Shown: positions 1 to 64,000 of the stretch, one piece after another | Layout of the letters: every line of letters starts with the position of its first letter | Position numbering within the stretch: the first letter of the stretch is position 1 | Assembly: GCA_017506865.1 (NCBI GenBank) | Contig: JAFCMP010000445.1 | Span: forward strand, 1,426,001-1,490,000 | From: Tribonema minus | Lineage: Eukaryota > Sar > Xanthophyceae > Tribonematales > Tribonemataceae | Reading direction: 5' to 3' | Length of the DNA stretch: 64,000 nt | Made by a program: the position numbers and the translations under genes | Notes under the pieces: generated by a model | Databases searched by the model: none | Told to the model about the DNA's origin: nothing | Seen by the model: the letters and a program-made list of their open reading frames with translations, nothing else

Positions 1-903
1 GGAGTAGCACGTGAAGTCTGACGTGGAGACTAAAAACCCATTGCTAGCCACCAAGGAGTCAAATGTGGCGATGCCAGACACTCCAAGTGTGTTGGCAAAT
101 GTAGCCGCCTTTGTGACTGCAACCGTGCCTTGAAGCGCTGTCGGACCGCCCAACACGGTCAAAGACTTACCAGTGGCAATCGATACATTATCTCCAAGAG
201 CTGTAGCGCCCGAAACGGTCGTGGCACCAACAAAACTGACGGTGCCGATTAACGTCGTTAGACCATCCACCGTAAGATTCTTTGTCAGTGATGTGTCACC
301 ACTTATTACACACGTTTTCCCACCTAGGAAGCTATTGCCCACAACCGCTATATTCCCACCAATAGAAGCACTTCCAGACTGGAGTGTCAGCACACTGTTG
401 CCACTCAAAATAACATTCTTTGAAACAGTTGTCAGCGCATCGACCTGTACTTTTGAACTAAGGAGCTGTGTGTTTGAGTACACAAGAAGGTCGCCACCGG
501 CCACCGTCGCACCGTTTGCCACGACGCCACCATCAAATACTGACAACCCCGCCACGTCCAAAGTGTTTGCCAAAATTGTTGCACCAACAACGTTCATCTT
601 TCCATTCGCTTGAACGCCTTGTAGGTATGAGCTCCCATTGATGGTGAGGTTTCCATTGGCCTGTATCTGACCGACCACGCTCACGCTACTCTCCATGCCG
701 ACATTTCCGTACATTTGTGTTGTGCTGTAATGCGTTGCTTTTTCTTGAAACTGTGCAGTGCCTGCAGCCAAAAAATTCCCCCCCACAAAGCCTGAACCTG
801 TGATGCTGGTGTTCCCTGTAATGCCTAGACTCGAGGCAGTGATCGATGTGCTTGTCAATGAGCCTGTTGTCACAGCTGTTGCTTGAAGAATAAAAACTCG
901 CAT
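1..903 (-). CDS. Beta-solenoid repeat protein, virion-fibre/adhesin-like (5' part)
   Basis: An open frame runs from an ATG at 901-903 (begins MRVFILQATAVTTG) leftward through the edge of the window, 301 codons without a stop or intron; the next upstream in-frame codon block ends in a stop at 928-930. The protein is built of short G/N/T/S/V-rich strands such as GNLTINGSSYLQG, GNTSITGSG and GATTVSGATALGDN, repeating roughly every 20 residues. This is the pattern of parallel beta-helix or tail-fibre proteins of phages and large DNA viruses, and of some surface adhesins. No signal peptide is visible. The lack of introns over 900 bp, unlike every cellular gene in the window, and the transposons next door suggest an integrated viral or mobile gene, but that is inference. 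A cellular cell-wall beta-helix protein remains possible. The frame and composition are certain; the function is not. Confidence 0.6.
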   Translation of the reverse strand, partial: MRVFILQATAVTTGSLTSTSITASSLGITGNTSITGSGFVGGNFLAAGTAQFQEKATHYSTTQMYGNVGMESSVSVVGQIQANGNLTINGSSYLQGVQANGKMNVVGATILANTLDVAGLSVFDGGVVANGATVAGGDLLVYSNTQLLSSKVQVDALTTVSKNVILSGNSVLTLQSGSASIGGNIAVVGNSFLGGKTCVISGDTSLTKNLTVDGLTTLIGTVSFVGATTVSGATALGDNVSIATGKSLTVLGGPTALQGTVAVTKAATFANTLGVSGIATFDSLVASNGFLVSTSDFTCYS

Positions 904-2547
904 ATTGAAGCGAGTGTATGTCTTTAACTACATGTTTGTGTGTGTCTATTTACAGTTGAAGGACGCTCTGTTGGATTTCCTACTCTGTTGATGTGATGTC
1001 ATTGGCTCAGGCAGGCTTGCATGTCAACTGGTACACTTGATCCTTGTGCAGTAGTGAAACAACTGATTGCATTGAATGTGTCAGCGACATTTGCGTGCAA
1101 TATGAGAGTGCGGATACATTGCAAGCGCGGAGCGCTTATAAACCACAGAGTGGTTTGCTTAAGCTGTATACACTGACCCTGTTGGCACCATGGCGCAGGA
1201 CTTGCACAACAGATTCAAGTGAATCCATGCTTTCCAGAGCGGCATTGGTGGCACATGCAACCACAAGGCTCACTGGCCTCAATAGCATCAATCGCTGCAA
1301 AAGTACAGTGTACATTGTGTACGCTAGGGGTGGTCTTCGGCGACCCCACATCACCTTCGGTGATCCACGTGCCAACAGTATCAAAAGTCACAATGGTTAC
1401 TGCCGGCTGTTAGGCATTGAAGATTGAAGTTGCGCGTTGGAGATTGAAGTTGCATTGGAGATTGGAGAATTGAAGGCAACGCGGGCAAAGGGGCGGGCTT
1501 CGCCCACGTCGCGAAGCGACCCCGCACGACACATACCATGCCCTACTGTCCTGAAGCGGTACATGCGCAGGCATACAACACTTACTGGATTTCGAATCAT
1601 TACCTAGTAACTTTGGTGACTACACCTAGTACCAGAGTACCACCTAGGAAGGCCTGATTCTGAAAAAATACTTTTTACATCCGCCGCACACAAACGGAGC
1701 TTGACGACGATACTGACACTATTTAAATTAGCCTAATTAATTAATTTTAATTGATTAAATTGAAATTTATTCGCGAGCCAAACCCGTTCAGGCAACACCA
1801 TGTCCTACTGTTCTCTCTATATGGCAAAACATTTTCAGGAGGGGTCACATTACAAGTGATGTCTGATGCAAGAGCAAGCATATACAAACAGGAGGAACAT
1901 ATACATGTCCCCTACACAAGTAAATCGCCTACTGAATCACAATGCGTAATATAGACGTTCAACTACATTGACGCCCGACACGAAGGCGTAACCTCGTGAT
2001 AGACAAGGCGTTTGTGAATGCGTTGTCTGCAACTGCGTACCTACACGAAGGCGTAACCTCGTGAAAGGCAAGGCGTTTGTGAATGCATTGTCTGCAATTG
2101 CCTGCCTACACACATGCGTACCCTCGTGAAGATGTAACACGCGTGTGCGTGTGTGTAGGTCATCGTCGCCACGTGTGATCATGGCGCAGAGCTGTCCCGT
2201 GCTGTCAAAGCAAGCATGTATGTCACTTCAACTTTGACCTGCTCCAACGACAGCCCGTGTACATGACACACGACAACACCTCTCATGCCCCTTTTGCATG
2301 CCATTTCTACGTGTTCGCTCACATCATCAAATAAGACACATTCATCAGGCGACGTGACCGAAGGTCACTCCAAGCGCGCACGTTTGATTCAAGAGAATCC
2401 ACGCTTTCAGTGCGGCAATGGTGGCACATGGTTCAACAAGGCACACACACGACTCACTTTCTGCAACAGCGTCAACGGTGACAAAAGTGTACATTGCCGG
2501 TCACATAATCAATAGCCACCACGGTTGGATGGCCGACTACGCGTCGA
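904..2547. other. No gene seen; repeat remnants and hairpins
   Basis: I see no supportable coding region. The stretch contains short perfect hairpins (for example ATCACCTTCGGTGAT near 1350 and GTCGCGAAGCGAC near 1510), a tandem of a short unit near 1418-1475, two diverged copies of a roughly 105-bp segment (1210-1315 and 2391-2495) and part of the 65-bp satellite listed separately. Overlapping ORFs on both strands have random composition. Confidence 0.5.
1972..2112. repeat. 65-bp satellite, left block (about two units)
   Basis: Two copies of a 65-bp unit containing GGCGTAACCTCGTGA and GCGTTGTCTGCAACT. The GCGTTGTCTG or GCATTGTCTG marker falls at 2020 and 2085, exactly 65 bp apart. The same unit, in the same orientation, forms the six-unit block at about 7390-7790 on the other side of the retrotransposon. 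Confidence 0.85.
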
Positions 2548-3096
2548 TTACACAAAGTTGATCATGACCTTTCTTGGCCTTCCCTCTTCCTCGTTTGGTC
2601 CCTTTCCCTCACGGTTCCACCCAATAGAGCGTCTGATTGCACATGCTGTCTCCTGGGCGACTTTCTCACCCTCATCAGTCATAAAGTAGTACGTAAAGCA
2701 CTTCTTGATCGTGCGACGTTTGCAGACGGCTCGGTCCGTGTAGTGATGTCCTTGTGTCCTGATCAGGTACACATCCCGGGTTGCCCCAGTGTAACCGGTG
2801 TCATCGTAGATGTTGTCACATCGCGCGTCGGAGTCCTCGTGTGGTGGTGTCTCGTCGTACTCACAGTGAATTGCAAGTATGTGCTCCTCACCCCCAACGT
2901 GGAAGGCCAACATGTGAAGGACATTGGGTCTCTTGTCAGATGCGCTCTTACGCTTGCCGAGGATTTTCGTCTTGACAGACTCATCATATACACTCTCTAA
3001 CAAGCGGAGCTCAGGTACGTATGGACTTGTATTTATAAAGGCCCAAGGGAGGCCGGGTTGCCTATGCAATCGAAAAGCTTGCGTCAACGCAGCAGC
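2548..3096 (-). CDS. ORF3 / readthrough tail of the retrotransposon, unknown
   Basis: About 180 sense codons lie in exactly the same frame as the upstream RT ORF, separated from it only by one TAG (3097-3099). No ATG sits near its beginning; the first internal methionine is well inside (MLAFHVGG). The composition is protein-like, with segments such as YVPELRLLESVYDES, a charged centre, and YYFMTDEGEKVAQ near the end, which loosely recalls a winged-helix tail. I recognise no family. Possible readings are a C-terminal domain of the RT polyprotein cut off by a recent nonsense mutation, stop-codon readthrough, or a separately translated ORF. Confidence 0.45.
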   Translation of the reverse strand, partial: AAALTQAFRLHRQPGLPWAFINTSPYVPELRLLESVYDESVKTKILGKRKSASDKRPNVLHMLAFHVGGEEHILAIHCEYDETPPHEDSDARCDNIYDDTGYTGATRDVYLIRTQGHHYTDRAVCKRRTIKKCFTYYFMTDEGEKVAQETACAIRRSIGWNREGKGPNEEEGRPRKVMINFV

Positions 3097-6045
3097 CTAG
3101 TCTGCGCTGTGCCCTAGGAGCTTGGATACCGGCGCCGCAACACAGCCCAGCATTCGCGCTCCACGTGTGTACGCCATGACGCGCTCCGCCAACTCCCGCG
3201 CCAGCGATATGCTCAGCTCAATGAGGATCTGACGCTTAGCTAACCCGGCCTTGCGTAACACATCTGCCTTCCCCCCCCCTGAGCACAGTGCTGAGTGCAT
3301 TGCCAACTCCTTAACAAAAAGGCTTGTCTGCTTGCCCAGCCGTCCGTACGACTCCTGCACGAATGGCACAAAAGCCCAAGATGACGTCAAGGTGCCGGTG
3401 TGGTGCTTGACCTTCGCGTCCTCCCCCACCCCAGCAGCATAGCCGTCCGTGTTCGAGGCATTTGTTTTGCCTGTCAGGTACGAGCTCGCTGTGGGCGCGC
3501 GCACACTTGTGTCTAGCACTATTCCCTTGTTACGGTATGCACTGCTAAAGTGCAGACACCCTGGGTCAATGACTGTGTCCGCCCGATACCCCGGTACCTT
3601 GAAGACGCTAGCGTCCTCATTGCGGACAATAGAGACATGGTGCTGTCTCAAGATGCGCTGCAGGCACCGCTTTTGGGCAGTGTGTGTCGCGTTGTGCCCC
3701 CGTATGTGCTGGCTGGGGCAGCTGATCGCATGCGTGGAGGTGGGGCTCACATCACTGCACCGCCATGGGCACACCTCGCCCTGTATGCCCCACCCGTCTA
3801 TGAAGATCGCAATCAAAATCATCGTGGCTGCTGCCATACTGGACATGGGCGCCGCACCCGGGCGGTCATTGGCAGTGGGTGGCACGCTTATCCACGCCAT
3901 TGCCCCGGACGCACGCTGGCTGCGCAGCTGCGCCAGGACCCGTGCGCTAGCCTGTTGGCGGCGGCGGCTGGTGTCGCGCGAGTCACCAATAGATGCAGCC
4001 TGCGTCGGCTTGCCCACGGCACCAGCCGAGGCAGCCTCTAGGTCCTCCACCAGGCAATCCTCGTATTGACGTCGAAGAACATTTGAAAGGCCGGCTTGTA
4101 GTCCGTGCGTGAAGTGACCGCGCCGGCGGCGGGGCACTACCTTTCTGCAGATCTCGTCAGCATAGGCCTCCCAGTCGTCGTCGTCGTCCTCCTGCCCGCC
4201 GCTGCAGCTGCTTTCTTCCGCGCTAGTTTGTGTTTTAGCGGGCGTGGAAGGGGCAGCCGCGGCAGCGGCTTGAGGGCCAGGTACGGTCGCCGCCGCAGCG
4301 GCCGCCTCGGCGCCAGGCACAATGCCGTGGGTGTGTGGCGCTGGCTCAGTGGTCACTGTCTCCGTGACGGCAGTTGCGGCGTAGATCGCTTGCACCGCAG
4401 TGGGGAGCGTCGACGCTGCGGCCGTCGTATCTGCTGCCCACCGTAGCAACGATGCTGGGAGCTGCTCGGCCACAGCTGTGCGTGATTTTTCGCCGCCATC
4501 AGCTGTCAGCGCTCGCGTAGAGCGTCGCACGGCCTCGATGATTGGCGGCAGTCCCTGGTCCTCGCGTATTGCGCATGAGTGCTGCGCGAACCAGGTGACT
4601 GCGCCGTGTTCGTCAGTGCCGAGCCTCAGGGCCCCTGCTGCCACAGTGGCATGAATTATTGCCGGCCTCAGTGTTGTGCATGCCTGGGCCGTGTATGCGG
4701 CTGGTGCCAGTAGCCCCAAAAGCGGCATGCCCAGACCGCCTCGTCGCTCCGGCAACCGTGACGCCCGCAGTGGCACTGCGATGTCCGTGAGTTCTGGCGG
4801 GCCCAAGCGCGGCAATACCAGCACGCTGCCACTGCTGGCTTCCTCATTGTCACCAGCAGTGCAGGCGGCCAGCAGGTGTGACTTCATGACTGCCGCGGTA
4901 GAGCAGCCGTGCAGATGCAGCATGCGTTCGAGCGTCCATGCACAGAACCCGTCAAACGCGTGCAACCATGTCTCACTCAAAGCCGTGTCAACGACCCGAG
5001 CTAAGAAGCCCATGCGCTTCGTCAGTGACCTGCGTAGAATGAACTGTGCTGCCTGTAGGTGATGCCGCGCCATTCCAGCTAGCTGCCACGACAATCGCCA
5101 TGTCCCTGCGTCGACAAGATGCTTGCTCATAGCAGCGTGCACATAGGCTGGGTGCCCTACCGGTACCCCGACCGACGTAAAGCCCTGACTGGATTCTGGC
5201 ATGGTGGTGTCCACAAACGGTATGTCAAGGGCGCGCAGGCGTGCTCTGGCCGCTTCATCAAACACTGTGCCGCGCATGGCGATGGCCAGCGACTTGTCTG
5301 GTCGAACGCGTAGGCCCCCTGCCGCCAGCCGGCGGATCACCTCTGCCACCCCAGCGGCCGCTGCATCGTCGAAGTAGGCAGCTTGCAGCACGTTGAGGTC
5401 ATCCAGGAAAGCGCAGTGCGGGGCTGGCGGTTCCGCTGTGCTGTGGCCGTAGGCCGGCATACTGCCGGGCGTCGCATTCACTCCATCAGGGTAGAAGAGT
5501 AGGAAGGCCGCTGCCACTGCAAAGTACAGCGGCCCTAGAGGGTCCCCTTGCTGGCACCCTAGGTGGGAGCAGATAATGCGAGCTTCACCGTTCACCTCCA
5601 CCCGCATCTCTGGGGCAGTGTCACCACAGTATACGGACTCAAAGTGCGGGAGCAGCTCCGGACAGAAGAGCATAAGCCCCCGCACAATGGCGACGCGATC
5701 CACACTGTTAAATGCGTTCTCACAGTCCAGTTGGATAGTGGTGCCATACAGCTCGTGCCACACGCGCGCGCGCGCTGCCACATGCTCGACGCCAGACCGG
5801 TATCCTACGCCAAACTGCGACATGGAGGCCAGCAGCCCCGATATCTTGCCCTTGACACTCCGTGCCGCTGTGGACCCGAGGAGTCTGCGCCAGACACTGG
5901 AGCAGGCGATCGGACGCCGCTTCTGTCCTATGCCTGAGAGGGCCGCGGCGCGGAGAAGCCGTTGCGATTGCTCCGGCAGCAGTTCGGGCTCAACAAGCAG
6001 CGTCGTGAACACCTTGGCCAGGTGATGGGCGAATGCCGGTTCCAT
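3097..6045 (-). CDS. Reverse transcriptase / CCHC / restriction-like endonuclease polyprotein (ORF2)
   Basis: An ORF of 982 codons from the ATG at 6045. RT motifs in order: RPIA near residue 45, motif A QLDCENAFNSV with Asp about 107, motif B GCQQGDPLGP about 164-173, catalytic motif C FLDD about 213-216, and motif D GGLRVRPDKS. An alanine/proline-rich linker follows. About residues 750-790 there is a CPWRC...HAISC zinc finger, then YRADTVIDPG (about 819), VLDTSV (about 844) and EDAKVKHH (about 875), which fits the D...D..K spacing of a PD-(D/E)XK restriction-like endonuclease. Family knowledge: this architecture nicks a specific target and primes reverse transcription there. All RT catalytic residues appear intact. 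The start is uncertain: RT N-terminal similarity begins at once, so fusion to ORF1 by a frameshift in the 65-nt overlap is plausible. Confidence 0.85.
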   Translation of the reverse strand: MEPAFAHHLAKVFTTLLVEPELLPEQSQRLLRAAALSGIGQKRRPIACSSVWRRLLGSTAARSVKGKISGLLASMSQFGVGYRSGVEHVAARARVWHELYGTTIQLDCENAFNSVDRVAIVRGLMLFCPELLPHFESVYCGDTAPEMRVEVNGEARIICSHLGCQQGDPLGPLYFAVAAAFLLFYPDGVNATPGSMPAYGHSTAEPPAPHCAFLDDLNVLQAAYFDDAAAAGVAEVIRRLAAGGLRVRPDKSLAIAMRGTVFDEAARARLRALDIPFVDTTMPESSQGFTSVGVPVGHPAYVHAAMSKHLVDAGTWRLSWQLAGMARHHLQAAQFILRRSLTKRMGFLARVVDTALSETWLHAFDGFCAWTLERMLHLHGCSTAAVMKSHLLAACTAGDNEEASSGSVLVLPRLGPPELTDIAVPLRASRLPERRGGLGMPLLGLLAPAAYTAQACTTLRPAIIHATVAAGALRLGTDEHGAVTWFAQHSCAIREDQGLPPIIEAVRRSTRALTADGGEKSRTAVAEQLPASLLRWAADTTAAASTLPTAVQAIYAATAVTETVTTEPAPHTHGIVPGAEAAAAAATVPGPQAAAAAAPSTPAKTQTSAEESSCSGGQEDDDDDWEAYADEICRKVVPRRRRGHFTHGLQAGLSNVLRRQYEDCLVEDLEAASAGAVGKPTQAASIGDSRDTSRRRQQASARVLAQLRSQRASGAMAWISVPPTANDRPGAAPMSSMAAATMILIAIFIDGWGIQGEVCPWRCSDVSPTSTHAISCPSQHIRGHNATHTAQKRCLQRILRQHHVSIVRNEDASVFKVPGYRADTVIDPGCLHFSSAYRNKGIVLDTSVRAPTASSYLTGKTNASNTDGYAAGVGEDAKVKHHTGTLTSSWAFVPFVQESYGRLGKQTSLFVKELAMHSALCSGGGKADVLRKAGLAKRQILIELSISLARELAERVMAYTRGARMLGCVAAPVSKLLGHSAD

Positions 6046-7027
6046 CACATCTGATCACATCAGGTACCAGCTGCGCTACACGGTGGTAGAAGGCGTGCTC
6101 TCCTCTCATGACCAGGTCCTGCTTGAAGCCGAAGTGGCGCATCAACGCCTTCCTCTCGTCCTCGTCGGTCTGGTCGCGCACGAGGCAGCGCATGGCGTGT
6201 GTGCACATGCCCCTCCCATCCTCAGGATGACTTCCATATGCAAATGAATCTCCTGCGCAGCAATGGTCGATCTGGCAGCGATCGCCGCCACCGTGTGTGG
6301 TGCACATGTTAGCTGCGCCAGTTCCGGTCTTGCTAGTCTGTGCAGAGGACCCACAAGAGTTGCCTTCTTCGTCAACATGCCGACAGCGATCACCGCCACC
6401 ATGCCTCTTACACATACCCACAACGCCGGTTCCGGCCTTACTAGTTGCAGATGATGCCTTACAAGAGTTGCCTCCATCGTCAATGTACTGACAGCGATCG
6501 CCGCCACCATGCTTGATGCACATGCCGGCTGTGCCAGTTCCGGTCTTGCTGCTCTCCATAGAGGACACACAAATGTTACCGACTTCGTCGACGTGCTGAC
6601 AGCGATCGCCGTTACCGTGCTTGAAGCACATACCGACAGCGCCGACCCCTGTCTTACTGCGTGTCACAGAGGATCCGCAAGCGTTGATTTCTTCATCGAC
6701 ATATTGGCAGCGATCGTCGCCGCCGTGCTTAACACACATGCCGACGACGCCGGTCCCGGTCTTACTGGTTACAGCAGATGCGCCACAAGGCTTGTGTCCT
6801 TCGTCGTCGTGCTGACAGCGATCGCCGCCACCGTGCTTGATGCACATGCCGACAGCACCAGTTTCAGTCTTCTTGTCAGTCTTCGATGCGGACCCACAGG
6901 AGTTGCCTTCTGCATCAATGTACTGGCAGCGATCACCGCCACCATGCTTCACACAAAACTCTGTGGCGTCACCGCCCTTTACGGCTTGCTTTGTGCAGTC
7001 ATCGATTGAACACAGCTTGGCAGGCAT
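5990..7027 (-). CDS. HGGG-type zinc-binding repeat protein (ORF1)
   Basis: 345 codons from an ATG at 7025-7027 (MPAKLCSIDDC). After a C-x4-C-x13-C-x2-H opening there are seven copies of a roughly 37-residue repeat with the core MCIKHGGGDRCQ, then D..GN.C and SKTGTG. The repeats resemble the cysteine/histidine HGGGKRC modules annotated as WRKY19-like in oomycetes and plants. The last segment (CQIDHC...PEDGRGMCTH) is reminiscent of, but does not match exactly, the EsV-1-7 cysteine motif of brown algae. The ORF ends 56 bp inside the RT ORF, in a different frame, so a +1 shift could fuse them. The position suggests a nucleic-acid-binding ORF1 of the retrotransposon; a captured host gene is the alternative. 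Extending upstream to 7174 adds no repeat sequence. Confidence 0.75.
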   Translation of the reverse strand: MPAKLCSIDDCTKQAVKGGDATEFCVKHGGGDRCQYIDAEGNSCGSASKTDKKTETGAVGMCIKHGGGDRCQHDDEGHKPCGASAVTSKTGTGVVGMCVKHGGDDRCQYVDEEINACGSSVTRSKTGVGAVGMCFKHGNGDRCQHVDEVGNICVSSMESSKTGTGTAGMCIKHGGGDRCQYIDDGGNSCKASSATSKAGTGVVGMCKRHGGGDRCRHVDEEGNSCGSSAQTSKTGTGAANMCTTHGGGDRCQIDHCCAGDSFAYGSHPEDGRGMCTHAMRCLVRDQTDEDERKALMRHFGFKQDLVMRGEHAFYHRVAQLVPDVIRCDGTGIRPSPGQGVHDAAC

Positions 7028-7384
7028 GCTGATTTGAAGTCGATAATTGATGTTAATAGTCGTACCAATACAAAATAATCGTTCAGGTTCATGCACCATC
7101 CTGTCTGCTGCAAATGCGCTAGCACGCTGCTGCGTGTGTGCCGCTGGCAGCGCGTGCCCACTATCGTCGTGCACACGTCAGTCTACTGATGGTGTATACG
7201 TGCCCGCCGTTCTCGTGAGGAGAACATGTGTAGCAAGGAGCAGTCGTATCAAAACAACGCCCACCATGGCCGTTGCACAAACAGATGAGACAGGAGCATG
7301 CATCAGCACGTTGCTAATGAAGAAAGCACAGTTGCTGCAGCTGCAGCACTGATACCATTCATGCCCAGTGCCAATGCCTTCCGC

Positions 7385-7795
7385 AACAGCAATGCACACT
7401 TAGACAGATGCGTAGCCTCGTGAACGCGTTGTCTACAATTGCCTGCCTACATACAGGCGTAACCTCGTGAAGTACAAGGCGTTGATGAATGTGTTGTCTG
7501 CAACTGCGTATCTACACAAAGGCGTAACCTCGTGAAGTACAAGGCGTTGATGAATGCGTTGTCTGCAACTGCGTACCTACACAAAGGCGTAACCTCGTGA
7601 AAGGCAAGGCGTTGATGAATGCGTTGTCTGCAACTGCGTACCTACACGAAGGCGTAACCTCGTGAAAGGCAAGGCGTTGATGAATGCGTTGTCTGCAACT
7701 GCGTACCTACACGAAGGCGTAACCTCGTGAAAGGCAAGGCGTTGATGAATGCGTTGTCTGCAACTACGTACCTACAGCACGAGGTTACGAAGGCG
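7385..7795. repeat. 65-bp satellite, right block (six units)
   Basis: GCGTTGTCTG-type markers occur at 7426, 7491, 7556, 7621, 7686 and 7751, a strict 65-bp period. The unit contains CTACACGAAGGCGTAACC and TGAAAGGCAAGGCGTTGATG. The last three units are nearly identical and the first is diverged. The array ends in an inverted piece (GCACGAGGTTAC...GTAACCTTGTGC, about 7777-7806), and one decayed unit follows at about 8043-8105. These are not CRISPR repeats: there is no unique spacer. Confidence 0.9.
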
Positions 7796-8284
7796 TAACC
7801 TTGTGCAAGTAACGTCCTCGGGCGGTTTCGCCTCGTTTATTCAAACGCGCCGCAACAGCCTTTTTTTGCATGTCGGCCCAAGGCGAAGGCGTCGCCTACT
7901 GGCAAGCAAGGCGTGAAATCATCACGTGCGTTCATGGCAGTAGGCAGGGGCATGGCGTGACGTGAGATTACGGCATGTGTCCTGCCTCGGCACTTTTCGC
8001 CGAGATACAAATAAGGCGTCATTAAGACGTTTACGCCAAAGTTGCCCTACACGAAGGCGTGTCCGAGTGAATCACAAGACGTTGAAGACTTCGGCGACTG
8101 CACATGGTGTTTGGCCCTACAGTGCAGGCACTGTATGCCCTGACGCGTTGATTTAATACGTTCCAGAAGGCGTCTTTCCAACAGCGCGTCACCGGTGACG
8201 ATTTTCAAACGGTTTGCTGACGAGGACAGAAGGAAACGTTTCCGTTACGTCAATCCTTCTTTAGTCTTTGATCCCCCTTTAGTT

Positions 8285-8955
8285 GAACGAGCAGTGTCAC
8301 AGTGCTGAGTGCATCGCCAACTCCTTGACAAAAAGTCTTGTCTGCTTGCCCGGCCGTCCGTACGACTCCTGCACGAATGGCACAAAAGCCCAAGATAACG
8401 TCAAGGTGTCGGTGTGGTGCTTGACCTTCGCGTCCTCCCCCACCACAGCAGCATAGCCGTCCGTGTTTGAGACATGTGTTTTGCCTGTCGGGTACGAGCT
8501 CGCTCGCTGTGGGCGCGCGCACACTTGTGTCTAGCACTATTCCCTTGTTACGGTATGCACTGCTAATTTAAAAAGACTTAGTAATACTTCAAGTTAGTGC
8601 TGCAGACACCCTGGGTCAATGACTGTGTCCGCTCGATACCCCGGTACCTTGAAGAAGCTAGCGCCCTCATTGCGGACAATAGAGACATGGTGCTGTCTTA
8701 AGATGCGCTGCAGGCACCGCTTTTGGGCAGTGTGTGTCGCGTTGTGCCCCCCTATGTAACAGTGCTGGCTGGGGCAGCTGATCGCATGCGTGGAGGTGGG
8801 GCTCACGTCACTGCACCGCCATGGGCACACCTCGAGATCGCCCTGTATGCCCCACCCGTCTATGAAGATCGCAACCAAAATCATTGTGGCTGCTGCCATA
8901 CTGGACATGGGCGCCGCACCCGGCGGGCGGTCATTGGCAGTGGGTGGCACGCTCA
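8285..8955 (-). pseudogene. Second, broken copy of the ORF2 C-terminus (CCHC and endonuclease)
   Basis: Nearly identical to 3285-3895 of the intact element, covering the CCHC finger, YRADTVIDPG and the downstream lysine region. It differs by small insertions: 4 bp doubling a TCGC motif near 8505, about 31 bp of AT-rich sequence near 8567, 6 bp near 8757, 6 bp near 8834 and 3 bp near 8923. The 4-bp and 31-bp insertions break the frame, the others keep it. The CCHC part is still an ORF (8594-8956). The copy stops abruptly near 8955, next to a transposase fragment. It is a dead or partial duplicate, not a functional gene. Confidence 0.8.
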
Positions 8956-8995
8956 AACAGCTGCTCTTGAGAGATTCACGTGTCTAAAACATTCA

Positions 8996-9327
8996 GACTT
9001 TACAATACAACAACAACAAGAAGCAGCAAGAGCATCTCTCAGCAGCAGTTTTCTGCATGCGCTGCACCACAGGCACAGCCAGCGCACGGGACGGTCTAGC
9101 CTGAGGGTGCCGCCTGTGATGCTAGCTGGCCTTGACGTCTTGCCTTTGCGTTTTGAGCTCAAATCGAGTCTTGCTTTGCCGCTATTCAGCATGCTGCGCG
9201 CCTCCTTTGCAAGGTTGCTAGTAGCTGTCCTTTCCGCAATGTCAAACTCTGAGGCTGCCGCTTTGAGAGCACCTCGTGGCAGCGCTTTGGCTGGGCTATC
9301 CGTTTTTGGATAGCAGTAACTGTTCAT
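8996..9327 (-). pseudogene. Mariner-like transposase N-terminal fragment
   Basis: The translation contains LPRGALKAAASEFDIAERT followed by SSKRKGKTSRP. This matches the pattern of the helix-turn-helix N-terminus of Tc1/mariner-type transposases of plants and oomycetes (a leucine/proline-arginine-glycine helix, then a serine-rich SSRRKG block). No DDE catalytic part is present: the ORF runs instead into the truncated RT copy at about 8955-8995, so one element was probably broken by the other. Assignment rests on pattern memory over about 60 residues. Confidence 0.5.
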
Positions 9328-9424
9328 GGTCTAGTCACACGGTGTAGTGATGACTGCCGCCATCTTGCGCGGCGCCAAGTCTTTATTGGTCCCCATGGCT
9401 TGCAGTCCTGCTCTGGCTGCTGCT

Positions 9425-9979
9425 TAGGCCCTGACACAAAACCTTTTTTGTTTCCCCCCAATTCCTTTTGATTTTCCTGTCCAAAAGTAGCCCGTTGGCA
9501 ATTCCTGAAAAAATCCTGTTTTCCTGCAGCGAAAACTGCCCCTCAGGCCCCTAGTGCTTGTAAACGATGGGTTCGACACATGGAACGTAGACGGCCGGCA
9601 ACTTTGTGATACCTCTGTCGCTCGCCGTTGCCTGCTCCAGCACCGCTCTCCGTCAAAACTTCCCACTCCCCCCGCCCCCGGGCCCCTCCTCCCCCCCCCC
9701 CTCCCCCCAGCCCCTTTCCCCCCTGTTCCCCCCTTTTCCCCCGGGGCCCTTCCCCCCCCCCCCCCCGCCGCCACCGCCGCCACTGTTACCATCATCATAG
9801 ATTCGACCAAGAAGTGGTGCATTCGATGCAGCTCGGTGAGTGCTATCAGATGCACCACTCAGACGATGGATACAGGCACAAACTTTGAAATCAGCCCATA
9901 AAAGACAATTCCTGCTTTAAAATTTCCTGTTTTGCTTCAAAAGTGCCCCTAAGTCCTGCAGGTTTTGTGTCAGGGCCTA
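9425..9979. mobile_element. 555-bp MITE with perfect 20-bp TIRs and 8-bp flanking duplication (hAT-like)
   Basis: Left terminus TAGGCCCTGACACAAAACCT at 9425-9444 and its exact reverse complement at 9960-9979. The flanking 8 bp are CTGCTGCT on both sides (9417-9424 and 9980-9987). An 8-bp duplication and a TIR starting TAGG.. fit the hAT superfamily; because the flank is a CTG microsatellite, the duplication is weaker evidence than usual. Inside, the subterminal segments around 9500-9555 and 9907-9960 are similar direct repeats (CAATTCCTG...TGTTTT...TGCCCCT). The centre holds a C-rich tract (9660-9765). No transposase is encoded, so it would move in trans. Confidence 0.8.
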
Positions 9980-12900
9980 CTGCTGCTGCCGCTGCTGCTG
10001 CTGAATCAGATGTTGCTCCGCATGGGTTTTTTGGGTATTGCAAAAACTCCGGGTTTTCATGTCTGAGATTCCGGAAAGTCAACTTTGATAAGTGATAACT
10101 TCGTGAGATCGTCGCCGATCTGCATGCAAAGTATTTCAGCATTTAGCTTATGCTCTTGTCTTTTACATTGGTTATAACCATGTACGCCAACAACAGCCTG
10201 AGGTTTTTGATGGCGAAATTCAGCTTTATAAGAACGGCGCACAATACATCAATAATAGCCCTGCGGGCTGGGGGAGAGTCCTACTAGGGACGCGTGCAAG
10301 TAGAGTGCACCTTGGTGCTACAAAAAAAGGAACCAGTCTGACAGAGCACTGTCACAGTGTTTGCTCACAAACTGTGGAAAGTTGATGCCAGGTAACCATT
10401 GTTGTATTGCAAGCAATGTCATGTTGCCATGGAAAGCTGGCCATGCAGACAGGCACACCGTTGTCAATGCACACTGGCAGCAGCAGACACCCTCAGACTG
10501 CTGCTTCATTCAAGTTGCACACTGCAGAGGTGCATGTTCGCAAGCATGGCAAAGAACTTCCGCTTCAAGGAGTTCAGCACAGAATTGTTGGTGGCACACT
10601 ATGTTACAGTAGCAGCTTCAAGCGTATGCACCATCCAGAGGAACTTCGATTGAATGCACTTACTCCATGCAGGTTTCATGGCAGTATCAGAAGTGTGCTG
10701 TCACGTCCTGTTGGGCCAGGTTGGTCTGCGCCTCAGTTGCCAATGCTCTCATACCACATGATGCTGTTCAACAAGTTGACACCTGGTCCAGTGTGTTGTT
10801 GGTATCACCTGGCCTAAGGCTTTATGAACAATGCATTACCATGGCTGCCCGCCTCAGGCTGCTGCCAGAAGCAGCTACGCTACGACGATGGCAGTCACTA
10901 GGGCATGCAGTTAAAAGCCTGGGGGCCCTTAGCGGCATATCGGGAGGGTGCCACTCACTGGCAGTGCTTATTCATGCCGCGCTGCCAGTGCAAGCCTGGG
11001 AGCTGGATTACGTCCTCGGGTGCAACCAGCCCAAGCCTATCACCATTGAAAACATTTGGCAAGGACCGGCCATGGCTGTTTAATTGCCATGAGTCGCCAA
11101 CTTGAAGTCAGCCGACCGCAACCTGCTGCGTGCTCACTGCATACATGGCCCAGTGTGACAGCATGCACTGGCAGCTCCGAGAGTGTGCAAGCCTCGCATC
11201 ATGATGTTGCATATGTCTTCAGCTGCAGCAGCTGCAGCCAGCCCAAGCCAGTCGCCGTTGCAAACAGTTGGCAAGTATTACCCATGGAAGTTCATGACTG
11301 ATGGCCCAGGGGTCACCGAGTCAACTGAAACTTTAAGTCTGCTGCTTGCCCACTGCCCGATTTGACAGCATGAAGCTCAGCAAGCCTCGGGCTCATATTA
11401 TGTTGTTAACTTAATAACAATAATATGGCTTCAACTTGAACATTAGCCAGCCAGGCCCGGGCTGCCGTCGCCGTTGCGAACTGTGGCAAGTACGATTGCT
11501 GATGGGTCGCCAAATCAGCAGACCAAAAATTGCTGTATATCTGCATGTCACCTCAACCACCGGTATTTTGCTCCTGCTGTTAGTCGAACAGCATTTACTT
11601 TACCTTGTTCTTGCCTGCAGCAGCCCAGTGTCGGAACACGCACGACACGCTCCGTCCAGACAGCCCACGCCATGGGTACAGCTTGCTCACCAGCTGCACT
11701 CAGTCTGGTGCTTATGCAGACACGTGTAGTAGCTGAGCCTTAACATGCTCAATTGAGAAGCTACACCGACGTTGCTTCTTCCCCCCATGCATGGGTTGTA
11801 TTTGCCGTAGCGTAGTCAGCGCCAGTTACTGTACTTGCTGTCGCACGCGGCTCAGCTCTGCTTACCGTGAAGCAAGGACTGTCGCTGCACCTCACTCGGC
11901 ACCAGTTCTCGCGTGCTGCGTTAAGGTGCCTTGCCTCGCCCAGGCAGCTCCACTATGTGCCACAGACTGTCCTCCGCGTGTACCGCACCGCACGCTGCTT
12001 TTCTGCAAGCCGACTCTGTGAGCTAGCCTCGCAACTTGCTTCTGTCTCGTGAATCATCCTCTCCTCTGCACACTCTGCTTCGTGCACACGCGACTCCCTG
12101 CATGCAATGTGGCTGCCGGCAGCCGAGCTCATGCGCGCTTTGACACGAAGAATCAGTTGCAAATCAGTTGCAAATCACAGAAACTCATTTCAATCCGAAT
12201 AAACATAAACTCTGCTGTTGAGGCTTTGTAATTACCCACAGCATCACACAATGGTCATGGTCTGCTGCAGATCTATTGCATCATCATTATACCCTTAGAA
12301 AAGTATGGTCTGTTCCATGCACCAAACAGGATGAGAAACAGGCTTCTAGTTCAGAAATTATTGTGTTACGATGTGCAAACGGACACCTCTTCGTCTTTAG
12401 GAAAACAAACAGAGGAAGTAATGTTCCGGAAGGGTTCAACGGTTCACGTGCGTGGGGGCACATTCGCCACGTCATCCCATTCTAGCATTCGATCCGCGGA
12501 AATATCGGCCACAACATCTGCTCACAGGCACCACAATAGCCAGCCAGCCACAGCACAGGATCAGCACACGCAGGTGAGTCAGTCAGTCATCATAGCCTTC
12601 AGCGCTTCATTGCACCTCTCCCACGAGCTGGCAGCAGCCATGTCGTAGCAATATCATAGAGTGGAGGAGCAGCCTCAGCGCAAGCACCAGGTGCAGGCCA
12701 GGATATCTCTAATCCGTCAGCTGCACTTGTTTTCCTGGCAGCTGCATCCGACCCTTAGACAACGGAGCAGCATCGATGTTCACGTCGTTTACTGACCTTC
12801 AATAGCATACCGTTCGAAAGGACACCGGGGTTGACAACCGTGTATTTAGTGTAAGTTTGAGCTCAGCCTGCACCGGAAAAACTCGCTTCCTTCACCGCCC

Positions 12901-13085
12901 CTCATTCCTCTCCACCACCCATCACAACGTGCATGGCTTTTGAACCTGACAGCCTCCGGATCGCCTATCGGAGATGCCATCCTGCTGATCTTGGGTGCAT
13001 CTACCTCTAACGCTGTCGTTTCTTTCTGCTTCCACTCGATACAACCCGGTTGAACCAACCCTGCAGGATTCAACGTAAACGCAAG
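9980..13085. other. No gene recognised; old repeats and upstream region of the next gene
   Basis: Plus-strand ORFs up to 138 codons here have no recognisable domain and overlap one another in different frames. The region contains a CTG microsatellite at 9981-10010, three diverged tandem units (11030-11640, listed separately) and, from about 12700, the 5' flank of the secreted-protein gene. No TATA-like element could be assigned with confidence. Confidence 0.4.
11030..11640. repeat. Three degenerate tandem units of about 205-215 bp
   Basis: Anchors AGCCCAAGCCTATCACC (about 11036), AGCCCAAGCCAGTCGCC (about 11238) and a related CCAGGCCCGGGCTGCCG (about 11452) are each followed by a GCAA...GGCAAG block and, after about 120 bp, by GACAGCATG...CAAGCCTC in the first two. 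A related fragment (GGCATATCGGGAGG...CAGTGCAAGC) occurs at about 10935-10995 and again at 41507-41575, so the family is also dispersed. Confidence 0.55.
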
Positions 13086-14457
13086 ATGCGCACCGGTCTC
13101 TCTGCTTTCGTCGCTGTGGTCGGCCTCCTGGCGGGTGCCAATGTTGCTGCAGGTGCCGAGCTAAGCTGCGTCGGTACTGTAGACAGCACAGACAGCACTT
13201 ACACCATCACTTCGAGCCTGGACTGCACTGCCAACCCGACGCTTGTGGCACTGAAGCAGGACACAACAATCTACGTGGGCAAAGGCATTTTGACCCTGAC
13301 CCAGGTCGGCTTTCAGATATATGGCGTCACGGTCAAGATCGTACCTGCACCTGGGGCAACATCACCCAAGCTCATCATTCAGGACAACGCTGAGCATGGG
13401 GTAAGTGCGGATACACGCTGGTGTTGCGGCGACTCTGCACCTGGTCCAGCTGCAACAGGCGCACAAAACGCTGACTAATGCGCATTGCACTGTTGCTAGC
13501 TGCTTCACTGATGCGATTTCATGCAGCGTTGCGGTAGAGCAGTGACGCCACATCCACCTTATGCGTCATGCACTGGCCATGCATCTCCGAGTCAGTGTCG
13601 CCCTGTCATCATGATGTTACTGTTGCTGCCTTCGTGTGTGTTTGCAGTCTGGTGGCGCGTTCTACGTAGACAGGGGTTACCTCAGCGTGGGCGTGGCAAT
13701 GGATTTCAAGAACAACATGGTGAGCATCATATGTGGCGCTGTCGAAGCAGTGGCTCTGATGCGTGTTTAGTTCAATCGCATGCTGTGTGCGACGTGCTCA
13801 TATCCAATTCTTGCACGCAAATCACCGGCGATGAGCTCTGCCTATGCATACAAGCACTCTCATCAAACCTTAGCTGCCGCAGGGCCTGCTGCCAGGCTGT
13901 ATGCAATTAGCTGCGCATCAATCACTTGAGTCCTAAACTGCCACTGCCCCAAGAACATTTTGCATGACTGATGCTATGTGCTCCAACAACAGGCAACCTC
14001 TGGCGGAGCAGCAACAGCGGCAAATGGCGCAACCCTCGAGTTCCTCAAGCCCACCAACTTCATCGAGAACATCGCTACTCAGGTGACTGACTCTTTAGTC
14101 GGCCATCATCCTCAGTGTGAAGCAGTCGTAGCATGTGGACAGCCGCAAGCAAAGCATTGTGAGGTTGTGTGTGTGTGACATTGTGTGTGTGTTTGTGCGT
14201 TATGTATCCCGATCTCTCTGCTCTGCTTTTCCTGTTCATTGTGAGATTGTGTGTGTGTTACATTGTGTGTGTGTTTGTGTTCCATGTATCCTGATCTCTT
14301 TGTTCTGCTTTTTCTGTTCATTGCCGCCGGCACACAGACTGGTGGTGCAATCAAATGCGACCAAGCATCACACTTGAAGCTGAAGGGTAATGCAAGGTTC
14401 ACCGGCAACATCTCTCAGCAGGACCGAAACACAGGAGCCATCGCGTTCACCCCGTAA
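13086..14457 (+). CDS. Secreted GGA-repeat (Pmp-like) beta-helix protein
   Basis: Four exons, 13086-13400, 13648-13719, 13993-14082 and 14338-14457 (TAA), all with GT-AG introns in phase 0, giving 198 residues. The ATG at 13086 was chosen because it starts a classic signal peptide (MRTGLSAFVAVVGLLAGAN, cleavage near AAGAE); the ATG at 13050 only adds polar residues. Exons 2, 3 and 4 each begin with a (S/T)GGA motif (SGGAFYVD, ATSGGAAT, TGGAIKCD) and exons 2-4 carry a strand ending in F.(N/G)N, the rung pattern of chlamydial polymorphic-membrane-protein and pectate-lyase-type beta helices. One rung per exon suggests growth by exon duplication. It would be exported or cell-wall associated. It is much shorter than bacterial Pmp proteins and has no transmembrane segment. 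The enzymatic role, if any, is unknown. Confidence 0.75.
14157..14323. repeat. Tandem duplication of about 83 bp inside intron 3
   Basis: Two adjacent copies of a unit starting ATTGTGA(G)(G/A)TTGTGTGTG and ending CTG(C)TTTT(C/T)CTGTTCATTG, rich in GTGTGT, fill most of intron 3 of the secreted-protein gene. The duplication ends just before the acceptor at 14336-14337. Confidence 0.8.
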
Positions 14458-16372
14458 AGCAAGTGAAATCTCAGACATGTGCACCTGCAAACCACTGACC
14501 CCAGGGGCCGTAGCTTCATGTGACGTGCCAGGGGTGTAGTGTACCGCGACAAGCAATTGACTCCACCGAGTCCACATGGCACAGTCGGGGCCGTGGCGTC
14601 AAGGCATCCGTGCCGAATCATCGCACGGTCTTGACGCACGACTCCATCGAGTGTATCGCTTCGAGGGCATGCGCACGCATCAATTCAATACACACAGTTT
14701 CTATCGCGACTAGACAGAGTCTCTTTGCCGAGCGCATCCACCCTGTCTGGCATGCGTGCATATGTCGCGATCATGTGCACGGTGTCAACTGGTTCGAACA
14801 GCGCCAATTGTGCCAACAGCGTCAACAGCGTCGAGCGTGTCGACAGCGTCAATCGTGTTAAGTCAAAGGCGTCAATCGTGTGAACAGCGTCAACCTACCA
14901 GCCCTGCCAGCCCTCCGAGTCCCGCCGGCCCTCCCACGTCGATCGACGCATTCAAGTTGACATGACAACATGCAAATACCTGCCAGCGCACACTCATCTG
15001 CAAGAGCTTGAGTGTGCCTTTGTGGTTGCGAGGTTGTAGTTGTATTGTAATAAAGCGCACCAGTTCAAGTTGTGTCATCAATGATTGCAGTGCAGTGGGA
15101 GTCCAAGATGCTGCATGTCAAGTTGAGGGTGCATCTGTCAGTTAGTTATGGGCTTGCACTATGCCCTGCTTGGCTGCTCGAAGCGCAGCCTCGCTTTCCG
15201 AGGTACTGGTCCCTGCAACTGTGATGGTCAGACTCTGTCACACGGTGGAGGGCTGCCATAATGATTGTGGTAAATATTCGCGCTTTCATTACCATCACGA
15301 TGCATTGTCTATCAGGACTGTGAACATTGTTGTCAAGTGCTCACTGCCATCAACTGCACTCATGTCCGGTTGTGACCCGGGGTTGCGAATGTCCACGACC
15401 GCATACTGTGTGACTATGCCGCGATCAACAAGCGGCCTGTACTTCAAGGGATCTTGAAAGCGCGTCAGATGACCCTCGACCAACTGCCCGTCTCGCGTTA
15501 ACTCCAGTGCCACGCAATACGGTGCAGGCACATAGAAGTCCACGTAACCAGTGATGCCGAAGGCCTGTCACGGCAAGCGAAAGTCCGACACTGTGGTAGG
15601 AGCATTTGTGAGCCTTCAAGTTCAAGTTCATTGCACAGAATCGCGCGGCGCAAGACTAGCTGTCAGTCCTTGTCCCACTCATATCAGCAACTCATCGAAC
15701 CTGAGAGCGTGAATGCCCTTGTTGACACCTAGAGCTGCAGATCTGCGGGCTGTCCGCAGCGCGCCTGCAGACGCAACAAGGGTGGGCTTCCACCAGCAAC
15801 TGGGAGGGGGGGCGCACTACAGTGCAGGTTGGCATCGTCGGCAGACGGGAGGGCGGAAACAAGGGGGCCAACAATGAGCGTGACAATTTGGCTCAGAAGA
15901 GACCTGTCAGTGTCATAACATGCTTGGATTAATAATAATCATGAAGTTTGTGTCAGCTGCGGTTCTGCTTTGCCACAGGCCGAGGTCATTGAGGCTCCGC
16001 TCTCTGATGTTGATGAACGCCTGGTCTTTGTGTACTGTGCCTGAGTAGCCAATTGCGACGCTGCACCCCCGGGGCTTGTGCTACTGTCACTGCAACGCTG
16101 GAACCTTCCCAAAAGATGTGTTGCATGGTCAAGATTGGGGGGGTCCAAAGCAACGGCTCTGAGACTTCAACTTGTTTCTCGGGGTGTTTGAGCTTTGCGG
16201 AAAATTCTCGGAGGCTTGGCTAAGAAAAGCTTTGCAAAGAGACCTCTGGACCACCACCGGAACGCAGCAAGCGGGCGATAAAGGCAGATACACGACACGT
16301 CATGCATCCCTGGCGCGCGCTGCAGCATCTTGTTACAGCAGCTGTAACATCGGAAAAGAGCAGAAGCACTCA
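14458..16372. other. Intergenic, no gene assigned; one weak minus-strand ORF
   Basis: The only coding-looking piece is 15295-15543 (-), containing FYVPAPYCVALEL and DPLKYRPLVDRGIV, which reads like protein but has no family I recognise and no visible splice partners. It may be a gene remnant. Several CAACAGCGTCAA-type short tandems occur at 14805-14895. Confidence 0.35.
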
Positions 16373-19300
16373 ATGACGCTCAGGATTGGGCAGTATCGAC
16401 TGACTGCGACGACGCTCGGCGTAGGCGCATGGGGCAAGGTGCAACGTGAGTGAACCGCTGGTATTGCGTGCGCTGCATCCAACGCCCAGACCACGCCGCG
16501 TGTGTATCGCAAAATGCACTTATGGTGGCAGCATCGCCTCGTGACGTCGACGTCCTGTTCTGAGTAGCAGCTGATACGTCGCCATGCATGTCGTGCTGGA
16601 GCCAGCAAGCGTGCTCCTGGTAGCTTGATGAAAATGTAGCTCCAGAAGCCCCTAGACATTGCAGTACGGTTGTCGGAGAAACGAGGCACTACATTCTCGC
16701 ATCAGACTTCAGCTGTCGGCAGTGCGTGTGCAGCGAATAAGTCAGTTCGCTAATGTGAAGCAGAACCACTAGTTATGTGTAGGCTTAGTTAGTGATTTGA
16801 TTTATGTAGCTCGCTTTGAAGTACCCTTGCGTGCTACGAAACTGTACGTCCATCGCATCGAGTTTTCGTCGTCGGTCGATCCGTGATGCTGTATGTATCA
16901 AAGCAGAGCCAGGCATGCTTACATTAGGCATCGAATGCTGCCTACTGTTTTGTCAATGTAGCCTCGTTACACAGCGCAGTTGGATGTGCATATTCTCATT
17001 CGGTGACTGGTCGCAGAGCCTCCAGTCGAACCAAGTTCAACAGCTCTGTCTTGTGTTAACAAGCAGTTGCAGGCGTGTGGTGTGCACGGATGCTGGGGAG
17101 GTGTTTGCTCGCTGTAGCACTTAACCGTCAGCGTGGTTGCGTTTGACTATCTTATGTCTACTCGCCATGCTTGCGATCAGGCCAAGGCACCAGGCGGTCA
17201 CATGATGACATGCCATAGCCAGCAGTCCCCTCAGCCAGCCCAATGCACAACCAGAGACAGTTGATGGTCGAATATAACTCAGCTGAGGTGAACAGTGCCG
17301 CAAATAATCAGATCGCAAGCAGGCAATTACATCCAGCACGCCGGCAGTCGCCATCAAGCCCTAACCACAACCCTACAAATTTTCAACCCTAAGCCCTCCG
17401 CGTCGGTGACGCCGTGCTATGCCATGTCTTGCGTACGTCACGCGTAATGATCGTCAGCATCACTCTTTGCAGCAGCATGTTGGTCACTTTCACCACCCTG
17501 CTCTCTCGCACCCCACCAGACCGCACGTCTTCTCAGTTGCTGACCCTAGGGGGAGGGGGGGGCTGGCACACCCACCACCGGCACGCAGGCCGCTGTCACA
17601 ACGCTCAGGAAAGGCAGCGTCGACAGCGCTGACGTGCCGCACACGCGTTGCGCAGACACCCCATAGATTCCTCACTATGTATGGCCGATCTCATGTTGAC
17701 TTCAAGCCCCTCAACAGCAAGATGCCAATACCAAGCAGCAGCTTCAAAACCAGAACTGCAACCAAGGCGTTGAAAAAGGATCATCATGCCCCCCCCCCCC
17801 CTCCCACCCTTTTCCGCTTTTTGTGCGCCACACCGCCAGTGGGCGAGCACGTCGTCACCGGCACGCGCGTCGCCGTGAAGATGCTCAGCAAGCGCGGCGT
17901 TGGCGCCGACATGCTGCGCCGCGTCTGGCGCGAGATTCGCATCATGCAGCTCTGCAGGCACCCCCACATCACACGCCTGTACGAGGTCATCGACACCCCC
18001 TCCGACATCTTCATGATCATGGAGTACGTGCCGGGCGGCGAGCTCGGTGAATTCATGATAGTGAACGGCAGGCTGAGCGCTGCCGCAGCACGCCTGCTCT
18101 TCCAGCAGCTAATTTGCGCCGTGGAGCACTGCCACTTCAACGGCGTCGTCCACCGCGACTTGAAGGTGCGTCACTCGCTTGAAGTAGTGAGACGTCTTGC
18201 TACGCGCTTTGACGTTGAGCGAGTCGCATGCTAAGACTGAGGTTTTGCCCCCTGACAACTATTCACAGTGAATGTTGATGCCATGTAGAGAGCTGCTGCT
18301 GACTACCCTGTTGCTCCGCACCGGCAGAGATGGACAGCAAGGTGACCATTGCAAACAGAAGACTGACGCCAGTCTGCGATTGTGTTGTGCTCTGTCTACC
18401 GCCAAGTGTAACTGCCGTAACCGGCACGTACGCCGACGGCAATGAGCATGCAACTTCCATACGTCCCAACAAATATATACCCATAAATCTTTTGACTACT
18501 GTGGATATGGCGGCACCGTTCGACTGTGGCCGACCGCCACGGCAGCGGCGACCATGGGTATCGGTGGAAAGCATTCACTTTGACGGCTAATCACACTTTG
18601 TCACCTAGAGCTCTACGACCCATTGATTCGTTTCCATATCCGCCTGACGTTGTCTTTGCGCGTGCGTGCTCTGTGCCAACTTCAACTTGCAGTTGGACAA
18701 CCTCCTCGTCACCGATGACGGGAGCCTCAAGGTCGCTGACTTCGGCCTGAGCAACATCACCCGCGACGGCGAGTTCCTGAGAACGTGCTGCGGAACGGCG
18801 GCGTACGCGGCGCCGGAGCTCATGGCGGGGCGGCTCTACGCCGGGCCGGAGGTGGTGAGTCATACTTGAACTACTGTAGGCAGAAAACTGGTCCCGTGCA
18901 TTGTCAAGTGAGGCAGCGCCGCCTGCTGCTAACTCTATTGGCAATAACTGGCTGATCCTCATCCCATCCATCTACCTGAACTCAGATGTCTGCTAGGGTT
19001 TGACTGCCACCTTTCTGCATGCGTGCGACGCAGCCCACCTCCTTGTGCACCCTCACCAGCTGCAGTGCCCGCGGTTCGCATTCAGTCCTGCCTTTGATGG
19101 TAACACTCCGGGATTGCAAGTCATCATCAAGCGATGCGTCTTTGCCCTGATGCAAATCGACGTGACAGGACCGTCAACTACATCTGTCATTGCCTTTCAT
19201 TTGCTTCTCTGTTTTGGCATATGGACCCCACTCATATCCTAGTGTCTGATTCAGTATCAGCACTCATCAGTTTCTTATGTTACGTGATAACGTACTTGCG

Positions 19301-22300
19301 ACCACCTGTTGAGAATGGCCGTTACATTACAGTTACATTCTCTTGATTCTCCTAGAAATTACCTTCTGTTTGTTGTTCTGGTCTGGCGCGGCGCCTACGC
19401 TGGCGCCTGTGGGCTGCCTGCGGCAGGTCTGTCTCTGCACTGCGTGTGCCTATTCCCAGGGTTGTGCGCCTGGTGCGCTTCTGTTGCTGCCCTAGGAGTG
19501 CTCATTTTGGCGACCTTCACGTCATCACTGGTTTTACCGCCGCAGTGCCGCGCGTACAGGATGTCTGGAACGCCGGCGTGGTGCTGTACGCGCTGCTGTG
19601 CCACCAGCTGCCCTTCAATTACATGCGTTGTTGCCTTTCAGGTGCTTCTCCTGATGCTCTAGGAATGCTCATTTCGTCGCCTCTCATGTCATCACTCGTT
19701 CCGCCACCGTTTATACGCGTTTTGCGCGCGCGCGCAGGACGTCTGGAGCGCCGGCGTTGTGCTCTATGCGCTGCTGTGCCACCAGCTGCCCTTCGAGATG
19801 GGGCACGGCAGCAACGGCTACCGCGCCATGTGCGCGCGCATAGAGGGCGGCATGTACACGCTGCCTGCGCACCTGCCGACGGACGCGCGCGACCTGCTGC
19901 AGCGCATGCTGACGGTGGACCCCATGCGGGTACGCGCGTGAACTTGTGAACTCCTCTTGTCCTCTAGTGCACCTGATGAAGTTACCTCCAGCGCATGCTC
20001 ACGGTGGACCCTATGAGGGTACGCGCGTGAACTCGTGGACTGCTCTCATGTACCATGATGAAGTTTTTTCTGAACTTGTGAACTCCTCGTGTACCTGATG
20101 AAGTTGCCTGCTGCAGCGCATGCTGACGGTGGACCCCATGCGGGTACGCGGTGTGGACTCGTGAACTGGTTGTGTACTGATGAAGTTGCCTGCTGCAGCG
20201 CATGCTCATGGTGGACCCCATGAGGGTACGCGCAGTGAACTCGTGAACTGTCGTGTTCTTTATGTATACTTGTGCCTGAGGTGCGGAATCCCTATGAATA
20301 CTGCAAGATATGCAGACTTTTGTGCCTCCGTGTACCTGATGAAGTTTACAAAACCCCAGTGGAGTCCGGCTGTGTGGCCTCGGTGCATGTGTGGCCTGTG
20401 TCGTACTGGCAGCAGTAGGTTGTGAACTTTCGTGTACTTTGCAGTATGTACTGCTGAATGAGATGTGCGTCGCTGAGGTGTGCACACAATTGGGAGATCA
20501 TGCGCAGCAGCGCTCAAGCCACTCTCTGCGTGAGATGCTGACAGCAGCGGTGACAAAGCTGCCACACACACATTTCAGTTTACGGGGAGCACCTGCAGCG
20601 TTTACCTTTGGCAGGAGTGAAAGACGTGCTGCAGCCTTGGCATATGTGATTAAGCTCTGTGAAGATAGCAGAGACTCGGGATTCTGCCATCCTAGTGGGG
20701 AAACTTTTGATTTTGACTTCATGTGAGCCTGAAGTAGCCTGCCGCTGCTGCTCATTCTGCTTTCGCAAGTAAGTGCACATGGTAAACAAAGGCAGCAACC
20801 TTCGGCCCACAACGGTCCTCTTTCTGGCTGCACCACTGCTCATCATCATAGGTAAAACAAGCACCAGCCATTCTAAACTCCCCCCCCCCCCCCCCCCCCC
20901 TGCACCCCATATGCAGCGCATAACAATCGCCGCCATCCGCCAGCACCCCTGGTTCACGCCCTCCATACCAGCCTACCTCGCGCTGTCGCCGACAGAGCTC
21001 GAGGCACAGGCAGCAGTGCTCAACCATGGCATCATCTCTGCCATGCTGGAGCTGCCGTTTGAGCCGCGCGCGACGCGGGCGCAGGTAGTGCACGCCATCA
21101 CTCCGCACGCGCTGCAGCAGCAGCAGCAGCAGCAGCCGCAGCAGCAGCGGCAGCAGCAGCGGCAGCAGCAGCAGCGGCAGCAGCAGCAGCGGCAGCAGCG
21201 ACAGCAGCCGCAGCAGCAGCAGCAGCAGCCACCACCGCCACAGCAGCAGCAGCAGCAACCGCCACAGCAGCAGCAGCAGCAGCAGCGGCAGCAGCGCTCA
21301 TCCCAGCAGCGGTCTGCACGGCTGCGCGTCGCGTACGAGCTGCTGGTCGGCGACAGGCACGCGGCGGAGCGGCTGCGGCGCTGCGCCGAGACGTGCCAGC
21401 GCTTGGCCAGCACGCCGCTCGTCTTCACACCCGCCAGCGCGGGAGGGGGTCTGTCGGCCAGGTGGGTGGGGGGACGTGTGTTGAGCGCTGACAGTGAGCG
21501 CCCAGTTGCAGCGCACTGCGGTCGGTACAGCACAGCTGCGCTGATGTGTGCTGATGTCGGTCGTTGTCCACATGGGTGGCAGGATGCACGGTGATTGGTG
21601 GAAGGCATTCAGTTTGACGGCTACCCACGCCTTGTCACCTAGAGCTCTACGATCTTTTGAATCGTTTCCATGTCATGTGTGCTGAGCGCTGATGGCGTCA
21701 GCGCCCGGCTGCGCGCGGTGCAAAGTGGCGTGGACACTATAGCTCCGCTGACGAGCGTCGGACCATGCGCATCATGACTGGAGGGACGACTTTACCAGTC
21801 GGGGTCTTGTTGCAATCATAGCCGTCATTGCCCCCTGGATTGATTGGCTGTCTATGACCAAACCTGAAACCATATGTGATCCAGCAACGACTGTACGCAG
21901 CACTGAAGATCAGTAGACGTTACAGCCTGCAATGAAAGTTGTGGCCGTCGCCGCAAGTGGAGTGGTGCCCCGCACCACAGCGCTCCGCACACACCAAGTG
22001 TCATGATGATCCACCTTCAACATTGAACATTTGACCCACTGCATCTGTGCACCCGCATTCGCGTTTGCTGCAGCGTCTCGAAGGTCAACCTGGTGGCGAT
22101 GAAGGACAAGCTGGCACAGGCGGCGCGCATCCTCCAGCAGGACATCGCGACGGCACCAGACACCGCGTCCGCCACCCCATCAACTTCAACACTGCGCAAC
22201 AAAATGCAACAAGTGACGCTGGCCGGTACAGCACACCCCTCAATGACATCCACACTTCGAGGGGCTGATTCCGGCGCAAGCACTCCTTACCCACCTGGGG

Positions 22301-23442
22301 AGCCGGCGAAATCATCATCATCGCTGGCAGCGGCGCTCGACTCTCCGCCGCCTGCCGCTGCGGCGGAGGCGGTGCAGGCGGCGCAGCAGCAGCAGCGGCG
22401 CTGGTACCTGGGCATCCAGTCGCAGCGGCCGTGCGGCGACATCATGGCGCTGCTGTACCGCGCGCTGCGCGAGCGCGGCGTCGAGTGGCGAGCGCTGAGC
22501 ACCTACAGCCTCGACTGCCGTGTGTGTCGGTCACCGCAGTTGGCAGCGGAGGCGCAGCAGCGTGGCAGCGGCGGCGATAGCGGCTGTCAGTGCAGTAGCG
22601 GCTGCTTGCAGAGTAGCTTCGCCTGCATGCATGCCCATGGAGCCGGCAGTGTGGATGTGAACATTGACAGCAGCGGTGATGGCGGCAGCAGCAGCAGCAG
22701 CGGCACGAGCAGTGCTGCCACTGACGGCTTGAACTGCGGTCATCATGTCAACGGCAACACGGACGTCGTCGCCAGCCTGCAGCTATACGCGCTGCGGAAG
22801 CACACCTATGTGCTCGACTTCAGGCGCAAGCAGGGGGACCAGTTCGCCTTCATGAGGCTGTGCGGCGGCGTCATGCGCGCGCTGCTTGCCTTTGCGGCCA
22901 GCGGCGATGGCGGCATGAAATTCACCACGGTGACGTCCGCTGCCGCCACCGAAGTTGCTGTTTTAGAGGCTGTGCCAGCTGAGGGAGCGCTGTCACCGAG
23001 CAGTTCGCAGCCGCCGTTGCAGCAGCATTGCTCGGCGCAGCTGCGCAGCGACCAGCAGCAGCAGCCGCCGCAGCAGCAGCGTTCGCTGCCGCAGCAGCGA
23101 CCGGTGGCGCAGCAGCAGCTGCCAGTGCAGCAGCAGCAGCAGCAGCAGCCATTGGCGCCGCAGCAGCGGAAGGAGGCGCCGCCGTACGACAACGTGACTG
23201 TTCAGCAGCAAGCAAATGCTCTGCAGCCAGCGCCATCTGTACAGCCTGGCACTTCAGCAACAACAGCAGCGCCAGCAGCACTGCCAGCAGAGTTAGCAGC
23301 AGCAGCAGTAAGTACCAGAAGCGTGCCTGCACACAAGAGTCCAGAGCCGCGTGCACCTCTGCACTGCGGCGCGATGGACTGTGCGCGGAAGGAGCTGCCC
23401 CGCGCAGCGCTGTACCTCAAGATGAGGAGCGTCTCCGGATAG
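16373..23442 (+). CDS. SNF1/AMPK-alpha family protein kinase
   Basis: Six exons in consistent phase: 16373-16445, 17840-18165, 18693-18854, 19738-19929, 20917-21461 and 22074-23442 (TAG); 888 residues. Glycine loop GVGAWGKV, catalytic Lys38 in VAVK, HRDLK with Asp131, Asn136, DFG at 149-151, activation-loop Thr164 in FLRTCCGT, APE at 173-175, then YAGPEVDVWSAGVVLYALL, a hallmark of this family. Exon 5 holds the ubiquitin-associated-like autoinhibitory domain, with a glutamine tract of about 60 residues (about 318-378) inserted before RVAYELL. Exon 6 carries a KA1-type C-terminus (WYLGIQSQ...PCGDIM about 543, LQLYALRKHTYVLDF about 675) with serine, glycine and glutamine insertions. It is the catalytic subunit of the energy-sensing heterotrimer, activated by phosphorylation of Thr164. 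It is longer than the usual 500-650 residues because of low-complexity insertions. All catalytic residues are present. Confidence 0.92.
19465..19800 (+). repeat. Splice-junction echo: duplicated acceptor plus start of kinase exon 4
   Basis: The segment 19560-19618 repeats the first 59 bp of exon 4 (DVW(N/S)AGVVLYALLCHQLPF) together with its intron 3' end (GCTTCT...CTAGGA(G/A)TGCTCAT...CATCACT); the true exon starts at 19738, 178 bp later. The upstream copy has an AG acceptor but diverges after CCCTTCAA and opens into intron sequence without a donor at the right place. It could act as a decoy acceptor or poison exon. Confidence 0.85.
19897..20235 (+). repeat. Splice-junction echo: kinase exon 4 end plus donor, four copies
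   Basis: The last 33 bp of exon 4 and its donor (CAGCGCATGCT(G/C)A, GTGGACCC(C/T)ATG(C/A)GG, then GTACGCG) occur at about 19897, 19986, 20110 and 20190. Between them lie variable spacers containing GTGAACTC(C/G)T and TGATGAAGTT. All four keep an intact GTACGCG donor. The first copy is contiguous with the exon and gives the frame. Confidence 0.9.
20881..20900 (+). repeat. Poly-C tract (20 C) upstream of a splice acceptor
   Basis: An uninterrupted run of 20 cytosines ends 16 nt before the acceptor of kinase exon 5 (exon starts 20917). Similar all-C tracts precede several other acceptors in the window, so it probably serves as the polypyrimidine tract. Confidence 0.8.
21112..21300 (+). repeat. 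CAG/CCG/CGG codon repeat encoding poly-Gln in the kinase
   Basis: Imperfect CAG repeat interrupted by CCG, CCA and CGG triplets, in the reading frame of the kinase as Gln with Pro and Arg interruptions. Antisense poly-Ala and poly-Cys ORFs over it are shadows. Confidence 0.9.
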
Positions 23443-24559
23443 TCACGCATGGCGTTGGCGCATACATCACACGGCTGAGGCCGCTGACGCGTGGCGCACT
23501 ATGAGTGCGACAACGCAGTCGACGTGTGTGCAAGTCACAACAAAGTCCATCAGATTGCCACATTTTGTGCAAAGGGGGTTGTGTTTGGCTAGTGTTTGGC
23601 GCTGCGACAGCTGGCTTCATTCTGAAGCTCGCGTGAAGCAGCTGTGCATTTGTGAGTTTACGGTTTAGGACCTGTATATATGTGTGTGAGCGTCGACAAT
23701 CGATAGCAGCTGTGCATTTGTTTGCACACTAATCGGTGCGAGTTCGAACCTTGCACTGAAAGGCGTAACGCCGACCACAACATGTCTGCGACGGCCTGCG
23801 CAGTGTTCTGTACACATTACACACACGTTTGTGTGTTTGTTTGTGTCACTTACTTTTGCAATGTACAGCACAAGTAGCCTACAAGTGGCATCTGCAAGTG
23901 GACCATAAGGTGCTTCAGGTCAGAGTGTGTTTTCACAATAGCAACCTAGTTCAATTGCTGGCTGCACTTTCTATGGCACTTGTCGCTTGTTGCACATCTT
24001 TTGTGAAGTGCTGCCTTTGCAAATGTACGCCACCATGCTCGCTGCTATAATGCATGCAGCACACTGTGTCATGATGCTATACAAATGGCTATGCTTGCGG
24101 TACATGGCAATGAAACAAACGCGCATGTGTGGATGCAAGATCCGCCTGCGTGCATGTCCTACTAGTACCAACCAATTGATGAACGAATATAAACGAGGGA
24201 GTAACTGGGCGTTTACACGCCCTGGGCAAGAATTGTCGGAATACAAGATACTTGCGCTTTTAAAAGTACACCATGTAGTGTATACAGACTTTCGCATTCC
24301 TAGGCAAGAAAACCCTGCAGGCCGCAAGTTCATGTGAAAGAGTAGCGTTCACGTTCATGATCTCGTTTCGGCGTAACTGTGAGCAGCTCGACAAGAGAGT
24401 TCCAGTTGCTTTCTGTGCGTTGCTGGACACGGTGCGGGGGATGTGACGCGTTCGTCGATGAGGCACTGCGGCGTGAGCCACACAGTGCACGTCTGGCAGC
24501 GACGACAGAGAGCGCGCGGGCGGCAGGGAAACAACTTGCACACAGCCACCAGGAGGAGG
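23443..24559. other. Intergenic between the kinase and the 24.56-kb gene; nothing supported
   Basis: No gene recognised. A tRNA T-arm-like hairpin (GTTCGAAC loop) near 23737-23757 lacks the rest of a tRNA and was rejected. The last 300 bp are GC-richer and form the 5' flank of the next gene. Confidence 0.4.
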
Positions 24560-24886
24560 ATGGTGGTGAGAGGAGACGAGGAGTGGGTCACGCTGGACAT
24601 GAAGCTGCTGAACTGGCGGTACATGAACCACAAGCAAGCAGTCAGGACGTCCACTCACGTGTTCACCATCAGGCGGCTCCTAGCGGAGAGGCACGGCAAC
24701 GTCAAAGACCTTGTCATTTGCCACACCGCATTCACGCAAGCGAACGAAATGGCGGACGAGATGAAGACGCTGGCGGAGTATAGCATCAAGGGCAAGAGAA
24801 AGGACGAGGAACCGCTCTCCATTATCATCTTTTACGATTTCAGGCCGAACAACACAGACGCCCTCCTGTTGGCGTCATTCGATTGA
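24560..24886 (+). CDS. Uncharacterised small protein, probably last or only exon
   Basis: 108 codons from the ATG at 24560 (MVVRGDEEWVTLDMK) to TGA at 24884-24886; the frame remains open upstream to an ATG at 24443, but that extension is arginine-rich and looks like UTR or intron. The core has well-formed hydrophobic spacing: TLDMKLLNW, THVFTIRRLLAERHGNVKDL, an FTQANEMADEMKTLAEY helix, and SIIIFYDFRP near the end, which suggests a compact alpha/beta (possibly ubiquitin-like) fold. I do not recognise the family. Composition and GC content match the other genes here, so I regard it as real. An upstream exon cannot be excluded because an AG acceptor lies just before the ATG. Confidence 0.55.
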   Translation: MVVRGDEEWVTLDMKLLNWRYMNHKQAVRTSTHVFTIRRLLAERHGNVKDLVICHTAFTQANEMADEMKTLAEYSIKGKRKDEEPLSIIIFYDFRPNNTDALLLASFD

Positions 24887-25307
24887 GGTGATGGCAGTAC
24901 ATAGCGACGGCTCGTGTGCTAGGAACGACGAGCCATTGGCCAAGGTATTCCCTGACTCAGAGAGCACAATACAGCATACTTGATGCTCCTAGAGCAGCAC
25001 AACAATGAAAGGCGCACTTGCGCGTCACGCTTCACAGAGGCACCACACAGCTTGAGCAGTTTGTGATGTGCATGAATGTACGTTGTCCATCGAGTCGCAA
25101 GCCAGGATTTGCTTCTGGCGTGGTCTCTCTTTAAACGCAGTTTGTCAAAAGCAGTGAGGGTCCATCACCTAAACGTGGCATTGAACGGAACTAGCAGCAA
25201 GCAGCAACACTTTGAACAGCTGGACCACACCAGCTGCACGCAATGACGGCAGACTTCACTTGCCAACTATTAGCATGTAGTATATAGAGTGGTTGCAAGT
25301 CCATGGA

Positions 25308-25375
25308 CATCTACCATCTGGGCTTTTTCATGCCCCAAGCATCTACCATCTGGGCTTTTTCATGCCCAAAGCGGG
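25308..25375. repeat. Tandem pair of about 35 bp
   Basis: Two adjacent copies of a unit containing CATCTACCATCTGGGC and TTTTTCATGCCC, differing by about one base, shortly before an AATAAA signal-like string at 25378-25385. Confidence 0.8.
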
Positions 25376-26404
25376 AATCAATAAAAAATGCATAGTGTAC
25401 ATAAATGCAAAGACCAAGTGCGGACCATCTCAAGAGCTCAGTTGTTAGCCACTGCACTGTACTGATATTGTCAACACCGGTGCGGAGACAGGCTGCACCG
25501 GCCGACGTTCAAATTTGCACAGTCAAGCCATCACTGAACGCGTTGTTCCATTTGCCAATGCATTGCCTGTGTACACTGCTGCTGCGAGCCCTGCACGCTC
25601 CTGTCAGCTCTGTATCTGCTAACAGCTGCATGTCCACAGCTACTCTCGCAGTGGTAGCGTGTTACTGAGCCTGAAAAAATGTGTCGGCACGCTAATTCAA
25701 TAACCTGAGAGATCCGATAGCTGAAAATCTCCGATTCGCTGCTACACGATTTGCAACACCACCGATGAGAGTTGAGTGTTTTCATGCATTCCATATGAAT
25801 GAATTGTTTGGCAGCCCATAGCTCAAGGGCTCAAACACATGGTATTGACCACCTGCAACTGGTCAGAGGCTCATGGTGGTTGTCATACCATGTCAGCGCA
25901 CTGCGCGGCACTCAGACGCTCACCGCACATGAGGCGCATGCAAAGCCGAACCGTCACCCTGCGCATTGCAGCACTATGCCAGCGTGGGGCCTTGGAGATG
26001 AAATGACACCGATGAGTGCACCATCGTACATGCTCGCGCGCATGGCAGACTTGTGCACGCGTTTGTGTCCGTCATCCTACCCACCCGAACGGCACTTGGG
26101 TAACTGGGGTGGAAAACCAGCTGCTAGCTGTCTTGCCTGTACTATGGTGCCCTCCTGATTTCTGCGCTACCAGCGTAGCATATTGCCGTCGGTCTTCGTA
26201 CATGCGTACAGGTCGCACCATGATGCATTCCTCGATGAGAACCGGTTGACACGCCAGGTCTTCATTGTATGCATGGTTGTACCACAGGTGCTCGTTGCAA
26301 TTGTGCGCCTCTAAGTTTTGTCAATGCAACTTATTTTGGTGTTACTGACCATACCAATTGTGTACTTTTATTAATTTCGCTTCGCAAGGGGCGCGAAAAG
26401 CCCT

Positions 26405-26600
26405 CTCTTGTGTACTTTTTATTAATTCTCGCTCAGGGCGCGAAAAAGCCCAGATGATTGGCATCTAGCTGTACGGAATGTACATGCCGTATGACAGTCT
26501 GAGTACTTTTTGTTAATTCTCGCTCAGGGCGCGAAAAAGCCCAGATGATTGGCATCTAGCTGTAAGGAATCTACAGGTCGTATGACAGTCTGAAAGTGTG
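26405..26600. repeat. Tandem pair with a 91-bp period
   Basis: Two copies of a unit containing TAATTCTCGCTCAGGGCG, CCCAGATGATTGGCATCT and CGTATGACAGTCTGA; CAGATGATTGG starts at 26451 and 26542. A third, diverged start (TAATTTCGCTTCGCAAGG) lies at 26371. Related fragments at 56690-56715 and 56872-56902 show that the family is dispersed. Confidence 0.75.
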
Positions 26601-27824
26601 GTAACGACAACCACTCAAACGCCGCTGCCGCCAAATGGCATCTCGGGATCCTCCCCTACGTCCTCCTCCATGTGCCCCCCCAACTGTGTACTCATGGACT
26701 TGAACCACAACTCCCAGGTCACCCTCGAACATGTTGATGCAGTCTTGCATTCTGTAGTTTGATGGGCCATAAAAGCCATGACCTGGCATAATGGTGGCCA
26801 TTCACCCTGCAGATACCAGGCATCAAGAGAGGGGCATTTCCTCCAGAAATGAATTCTCTGGAATCGGTGGTGTTCATAAGTAGGGGGGGGGAAATAGGGC
26901 TTTCCAACCAATTCCAATTTTTGTGCCTCTCGTTTCCTCGTGTTTCAGAAGGTGCGACACAAAAACAAGAATTGGTAGGAGGGCCACAACTAGGGTTCTC
27001 CTTCCAGTGTGCTGGCGCATAGAAAAATCGAGCCGCAGGGCAGCATACCAGCTGAGTGACACTTAGTGAGGCCGCGTAAGGCAAAGGAGCAACGTATTGT
27101 AAGTAGCCCAGCCTGCCAACGCTCACCGGCAGCTTCATGGCGCGAGCAAGCAGCAAAAGCAGCCAGCGTTGGAAGTTCTGCGCTTTTTTCTGAGGCCGAA
27201 TCCTGTTATTGCTTGCGCCACGGTGCTTGCCAGCGCGCCGTGAATAGCAGCTGACAGTCCACGATACATAGCATCAATTCGTCTCATTACGAGTGCAACG
27301 CGCGCTGTGTCGACATCGTTTTGTCGTGCTTTCTTGAGGTTGTTGCAACAGGCGCCCTCAACAACAAGCGTACAGCAGCTGCAACACACAGCGAGAGCAT
27401 GCACGTTGCAGCTGGTGTTGTTGACTGGCTATAATAGGATACATTTGACATGGTGTGCGCCAATCATATGTGCGTGTGTGGCAACGCGTCGAGCAATTGC
27501 ATCTTGCAGAAAGCATTCAGCCACACCAAAAATGCATTTTCAGCCGCCGTACACCGCGCGAGCCGGTGGCATGAAGCAGACGATATCGTGGGACACTATA
27601 CGACAGTAGCAACCTGTACTAAGGCCACGGGCATGCGTGTGTGGTGTGTGCGCGCCGGTGGGGGGGTGGGGGGGCCCCCCCACCGATTCCTGACAAGAGT
27701 TAAAAAAATAACCACAAGAAAGTTTGAAACCGTTGACTCTGAAACCGTTCGACGGAAAAAAGTCAATAAAATAAAATCAACCCTGTATTACCGTACACAT
27801 ATAGCCACAGGCTGTACTGTAGCC

Positions 27825-30026
27825 ATGGAAGACCAGCGTTCGGATACAGACGAGAGCTCACATGACGACGGCCTCTCATACGTTGGCTCTGCAGCAGCTG
27901 AAAACGCTTGGTGTAGGACTCCATCAGAGAGTGAGGATGAGAACTTGAGCCACGAGCGTCATGTGCTGGATGTTTTTGAACTAAAGACTATATATATTCT
28001 ATAGTTCAGTTTTGAGGGCGCGGCATGCTTGCCTGGTGCGGACAAGAATGTGGTTGTCCCCCGAGTTCACGTCACGGTCAGCCACATGCACCGGTGAGTC
28101 GCTACGATATGTGTTCCTCTGAGTTGCGCTTGCGTTGCAAAGCCGAACCTGATGTTGGGTGAGGGGGCGTTCCATGTAACGCCGGCGAGCAGATCGTTCG
28201 CCTCTTGATAATCCGGTATCGACACTGAGTAAAATGGCAGCATTACTGCGGCGTGGTGAGCTACAGCGTACGCCTGCAGAAACAGTGCTGCATGCATGTA
28301 GCAAGACACGACATATTCATACTGTATTTGACCATCAACATCACTATCAGAATGCACTTACTGTGCCCACAGAGACTGTGGCTCATGCTGCACGGAGCAG
28401 ACGTGACACATCGCATTGTGCACGCAGCTGATGTGAGTTTGTGGTCATCTGTCGCTGTAATGTACATGTTGGCGCTTGCCAGAGCTGGCAGACATCGCAG
28501 CAGACCTGCCTGCCACACTGGCGGAGCTCACAAGCATGGAGGAGGCTTTGAAGCACCATCACGGCGCGGATCCACCCCTGCAAGGGCTCTCAAACACCGA
28601 GGAAGCCGTTGCCAAGTCCACGCTGCAGGCCCATGCCATCGAACATGAAATGGAGGTGGTCAGCGGCGCAGCGCCGCCCGCAAAGTGCGCCGCCGCCGCG
28701 CTCGCGACAGCGCAGGCCACGGCGCTGGCCAGCTGGGACCTCCTGACCCACATCTTCTCCTACAAGGAGTTTGACGACTGGTTCTTCACGGCGCCGGTGA
28801 GCCGGCTCGTGCGCGCGGCGTACACCGTCGCCGTCATCGGGCGCGCCACAGACGACTCCGAGAGCTGGAGCGGCGTCACGTGGGTGTGCAGGACGCGCCA
28901 CGCGCAGGCGCTGCGCGGCCCCGCGCGCCTCGACGCAGCGCTGCTCAGCGGCGACTTTGCGCGCGCCGTGAGGGGCGGCGATTGCGACACGAGCGCGGCG
29001 AGCTACGCCGCGGGCGCCTCCGGCTCACCCGCGCTGGCGCGGCGCTTCGCGGCGCGGGGCGGGGGGGTCAACGGCCACGCGCTGCGCGGCGCCGCGCGCG
29101 CGTGCGACGCCGCGCTGCTGGAGGCCCTGCACGCGCTGGTGCGCGCGCGCGGGCGCGGCGTCACGCGCGACACCTGGTGCGTCGTGGGGGTCACGCTCGC
29201 GGAGCGCGGCGACGGCGGGGGCGCGCTGACGTGGCTGTCCCGGCAGGTGCGCCTGACGGCGGCGCGGCGGTGGCCGCGCGGCTACTCCCTGGCGCTGTGC
29301 CAGCACGCCGCAGCCCTCCGGCACCTGCAGACCCTGCAGTTCCTGCTGGCCACCGAGGAGGCGCTGTTCGGCCCCCTGGAAGCCCCTCCGCCAGCGCCTG
29401 CGATACTATTCAGCGACACCGGCGACCTCCTCCGCTAAGACGACCAGGCCCTTGACCTGGTTGAGGCGGCCGTGTGGGGCGGCGACGCCGCCACCGTCCA
29501 GTGGGTCCTCGAGAACACGCCGCGCGCAGCGCTCTCGGAGCGCGCGATGGAGATCGCAGCCTACCGCGGCCATCTGCCCCTGCTCAAGTGGCTGCGGGGC
29601 AAGCGGTGCCCCTGCAACGAGGGCGCCATATGCGCCAAGGTGGCGGGCCGCGACGGCACGCGCTGCACGCAGCGCGTCCTGCAGTGGATGCGGGCCTGCG
29701 GGTGGGGGGACTGGAGTGTCGCCGCCACGACGGCCATGCTGCGCGCCGCGCTGTCGCTCAGGCACTCTCGCGCCTCCGTCCGGTTTGGCATGGCGGAGCA
29801 CCTGCTGCGCGAAGGGGCTCAGTGGCCCATGACCCTCCACGACCTCGTACTGCATGAGGTCCTGAGGTGTAGATCGCCCGCGGAGGCGGTGGTGTGGGCA
29901 TTCGAGCACGGCTGCCCGTGGGGGGACTGGGGCAGTCAGCAGTGTCTCTTGCTGGGCGGTTTCAGTGGCGCAGCGCTGGAGCTGCTGCACGAGGGCGGGT
30001 GCCCGTGCTGGTGCGCCCGTGACTGA
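27825..30026 (+). CDS. F-box-like/ankyrin-repeat protein, paralogue A
   Basis: Main exons 28483-29360 and 29448-30026 (TGA). A coiled-coil-like start (LADIAADL...LAELTSMEEAL) is followed by an F-box-like helix pair (LLTHIFSYKEFDDWFF...VSRLVRAAY), then degenerate ankyrin repeats of the algal type (AAVWGGDAATVQWVL, AAYRGHLPLLKWLRG, AEHLLREGAQWP, AFEHGCPWGDW). A likely first exon begins at the ATG at 27825 (Kozak GCCATGG; MEDQRSDTDESS, acidic, then SHERHVL) and resembles exon 1 of paralogue B, but the connecting donor was not found. Homology with B places an intron at 29361-29447. Its donor is GCGCTG rather than GT; if it is retained, an in-frame TAA at 29436 truncates the protein. Function is probably protein binding, perhaps a ubiquitin-ligase adaptor. 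Confidence 0.7.
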
Positions 30027-31686
30027 GCAGCTGCAGGGCTGTCTGTAGCCACATGTGGAAGCTGTGACACGTGTCATCAGAATCTCGAAAATGGTTCAAC
30101 AAATGCTTTGTAAAGTGCCTGTGCTTTGCAGTGATATTAGGAGCGCACCGGATGTTTGCAATTGACTTTTGCGCTGCCGCATTTGTGGCAACTGCTTGAA
30201 GCATCGGATCTGTAGACGTCCAGCAGTACCTGCCAATGCTGGCCCCAGTACACATTGCTCATCCTGTTCGAGATGTTGCCTAAACGCGCACTCATAGCAC
30301 ACATTGTCCGTACTTGCCTTCGGCTTTACGGCTAGCCGGCTGCATGTTGAGCGACAAGGCCTAGAGGGAGATATAGGGCTAGGCTTAAAGAACCCTCACC
30401 TTCCTTTATTGAGCGCGCGTGTGGGACTGAGCCCTGCCATCCATGTGCATGGTTGCACTGATGCGCTCTGATTCAAGTCTGTAGTTGACGTTGCTGTGAG
30501 GCGCTGGCTGAATTGGACTGTGCTGTATGCAGGATTATCACATCGGTGAGTTGTGATGTCCGTGTAGGACACACAAGGTGGTGATCGCAAGACGGCAAGG
30601 TCGGAGAGCACCTACAACACCACACAATGATCCCAAGGCAGAGAACCACGCCCTGACAATATTGTATGCTTCTTCAAATGCGGCCTTTTGCAAGCAATTG
30701 TTTTTCTTAAGAGCATCTGGCAGGAGCATCAGTTCTGAAACCTTGAAAGTGTCTCAATGTGCTTTGACTATCACTTTCCATTGACATCGCCAAATGGCAG
30801 TTCCCCCCCCTCTAAGTTCTCTGCCCCCCCCCCTGCACTCCGCAATGTGCGTCACAACACGCAAAGAGTACGCCATGTGGAGCCATGCCGTCGTATGCGC
30901 GCCAGTGCTATGCCTTGTAAGAGATGACTGGCACACGCTTTGCACGGGCATCAGGAGCCGCATGCCCTGCATATTTCATGGGGTTTCCGCCCTTAAGCGG
31001 AAGTGAACAGAGTAACAAGATAGAAAAGTGCAATGCGCATGCGGCGCCACACGAGCTTCAACGGCCAGTTGCACAGTGTTGAACACTGCAACTACTTCAA
31101 GTAGGTAAGTTGCATGTGATGACTATGCCCTGGCAATTGGCATTGGCGTTTGCAGGTACATCTCCACACGCGTCATCTACTGCAGTGGCTTCATGATCAC
31201 GTTGCCCTTGCATTGCGCATTGATGGCCCTTGTCTGCCATTGTACACCGTGTTGCTTTCTATAGCATTATCATTCCTGCTGCGCTGAACAACGCACCGTA
31301 CCTTGCCCATTCAACCCACACACCACACCACACAGCACAGCGAAGATTGAGCCCAGGCGACACAAGCGCACGCTCCGCGCACAAGTTCTGTTTACTGTAT
31401 GTGCCACATACACGCCAGCGCCGCTGAGACGTGCAGCAGGGGGGCGTGCAAGCGGGCGCCCCCCCTGCGCACTTGAATCGGACGCAGCCAACTGCACAAT
31501 AACAGCAAAGCAATTCTGCAGGCAGCAGCGCTCAACCGTGGCGCCGAGCACTGCTGCCACTCCCCCCCCTGTCCCCCTCGCCACACAAGCAGGGGATTTT
31601 GCAGGGGACCTCGCCATGGAGCCTTGGAAGCGGCGGCGTGGAGCGTCGCCCTGGAGGGGCGCAGCGCACCACCACGCATACCTACC
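30027..31686. other. Intergenic; no gene supported
   Basis: ORFs in this stretch are short and of random composition. C-rich tracts occur at 30804-30833. The last 250 bp (31440-31686) are GC-rich and could be the 3' UTR of the minus-strand PP6 subunit gene that ends at 31687. Confidence 0.4.
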
Positions 31687-33009
31687 CTACCGCTGCTCCT
31701 CCCCTCCCTCACCGCCGCCCTCGCCGCCGCCGTCACCATCACCGTCGCCGCCATCCTGCATCGGCAATGCCGCCGGCGCATCCCGCGGCGACGCCGCGAA
31801 AGCGTCCGGCGGCGACGGCCACGCGTCCGACGGCGACAGCGCTCCGAACCCCGCGCCGAAGGGCGTCGGCGCAAACTCCGTTGGCGGCGGCAGCGGCGGC
31901 GGCGCGCCGAAGGGGTCGTCGAGCGCGTCCGCGAGCAGCGTCTTGAACGCCGCCGCGTCGCCCGCGCGCGGCGGCGACCCGAACGCCGCGTCAAAGTCCG
32001 CGAACGCCTCCATCGGCGGCGCCGCGGCGGCAGCGGCGCCAAAGTCGGCAAAGTTCGCCCAGCCGGTGCCGCCGCCGTCGCCGCCGCCGCTGTCAAAGAC
32101 GCCGCGGCCGCTGCCCCAGTCGACGGCGCCGCCGGCGTCCGGCGGCGGCGGCGCCGCCGCATCGCTGCCGCCGCCGCCGCCAAACCCAAACACGCGCGCC
32201 GCGTCATCGGGCGACGCCATGACAAGCCCGCCGCCGCCGCCGCCAGCGCTCAGTGACTCCTTGGCGGCCTCCGCAAACTGGTCGATCATGGCGGTGAGGT
32301 CGAAGTGGCCATCGTCGAAATCGGCGGCGCCGGCGAGCGGCGCGCCCGCGTCGCGCACCGGCACCGCAAAGCCGCCGATGGGCGTCGCCTGCACGCTGAG
32401 CGCGCGCGCGAGGGTGGTGCCGACGTACGCGTCCCACCACGCCGCGCACGCGTCGCGCCGCACGAGCTCGCGCAGCAGCGCTCCGCCCTTCAGCGCCGCC
32501 GCCGCCGCAGGCGCTGCCGCCGCCGCCGCCGAGTCTGCCGCCGTTTCGCCGTTGTTGCCGCAATCGTCGTCGTCGCCTTTGTGGTCTGGTGCTGCGGGTG
32601 TGTCGCTGAGCGTTGCTGCTGCTGCGTCGTACGCCGCCGCGTCCAGCAGGCGCGCCAGCTCTTCGCTGATCTGCGCGGCACGCGCGGGAGAATGCGGGGG
32701 GCGCGTGGTGTGCGGTGTCAACAGGGTGTAGCATGGACAACTACCGCAGTTGGGTCTGCTGTTCACCTCTCTGGGGGATCGAGGGGAGCGCCGAATGCCG
32801 TTGCGAGCGCACGAGGAGGGGTGGGCACTGGCAGCAGCTGCGGCGGCGATTGACGCGTGCGTGTGGTCACGCACACACTCATTGACCCATGCAGCGTACT
32901 ACTCCGAGTCGACGAAGGAAGTGTATATAAATCAGACATCATCCAGTCACTTCAGAGAAAACGTCAACAGCGAGCGGCGCGCGCACCATGCTCAGCAAAC
33001 ACACGCGCC

Positions 33010-33049
<40 letters not shown>

Positions 33050-36000
33050 GCATCACCAAAACGTAGCACGCGCGCCATGCTGAGCAGGCACAACACACTG
33101 CGCGCCCCTCCGGACATAACGTAACGTACCTGCAGCACGTGCGCCATGTACCCGCGCCGCCGCAGCCCCTGCGCCTCGCCCGCGGCGTTCCCCGCGACGG
33201 CGTCGCGGATGCGCGTGAGCAGGTGACAGTGCTCAAACAGGTGCCGCTGCAGCGCGCAGCGCGCGGGGGCGTCGCCCTGCAGCGCCGCCACGATCGCGCC
33301 CGCCGCCGCCTGCGTGCGGCAGCACACGGCACGTCGCAGTATGTCATCAGACGCTGCACGTAGCTGTGATGAATGTGAGAGCATGGCGCGTGTGACGCAG
33401 AAGCCACTGCAAGGCGCAGTTGCAATGGCTGCACAGCATCGACCCCGCATGGCCGCCTGCCTACGCCTGCCACCTAGGGTTAGGGTTAGGGTTAGGGGTA
33501 GCGCGGGACGCCACACGTCCGGGCGACTGTCACCGTGCGCGCATATGAACGGTCGAAAGAGAGTGTCGCAGAGGCAGACATGACTTAAGTAAGTGAAAGA
33601 CTGCTGCTGCACGATGCACGGCAATGCGGCGGGCGTCGCTGTCCTGATTCAGAACCGCTGGCAGCGCCGCCAGAACTGCAGGAGGCTGAAGCGATGGCCG
33701 CTACTCAACGAATCCGTAAGCGTCGAAGCCAACTGGTGAGTGCAGAGCGCACTGCCTGCAAACAAAGAGCGCCGTGCTTGTCGGCCGAGCATAGACAAAT
33801 CGTCCATGCAGCATTCACAGGAAATCAGCGGTCTCAGATAGTGACCGGCGTGGACGAAAATGCCGCGGCGGCGTGCGCTCGCCCCCCCCCCCCCCCCCCC
33901 ACCTACTTAACGCACCTGGTGCAGCAGCGAGCTCTGCTCGTGCGCGAAGAACGCGTCCAGCAGCGCCGCCAGCGCGCCCTCCGCCGCCGGCGCCGCCGCC
34001 GCCAACGCCGCGTCGACGCGCGCCGACCGCAGCGCCACCAGCGCGCGCACGAAGCGCGCGCACGCGAGCCGCGCCGGCCCCACGCGCCGCACGCGCTCGC
34101 CGCAGCACGTTTCCAGCTCGCCCGCGTCGACGCGCAGGCACGCGCACAGCCGCGGCAGCAGCGCCTCCGCCACGTCCTCCAGCGGCGCGGCGGCAGCGGC
34201 GGCGGCAACGGCGGCGCCGTCATCGTCGCTGCCGCTTTCGCTGCCGCTCGAGCTGGAGGTTTCGCTCTGCGGCGCCGCGGCGGCGGCGCGCGGCGGCAGC
34301 AGCAGCGGCGACGACAGGCGCACCGCGAGCGCCTGCAGCACGCGCAGCGCTGCCAGCGCGTACTCGGTTTCGGCGGCGCCGGGTGCGGCGCACAGGCCTG
34401 CGGCGGCGGTCTGCGCCAGCGCTCCGACAGTGGAGCTGCTGCACATGCCCTGCAGCAGCTTTGAGTCTGCCGGGCTGTACTCGACTATAGACAGTAGGAG
34501 CTGACGGGAGGGGGAGGGGGCACAGGGAGGCAATCGATGCATGTAGTGTTAGTTGAGCACTGTGACGCTTCAAACGCGCGTCGTCACGGAGAAATGGAAG
34601 TAACCCTGTACCCTTCAACCAGTCGTCACCTACTGCAGCTTCGCCCCCCAACGAGCCCCATCCCCATTTTGCACCAAGTATATGACATCAAGGACAAGTC
34701 ATTCGAATGACGTCACCGTAAGGACTCTAACGACTTGCAGCGACTCACATCGCAAGCCTCCCAGACGATGCACGATCACCTGCCTACTCAGCAGGCCACC
34801 AAATCCTGCGCTGTCACACAGCCAGCCTGTCCGCTCGCTGATTCATCACCCCCTGCCACGTGCTCCAACTCTCACCAACAAAGCTGTCATTAGCACAACT
34901 CACATCTGCTAAATGGCTGGGAACGTCAGCCGGTTCCGCCCCCTCCCCGCCCCCCCCCTCCACCCCTGGCTCCGCCGACTCGCCCCCCGCCGCCGCCGCC
35001 GCCGCTGCTGCCGCCGGCGCTGTCAGCGCTCCGACCAGCAGCTCCAGCATGGCAGGGTCTTGCGTCCACGTACACCGTACTGCGGCGGCTGCGTGTTCGT
35101 CGTGCGCGTCCGCCGCGTGGCCCTCCGATAACAGGTCACCGCCTGAAGAGCGCACGCGCATGGGCGAGCGAACGCGTATCGCAGGCGGTGAGGTGTAGGC
35201 GACGGGCAGCGCGACGGTTTGGAGGCCGACGCGTGATACGCGCACTGAACAAGCGCGCGTCGCGTTTAGCAGGGGGCGCGGCGAGCGGCTGGTGGTGCGC
35301 GTCGGAGTGTGCAAGTGGGCGTATGCGGTGCGAGACGCGACTGTTGCGTTGTTGAAATCGCGGCGCTCGCCTGGCGGAGCCGGATCTGACCAGCGGGGTA
35401 GGGACGCCGCACAAGTAGAGAGAGCGCGAGGTTCTGTTGCTGTTGGCCAACAAGTGCACGTCACCTTGCGCCACGGCCACGAACCTCCATTGCATCTCGC
35501 CAGCCTCTCCAGCTGTGCACGTCTACTTCAAGCCATGATTCAAGCCACGATGGCGACCAACTTCAAGCCGTGAACTCACACCTCAAGCGCAACGCTCAAA
35601 AAGGAAGTCAGGGAATGCGCGTCGTCATCGCTCACCGAGCGCGTGCACGGCGTCCGGCAGCAGCAGCCGCCGCAGGACCTGGACGACGCAGAAGCTGCCG
35701 CGACCAACTTCAAGCCACAATGGCGACCAACTTCAAACCACACCTCACACACATTCAAGCACATTGCTCACCGAGCACATGCACGGCGTCCGGCAGCAGC
35801 AGCCGCCGCAGGACCTGGACGACGGAGAAGCTGCCCGCGTGCGCGAGGAAGCGCACGAAGAGCGCCGCGCCGCCCGCGTTGACCGCGCCCACCGCCTGCG
35901 CGCGGCAGCGCTTGAGCAGCACCGCGAACGCCTCCTCGAGGTACCCCGCGTGCCGGTGGTCGAGGCCCCCCGGCGGCTGGTCGAGCATGCTCAGCAGCTG

Positions 36001-36609
36001 CGCGAGGTGCGATGGTTGTTCGGCGATCGCCGCGAGAACTCTGTCGACTTCGCAGCAGACGATCTCGCACGCCATGTAGGGGTACTTGTAGCGGCGCGCG
36101 TCGCTCGCGTCGGCTGGGATGGGGTCCGCGAGGTATGAGAGCAGCTCGGTGACGGTCTCGGGCCGGCAGAGGCTGCGCGCGTGACAGCGGCGGCGGCGGG
36201 GGGGGGGGGGGGGGGGGGGGAGCGCATTGATGAAATTCAAGAGCTGGGCACAAAACTTCAACAATAAATTTGTAGTGGCGCGCAAATTGCGTTCTAGACA
36301 GGCACAGACAAGTGAATGAGCTTGGCGTCCAGCCCTTTGACCTCCTGCAGCCACTCTGACACGGCTTCAAGAACAGCCACTGTTGAACGGCTTTAAAGAC
36401 AGGCGCTCACAAGTCGATGGGCTCAGCATATAGCCCCTTGACCTCCTACACTTTCTCTTGACAACAGCCACTCTTCGACGGCTTAAAAGAAAGGCACTCA
36501 CAAGTCGATGAGCTTGGCGTCCAGCCCCTTGACCTCCTGCAGCACCTCATCCTCCTCCAGCAGGTCGCCTAGCGTGAAGCTCTCCCGCTCCAGGATGTCG
36601 TGCACGGAG
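31687..36609 (-). CDS. SAPS-domain regulatory subunit of PP6/Sit4-type phosphatase
   Basis: Exons in phase on the minus strand: 36609-36502, 36172-35772, 35058-34904, 34500-33916, 33309-33130 and 32670-31687 (TAG). The N-terminal motif ERESFTLGDLLEEDEVLQEVKG, then RPETVTELLSYL, RYKYPYMACEIVCCEVDRVL and LFEHCHLLTRIRDAV...RRRGYMAHVL are family hallmarks (PPP6R/SAP155/SAP190). The acidic, glycine- and alanine-rich C-terminus has FDLTAMIDQF and FADFDAAF, as in the family. These proteins recruit PP6/Sit4 catalytic subunits in TOR, cell-cycle and DNA-damage signalling. About 803 residues are covered; a short 5' exon with the initiator methionine was not found (exon 36609 starts after an AG, in mid-codon). 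The introns carry a TTAGGG stretch, a CA microsatellite and several junction echoes. Confidence 0.88.
33011..33050. repeat. (CA)n microsatellite
   Basis: About 20 uninterrupted CA dinucleotides in the last intron of the PP6 subunit gene. Antisense ORFs over it encode only Cys-Val runs. Confidence 0.95.
33476..33501. repeat. Interstitial telomeric repeat, TTAGGG type (intron)
   Basis: Three to four perfect TTAGGG units on the plus strand within an intron of the PP6 subunit gene, the second telomere-like site in the window (compare 53700-54700). Confidence 0.9.
35636..35840 (-). repeat. Splice-junction echo of PP6-subunit exon 2 end plus donor
   Basis: The 3' end of exon 2 (35772-35838, read on the minus strand) and its GTGAGC donor are repeated, nearly unchanged over about 65 bp, at about 35640-35703. 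Short CTTCAAGCCA.AATGGCGACC motifs separate the copies. The copy keeps CTCG/GTGAGC intact. Confidence 0.85.
36193..36222 (-). repeat. Poly-G (poly-C on the coding strand) tract before an acceptor
   Basis: About 24 consecutive G on the plus strand, i.e. C on the coding strand, just upstream of the acceptor of PP6-subunit exon 2 (exon starts at 36172). Confidence 0.85.
36308..36560 (-). repeat. Splice-junction echoes of PP6-subunit exon 1 end (three copies)
   Basis: Copies near 36311, 36411 and 36500 share AAG(T/-)GATG(A/G)GCT, then CAGCCC(T/C)TTGACCTCCT. The one at 36502-36560 is the real exon (GLDAKLID). The middle copy is diverged. Each is preceded by a shared AAAGA.AGGC.CTCACAAG string that includes the donor. 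Confidence 0.75.
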
Positions 36610-37913
36610 CTGGCGGCGCGCAGCAGCACAGGGGGGGGTGAAAGCTCGTTGGAGGTCAGGATGTTGACAATGTACGCAACCTCAGCAGTAAGTGGGCGTG
36701 TCAACTTCAACTGTTAGCGCCAAGCTGAGACAGTGGTTAAAAAATCGCACTGTATCATGCTGACTGCTCAGCAGGATGTCGTGCATGGCGCTGGCGGCGC
36801 GCGGCAGTGCGGGGCGAGAGCGCGTTGGACTTCGGCATCAACAATATGCCCATGCCCAACAATAGGTGGGCGTGTCAGCTGCCGCCCAGCAGTAGAGCGC
36901 GTCGAAGGTGAGTGTGGTGATGCTCAGTCCGGCGTCAAAAAAATGCCTCTACCCACAGCAGAAAGTGGGTGCGTCAGCTTCCTGTGGCGGAAGCTGAAAA
37001 CACTGTAACATGCTCAGTGCTCAGCAGCATGTACTGGCACCGCTCCAAACTATCGCTGCTGCGCAGTCGGCCACATTTGAGTGACAGCACAGCATCACTT
37101 GCTCCGCCCCGGCGCAAACTGATCATGTGATGATGTGAATTCACGTGATGTGAATTCACGTCATCAGAAATCAGGCATGTTCGTCCGTGCCGAAGGCGTC
37201 TCTCAGGTGTTGAGGTACCACTGATGAAGCTGATGGGATTGCACATGGAGCACGGTCGCAGCAATTTCCGTACCAGTGTATGTCTGTTGGTATGCTGCAC
37301 ATGCACTTGGGATCAGTCGAAAAGGCGCCATGGTTTCATGGCGCAGGCATTGCACTTTCAGCATGCAGGCGTTGCTTTGTTGAAAGCTAACTTGCATGGA
37401 TTTGCAGCACACAGGGCGTGCCGGTCGTGAGTTTGACAGCGATCGCAGCGGCATAAGCGTTGCTGCCCTACAAGATAACTGCGGCCATTCACCTTGCAAA
37501 TGTGAAGCCAAAGTTGCCACTCCAGATGTCGCCTCCCAAGACCTGCGCGCACACGCAAGGGCATCGGTGACACCACCGCCAACACGCAGCTTGACAATGT
37601 GGGAGGCTGCCTCATTTAGGCCGTAGCCAACCACGCACCATGACTGAGCAAACGAGAGCGCAATGCTTGTCAAAAGTGCAACTGCGGCGTGGGCGCCCTT
37701 GCAGTCTCAAAATGCTTTTAGCGGCGGAACCTACAGCACCTGAGCGGCCGCGCTCCCGCCATCATCCATATCCCGCCCCAAAGGCCGTAGCTCGCCTGTG
37801 GTGTGGCCCAGCTGCCTAGGGTCTCCTGGATTGGATGGATTTTTTTTCTCAAGTGCTACAGTTGCAGTTTAGTGTTTGAAGTTTGCACAGGTTGGAGCGG
37901 CTTAGCGTGAGCG
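36610..37913. other. Divergent region between the PP6 subunit and JmjC genes
   Basis: This should contain the missing 5' exon of the PP6 subunit (-) and the promoter of the JmjC gene (+). A further echo of PP6-subunit exon 1 (AGGATGTCGTGCATGG and GCTGGCGGCGCGC) lies at 36774-36815, about 180 bp upstream of the real one. A poly-T run occurs at 37841-37848. Other ORFs are unsupported. Confidence 0.5.
37128..37166. promoter_or_regulatory. 39-bp near-perfect palindrome with two GTGAATTCAC cores
   Basis: Arms of 19 nt around a single central base; the arms differ by two transitions. Each arm contains the perfect 10-bp palindrome GTGAATTCAC, 15 bp apart. It lies between the divergent PP6-subunit and JmjC genes, so a bound dimeric regulator is possible; the function is inference. 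Confidence 0.45.
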
Positions 37914-40900
37914 ATGGACCACCCTTATGGCGTGCAGCCGATGGGGATGGCGCTGCTGTCGCATGACCCTCCCTGTCGCAATCCCGGCTTTGGCGCCATC
38001 GCGTGTCTCAAGGTTGGTAGCATGATCGGTGCTGCCTGGCTGGCTGGCTCCAGAGTCAACTGCTGCCTCCCAGATGCCATATCTACTTGTTGAATGTGAA
38101 TGGCCTGCATCGCATATGGTGCAGCCTTTGCGAGGAAGATGTACTGTCGATGCCCACACAGGATCTGCTTGAACCTCTGGAAGGAGCTCGACTAATAGCT
38201 GGCTGCTGCAAAGTGCCTGTCTGTTGCTCGTGTTACAATGGAGGAAGCACTGCCTCTCATTCGATTGTGGGCGAACCACAGCGCAGCTGGATCGACAGCA
38301 GCTGGGCTGTTGTAGTTGTAGATGTCGGCGCATACGCACATCGTCCTGCCTCGGGCCTGCTGCAGCACCCGGTCATTTTTGAGCTAGACACACATTGGAC
38401 TGCTGTTTTGTGTTGACATGGTACGCATTCAATGGTGCACCACAGTTGCACGTTTGTGTCATATTTGTAGATGTCAGCGCATACGCATATCGTCCTGCTT
38501 CGGGGCTGTGCCGCACCCATTCATCTGACCTGCTAGACCTAGATGGACTACTGTTTTGCATTTACATGGTACGCATTCAATGGTGCACCACAGTTGCACG
38601 TTTGTGTCACATGAGTCAATGTGGTGTAGGGTTATGGTAGGGTGGTGACGAATAGTCCAGCTTGTGCACACTCTGCTCTCATCACCCAAGCCTGCGAACC
38701 ATGCATTTGCTTGCTGATGATGCAGCTGACACATCACCTCACATCCTCGGGCCATCGTGTGGTAGTCTATCATCTTTTAACGCTCGTTTGTAGGCTACTG
38801 GCAAGTGTCGAGATCACGGCCACCAATCACCGCATAACTATCCGGAACTTCAACCCACGGCGCCACAACAGCACCCCCACTTGGCGGCAGTGCCACCATC
38901 CACACAGCAACCATGTCTCTGCCTAGTCAGCAGCCTCTTGGCGCACAAGCAGCGCCTTCGCAACCCGTCACTCTGACATCACACTCCAAACGCCGCCACT
39001 GCTGCCGCCCGCATGTTGCGTCTTCACAACCGGTCACTGCGACATCACCTATTGCCGCCCTCCCCTCAACGTAGGACGAGCTGCTGCTGGACCTCTGGGG
39101 CTACCTCGACGGCGCCGACCTCATGCGTGCCAACCAGCCACTCTGATATCACACGCCAAACATATGCTGCCGCCCGCATGTCGCGTCTTTGCAATCTGTC
39201 ACTGCGACATCAACAATCGCCGCCCCCCCCTCAACGCAGGACGAGCAGCTTCTCGACCTCTGGGGCTACCTCGACGGCGCCGACCTCGCGCGCGCCTCCG
39301 CCGTCAGCCGCGCCGTCTACGCCCTCTGCCATGCCGCGGACGACCTCTGGAAGGCGCTCGTGCTGCGCGCCATGTGGGCGCGCCCCCCCGGCGCGACGCT
39401 GCGCACGCGCGGCGGCACGTGGCGCGCGACCTTCATCTCCCTGGCGCTCGCGTCGCGCCGCCGCCGCGGCAGCAGCAGCAGCAGCGGCAGCAGCAGCAGC
39501 GGCAGCAGCAGCGGGGGCGCTCAGACAGAGCTGCCGCCGCCGCCGCTGCCGCCGCACCGCCCGCTGCGAGTGCGCGGCCTCTTCTCGGACGCGCTGTACC
39601 AGCCGCACCTGTGCGCGCGCGCGCGCGTGCGCCCGCGCTGGCTGTCGACAGAGACCGTGGAGCGCCGCCACGGGCTGAGCGCTGACGCGTTTCGCCGCGA
39701 CTTCGAGGCGCCGAACCGCCCCGTCATACTCACCGACGTCGTGCCGCGGTGGCGCGCGCACGGGACGTGGGGACGCTCCTACTTCAACAGCGCGCACGGG
39801 GATCTGTCCGTGCACGCCGGCGGCGTCGAGTTCAAGCTGCGGGACTACCTGGAGTATGCGGACGCGACGCGCGACGACATGCCGCTGTACGTCTTCGACA
39901 AGCGCTTCGCGGCCAAGGCGCCGGAGCTCGGGCGCGCGTTCGGTGTGCCGCCGCAGTTCGCGGTGAGCGCCGCTGCAGAGGGCCGTGTAGCGACGGGGTG
40001 TGGTTTGTAGTCAGAGTTGAGCTTGCGCCGCAGTTCGCGGTGAGCGCCGCTGCGGAGGGCCATGTAGCGACAGGGTGTGGTTTGTAGTCAGAGTTGAGCT
40101 TGGGGTCACATGTGACATGCCTTCATCGTGTAGTTGAAGTTCTCCGTGCCCTGTTCAACCGCCTGCTGTGCACGCTGGCGCGAGCATGGCCGCAAGCGGC
40201 GCTTCAGGTTTTGCATTCACATGGGGGTTGGTGCAGGCGGCGCACTGCGCAGCGCGTCTCACACGAAGGCGCACTCGTACTGGCTCCGCTCACCTCAACT
40301 CAGCGCTCGCCCCCCCCTCACTAACTTCAACTTTAATCCCCACTCACAGGATGACCTCTTCAGCCTCCTGGGTGAAAACCAACCCGACTACCGGTGGCTC
40401 ATCATGGGTGCCGCGCGGCTCCTCTTTCCATGTTGACCCCCCTCACTACCCTCACTCACTTCAACTTCAACTGTAACTCATCACGCAGGACGACCTCTTC
40501 AGCCTCCTGGGCGAAAACAGACCCGACTACAGATAACTCATCATGGGTCCCGCACGCTCCGCCTCCTCCTTCCGCGCCAACCCCCCCCTCACTAACTTCA
40601 ACTTCAACTTTAACCCCCCCCCCCAATGCAGGACGACCTCTTCGGCCTCCTGGGCGAAAACCGCCCCGACTACCGGTGGCTCATCATGGGTCCCGCGCGC
40701 TCGGGCTCCTCGTTCCACGTCGACCCCAACCAGACGTCGGCGTGGAACGCGGTTCTGGAGGGGCGGAAGAAGTGGGTGTTGTTCCCCCCCAACTGCCCCC
40801 CGCCGGGGGTACACCCTTCGAGCGACGGCATGGACCTGGTGGCACCCGTGTCGGTCATGGAGTGGTTTCTCAACTTTTACGACGCGGCGAAGCGGCAGCG

Positions 40901-42584
40901 CAAGTAAGTGCCGAAACCTCTCACTTAGTTATAGTGCTTCACGTTTTACGGCACGTTTTACGGCACGTCAGTTTTGTTCAATGCAAGGCTCGAATCTTCA
41001 GCGCAAGTAAGTGCCGAACCCTCGTATGAACAGGGCTTTCTCAAGTTCCATGTACCAAAAGTCAGGTACGTTTGATGCAAAAGTTGGAATTTGGTGGCGC
41101 GTGGTCGCGCCTATTTCGCGGGGGAGCGAAGCGCTCCGTCGGCGAAGAGGCTGCGCGAGCACGAAATTATCCCCAACTCATTGGGCGCGAGCGAGCATCT
41201 ATCCCCAACTTTTCAGTTCAGACCTAGCAAATGGTAACCTCATCAACCCTACAGTAGTCCATGGCAATGGGGGCAGCACCTGGCGCCATGTCCACCGCCG
41301 CCTGTCCTGCATCTGCTCGCTAATTTGGCGACATATGCCTCTTGCTGGTTACGCAAAGCACCAATTGAACTGGTTCAGGTTCGGGACCCTGTAGTTTAAA
41401 TGTCCTTCGTAGTTCAAGTGTCAGTGTGGTCAGAGAAGCTCTCGTGGCACACTGTCCCCAGGGTGTGTCAAGGCGTGCTTTCATACTGTATGTATTTCTA
41501 CAAGTGACCGGCATATCGGGAGGCTGGCAGCACTCAGTGCCACTGATCTATTTGAATGTTCCCGCGACAGTGCAAGCTGAGTTTTGTGACACTCTTCTTC
41601 ATGTCATGATGCCGCTAACAACCCTCGCTGCCCACCACCATCAATAGGCCGCATGACGAGGAGCGATGCGTTGCTCTTGCCACTGTTGCCGTTTCTCAAA
41701 ATTCAACTTGTGCCGTGCCTTCGAGCTGACGCCGCACTCGCCTCCCTCACTTGCCCCCCCCCCTTTCCCCCCCCCCCCCACAGTAGCGGCATGCTGGAGT
41801 GCGTCGTCAGCACCGTTGTTGTTGTTCACCCCTCCTCAATGTTCAACTTGTAATCTGCCTTCAAGCTGACTCACCTCCCCTCACATTCCCCCCCCCCCCA
41901 TCCCCCCGTGACAGCAGAGGCATGCTGGAGTGCGTCGTGAGCGCCGGCGAGGTCATCTTCATTGTTGCTCCTCAATACTTCGAAGTATTCAAGTTACGAC
42001 ACCCCTTCGACCTGACTCGCCTCCCCACACTTGCCCCCCCCCCTGCCCCCCGCCCCCCCCCCCCCCGCAACAGCAGCGGCATGCTGGAGTGCGTCGTGAG
42101 CGCCGGCGAGGTCGTCTTCGTGCCGCGCGGCTGGTGGCACTGCGTCCTCAACCTCGACTTCACGGTCGCCATCACGCAGAACTTTGTGAGCCGCGTCAAC
42201 CTCGCGCCAGTGCTCAGCTTCCTGCGCCGCCGTCCGGACAACGTCTCCGGGCTGCCGCCGGCGCTGCGGCCGCGCCTGCACGCCGACTTTGTGGCAGCGC
42301 TCAGAGAGAGGGCGCCTGCGTACGTCGACAGGAGCGTGATAGAGGCCGAGGAGGCTGCGCTAGCTGCTGCCAAGGCAGTCAGTAGCGGCGACAGCAGCGG
42401 CGGCGGCAGCGGCGGCGGCGACAGCGGCGGCAGCGGCGGCACTAGTGGTAGCGGCGGCACAAGAGGTTGCGGCGGAAGTGGCGGTAGCGGCGGCGATAGC
42501 GGTAGACCTGCTAGTGGCGTTATAGGCAAGAGGCACTGCGGAGCACAGGCGGCGCAGTTGTTCTTCTTTTCTTTCGACCTTTAG
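37914..42584 (+). CDS. F-box/JmjC-domain oxygenase (JMJD6/JMJ21-like)
   Basis: Four phase-consistent exons: 37914-38012, 39240-39962, 40632-40903 and 42074-42584 (TAG), 534 residues. The ATG at 37914 has a good context (GCGATGG), and exon 1 ends AAG/GTTGGT in phase 0. An F-box ([21 protein letters not shown]) spans about 36-85. The JmjC domain contains [36 protein letters not shown] with the iron ligands His303 and Asp305, [10 protein letters not shown], and [14 protein letters not shown] with the third ligand His387. The C-terminus is a serine/glycine linker. Family knowledge: Fe(II)/2-oxoglutarate-dependent hydroxylase or demethylase acting on protein (or histone) lysine or arginine, and F-box members suggest a link to SCF ubiquitin ligase. 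The F-box + JmjC order is that of plant JMJ21. All metal ligands are present. At every exon junction after exon 1 the introns carry partial copies. Confidence 0.9.
38318..38612 (+). repeat. Tandem pair with a 149-bp period in JmjC intron 1
   Basis: Two copies share GTAGATGTC(G/A)GCGCATACGC, CATCGTCCTGC and ACATGGTACGCATTCAATGG followed by TGCACCACAGTTGCACG; the last motif starts at about 38415 and 38564. Both ORFs across them are shadows. Confidence 0.85.
39074..39300 (+). repeat. Splice-junction echo: start of JmjC exon 2
   Basis: 39074-39130 repeats the acceptor and first 57 bp of exon 2 ([16 protein letters not shown]), with its upstream CACTGCGACATCA...CCTCAACG(C/T)AG context. The real exon starts at 39240, 166 bp later. 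The copy then diverges and ends without a donor. Confidence 0.9.
39948..40093 (+). repeat. Splice-junction echo: JmjC exon 2 end plus donor
   Basis: CCGCAGTTCGCG/GTGAGCG and about 58 bp of following intron (GAGGGCC(G/A)TGTAGCGAC and GGTGTGGTTTGTAGTCAGAG) occur twice, at 39951 and 40030. The first is the real junction. Both donors are intact. Confidence 0.95.
40322..40700 (+). repeat. Splice-junction echo: start of JmjC exon 3, three copies
   Basis: Acceptor plus exon start occur at 40350, 40489 and 40632 (spacing 139 and 143 bp), each preceded by CACT(A)AC..TTCAACTT(T/C)AA.. and a C-rich tract ending CAG. The first copy reads [17 protein letters not shown] and then hits a TGA after the shifted CCATGT; the second reaches a stop after NRPDYR. 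The third is the real exon. The first two would be poison exons if used. Confidence 0.95.
40894..41015 (+). repeat. Splice-junction echo: JmjC exon 3 end plus donor
   Basis: CAGCGCAAGTAAGTGCCGAA occurs at 40896-40915 (real donor, GTAAGT at 40904) and at 40999-41018, with the following CCTC conserved. A small inverted pair AAAAGTTGG/CCAACTTTT brackets 41079-41213 further on, possibly a tiny MITE. Confidence 0.85.
41730..42110 (+). repeat. Splice-junction echo: start of JmjC exon 4, three copies
   Basis: A polypyrimidine (largely poly-C) tract, AG, and AG(A/C)GGCATGCTGGAGTGCG occur near 41785, 41914 and 42074. The first keeps about 30 bp of the exon, the second about 50 bp (through GGCGAGGTC), the third is the real exon with GWWH. 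Intron sequence before each (GCC..C..GCTGAC..C.CTC or similar) is also shared. Confidence 0.9.
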
Positions 42585-45500
42585 AATGGAATGACACACT
42601 GCTCCGTGGAGTATATGTGCACATGATCCCTGCTGTTTAGCTTGGCGCTGCTGCTGGTCCGCTGGCACAGGATGCATATGCGCACTTTTGCTGTCAATAA
42701 GGTGTTTCAATGTGCAGATCGATGTGAGCTGATAAGTTACAAATACTTGCGGTCAGTGTACGTGTACCATAGAATGTGAAAACATTGCTCGCTAACCTCC
42801 TTGCTTGTATGACATGGCACTGTTGGAGGTGCTGTGCTACAGGGTGGTAGTTCATAAATAACATCTACGTTCACTTGCAGTCGTGTACACATGTTTGCGC
42901 ACCTAAAAGAGCTGCAAGTGCCCTAGTCTGATTCTCTGAGGCTATACATTCATTGCCACAATGGTGAACCGCTGATTTGTATGGCTCGAACAGCTATGTG
43001 TACTCTAAACTGTGTAGTACTCTAAGCAGTCGCACATCACCTCACAAGCACTCCTCCATGGCAATGTCAGCACATCTCGACAAGTCAGAAGAGGGCATAA
43101 ACCATCTGGATCACCTTTGCCCTTTGAAAATTGGGACAATTGCTGTATTACATGGACTAAACAATCAACATGCTCACGCAACGTCCATGCATCCACGTAC
43201 GCGAACATCAAACCTGCCACTGCAGCTTCAATCTTCGCTTCATACCAAAATACCACTTCATAGCACATGGAAATCCATCACACATTACATACAGCAAAGA
43301 GCCCAACGTGGCACACGCACACCAAAGAAGAAGCGGTTCCCATGCATCACATACATTTGTGTGAAGTGAAACCGGCCACACGAGACCACCACCAGGACTA
43401 CACAACAGCGATCGGCGCAATGCGCACGCCGAACCCCCCCCAACCCCCCCTTCGCGTTTCTTTGCTGCACGCACCGCAAACACACACAAATCAAACCCAT
43501 GGTGTGGGCGATAGATAACTGCTGCCGCCACACACACGCCCCGTCTGTGCCGTGTGCTCTCGCCTGTGTGAGCGCTGCCATCGTACCCCCCTCCCCCCCC
43601 CCCCCCCCCCCCTCGCAGTTGTTCTTCTTTTCTTTCGACCTTTAGAATGGAATGACACACTGCTCCGTGGAGTATATGTGCACATGATCCCTGCTGTTTA
43701 GCTTGGCGCTGCTGCTGGTCCGCTGGCACAGGATGCATATGCGCACTTTTGCTGTCAATAAGGTGTTTCAATGTGCAGATCGATGTGAGCTGATAAGTTA
43801 CAAATACTTGCGGTCAGTGTACGTGTACCATAGAATGTGAAAACATTGCTCGCTAACCTCCTTGCTTGTATGACATGGCACTGTTGGAGGTGCTGTGCTA
43901 CAGGGTGGTAGTTCATAAATAACATCTACGTTCACTTGCAGTCGTGTACACATGTTTGCGCACCTAGAAGAGCTGCAAGTGCCCTAGTCTGATTCTCTGA
44001 GGCTATACATTCATTGCCACAATGGTGAACCGCTGATTTGTATGGCTCGAACAGCTATGTGTACTCTAAACTGTGTAGTACTCTAAGCAGTCGCACATCA
44101 CCTCACAAGCACTCCTCCATGGCAATGTCAGCACATCTCGACAAGTCAGAAGAGGGCATAAACCATCTGGATCACCTTTGCCCTTTGAAAATTGGGACAA
44201 TTGCTGTATTACATGGACTAAACAATCAACATGCTCACGCAACGTCCATGCATCCACGTACGCGAACATCAAACCTGCCACTGCAGCTTCAATCTTCGCT
44301 TCATACCAAAATACCACTTCATAGCACATGGAAATCCATCACACATTACATACAGCAAAGAGCCCAACGTGGCACACGCACACCAAAGAAGAAGCGGTTC
44401 CCATGCATCACATACATTTGTGTGAAGTGAAACCGGCCACACGAGACCACCGCCAGGACTACACAACAGCGATCGGCGCAATGCGCACGCCGAACCCCCC
44501 CCAACCCCCCCTTCGCGTTTCTTTGCTGCACGCACCGCAAACACACACAAATCAAACCCATGGTGTGGGCGATAGATAACTGCTGCCGCCACACACACGC
44601 CCCGTCTGTGCCGTGTGCTCTCGCCTGTGTGAGCGCTGCCATCGTACCCCCCTCCCCCCCCCCCCCCCCCCCCCTCGCAGTTGTTCTTCTTTTCTTTCGA
44701 CCTTTAGAATGGAATGACACACTGCTCCGTGGAGTATATGTGCACATGATCCCTGCTGTTTAGCTTGGCGCTGCTGCTGGTCCGCTGGCACAGGATGCAT
44801 ATGCGCACTTTTGCTGTCAATAAGGTGTTTCAATGTGCAGATCGATGTGAGCTGATAAGTTACAAATACTTGCGGTCAGTGTACGTGTACCATAGAATGT
44901 GAAAACATTGCTCGCTAACCTCCTTGCTTGTATGACATGGCACTGTTGGAGGTGCTGTGCTACAGGGTGGTAGTTCATAAATAACATCTACGTTCACTTG
45001 CAGTCGTGTACACATGTTTGCGCACCTAGAAGAGCTGCAAGTGCCCTAGTCTGATTCTCTGAGGCTATACATTCATTGCCACAATGGTGAACCGCTGATT
45101 TGTATGGCTCGAACAGCTATGTGTACTCTAAACTGTGTAGTACTCTAAGCAGTCGCACATCACCTCACAAGCACTCCTCCATGGCAATGTCAGCACATCT
45201 CGACAAGTCAGAAGAGGGCATAAACCATCTGGATCACCTTTGCCCTTTGAAAATTGGGACAATTGCTGTATTACATGGACTAAACAATCAACATGCTCAC
45301 GCAACGTCCATGCATCCACGTACGCGAACATCAAACCTGCCACTGCAGCTTCAATCTTCGCTTCATACCAAAATACCACTTCATAGCACATGGAAATCCA
45401 TCACACATTACATACAGCAAAGAGCCCAACGTGGCACACGCACACCAAAGAAGAAGCGGTTCCCATGCATCACATACATTTGTGTGAAGTGAAACCGGCC

Positions 45501-45737
45501 ACACGAGACCACCACCAGGACTACACAACAGCGATCGGCGCAATGCGCACGCCGAACCCCCCCCAACCCCCCCTTCGCGTTTCTTTGCTGCACGCACCGC
45601 AAACACACACAAATCAAACCCATGGTGTGGGCGATAGATAACTGCTGCCGCCACACACACGCCCCGTCTGTGCCGTGTGCTCTCGCCTGTGTGAGCGCTG
45701 CCATCGTACCCCCCTCCCCCCCCCCCCCCCCCCCCTC
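42553..45737 (+). repeat. Three near-identical 1.06-kb tandem units at the JmjC 3' end
   Basis: Units begin with the last nine codons of the JmjC gene (GCAGTTGTTCTTCTTTTC through its stop) and end in a C-rich tract: about 42553-43614, 43615-44678 and 44679-45737. They differ by only a few bases (for example A/G at 42906 versus 43967, A/G near 43393) and by C-tract length. The C tract followed by CGCAG before units 2 and 3 looks like a good splice acceptor, which would add LFFFSFDL and a stop as an alternative terminal exon. A 130-codon ORF present in every copy has no recognisable domain. This is a very recent amplification or an assembly-supported array. Confidence 0.95.
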
Positions 45738-47005
45738 CCACACATTCATAGAAGCAGTCACATCACTCCCCCCCCCCCCCCCTGTTTGCGTATGTACAGA
45801 ACGATGGCTGCAGCGACGGCGCAACCGCAGCCGTTCAGCGTGCAATCTGTTCCCCGCTCTGTGCTTGTGCATATGCGAAGCTGCACGCTTTGCTCAACCG
45901 CCGCGGCCGCAGTGCAACTGACGGGCCTTCCCCCCCAGTTCCCCCCCTGGCAACCCCTCTCCCACTGCAGCTTTGCAAGCAGTATTGGAGGCATCTGTAT
46001 CTACTCACATGGGGTAGTGACTCCTCCCAAACGTTATCACTGTGACCCCCCAACTCCCCCCCCCCCCCTCCCCAACCCCTTTCTCCAGCCCCCCCCCCCC
46101 CCCCCCCCCTCCACGCACCAATAAAATCCTAGAACCCGTTTCCCAAAGTACTGCAAGTACTTGAAAATGTCTGACTGAATGTCCCCTTACGCAACTTATG
46201 TACACGCAGAGATGTCACACTGGCGGTATGGACATAGCATGCATAAAGCATGCATACATACCGCCAGGCTGGATGCTTTTCAGTTGGCAGCGCTCAACTG
46301 CCCGCAACCGCATCCATACCTCTGCTCATCTCACTCCTACTTCACAAAGTACCTACTTCACAAAGTACTTTGTACCCAACCCCCCGGAGGTCTCGCGACT
46401 TTGTACCATGTGACCCCCCCCCCCCTGCACCCCCCCCCCCTTCACCCAGCGTGATGAAACGCGCAGTATTTACATGCCTGCAGTGGAGCGGAGATTGCGG
46501 CAACGAAAATGGCCATGTCAAAATAAGCTTATGAAATGCAGCGCCAAGCACGAGCTGCTCTGATGACACTGTTATCAGCCAATGGTGAAGTGCCACAACA
46601 CGGGCCATCATCTGTGGCAGATATCAGCATGAAGGCTGGCAGTGACAAGGAACCACACAAGCTTGTTGCATACTGCTAAGACATGACGCGCAACGACTTC
46701 ATTTTGCAGTCTGGAGGGTGGGTGTTGCCAGAGGGGGGCCGCCGCTGTAGCCAGGTAAACTTCAATCACGAGTGCAAGAACTGAATTACGCTGCTGACAA
46801 AGAAACAATCAGTACATACACACAGCAAAAGAACTTCAAGTACCAGCCACAAACACGATTGAAGTTGCCAGACGACGCACCTCTTCGGAGCAGCGAGGCC
46901 CCCGACCCGCTCGGCCGGCGGTGGCAGCGACCAGTGCAGCACCGCTCGGCGTCAGCGCTCCTCTGACCCCCCCTTGACTCACTCACTGAGTCACTCACTC
47001 GCACC
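45738..47005. other. C-tract-rich intergenic region, no gene
   Basis: Poly-C runs at 45768-45782, 46057-46069, 46090-46109 and 46417-46440. ORFs here encode low-complexity proline only. It contains the hairpin at 46221-46266. Confidence 0.5.
46221..46266. other. 46-bp hairpin with 10-bp perfect arms and an inner GCATGC pair
   Basis: TGGCGGTATG at 46221-46230 is the exact reverse complement of CATACCGCCA at 46257-46266; inside, GCATGC ATAAA GCATGC forms a second stem. Transcribed, it would give a stable stem-loop; as DNA it could be a small palindromic element. Confidence 0.6.
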
Positions 47006-50000
47006 TCACTCATCCTCGTACTGGCTGCGCCCCGCGAGCACGTCTGCGGCGGCGGTGGCGCTCCACTGCTGCTCGAGCATGGACGCCTTGAGGCGCAGGT
47101 GGTCGCCGGGAACGGTGCCGAGGATGGTCCGGATCTCCTCCGCGGCGGTCGCGCGGCGCAGCATGACGCCCTGGCGGGTGGGGGGCGGCATATTTGTTTC
47201 TCCATTAGTTTGGTTTGCAATGAAGACAACAATAAAGACAAAAGTATGGCTTTATTTGCCTGCGCACAACCCTTCCAACACATCGTTATGATCAACTTAT
47301 ACATGAATTGTGCGTGTTGAAGTATCACAAGTAAATCGGAAGAAAAGAAGAACGACACGATGCCCTGGTGGGTGGGGGGCAGCGCATGTATTTCTGCATT
47401 AGTTTGGTTCGCTATGAAGACGAGTGTATGCATCCTTCTAGGTAGGGAGTGCACTTGTAGGCGCACACTAGACAGCAACCGCGGTATACCACTGTACCCA
47501 TGAATGAGCGCTCCAGTGAATTGGTTGCAATGGAGACTGTTGCTGAGCATTGTCATTATCAACATTATCGTGCAACTAAGCTGAGCGATGCCACACATAC
47601 CGCATTGCAGCTGAGCAATGCCACACAGACTGCAGCTGAGCAATGTCACGCAGACTGCAGCTGAGCAAGTGAGCCATGTCACATGTGACTGCAGTCACGC
47701 AACTGCATTTGAGCACTATCATTCAGACTGCAGCTGTGAGAGATGCTGTGGCGCGCGCTCGCCTTGGCAGTCTAAGCGGGCTCAATGACACACAGCTTGA
47801 GTGCACATGTAGCCACAAATCTGATGCCAAGTGGCGAACTGTACCCATCAGCACTCGAGTGAATGGCGGCAACGGAGATTGTTGAGCACTGTCGTGCAAC
47901 TCACTGCGATTGAGCACTGTCGTGCAGCTCACCTTGGCAATCTGGGCGGGCTCGATCACGCGCGGCTTGTCGCTGTTGCCGCGCACCTTAGGGTTGATCA
48001 TCATCTGCACAAGACAAGGCGTGCATGCGTGAGGCGCTTGCTTAGTGAGCGCGTTGGGGAGTCACATGGCACTTGAAGGTGGCGGCAAGGGAGTGCGCCA
48101 GACATGTGTAACTTCAAGTTTTGAGAGCATGGCACCACAAGCCAGCCAGCCAACCCAAAGAAACGAGCCAGCACACCTAAGTGACTCTGCACACCATCTG
48201 CAGCACACAAAGCTAGCGACATTGAGCGCAAGTTCAGCATGAACCACCACCATGACCCACTCCGGCCCACCATGCCAAGCCCATGCAAAGTGAGTGACTC
48301 AATGACTTGACTCAAGCTCACGACTCACCATGGGACCGTTGAGCATGGACTCGAGTAGCGCATTTCCCTTGAGCCCCTTGCCGCCCTTAAGCATGAAGCG
48401 CTCCAGCCAGTTCTGGTGGTAGCGGTGGCCGCTCTGGCGCAGCTCAGCCTGCGCGTTTGCCAAAAAAAAGTGCATGTTGCTGTTTGAGCATCTCAGCCCC
48501 ATAGTGACAGATGAAGTTGCCTTTCCATGCACAAGGCAAAACTGCGTTTAAATTACGAAGGCTGCAAAGCTACCACAACTGCACGGCACGTGTCTGTGCA
48601 CTCAGGCATCCAGTGCATGACCAGTTCTGGTGGTAGCGGTGGCCGCTCGTACGCAGCTCAGCATGCACGTTTGCCGATAAATGTTGTTATTGTTGGACAC
48701 ATATTAGCACTGGCTGTCGCTGATGAAACTGGCTGTCGACGCAGACAAGGGCACATGGCAAATGCTGCAAGTCACCACAACACAGCATTGCACGTGTCTA
48801 TGCATGCAGGCCTTCAGTGCCACACCTCAAGCCCATAGTGTATACCTAAAGTCCCAATTATTACTTCAAGTGGCGACGCACCTCATAACGCCGCACCGCG
48901 ACCCTGGTCACCATGGCCAGGAGCTCCCTGGGGGGGGGGGGGAGGGGGCACAGCCGTGGGCAAGAAAAGTACAGGAGAGGGCACTGGTGAGTCCACTGAG
49001 GGCATGCAGCAGCAGTCAGCTACAGGCAGTACAAACACCAGGGGTCGCAACATTGCTTAAAAAGGCACCATCATGGGGAGTGACCTGTGCCAGGTGCTGA
49101 ACAGAATGTTTTCACGAAAAATACACATTCCATTGGCGCACACACACACGACCGGCGGCGGCTCAATCTCGTCATTACCTGCGATGCAGGCAGCCATCAC
49201 AACGGTATGGCATCTGCCAGGCGCTTTTGAGAGCCACACAGGGAACTTCAATCTCAACTGCAAACACAGAAATATGATTTAATCCGCGCACTAGCCGCCC
49301 ACTCCCCCTTCCCACACCTGTAGTTCCTGTTGCGGTAGGGCGCGAAGTCCCCATACCGATCGTGGTCAAAGACGAGCTGGCGGCTCGAGTCGGCCCTGCC
49401 TTAAAAGTTCAACTTCCAACAGCACAAATGAAATGACGACGCCCCGCCCCGTACCTGTAGTTCTTGCCGCGGTAGGGCAACTTGGTGCCATATGGGTCAT
49501 GGTCAAAGATAAGCTGCTTTAGAACTTCACCTTCAACTGCACAACTGCAACGACGATGCCACGCACGCTAGTCCTGGCCCCTCACCTGTAGTTCTTGCCG
49601 CGGTACGGCGACTTGGTCCCGTACGGGTCGTGGTCAAAAACGAGCTGGCGGCTCGAGTCGGCCTGCTTCGCGTCCATGGACAGCGTGTCGACGTGGTGTC
49701 GCAGCAGCTCTGCATTCTCCGTTTCGACGAGCTCCAGGTCTTTGATCCACTCCTGCGCCAGCTGCTCGCGCACCGTCATGATGCGCTTGGCGATCTGGAA
49801 CGGCTCGATCAGGACGGTGTACTCCATGGCGTGGCGGGTGCTGCGCGCACGGTACAGAGAATAAGTTTGGTGAATTACTGTGTACTGTGCAGAGGCTATG
49901 TACTGTATAGAGGGTGTACTTGAGTGCTTAGCTCCATCAGGACGGTGTACTCCATGGCGTGGCGGGTGCTGCGCACGCGGTACAGAAAAGGAGTATGATG

Positions 50001-51265
50001 AACTACTGTGTTCTGTACGGAAAGTGTACTTGAGTGCTTAGCGATCTCCAGCCGCTCAGTCAAAACAGTGTACTCCCTAACAAGGAAATTGGTGCGCACG
50101 TGCACAGGCGGGGAGTGCTGTGAACTACAGTGCACTGCTGTGTTCTCTATGCGCGACGTGAACCAGCACTCTGCACTGGGCAGCGTCGGACAGCTTGAGC
50201 AGCAGCACTTTTTTACGTCCACTGTTGCCTTGCATTCACTACAAGTGGACAACCACGAGAGATGTGGAGGCGACCCGATGAATGAGAAGAAAAGAATGGC
50301 CGACGGATTCAGCACAGCACACGACCTGGCATCGCCGCTGCTGCGCAGATTGGATGGAAGGTTGGGGTCAGGCGTGCATAGTGTGCACATAGGAGGTGAC
50401 AGGTGCGGTGTTGCAGAGGTTGAGGGTGCACAAAGCAACGGATTGGTGGCTGGACATCACAGCGTCAGCCAAAACTTCAACCTTAACCAGTACATGTGGA
50501 CAACCGGCCAGCTGTGCATCAGAGGGAACCTTTTTTCAGGTCAGACTCACGCAAGCGCACCTCAATTAAATTTGAATTCACAGGGTATTGAACTCATAGG
50601 GTAAAATATACATGGAAGAAGAGCGCACTTGCCAATGTGCGCAGCGGCAGCAGGCACTCACTCTGATAGGAAGGGGTTGTTGCCAGACCCGCCTTTGGGC
50701 CGCTGCGCCATTTTTCGCACCGTGACCTCCTCCGGCTCTGTGCGCATCAGCGATCCAAGGAAGTGATCCCAGCCGACCTTCACACAGAGATACATAATAA
50801 TGAAAGTCTTAGAGAAGGCAGTTCAACTGCCGTTGTGGCGCGAAAATTTCGATGGGACGGTGGAGTCTCGCCCTCCGTCCTTCTGCGATGCATGGGTTGT
50901 AAACAACCAGAACTAGTGAAAGACTCTAAAACATCAGACAATTCAATGATGTTACAAGTATTGGCCGCCCTGTTCCAATCATCGTTCCTTCCCCTGACTT
51001 TTCAGAGCAATCCGCCTTTCGACGCTCTGCGAGGCGCTGGGAACAGTTTAGCATTGTAGATGTGAGGCACCAGGCGAACCTGTCCCACGTTGTGCCCAGC
51101 TTCCTCAAATTCCTTCAGCCACCGAGGCTGCAGCTCGTCTCTGAACTCCATCCAATAGTATTGCACGCTTGCGGATGCTTGAACCGCAAGCAGGTTTTTG
51201 ACGGACCGCTCCATGTGCGCTGCTTCGGCATCCGATTCCGACTCCCCGTCTGACCAGCTGGACAT
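47006..51265 (-). CDS. Uncharacterised seven-exon protein with two IEP..IAK segments
   Basis: Exons 51265-51071, 50777-50662, 49840-49586, 48927-48882, 48448-48329, 48004-47933 and 47170-47006 (TGA), all GT-AG and in phase, 322 residues. The start ATG (51265) opens an acidic N-terminus (MSSWSDGESESDAEAAH). The body is helical, with WDHFLGSLMRTEPEEVTVRKM, GGSGNNPFLS, then a module IEPFQIAKRIMTVREQLAQEW; a second related module (VIEPAQIAK, then RRATAAEEIRTIL) ends the protein, so it may have arisen by internal duplication. Between them lies a short helical region (YRELLAMVTRVAVRRYEAEL, then YHQNWLERFM). No signal or membrane segment is seen. I cannot name the family; it has the feel of a conserved algal/plant protein. 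Exon phases closing over seven exons make the model strong. Confidence 0.75.
47357..47430 (-). repeat. Splice-junction echo of exon 7 acceptor (seven-exon gene)
   Basis: GATGCCCTGG(T/C)GGGTGGGGGGC and the following intron CATTAGTTTGGTT(C/T)GC occur at 47360-47425 and at the real acceptor, 47163-47227. Only a few exon bases are included. Confidence 0.8.
48605..48672 (-). repeat. Splice-junction echo of exon 5 start (seven-exon gene)
   Basis: CCAGTTCTGGTGGTAGCGGT and the following GGCCGCTC..CGCAGCTCAGC..GC.CGTTTGCC repeat the beginning of exon 48448-48329 about 210 bp upstream on the coding strand, with the acceptor region included but CTGGCG replaced by GTACG. Confidence 0.85.
49318..49655 (-). 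repeat. Splice-junction echoes of exon 3 end plus donor, three copies
   Basis: Copies at about 49318-49400, 49455-49515 and 49585-49655 share (A)CCTGTAGTTC.TG, CGGTA(G/C)GGC and TGGTCAAA(G/A)A(C/T)(G/A)AGCTG. On the coding strand each ends in CTACAG/GT. The 49586 copy is the real exon end. Confidence 0.9.
49800..50100 (-). repeat. Splice-junction echoes of exon 3 start, two upstream copies
   Basis: AGGACGGTGTACTCCATGGC, GTGGCGGGTGCTGCGC, CGGTACAGA and an intron stretch (GGTGTACTTGAGTGCTTAGC) recur: real junction at 49840, strong copy at 49935-49990, faded copy at about 50050-50110. So exon 3 has echoes on both sides. Confidence 0.85.
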
Positions 51266-52347
51266 CCTGAGGGTGGAACTACTGCAGTCAGAGCGGCGAA
51301 GCAGCATAGACGAGGTGCAGCAGATAAGTGGAAGCAAAGCCTGAGTTCGGAAATCAGTGCCTGGGCTGCCGACAAGAGGCTGGCACGTCGGAGATCCAGA
51401 CGACGGCCGTCGCACACGCTTTCAAGACCGCTTCATTTGGCACCAAGCACGCCGTGCTGTCGCTCAGTACCTGTTCTTCTTGATGGTTCGTAGACGGGCA
51501 ACGGGCGCAAGCGGCGCGAAGGCCCTTGCTGCGGAAAGGGTGCTGAGAAGCAGGACCGCATAGGAGCCTCGTCGTGGTGCCATGATCGCTGTATCGCTGT
51601 GTTTTCTCAGACTGTGTGCTCGCTCCTGTTGTGTTTGGTGTCAGGCTGCAACTTGCTCAAGACAGAACTCGAAATAGAAAAAAAACTGAAGACTTTTCGC
51701 AGGCCGAGATGAACTTGAACTTCATCTTTGTTGGCCATAAAGAACAGGCTGCCTCCCATCAAGCCGTGCGCCCGAGAGGGGGAGGGGGATGCAGCAGGAG
51801 TTCCGCATGGCACCGTTTTATTGCAAGTGCAGGTGTCTGCCTACCACAAGTTTTGAGATACACCAGAGGGACCAAACACTCATGATCGTTTCCTCCGGCC
51901 TCTCCTACGGCTCGCTGCGGCCTCTCTCTCTACCCGATGCAGCATCTCCTCGACATAGCTGGTGTGCAAGGACCGGGCACGTATAACCTGTCCATGCAAC
52001 GTCACGAAAAATGACCGTAGCCATACACACACCGACCGATCAGAAACCACAGTTGCAAATCCAATGGCGACATGCAGAGTGTGCGACAGCAGTAAATTGA
52101 ATATTGCAACACCACAATGATGCTGAACGCGTAATTAACCATTTATGTAGGTACCCACCACGTGTGTACACCCATGATCGTGTGCAATTTTTGTCACTCC
52201 AGTTAGCAACCAGCGCTGTCGGCCTCGCCACGACAGCATGCATCAGCATTGAGCCATCCCACAGTGCCATAGCAGCACATCTGACTTCGACTCACTGCAC
52301 ACAACAAAAGCAACGGCGAAGTGAGCCATGGCACCTGAGTCATGTAC
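51266..52347. other. Intergenic, no gene supported
   Basis: This is the 5' flank of the seven-exon gene (-) and, further right, the 3' flank of the tentative gene at 52.3-56.2 kb. ORFs are short and of random composition. Confidence 0.4.
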
Positions 52348-55300
52348 CAAACCCATCATATTCATCGACAATGCTCTGAACGCCTTCAAAGGCGGCCATG
52401 AAGTCCTCTGCTTCAATGCCATGCCGTGCGTACCAGTGCCTGTGGCAGAAGCGCAAGCGCACGGGGGGCAACATAGAAAGCATGTTTGTAAGAAAGAGCA
52501 GCTGTAGCTGGATGGTTCAACGATCACTGGCAGTGCCAGTCAAACGTCGCACTCTGTGGGGCCAAAATGTGAGTGCTCAGTTCAAACAAAGCACCTTCAC
52601 GCGCGGCTGAGAGCAGTGTGACTGATCTCAACCACCATGAGCTGACGCCCACGCTGTGACTCTGTTATCAAGGAGAGGCCACAAAGCATACGCCAATCAA
52701 GTGCCGCCGGTGGTTGAAGCCAGCCCTGCTGCAGACGAGGCTGCAGGCTGACTGACATAATCGATGCCTGGAGACAGCAAGCGCCGATGCGCAAGTCGCA
52801 GGGCACCGGCAAGGAGAGAAGGTGCGAGTTACATATGCTAGTCTGGGTAGTTGCGGTCAGGTGCAAAGTGAAACACCATAGCGCGCATGGCAACACGGCG
52901 GCAACATTGTGAAGATGCGCTATGGCGCCAGATTGTACTAAGTCACCGGAGAATGGGGTCTTAACTCTGGCCCGACTCATCTGCTGCCATCCTCTGCAGA
53001 GTGTCGCACTGCGGCTTGCTAGAGCACCCATGGCAGTTAGTGGCGACGACTGCAGAGGACTCCACACACGCAATTTTTTTTTTAAACCCTAACTTCAAAT
53101 TAGTAATTTGGCTTAGAAAGTGTTTGTGTCTACCTGACGGCAGGACTTGCGGAGTGTGATGTGCATAAATTCCAAAACTTCGCCTTTAGGAAGCGCTAAC
53201 AAGCCCAGCCTGCGCATGCATCTTGCCGCCTGCCGCAAGGCTCCGAGGTGCCTCTGCAGCGCATACGCCGTAGGGTATGCATACTGTCATCTCCAGTACC
53301 TGCGTACCTGTACGCTCCTGCCTCATACATCTCCTGCGCCCTGGCAAGCGTGTAGGCGATGGAGTCTGCGACTGGCGTGCTGTTGCAGCAGACCGATACG
53401 GAGTGCCCACCTCCCAGGAATGCCGGTGCTGCACGACCAGTGGGAATGACAGGGGGAGGTGTTGCAAAGGGGGGCTTGCGTCACACCAAAACCTGGAGTC
53501 TTTCACACCTGGTGCACACATGTGATGGCAGCGGCATGTAAGGTGTGGCGTATGGGGATCAGCACCGGCATGTGCAACGGGCAATGTGAACACAGAGAAG
53601 TGCCGCAGAGTTGGCTGTGAGACGCCGCTCGCTACACATGGTCTTCCAGCGCAGCACAGCAACCAACACCGACGATTGCACACACGGCTGGCACACTCAT
53701 CGCCACTTCTAGCCCTAACCCTAACTCTAATATCTCGCTCAAACCCACGCAACACCCTCTTGAACACATTGTGACAAGGCCATGCCGAGCGCAAGCGCCC
53801 GAGGCCCTAAGGCTAACCCTAAGGCAGTCCTAGCCCTAGCTCTTCCCAGCCCTCATCCAAACTCATCATCACGCAGTGCCTGCTCGACTTGTGTGGAGGG
53901 GCCTTGAGCGCCCGTGGCCTACCTCTAACCCTGACGCCAACCCTAAGTTAGACTTGCCCCAACCCCAACCCTAACCCTAACCCTAACCCTGACCCTAACC
54001 CTAACCGTATTCCTCGCCCTACCCCACACAACATCCGCATGCACGCGTCGAGAGGCGATTCTGTCCAAGGCAAGCGCCCACGGCCTGTAACCCTGAACTA
54101 CAACTGCAACACCAAGTTGAACGCAAACCCTAACCGACGCGCCCTTCCCCACGCATTGCCCGCGTGCGCACCTTGCGAGGGGGCCCTCTCCAACGCACCC
54201 TACCACTTGCCTTAGCCCTAACCCTGACCTTGACCCTGACCCTAAGACACCCGCCCTACGCCCGCCACTAATCCTCCCATGCAGTGCCCGCAAATTCGCC
54301 TTGTAAGGAACCCTGTCCACGGCAAGCGCGCCCAAGGCCTTGGCCCTAACCCTAGTGCTGATCTAACCCTAATTTTAGCCCTCGCCCCAGCCAATCCCAC
54401 TCACCACCCGCAAGCGCACCTTGTGAACGGGCCCTGTCCAGCGCGCAAGCGCCCTTGCTTACAATAATCCTACCTTTTACCCTTACCCCAACCCTAACCT
54501 AACCAAGCCATGACCCATACTCTTTCCAATCACACACGCGTCTGCGCGCGCACCTTGCATGTCCAGCACGAGCGCCGCGGGCGATGCGTGCAGCGTCCTG
54601 CACAGCTGCGCGAGCAACGCGCAAGCGCCCATACTTACCCGCACCCTAACCTATCCTAGCCCTGACCCTTAGTGTACTCTATCCGACCTCATGTAACGCC
54701 CGCACGCGCACCTTGGGAGGGGGCTGTGTCTAGTACGAGCGCCGCGGGCGGTGCGTGCAGCGCCTTGCATAGCTGCGCACGCAGCGCGGCAGCGGCGGCG
54801 GCGGCGCCGTCGCCCGATGGCACCGCGGCAGCGCTCCTCCTCCGCGAAACAGGCCCGTTACTGCTCACACGGCTGTGGTATTGCATCAGATTGGCGGCAA
54901 GGTTGCCATTTAGTTGAAGTGCGCATGCAGTGAACTTTGGGTGCAGCGGCTTTACAGAGCAGCAGCGTGCCTTCGTGATTGTCAAGATACGACTGCGCAT
55001 AAGGTCTTGGATGCAAGACTGCGTTGTAGCTACTGCATGAGACGATCAGAGTGACATCACCCAGCGCTCAGCATTATCTCCTGATTGACAGCCCAGAGCT
55101 GAAGTGACATCATCCACAGCGGCACCGACGGACATGAGATCGCTGCATCCGCGGCTCAGCACATCTGCACGGCACGCACACAGTGCACAACAGATTCCTG
55201 TACCGTGTCGCCTTCCAGAGCAGCTCTCGAGAGGATGCACTTCTTAGCTGGCCCGTCACAAAATCCTAATTGGCAGCAGTCGTGGGCTTTGCAGCTGACG

Positions 55301-56169
55301 ATACACTGCCTTGTGGACTTAGTGGCACTTTGGTCATCGCACGGTTTCATACTATAGTCAACTGCCTGGAGTTGCAGTCTCACTTGCAGAGTCATGTGTA
55401 TGCCATCGGCAGCAGCGCTCAACCACGAGCTCCGGCAAGCGCGATGGCGCACTCTCGACTCCCCCCGTTTGGAACTGCATCTGGAGAAAAAGTGTAACCT
55501 GAGAGCCAAGTCAGCCAGCCATGCTCCAAGTGCACGCTCCTCAAATTTTCACTTCAGCTCCAACTTCAACTTCAACTCTTCTGCTCACCTCTGCTGCGCC
55601 GGCGCCACCGACACGCCCGTCGCCACGGCGTGAGCAGCGATGCTCCGCCACGCGGCAGCGCGCCCCCTTCCCCCCCCGCCCACATCCCTCGCCACCCAGT
55701 GGCCAATCTGCGCCGCCAGCCTGCTCGCCGCCGCCCAATCTGCGCTGCCTCCGCCGCTGCCGCCGCCGCCGCCGCAGCGCTCGTACGGGTCGAGCGGCGC
55801 CGCTGCCGTGTACACGTCTGCGAATTTGGCGCGGCGGAACGGGCACGCGTTGGCGGCGATGCGGCCGCCGTCCAGCATGCGCTGAGCGGCGCTGCTGCCG
55901 CTGCCGCCGGGCGCTGCGCACACAGCGCTGCTGCTGCTGCTGCTGCCACCCGGCGGCGGCGGCGGCGGCGGCGCGGGGGACGAGGGGGACATGAAGTAGC
56001 CGGCCACGTCGCGCGCGAATCCCGCGTTCATGGCGGCGATGCTTATGTCGGCCTTTGCATCGGGCCGCTGCTGCGGCTGCTGCGGCGGCGGTGGGTGCCT
56101 GGGCCGCGCTGACGTGGTGGGTGAGGGGGAGGGGGGCGGGGGGGCTCGCGTGGCACGTATCAGCTGGTC
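52348..56169 (-). CDS. Tentative multi-exon gene, unknown function (partial model)
   Basis: Coding-looking minus-strand blocks with splice signals: 56169-55589 (DQLIRATRAPPPP...ISIAAMNAGFARDVAGYFM...AAQIGHWVARDV, donor AG/GTGAGC), about 54845-54712 (ALRAQLCKALHAPPAALVLD, donor CAAG/GTGCGC), 53379-53308 (TPVADSIAYTLARAQEMYEA), 53253-53134 (RHLGALRQAARCMRRLGLL and KGEVLEFMHITLRKSCRQ) and 52439-52348 (HWYARHGIEAEDFMAAFEG). All are helical and share GC content and splice style, but I could not make every junction close in phase, so an exon is missing or the blocks belong to more than one gene. The 54.7-53.4 kb intron contains the telomeric array. No family was recognised. Start and stop unknown. 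Confidence 0.4.
53700..54715. repeat. Interstitial telomeric repeats mixed with splice-donor echoes
   Basis: CCCTAA units, perfect at 53962-54005 and degenerate elsewhere (CCCTGACC, CCCTAGCC), alternate with a block GCGCACCTTG(C/T).A(G/A)GG.GGCCCTGTCCA followed by GCAAGCGCCC, near 53890, 54047, 54168, 54294, 54417, 54548 and 54702. Read on the minus strand, several blocks end in CAAG/GTGCGC, a copy of the donor of the exon at 54712; the 54548 block repeats about 70 bp of that exon (CTGCACGCA, GCGGCGCTCGTG). The unit is therefore a telomere/exon-end composite of about 120-150 bp. Confidence 0.85.
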
Positions 56170-57000
56170 CTGCGGTTGGGGTTACGGTTGCAGGGTCAGG
56201 GGCGGGGTCATGACAGGCATGAAGTGAGTGTTGAGCGGTGAGGAAGGGTGAGGTACGCACAGCAACGGCTGGATCATCGCTCTGATGCGCGAGCCACACC
56301 ACCAAAACGAGGCAGAGGTGACCTCCCCACATGCTCTGCTGAAATGGTTTTTGTCGGATGCAAGCTGCGCTGAGGGCGTGCAGGCAAGGAATACACTTCG
56401 TGGCTGTAACCGCTGGTGTGGGTGCATGCGGGGGCGCATGTGAAGTTGGTGAAATGGTAGTTCATCAATTTGCACACTTTAGAATTCCCATGGCGCAGCG
56501 CCAATCACTAATCTGTGAGATGAGAGCACAGTCAGGTGCAGATACGCCACGACGAAACGTGAGTTGCTGTCACAGGCATAGGTGAAATTGTGGAGACGCG
56601 TATCTACATGGGCCAGGGGTAGATGAGGCATTGCACCGATGTGACCAATGGATCATGGCGATTTAGTCACATACGGGTATGAGTGCTTTTCATTAAGTCT
56701 CGCTTAGGCATTGATCGCTTAGGCATTGTTCGTCTCAAGATGTATGCACTAAGCTTGCCACCTGATATTAGGGTCTACATACTTACTACTGATATCCGAA
56801 GTCTACGTCTGCCTTGTGACGATCACTTCACTTGCGCTTTTTGTTGGAGTTCACTCAGAACATGACACAGCCCAGATGACCAGATAATTGGTGGCAAGCT
56901 GAAAAAGTAAGCCTGCATGTAGCCTGTGACAGTGCGACTCAATGCTCATTCGAGCACACCGTGGTAGTATTGTAGTAGTAAATCACTAACGGGGGCATAC

Positions 57001-58909
57001 CTGATTTCGCCTGTAGAGGACTGCATCAGCGTATTCCGCCAGGTACTGTGCAGGGGGGACAGCAGCATGACAGAGGCAGAGACATGGTGTGAGTGCAAAC
57101 ACAACATGTCACTCCGCGCCGCGCCTGCATACGGCAGACCTGATTAAGCTGTCCGTTGCATGAGCGTTGGTGACATATGTGTTATGGGGAGATTGAATTG
57201 GAGATGTCGCTTTTTTGAAGCGTAGAAACCATGGTCATAGCACGGCGCACCACAATGAGCAGCAGAATTGGTGCGCACGAGAATAGCAGAGACTTGACCT
57301 CATGTTCATACTCACAATCAAAATCAAACCCATAATTACACCTGCAACCAGCAGTTGATGATTTCAATGGCCATGATGCTAAGAGCATCACCGGCACGAA
57401 ATGATGTACACTCTGACAGAATCAAAGCCTCGGACAACTGCGCTCACAGTGAAAACTGCGCTGTGTGAACGTTGTTAGCTGCCAGGATCTGGGCGTGCTG
57501 CGCCAACACTTCAACTCCCCATACGGTCGTACTTCCAGCCCAGTGACCACACTGCAAGGCAGCCAGATGTCTCTACGCTCAGTGTACCAACCCCTTTCTC
57601 AATGCTCTTCAGCGCACTGCCCCCCGTCACCTGCAGCGTGAAGGCCGTGTTGTAGTACATATGACTTTGAAGTGCGTGTGGTGGAGGGTATGTCCTGCAG
57701 CGGAGCGTCACACACCTGCAGCGTGAAAGCCGTGTTGTAGTGCTGCAGCGGAGAGTCACACGCGAACCCCGCCGCGCACACGCTGATGACGTAGGGCTTG
57801 GGGTACTCATCACGCAGCGCCTGCAGCAGGGCGCAGCCGAGGCCGGAGCCTGTGCCCCCAGAGGAGCTGTGCACCATGCACAGCGTATCCAGCCATCTGC
57901 TTAGGCGGTCCAAAGAATAGCAGGAACTGTCGTTGGCACAAGGTGGTTGAAGAGCAGAGGGGTTCTGAGCAACTGTAATCGGCGCTGCTATGATGATGGG
58001 TGTGCGCAGCGCGGAAGCCGCAGCGGCAGCGGCAGCGGTTGAGGTTGTGGGGATAGGGCGCAAGAGCAGCTGTCGAGATGTCATCAGTCGCTGCGTTGGT
58101 TCGACGGCTACTATGCCAAACATATGCAACGGCAGTGCAAGCATCGCTGCTTGCAGGCGCGTTCCCAACAAGGATCATGCTCACAACTGATTTGGGGCAT
58201 CATTGCCCGTGCCAAACATCAAAGCCACGAGCCACTTGGTACTGCAACGAGCTCTGCATTATTGGTGCACTCTTTGTTGCAGAATCGACGTGATGTGTTA
58301 CCTTGAGCGTTCAGCTTCTCGCCTAATTGCGTCCATTGCGCTGTCAAGCAGCTCATCCTCTGGGCAACACCAGCACACGCATCGCCATCAACATCGTATC
58401 AGAACCCAAGAGTCGACATGTCGTGTATGCACCTGCGTGTAGTCAACACCGCTGTTGAACATGCTGCTCGGAAGAAGCATGTTCAGAACAGAACTGCTAT
58501 TTCATTAGTTTGTGAGTCTCGTTTTTGTGCTTTGTGATTCTGCTTCTATGACAAGCATACATGCTGCACACATTTTTCAAACAACAATCTGCATTCCTGA
58601 AGTTAACACTCTCTGTTTTCCCAGCGACTGACCTGTGAAGCCGGAAGCCCAATTGTTACCACAGCCTCCCCCTTTTCCATGCACCAAATTGCTCGGCCGC
58701 ACGCAGGCGACTGTTGCTTTGAACCCCTGCAGAGGCTTTGGTTCGCTGTCCACGCACACCGCTCTGGCACAGCCATCCTCGCAGAACCAACTGCCACTGT
58801 GAGGTCTGCTTTTTTCACCAGGAGATTTGCAGCCATTTGCATCCTGGATTGCCAGGCCCCAGAGCTCCTGAGCTATCTGATTGCCTGCCTGTCCCACGCT
58901 AATTATCAT
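57001..58909 (-). CDS. Delta-like tubulin, N-terminal half (3' exons not found)
   Basis: Exons 58909-58633, 58359-58302, 57896-57716 and 57045-57001 close in phase. ATG 58909 opens MIISVGQAGNQIAQELWG (tubulin nucleotide-binding loop 1). Then CVDSEPKPLQGF (the DxEPK form is typical of delta/zeta/eta rather than alpha/beta), GCGNNWASGF, AMDAIRREAERSR, the tubulin signature GGTGSGLG, DEYPKPYVISV, PLQHYNTAFTLQ and YLAEYADAVLYRR. About 192 residues; a full tubulin needs about 250 more. I found no further exons between 57000 and 56170, so the gene may be truncated or its remaining exons unrecognisable. The activation and C-terminal domains are missing. Delta tubulin works in basal-body triplet microtubules. 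An echo of exon 3 end lies at 57628-57656. Confidence 0.75.
57628..57740 (-). repeat. Splice-junction echo of tubulin exon 3 end plus donor
   Basis: CACCTGCAGCGTGAA(A/G)GC and CGTGTTGTAGT occur at the real junction (57715-57742) and again at 57630-57656. On the coding strand the copy reads YNTAFTLQ followed by a GTGACG donor. Confidence 0.85.
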
Positions 58910-59037
58910 CGCATCGCATCACTTCGTTTTTCTACACAGCATGCACAACATTTGGAGTTGAAGTTGAACTGTTTGAGCCAGCAGGTGACTCTCCATGGCC
59001 TCAAAAAAAGGAAAGCACCAACTACTCATCAGAGGCA
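58910..59037. promoter_or_regulatory. Divergent promoter between tubulin (-) and ankyrin gene B (+)
   Basis: The two start codons are only 128 bp apart on opposite strands, so both genes must share this region or use downstream promoters within UTRs. No clear TATA box or initiator; a GATGCGATGCGATG triplet repeat lies on the minus strand just before the tubulin ATG. Confidence 0.5.
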
Positions 59038-61078
59038 ATGGAAGGTGATCCAACTGATGCAGAGAGCATTCACTCTGACATAGCGCGCTTCGAGCACGAG
59101 CAGCACGTGCTGAAGTCGTTGAGCGCACGACATGAATCCCTGCTGGAAGCAACAGGTGGCTGTCGCCGGAATACAACGTACTGGCTGCCGCACCTGCAGG
59201 TGAGCAGAGCTAGGCCTGGAGGGTCCGACTGTGACATGTTTTTCCCTGCTGTGTGCATCGCAAGCATCAGCTACTGGGGTCGTAACTTGAAGCTGTGACC
59301 TTCTCTCTCGCACACTTACACTGTGGCATACAAAGCAGAATGTGGCTTTGTGCCTGATTCCATCTTGCGCACATCTGGTTTAAGTGACTACCCTGGCATA
59401 CATGAAAGAGGAAGCAAGGATCTTCTGCGATGCTTTAGAACCTCGGCTCTTACCGCGGTGAGCTATGACGGCGATCCATTTTCTTTTCGTGGCTCGCAGA
59501 CCTGGCAGACGCAGCGGCAGACCTTCAAATCACACTGGCAGAGCTCGACAGTATCAACGAGGCCCTTCGGCACATCTGTCCTTACGACGGGCAGCCCTGC
59601 CAAGGGCTGGACAGCACCGGTCTGAGAGAAGCGGTGGTCAACTCCAAGCAGCAGGCAGACGCTATTGGGGTCGCACTTGCGGCCAGCACAGGACCACTGC
59701 GGCAGGCAGCGTCCACCCCGGTGCTCTCAAGCTTCGACCTCCTTGCCCGCGTCCTCTTCTACGAGGAGAGCAAGAACTGGCTGTACACTGCGCCGATGAG
59801 CAAACTCTTTCGTGCTGCGTACACGGCCGCAATTGTTCGGCGGCCTTGCGACGACGCAAACGCCATCGCAGATGTCTGCAAGACGCAGCTCGCTCACGCC
59901 GCGCACAGCCACGCTTGTCTAGATACTGCATTGCTCAGCACTACGTTCGTCGATGCCCTGCAGTCGGCTAAGTACCGCGGTGCACGCGAGCTGAATTATG
60001 CCGCCGGTGCCAGTGGCTCACTGACACTCATACAGCGGCTTGCGGATGCGGGCCTGCAGTTACACACAGACGCCCTCATGTGGGGCGCTGCGCAATGGTG
60101 TGATGTCGGCCTGCTGCAGACACTGCGTGATAGCTTTGCCGCCGCAGGGGAGGAACTGGCGGAGGACACGTGGTACAGTGTGGGCTGTGTGCTGGCAGGC
60201 GTCGGTGACACTGGGGCGGCGCTGACATGGCTGTCACAGCAGGTCAGTCCGCCAGGGTCCTCGCCAGAGTGGTTCATTCTAGCTCTGTGCCATCGGGCCG
60301 CAGAGACCCGGCATCTAAGCACGCTGCGCTTCCTCCTGGGGCCGGGGCAGGTACTGTTTGGCCCTCTTGAGGGAACACTTGCAATTAACCTGCAGAGTGT
60401 CCTTGACGTCGTAGGGGTTGCTTCTGGGGACCCGGTGACTGCCAGTACCCACTCAACGTGGTTGAGGCGGCTGCCTGGGGCGGTGACATCGAGACGGTCA
60501 TATGGCTTGTCCGCAGCGAACAGTGTCCATGGGAACTCTCGCCGTCAGTCATGGAGATTGCCGCCCACCGCGGCCACCTACCACTTTTTAAGTGGCTCAA
60601 AGGTGAGGGCTGCCCCTTTGACATGGACAGAATCTGCCACACGGCCGTACTCAGTAGCCTCTGCCCGCGCCCAGTCCTGGAGTGGATAAGGGGTAGCCAA
60701 GAGGGGGGGTGGAGCGCACAGGGCATGACACGAACGCTCTTTAAGGTGCTGCAGTGCGATGAGCTCTACTGCCGCTCTGTGCTCCCAGACTTTGCCCTGG
60801 CAGAGTGGTTGCTTGCGGAAGGGGCACAGTGGCCTGTCAATCTCTGTGACCTGCTTCGTGAGAGCTCCGGCGTGTTCAAGGTCCCGCGTTTTGGGCATGC
60901 TGAAGAGCAGCCGTTCCAACCTGTTGCTGCAATTGAGACCATCCTGTGGGCAGCTCAGAAAGGCTGCCCCTGGGGCCGGTGGGGTGCTGATGAGTGCCGC
61001 AAAGTTGAGGGCCTGTCACGTTTGGCACAGCAGACCCTGCATCAGCTCAATGCCCCCTGTCAGTGCCCCCACAATTGA
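59038..61078 (+). CDS. F-box-like/ankyrin-repeat protein, paralogue B
   Basis: Exons 59038-59155, 59500-60350 and 60446-61078 (TGA) close in phase to 533 residues. The acidic start (MEGDPTDAESIHSD) and EHEQHVL match paralogue A. A coiled coil (LADAAADLQITLAELDSIN) and an F-box-like pair (LLARVLFYEESKNWLY...SKLFRAAY) follow, then degenerate ankyrin repeats: AAGASGSLTLIQRLAD, AAAWGGDIETVIWLV, AAHRGHLPLFKWLKG, and AAQKGCPWGRW at the end. Intron 2 (GTACTG...CCAG, 95 bp) is supported because removing it restores the ankyrin register. It is about 29 kb from A and in the same orientation; alignable over the whole protein but well diverged. Probably a protein-interaction or ubiquitin-ligase adaptor; the substrate is unknown. 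Confidence 0.8.
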
Positions 61079-63766
61079 GCCCCTGCAATTGAGACAGGCA
61101 GCAGAGCAGTTCGCAATTGTGTACATATCTATGCATCAGAGTGTATGCCCATCACTTAGTGCTCATGCAACAACACATATGTTCAGTGGTGTATCAACAT
61201 CAGCCACACCATCTGCGCCACCCTCAGTGGCCCAGGCTGCAGCCATGGCATCAGAGTTTGGCACCTGTATGCGGGAAAAGCATGACTTTTGTGTACACAC
61301 ACGGGGCATAAATATGGAATGGCACAAAATGCACAGAGCATATCCACAAGTTCATGTCAACTGCCAATATCCGTTCTCTTTCTGCTGAGATATGCCAACT
61401 GCTGCCACGCGCTTGCCATGCCATCGCTTGGCCGCACACTGGTACTACACCGAAGCAGAGGCGACAGCCTGAACCACTGCAGATCGTTTTCAGAGCACGT
61501 CCATATTGCAAACATCTCGCGCAGGCTCGACGCACCATGGCATGCACACGCACGCACACTGTTAACAATTGCTGCCCACCGCAGCCACCATCATTCAGGA
61601 CATGGTTGGCAGCGCCGGCTGAGTATGGTGTCTTACTTGAATGTGAGCAGACAGTGCACATCGTGCAACTTCAATGCCAATCTAGCCACTTTTGCAGCAA
61701 GTACAAGCATGAGGATTGACGCCGTGGGACAGTGCACACGTGAATGCCACTTCAAAAGCGCCCATCTCGTATTTCAAAGTATGTGATGCATAGTCAGCTG
61801 CAACTTAGAAACAAAAGCTGCATGGCAGCAAATGCAAGTGCCATCAGTGGCTACATTTAGAGCCTGCGACGGTCATGCACGAGGTTGCAACTCTGACTTA
61901 AATTGGCATTATACTTTAGGCACGATTGCTCAAGCTTCTGCTATAGTTTGGTGATGCCTGTTCATTTGTCCAGGCAGGACAGTAAGGCACGTGCATAGGT
62001 GCTGCACTCGCTGTGGTGCCGGAAACAACATCGGCATGCGTGTCCGCTGCGTGTGCTATCCAGGCCCCCAGCAAAGCAGCGCGACGCATACGTGCACTGT
62101 GTAGCACTGCCGCAATCGAACAGTCAGACTGTATGAACAGTGAAATTGATGCTCATTGATATTTCAACACCTGCACAAGCTGGGCATTTCGCCCATGTCA
62201 CAATGAGGTTGACCGTAGCACTGTCCTTTTCTCTCCTGGCGCTGCCGATAGCACGCCATACATGCCAGCCGCTGCAACGGCCCTGTCTTACCCAAACACC
62301 TGAGGTGCAATCGACACATCTGCGCGACCATGTCACGGTTAGATGCGTAGTTTGGGAACAGTCCATGGGGAACGTTCTCAGTACTGCCGCACAGTTCTAT
62401 GTCTCAATATACTTATCGTGTGGAATTGTCCTAATTGTCTGCTATATGATGTAATAAGGTCTGTAGTTGCTGTAAATCAATAAAGTTGGACCTTGGTTGC
62501 TGTCTCACAAGTTGCTGTCTCACAAGGCCTGGGGTCCCTTGGACATAGGCGCAGTGCTCAACTGTTGAAGTTGAGTGCTGACCTTTGATCAGGGGATCAT
62601 ATCATAACCCAAATAACCAGGCAGCAGAGACGAACCAAGACCACCAACCAGCAATGCAGGAGCCTTCTACTGAAGCAGCCCAACAACAACAACCCAAAGT
62701 AAGACCGTACCTTGCAGACCATTCACAGAATGATACTCTATATAGTACCAGCTTGTGTAAACTGGGTCCAAAATCAGGCGAACCTGCATCTCCTTTCAAC
62801 GCCTCGCACGCTCACAACACTCGTTCATCCATCCAATACTATCGCTCCCCTCGTCATATTCCATTCTATCACTCGTCCAAAGCACACTTGCCATCGTGGT
62901 AGGGGATTCATTTTCACTTCAATTTCTACTTCATCTCCGAATAGACCGAATAGCAACTTGTAGACCTGACTCGCAACATGGCAGCCTCTGGTCCAAGCTA
63001 CTCTGAGCGCAGAGTATCTGTCATCCATGCATGCGTATGGTCGGCTTGTCCATCGCATGCGTCGTTGCAGCAACCGTGCCCTGGTTGCGTGTGGTTAACC
63101 CGAACCCGAAGCGTTGCCTCAGTCAACTTAGGAACTCTCGAGCGTGCAACCTCTTGAGTGTCCTGGATTATTAGGACAAGCATTGCAGCAACGTGGCGAG
63201 ATTGTGGGCGCTTGGTACGAGTGTTGCGACACTCTATTCCACGGGCTGAGCATGTCTTCGATGACTCCCCTCCTTGTTTCTCAGCGCTAGAGAACTGCCA
63301 AGCGTAAGCGCCCTGCTGTACACAGTGCGTCTTGAGAGGTCGAGTTGGCCTCTCTTGTTTGACTTTGCACCATAGGGTCCTGCATCGTCTTGACCTCGTG
63401 AGGTGTGGCATGTAGACTGCCCGCAAAACAAGCTGAAACTCCCAATGCTACATCCTACGATGCTGCTGTTCCACGTGCGAACTGTGGGCCTCACCACTAT
63501 CACACTTCAGAACAGTACATGCAAGGCTCTACGCAGAGTTCCGGTGGGACGGTTTCACTGGTATCCTTACTTGAACCCAAATTGACAGCATTTCGTGTGT
63601 GCTGCCTCACACGTTTTCAACAGTGCCCCAATTGATATCACCCGCCATTTGCATGTGGCCTCGTGCTATCAGACGCATACACTCACAGCGTATGTAAGCC
63701 CAGCATTTATGGCAACTAGTTAGCGTGCCTTGCTAACCTCCTGCGTTGTATTTTGCTCGGGAACAG
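61079..63766. other. Long intergenic or intronic stretch, no gene supported
   Basis: ORFs of up to 209 codons on both strands have no recognisable domain; the longest (60759-61388) overlaps the end of ankyrin gene B in another frame. A plus-strand ORF at 62140-62454 has a hydrophobic C-terminus (YVSIYLSCGIVLIVCYMM) but no other support. The right end leads into an acceptor (GGAACAG at 63760-63766) of the last gene. Confidence 0.4.
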
Positions 63767-64000
63767 ATGGCCCACTCCAAAAGAGGGGGAAGGGAAGGGG
63801 AGCCTCCAAGAGGGCCCCTGTCCCCGAGCCCGGCCAACCCGATTATGAGCCCGAGTCCTCCGTGGAGGACCCCGAGAACGACGACGGCGACGACGCCGCT
63901 GCCCCCGACCCCCTCGCTGAGGCTGTGGACGGGGCAGACGCCGAGGACGCCGGCGACGACGAGAACAGCAACGATGCCGAAGAGGGCGGCGACGAGGACG
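63767..64000 (+). CDS. Acidic protein, internal exon cut by the window edge
   Basis: After an AG acceptor at 63765-63766 a frame stays open to the end (78 codons): basic start (GPLQKRGKGRGASKRAP), then a strongly acidic stretch (ESSVEDPENDDGDDA, ...AEDAGDDENSNDAEEGGDED). The frame beginning at the ATG 63767 also stays open but encodes Arg/Pro/Thr runs and was rejected. Basic-then-acidic tails occur in histone chaperones and chromatin remodellers, but nothing here identifies a family. Confidence 0.45.
   Translation, partial: MAHSKRGGREGEPPRGPLSPSPANPIMSPSPPWRTPRTTTATTPLPPTPSLRLWTGQTPRTPATTRTATMPKRAATRT

What the first reader, a model, noticed from the sequence alone, without database searches (positions are those of the whole stretch)
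19465..57740. Splice-junction echoes: exon-boundary segments repeatedly copied into adjacent introns of at least six genes
In the kinase, PP6 subunit, JmjC gene, seven-exon gene, tubulin and the tentative 52-56 kb gene, 30-90 bp pieces spanning a real exon-intron border recur one to six times in the neighbouring intron, at spacings of about 80-210 bp. They include acceptor copies (exon starts) and donor copies (exon ends), nearly all with the AG or GT intact, often with stops or frameshifts beyond. Both strands and unrelated genes are affected, so this is a property of the genome and not of one gene. Possible meanings: a replication or repair process that duplicates junctions; decoy sites for regulated splicing; raw material for exon birth. 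I know of no described process that targets junctions like this, though local tandem duplication is of course known.
Basis: partly seen in the sequence, partly recalled or inferred. Interest (0 to 1): 0.95.

Follow-up and report, generated by a model that had tools for sequence, protein, structure and literature searches.

The report
Introns carrying copies of exon edges
In the yellow-green alga Tribonema minus about a third of the introns examined contain nearby copies of their own exon border; most look like decaying leftovers of short tandem duplications, but they occur at exon borders several times more often than chance predicts.

Summary
In the window, 21 copies of 15 splice borders lie in five genes; the sixth, tentative gene was not confirmed. 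The genome is Tribonema minus (100% FtsZ match). An independent set, chosen by protein family, repeats it: 25 of 73 introns in 22 genes carry a junction echo. Exon-edge 60-mers recur in the adjacent intron in 34 of 145 cases, exon-interior ones in 0 of 77. Of 45 local duplication clusters 30 touch a border (16 donor, 14 acceptor); simulation expects 13-14 (P below 1e-6, odds ratio about 4.7). Echoes decay neutrally: mismatches at codon positions 1/2/3 are 7.9/8.1/16.7%, spacing ignores frame, 47 of 54 keep GT/AG against roughly 75% expected. Decoy or exon-birth function is not supported. The rate rises with GC3 (2 of 46 to 17 of 50 junctions). Best reading: border-biased birth of roughly 85-195 bp tandem duplications that are tolerated because the outer copy falls into the intron. 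Unexplained: in 20 of 54 echoes similarity ends within 15 bp past the border, too abruptly for simple tandem duplication. The cause of the border bias is inferred.

The parts
19477..19794 (+). AMPK/SNF1-alpha kinase: acceptor echo (echo exon start 19560) upstream of the real exon start 19738; pair 19477-19616 / 19644-19794
19893..20259 (+). Kinase: real donor (GT at 19930) and three donor echoes with GT at 20019, 20144 and 20226
35626..35835 (-).
36296..36543 (-). PP6-subunit-like gene: real donor (GT 36501) and two echoes (36410, 36309)
36591..36880 (-). PP6-subunit-like gene: acceptor-side echo (36772-36880) of exon start region (36591-36706), spacing 181; exact border not placed
38961..39296 (+). 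F-box/JmjC gene: acceptor echo (exon-start copy 39075) of real exon start 39240
39949..40102 (+). JmjC gene: 77-bp tandem duplication across the donor (real GT 39963, echo GT 40040), 96% identity
40283..40727 (+). JmjC gene: two acceptor echoes (exon-start copies 40350 and 40489) upstream of real exon start 40632
40888..41023 (+). JmjC gene: donor (GT 40904) and echo (GT 41007), spacing 103
41695..42119 (+). JmjC gene: two acceptor echoes (exon-start motif at 41788 and 41919) upstream of the real one (42078)
47162..47421 (-). Seven-exon gene: acceptor echo (motif 47370) of exon start (motif 47176)
48407..48681 (-). Seven-exon gene: acceptor-side echo (48621-48681) of exon start (48407-48467)
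49311..49663 (-). Seven-exon gene: real donor (GT 49585) and two donor echoes (GT 49454 and 49317)
49803..50016 (-). Seven-exon gene: acceptor-side echo (49931-50016) of exon start (49803-49888), spacing 128
57628..57741 (-). Tubulin-like gene: donor (GT 57715) and 29-bp donor echo (GT 57630), spacing 85

Best explanation
Short tandem duplications (nearest spacing 85-195 bp, one 447) arise in Tribonema minus genes preferentially across exon-intron borders. After such a duplication the gene reads A-[exon end + intron start] x2-B (donor) or the mirror image (acceptor); splicing keeps using the copy next to the intact exon, so the other copy becomes part of the intron, is free of constraint, decays, and may be re-duplicated into an array. 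Shown: tandem geometry for most echoes (34 of 54 align on both sides of the border), neutral decay of the exon half, donor/acceptor symmetry, excess at borders over simulated uniform duplication, association with longer introns and with GC-rich coding sequence. Inferred: that the excess reflects a higher birth rate at borders (for example at the GC step or nucleosome edge between exon and intron, or through transcription- or splicing-linked paired nicks with fill-in), and that splicing ignores the echoes.
For: Independent set: 25 of 73 introns with junction echoes; 30 of 45 clusters at borders; uniform expectation 9.5, P 4.6e-12; with a 3-fold detection advantage 18.7, P 3.0e-4. Forward simulation with exons frozen at codon positions 1 and 2 gives border:other 235:563 and 192:438 for two indel settings, observed 30:15, P 2.7e-7 and 6.2e-7. 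Neutrality: in the 32 of 54 echoes without exon-side gaps, mismatches are 36/458, 37/456, 76/454 at codon positions 1/2/3; spacing modulo 3 over all 54 is 19/19/16; in-frame stops 7 of 54. Exon side 87%, intron side 76% identical over aligned parts. Median intron 966 bp with echo (25), 536 bp with no duplication (39), P 7e-5. Border clusters per junction 2/46, 11/50, 17/50 for GC3 below 0.80, 0.80-0.88, above 0.88.
Against: In 20 of 54 echoes (11 of the 30 nearest ones) no more than 15 intron columns align, although the exon half is no more diverged than in the rest (85.5 against 87.5%); tandem duplication at the measured age and indel rate predicts about 0-7%. So these copies either ended near the border, or intron halves turn over faster, or exon halves are refreshed by gene conversion; I cannot tell which. 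Larger deletions may erase interior duplicates faster than border ones (not simulated). Among young pairs (best pair at least 88% identical, at least 40 bp) the lean is weak: 7 border, 5 other, P about 0.04. The stop-codon control is inconclusive. The 73 introns come from 22 genes, some of them paralogues, so clusters are not fully independent.
Confidence: 0.55

Rival explanations
1. Ordinary uniform tandem duplication plus filters: exon-internal duplications are purged, border copies stay recognisable longer and are shielded from deletion, so borders only look enriched.
For: Local duplications occur away from borders too; the exon half decays at half the rate; 0 exon-internal pairs in 105 exons, 22,224 bp; young pairs lean to borders only weakly (7:5).
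Against: Simulation including the slower exon decay predicts 29-31% at borders, 67% observed; analytic 2- and 3-fold advantages still give P 1.2e-6 and 3.0e-4. Deletion shielding was not simulated.
Confidence: 0.27
2. Exonic DNA in general is a duplication hot spot (GC-rich, nucleosome-dense); only duplications that poke out of an exon survive, so they appear as border echoes.
For: Rate rises with GC3; in the first 67-intron set donor echo exons were slightly more GC-rich (0.66 against 0.62, P 0.03).
Against: Units reach less far into the exon than uniform placement predicts (median 47.5 against 63-65 bp, P 0.03-0.05; 0 of 30 above 95 bp against 20-23% simulated), the opposite of an exon-centred hot spot unless long exon parts are removed by selection. 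Stop codons of single-exon kinases: 0 of 17 spanned, but only 8 of 17 are GC-rich, so inconclusive.
Confidence: 0.22
3. Border-ended copying: at least part of the echoes are not tandem duplications but short copies whose end lies at the splice site itself.
For: 20 of 54 echoes lose similarity within 15 columns past the border, 7 of them the only echo of their border, 5 of them at least 92% identical on the exon side.
Against: 34 of 54 align well into the intron, and clean tandem cases exist. Short donor echoes do not continue into the next exon, nor acceptor echoes into the previous one, so they are not mRNA-derived (no case reached 13 of 25).
Confidence: 0.15
4. Functional decoys: extra splice sites kept by selection to regulate splicing or as raw material for exons.
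For: GT/AG intact in 47 of 54 and in 19 of the 20 echoes whose intron side does not align.
Against: About 0.75 is expected from 87% identity alone; the anchoring of the alignments favours matching bases at the border; exon halves decay neutrally in both subsets, spacing ignores frame, gaps and stops accumulate.
Confidence: 0.05
5. Relics of intron gain by tandem duplication of coding sequence (Rogers model).
For: Tandem duplication is the shared mutation type.
Against: In that model copies of the downstream exon lie at the intron's 5' end and of the upstream exon at its 3' end; here nearest echoes sit 85-195 bp (one 447) from their own border in introns of 307-1788 bp, and most carry pre-existing intron sequence.
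Confidence: 0.04
6. Assembly artefact.
For: Reads were not available.
Against: Copies differ by varying amounts (exon side 71-100% identical), vary in spacing and copy number, occur on many contigs, and echoes even register as separate profile matches.
Confidence: 0.02

Closest known systems
Junction-crossing tandem duplication in the potato RdRp gene (PMC4974935)
   Same: A tandem duplication crosses an intron-exon border and copies acceptor, polypyrimidine tract and exon start.
   Different: One event, spliced as a new intron; here it is found in many genes, on both borders, in arrays, and the copy apparently falls into the old intron.
Intron gain by tandem duplication of coding sequence (PMC2891723, passages seen; Rogers model as described in PMC4974935)
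   Same: Local tandem duplication involving splice signals.
   Different: Duplicates exon-internal AGGT/AGGY and creates an intron; here existing borders are duplicated.
Introner elements (recalled)
   Same: Repeated sequence in many introns.
   Different: Introners share one sequence among genes; these copies are private to each border.
Minisatellite / local tandem repeats
   Same: Head-to-tail copies, growth into small arrays.
   Different: Units lie across exon borders, mostly 85-195 bp, few copies.

Membership tests
Local tandem duplication | Head-to-tail copies including flanking sequence on both sides of the border | tested here: inconclusive
   More than 15 intron columns align in 34 of 54 echoes; clean examples with aligned length about equal to spacing. 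In 20 of 54 the intron side hardly aligns, more than simulated decay allows.
Local tandem duplication | Position independent of gene structure (once exon-internal events are removed) | tested here: not met
   30 of 45 clusters at borders against 29-31% expected.
Intron gain by tandem duplication (Rogers model) | Downstream-exon copy at intron 5' end, upstream-exon copy at 3' end | tested here: not met
   Nearest echoes sit near their own border, 85-195 bp away, one at 447.
Introner elements | Same sequence in introns of many genes | tested here: not met
   Exon-edge segments: 33 hits in 9,953 pairs with introns of other genes, 34 of 145 in the own intron. This tests exon edges, not whole introns.
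Functional pseudo-exon/decoy | Coding-type or exon-side sequence constraint on the copy | tested here: not met
   Codon-position, frame, gap and stop data.
Functional pseudo-exon/decoy | Constraint on the splice dinucleotide itself | tested here: inconclusive
   47 of 54 intact overall, 19 of 20 where the intron side does not align.
Functional pseudo-exon/decoy | Use in transcripts | not testable with these tools
Junction-crossing duplication as in potato RdRp | Unit crosses an exon-intron border | tested here: met
   (34 of 54 with clear intron flank).

The most novel reading that the evidence does not exclude
Exon-intron borders are mutational hot spots: a transcription-, splicing- or nucleosome-linked process repeatedly copies about one nucleosome's length of DNA across both edges of exons, in part with copies that end at the splice site itself, and this 'border stutter' is a main engine of intron growth in Tribonema minus.
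Probability: 0.4. Interest if true: 0.82.

Novelty: new variant of a known kind. Interest (0 to 1): 0.62.

Why it matters
Why introns differ so much in length, and whether gene structure itself shapes mutation, are open questions. A genome in which a third of the sampled introns carry datable copies of their own borders gives a natural record of intron change, suggests how tolerant a spliceosome can be of nearby duplicate splice sites, and lets border-biased mutation be tested directly by comparing alleles. It also warns gene-prediction and read-mapping programs: echoes look like exons and even score as separate domain matches.

Tried and rejected
Error found and mended: the first kinase profile was built from 24 match stretches, 10 of which I had translated from the wrong strand. 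rest on it for 10 of their 67 introns. With the corrected profile the set became 73 introns in 22 genes and the analyses were repeated; the first set had given 24 of 67 introns, 29 of 43 clusters, simulation P about 1e-7, so the conclusion did not change. Figures still taken from the first set are marked so.

Stop-codon control: a first version used a faulty choice of reading frame and is withdrawn. Corrected: of 30 kinase loci, 17 have a match reaching profile position 244 or beyond of 263, a complete frame and are not near-copies of each other; 0 of 17 have a duplication over the stop, 8 of 17 have GC3 above 0.8; inconclusive. In 2 of the 30 (L023, L030) a duplication spans the end of the frame, but there the match stops short (198 and 219 of 263), so this end may be a splice border.

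Also: GC skew around borders no difference (first set). Donor-only model (first-come splicing tolerates donor but not acceptor copies) rejected, 16 donor and 14 acceptor clusters. Haplotype comparison on contigs C90/C179 (95% identical over 3.8 kb) could not be fetched. The AAA table added nothing. A first alignment display aligned overlapping stretches to themselves and was discarded. A first exon-part comparison set true simulated against measured lengths and was replaced. Exon-interior segments hit introns of other genes in 22 of 5,316 pairs, the same chance level as edges.

Rows left out: 24 loci were fetched for modelling (L039-L062); L041 and L045 were not modelled (L045 is rich in echoes, L041 poor). 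73 of 77 adjacent exon pairs could be spliced; pairs with profile gaps above 22 were skipped. Less certain borders: kin_C312, first introns of kin_C479, kin_C135 (GC donor) and tub_C124. The kinase loci are 8 of 131 match rows, picked for split exons.

Literature: of five answered searches three concerned the phenomenon directly, asked for it in brown algae, for the Tribonema genome; no listed title or abstract opening describes a genome-wide border-echo phenomenon. Some searches failed, 92 met the cap and a DOI look-up failed, so absence from print is not established.
Full report
What is there. The window is C445:1426001-1490000 of a 158-Mb, 554-contig assembly. An FtsZ protein from contig C10 matches a Tribonema minus protein at 100%, on a contig of the same length, so the genome is that of this xanthophyte alga. 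Self-comparison of the window gives 54 local pairs. A clean example is the 77-bp tandem duplication at 39949-40102, 96% identical, whose unit holds 14 bp of exon, the GT and the start of the intron.

Independent set. A first set (67 introns) used a kinase profile that, as I found at the end, was partly built from the wrong strand; the corrected profile gives 73 introns of 77 exon pairs in 22 genes, two with GC donors, the rest GT-AG. All figures below are from the corrected set unless marked. 25 of 73 introns carry at least one echo; of 45 clusters of local duplications 16 are at donors, 14 at acceptors, 15 elsewhere; counting clusters that reach at least 12 bp into an exon gives 35 of 45. No exon-internal pair was found in 105 exons. 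A further family, TCP-1, seen only as a table, shows the same thing: partial repeat matches that share an exon-edge profile coordinate at C51:21979 and 22169, C5:353415 and C135:208473.

Is it more than local duplication plus bias? Under uniform placement with exon-internal events removed, 9.5 of 45 clusters should touch a border; 30 do (P 4.6e-12). Giving border events a 2- or 3-fold detection advantage raises the expectation to 15.0 or 18.7 (P 1.2e-6, 3.0e-4). A forward simulation in the real genes (uniform birth, ages up to 25% per lineage, exons free only at third positions, two indel settings, same detection pipeline) yields 235:563 and 192:438 border:other, against 30:15 (P 2.7e-7 and 6.2e-7). 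Young pairs lean the same way only weakly, 7:5 (P about 0.04). I did not simulate loss of interior DNA by larger deletions, which could shield border copies.

Are the copies functional? There are 54 echoes (31 donor, 23 acceptor). In the 32 without gaps on the exon side, mismatches between echo and exon are 7.9, 8.1 and 16.7% at codon positions 1, 2, 3. That is what results if the echo changes freely at all positions while the exon changes only at synonymous ones. Spacing modulo 3 is flat (19/19/16), 22 of 54 have gaps on the exon side, 7 of 54 an in-frame stop. GT is intact in 28 of 31 and AG in 19 of 23, compared with roughly 75% expected from 87% identity. I conclude neutral decay of the exon half. 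Whether echo sites are used in RNA could not be tested.

What does not fit. Over aligned parts the exon side is 87% and the intron side 76% identical, as expected when only one of the two exon halves is free to change. But in 20 of 54 echoes no more than 15 intron columns align at all. Simulated decay of a tandem copy gives 0-7% such cases at ages of 0.08-0.12 with indel settings of 0.1-0.3 per substitution (the exon-side gaps suggest about 0.1); only an indel rate equal to the substitution rate would give 17-62%. The short cases are not older on the exon side (85.5 against 87.5%), 5 are at least 92% identical there, 7 are single echoes, and 19 of 20 keep GT/AG. They do not continue into the neighbouring exon as an mRNA copy would. 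Copies that end near the splice site, rapid intron turnover, or gene conversion of the exon half are possible; this is open.

Anatomy. Nearest spacing is 85-195 bp except one of 447; the exon part is 24-93 bp, median 47.5, where the simulation gives 63-65 with 20-23% above 95 bp (P 0.03-0.05; 0 of 30 above 95). Either break points lie close to the border, or copies with long exon parts, which might be spliced as exons, are removed. Introns with echoes are longer (median 966 against 536 bp, P 7e-5); either echoes lengthen introns or long introns tolerate them.

Heterogeneity. Genes with GC3 below 0.80 have 2 border clusters in 46 junctions, the others 11 in 50 and 17 in 50; per gene, Spearman 0.44, P 0.04. 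Two HSP70 paralogues show the range: C190 has 4 border clusters in 4 introns, C522 none in 4. This suggests a link with exon GC, expression or the GC step at the border. Stop codons of single-exon kinases could separate border from general exon effects, but the corrected control (0 of 17, 8 of them GC-rich) is too small.

Mechanism. Shown: tandem geometry in most cases, neutrality of the exon half, symmetry of donors and acceptors, border excess, association with GC3 and intron length. Inferred: births are favoured at borders, perhaps through staggered nicks with fill-in at nucleosome or R-loop edges (a general route to short tandem duplications, recalled, not from a call), and splicing ignores the echo. 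The best-supported part is neutral decay of local copies; the part most in need of a test is the birth bias.

Relation to known things. A published potato case (PMC4974935; abstract and Results and Discussion read) describes one tandem duplication across an acceptor border that produced a new intron; the same paper mentions an 83-bp duplication inside an intron. Drosophila cases (PMC2891723; passages seen) concern duplication within coding exons. The present case differs in scale, in affecting both borders, and in apparently adding to introns rather than creating them. My literature searches were few and several failed, so novelty in print is not established.

Noticed in passing
42553-45740: Three tandem copies of a 1,061-bp unit, 100% identical in BLAST, just downstream of the JmjC gene: very recent triplication or an assembly question.
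   Followed up: no
53957-54006: Interstitial telomere-like array, CCCTAA x 8.3, inside a long contig.
   Followed up: no
1975-2130 and 7421-7776: Two arrays of a related 65-bp unit about 5.4 kb apart.
   Followed up: no
6272-6949: 108-bp (36-codon) tandem array inside a long minus-strand open frame (5990-7177).
   Followed up: no
contigs C90 and C179 (L015, L017; also L027, L038): Parallel contigs 95% identical over 3.8 kb with matching kinase and HSP70 hits over about 450 kb: probably strongly diverged haplotypes.
   Followed up: partly
L039-L062: Frequency of border echoes rises with gene GC3 (2/46, 11/50, 17/50 junctions).
   Followed up: partly
L058 (C190) and L059 (C522): HSP70 paralogues with matching exons: one has longer introns rich in echoes, the other short introns with none.
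   Followed up: partly
20 of 54 echoes in L039-L062: Similarity between echo and source ends within 15 columns past the splice border although the exon half is well preserved.
   Followed up: partly
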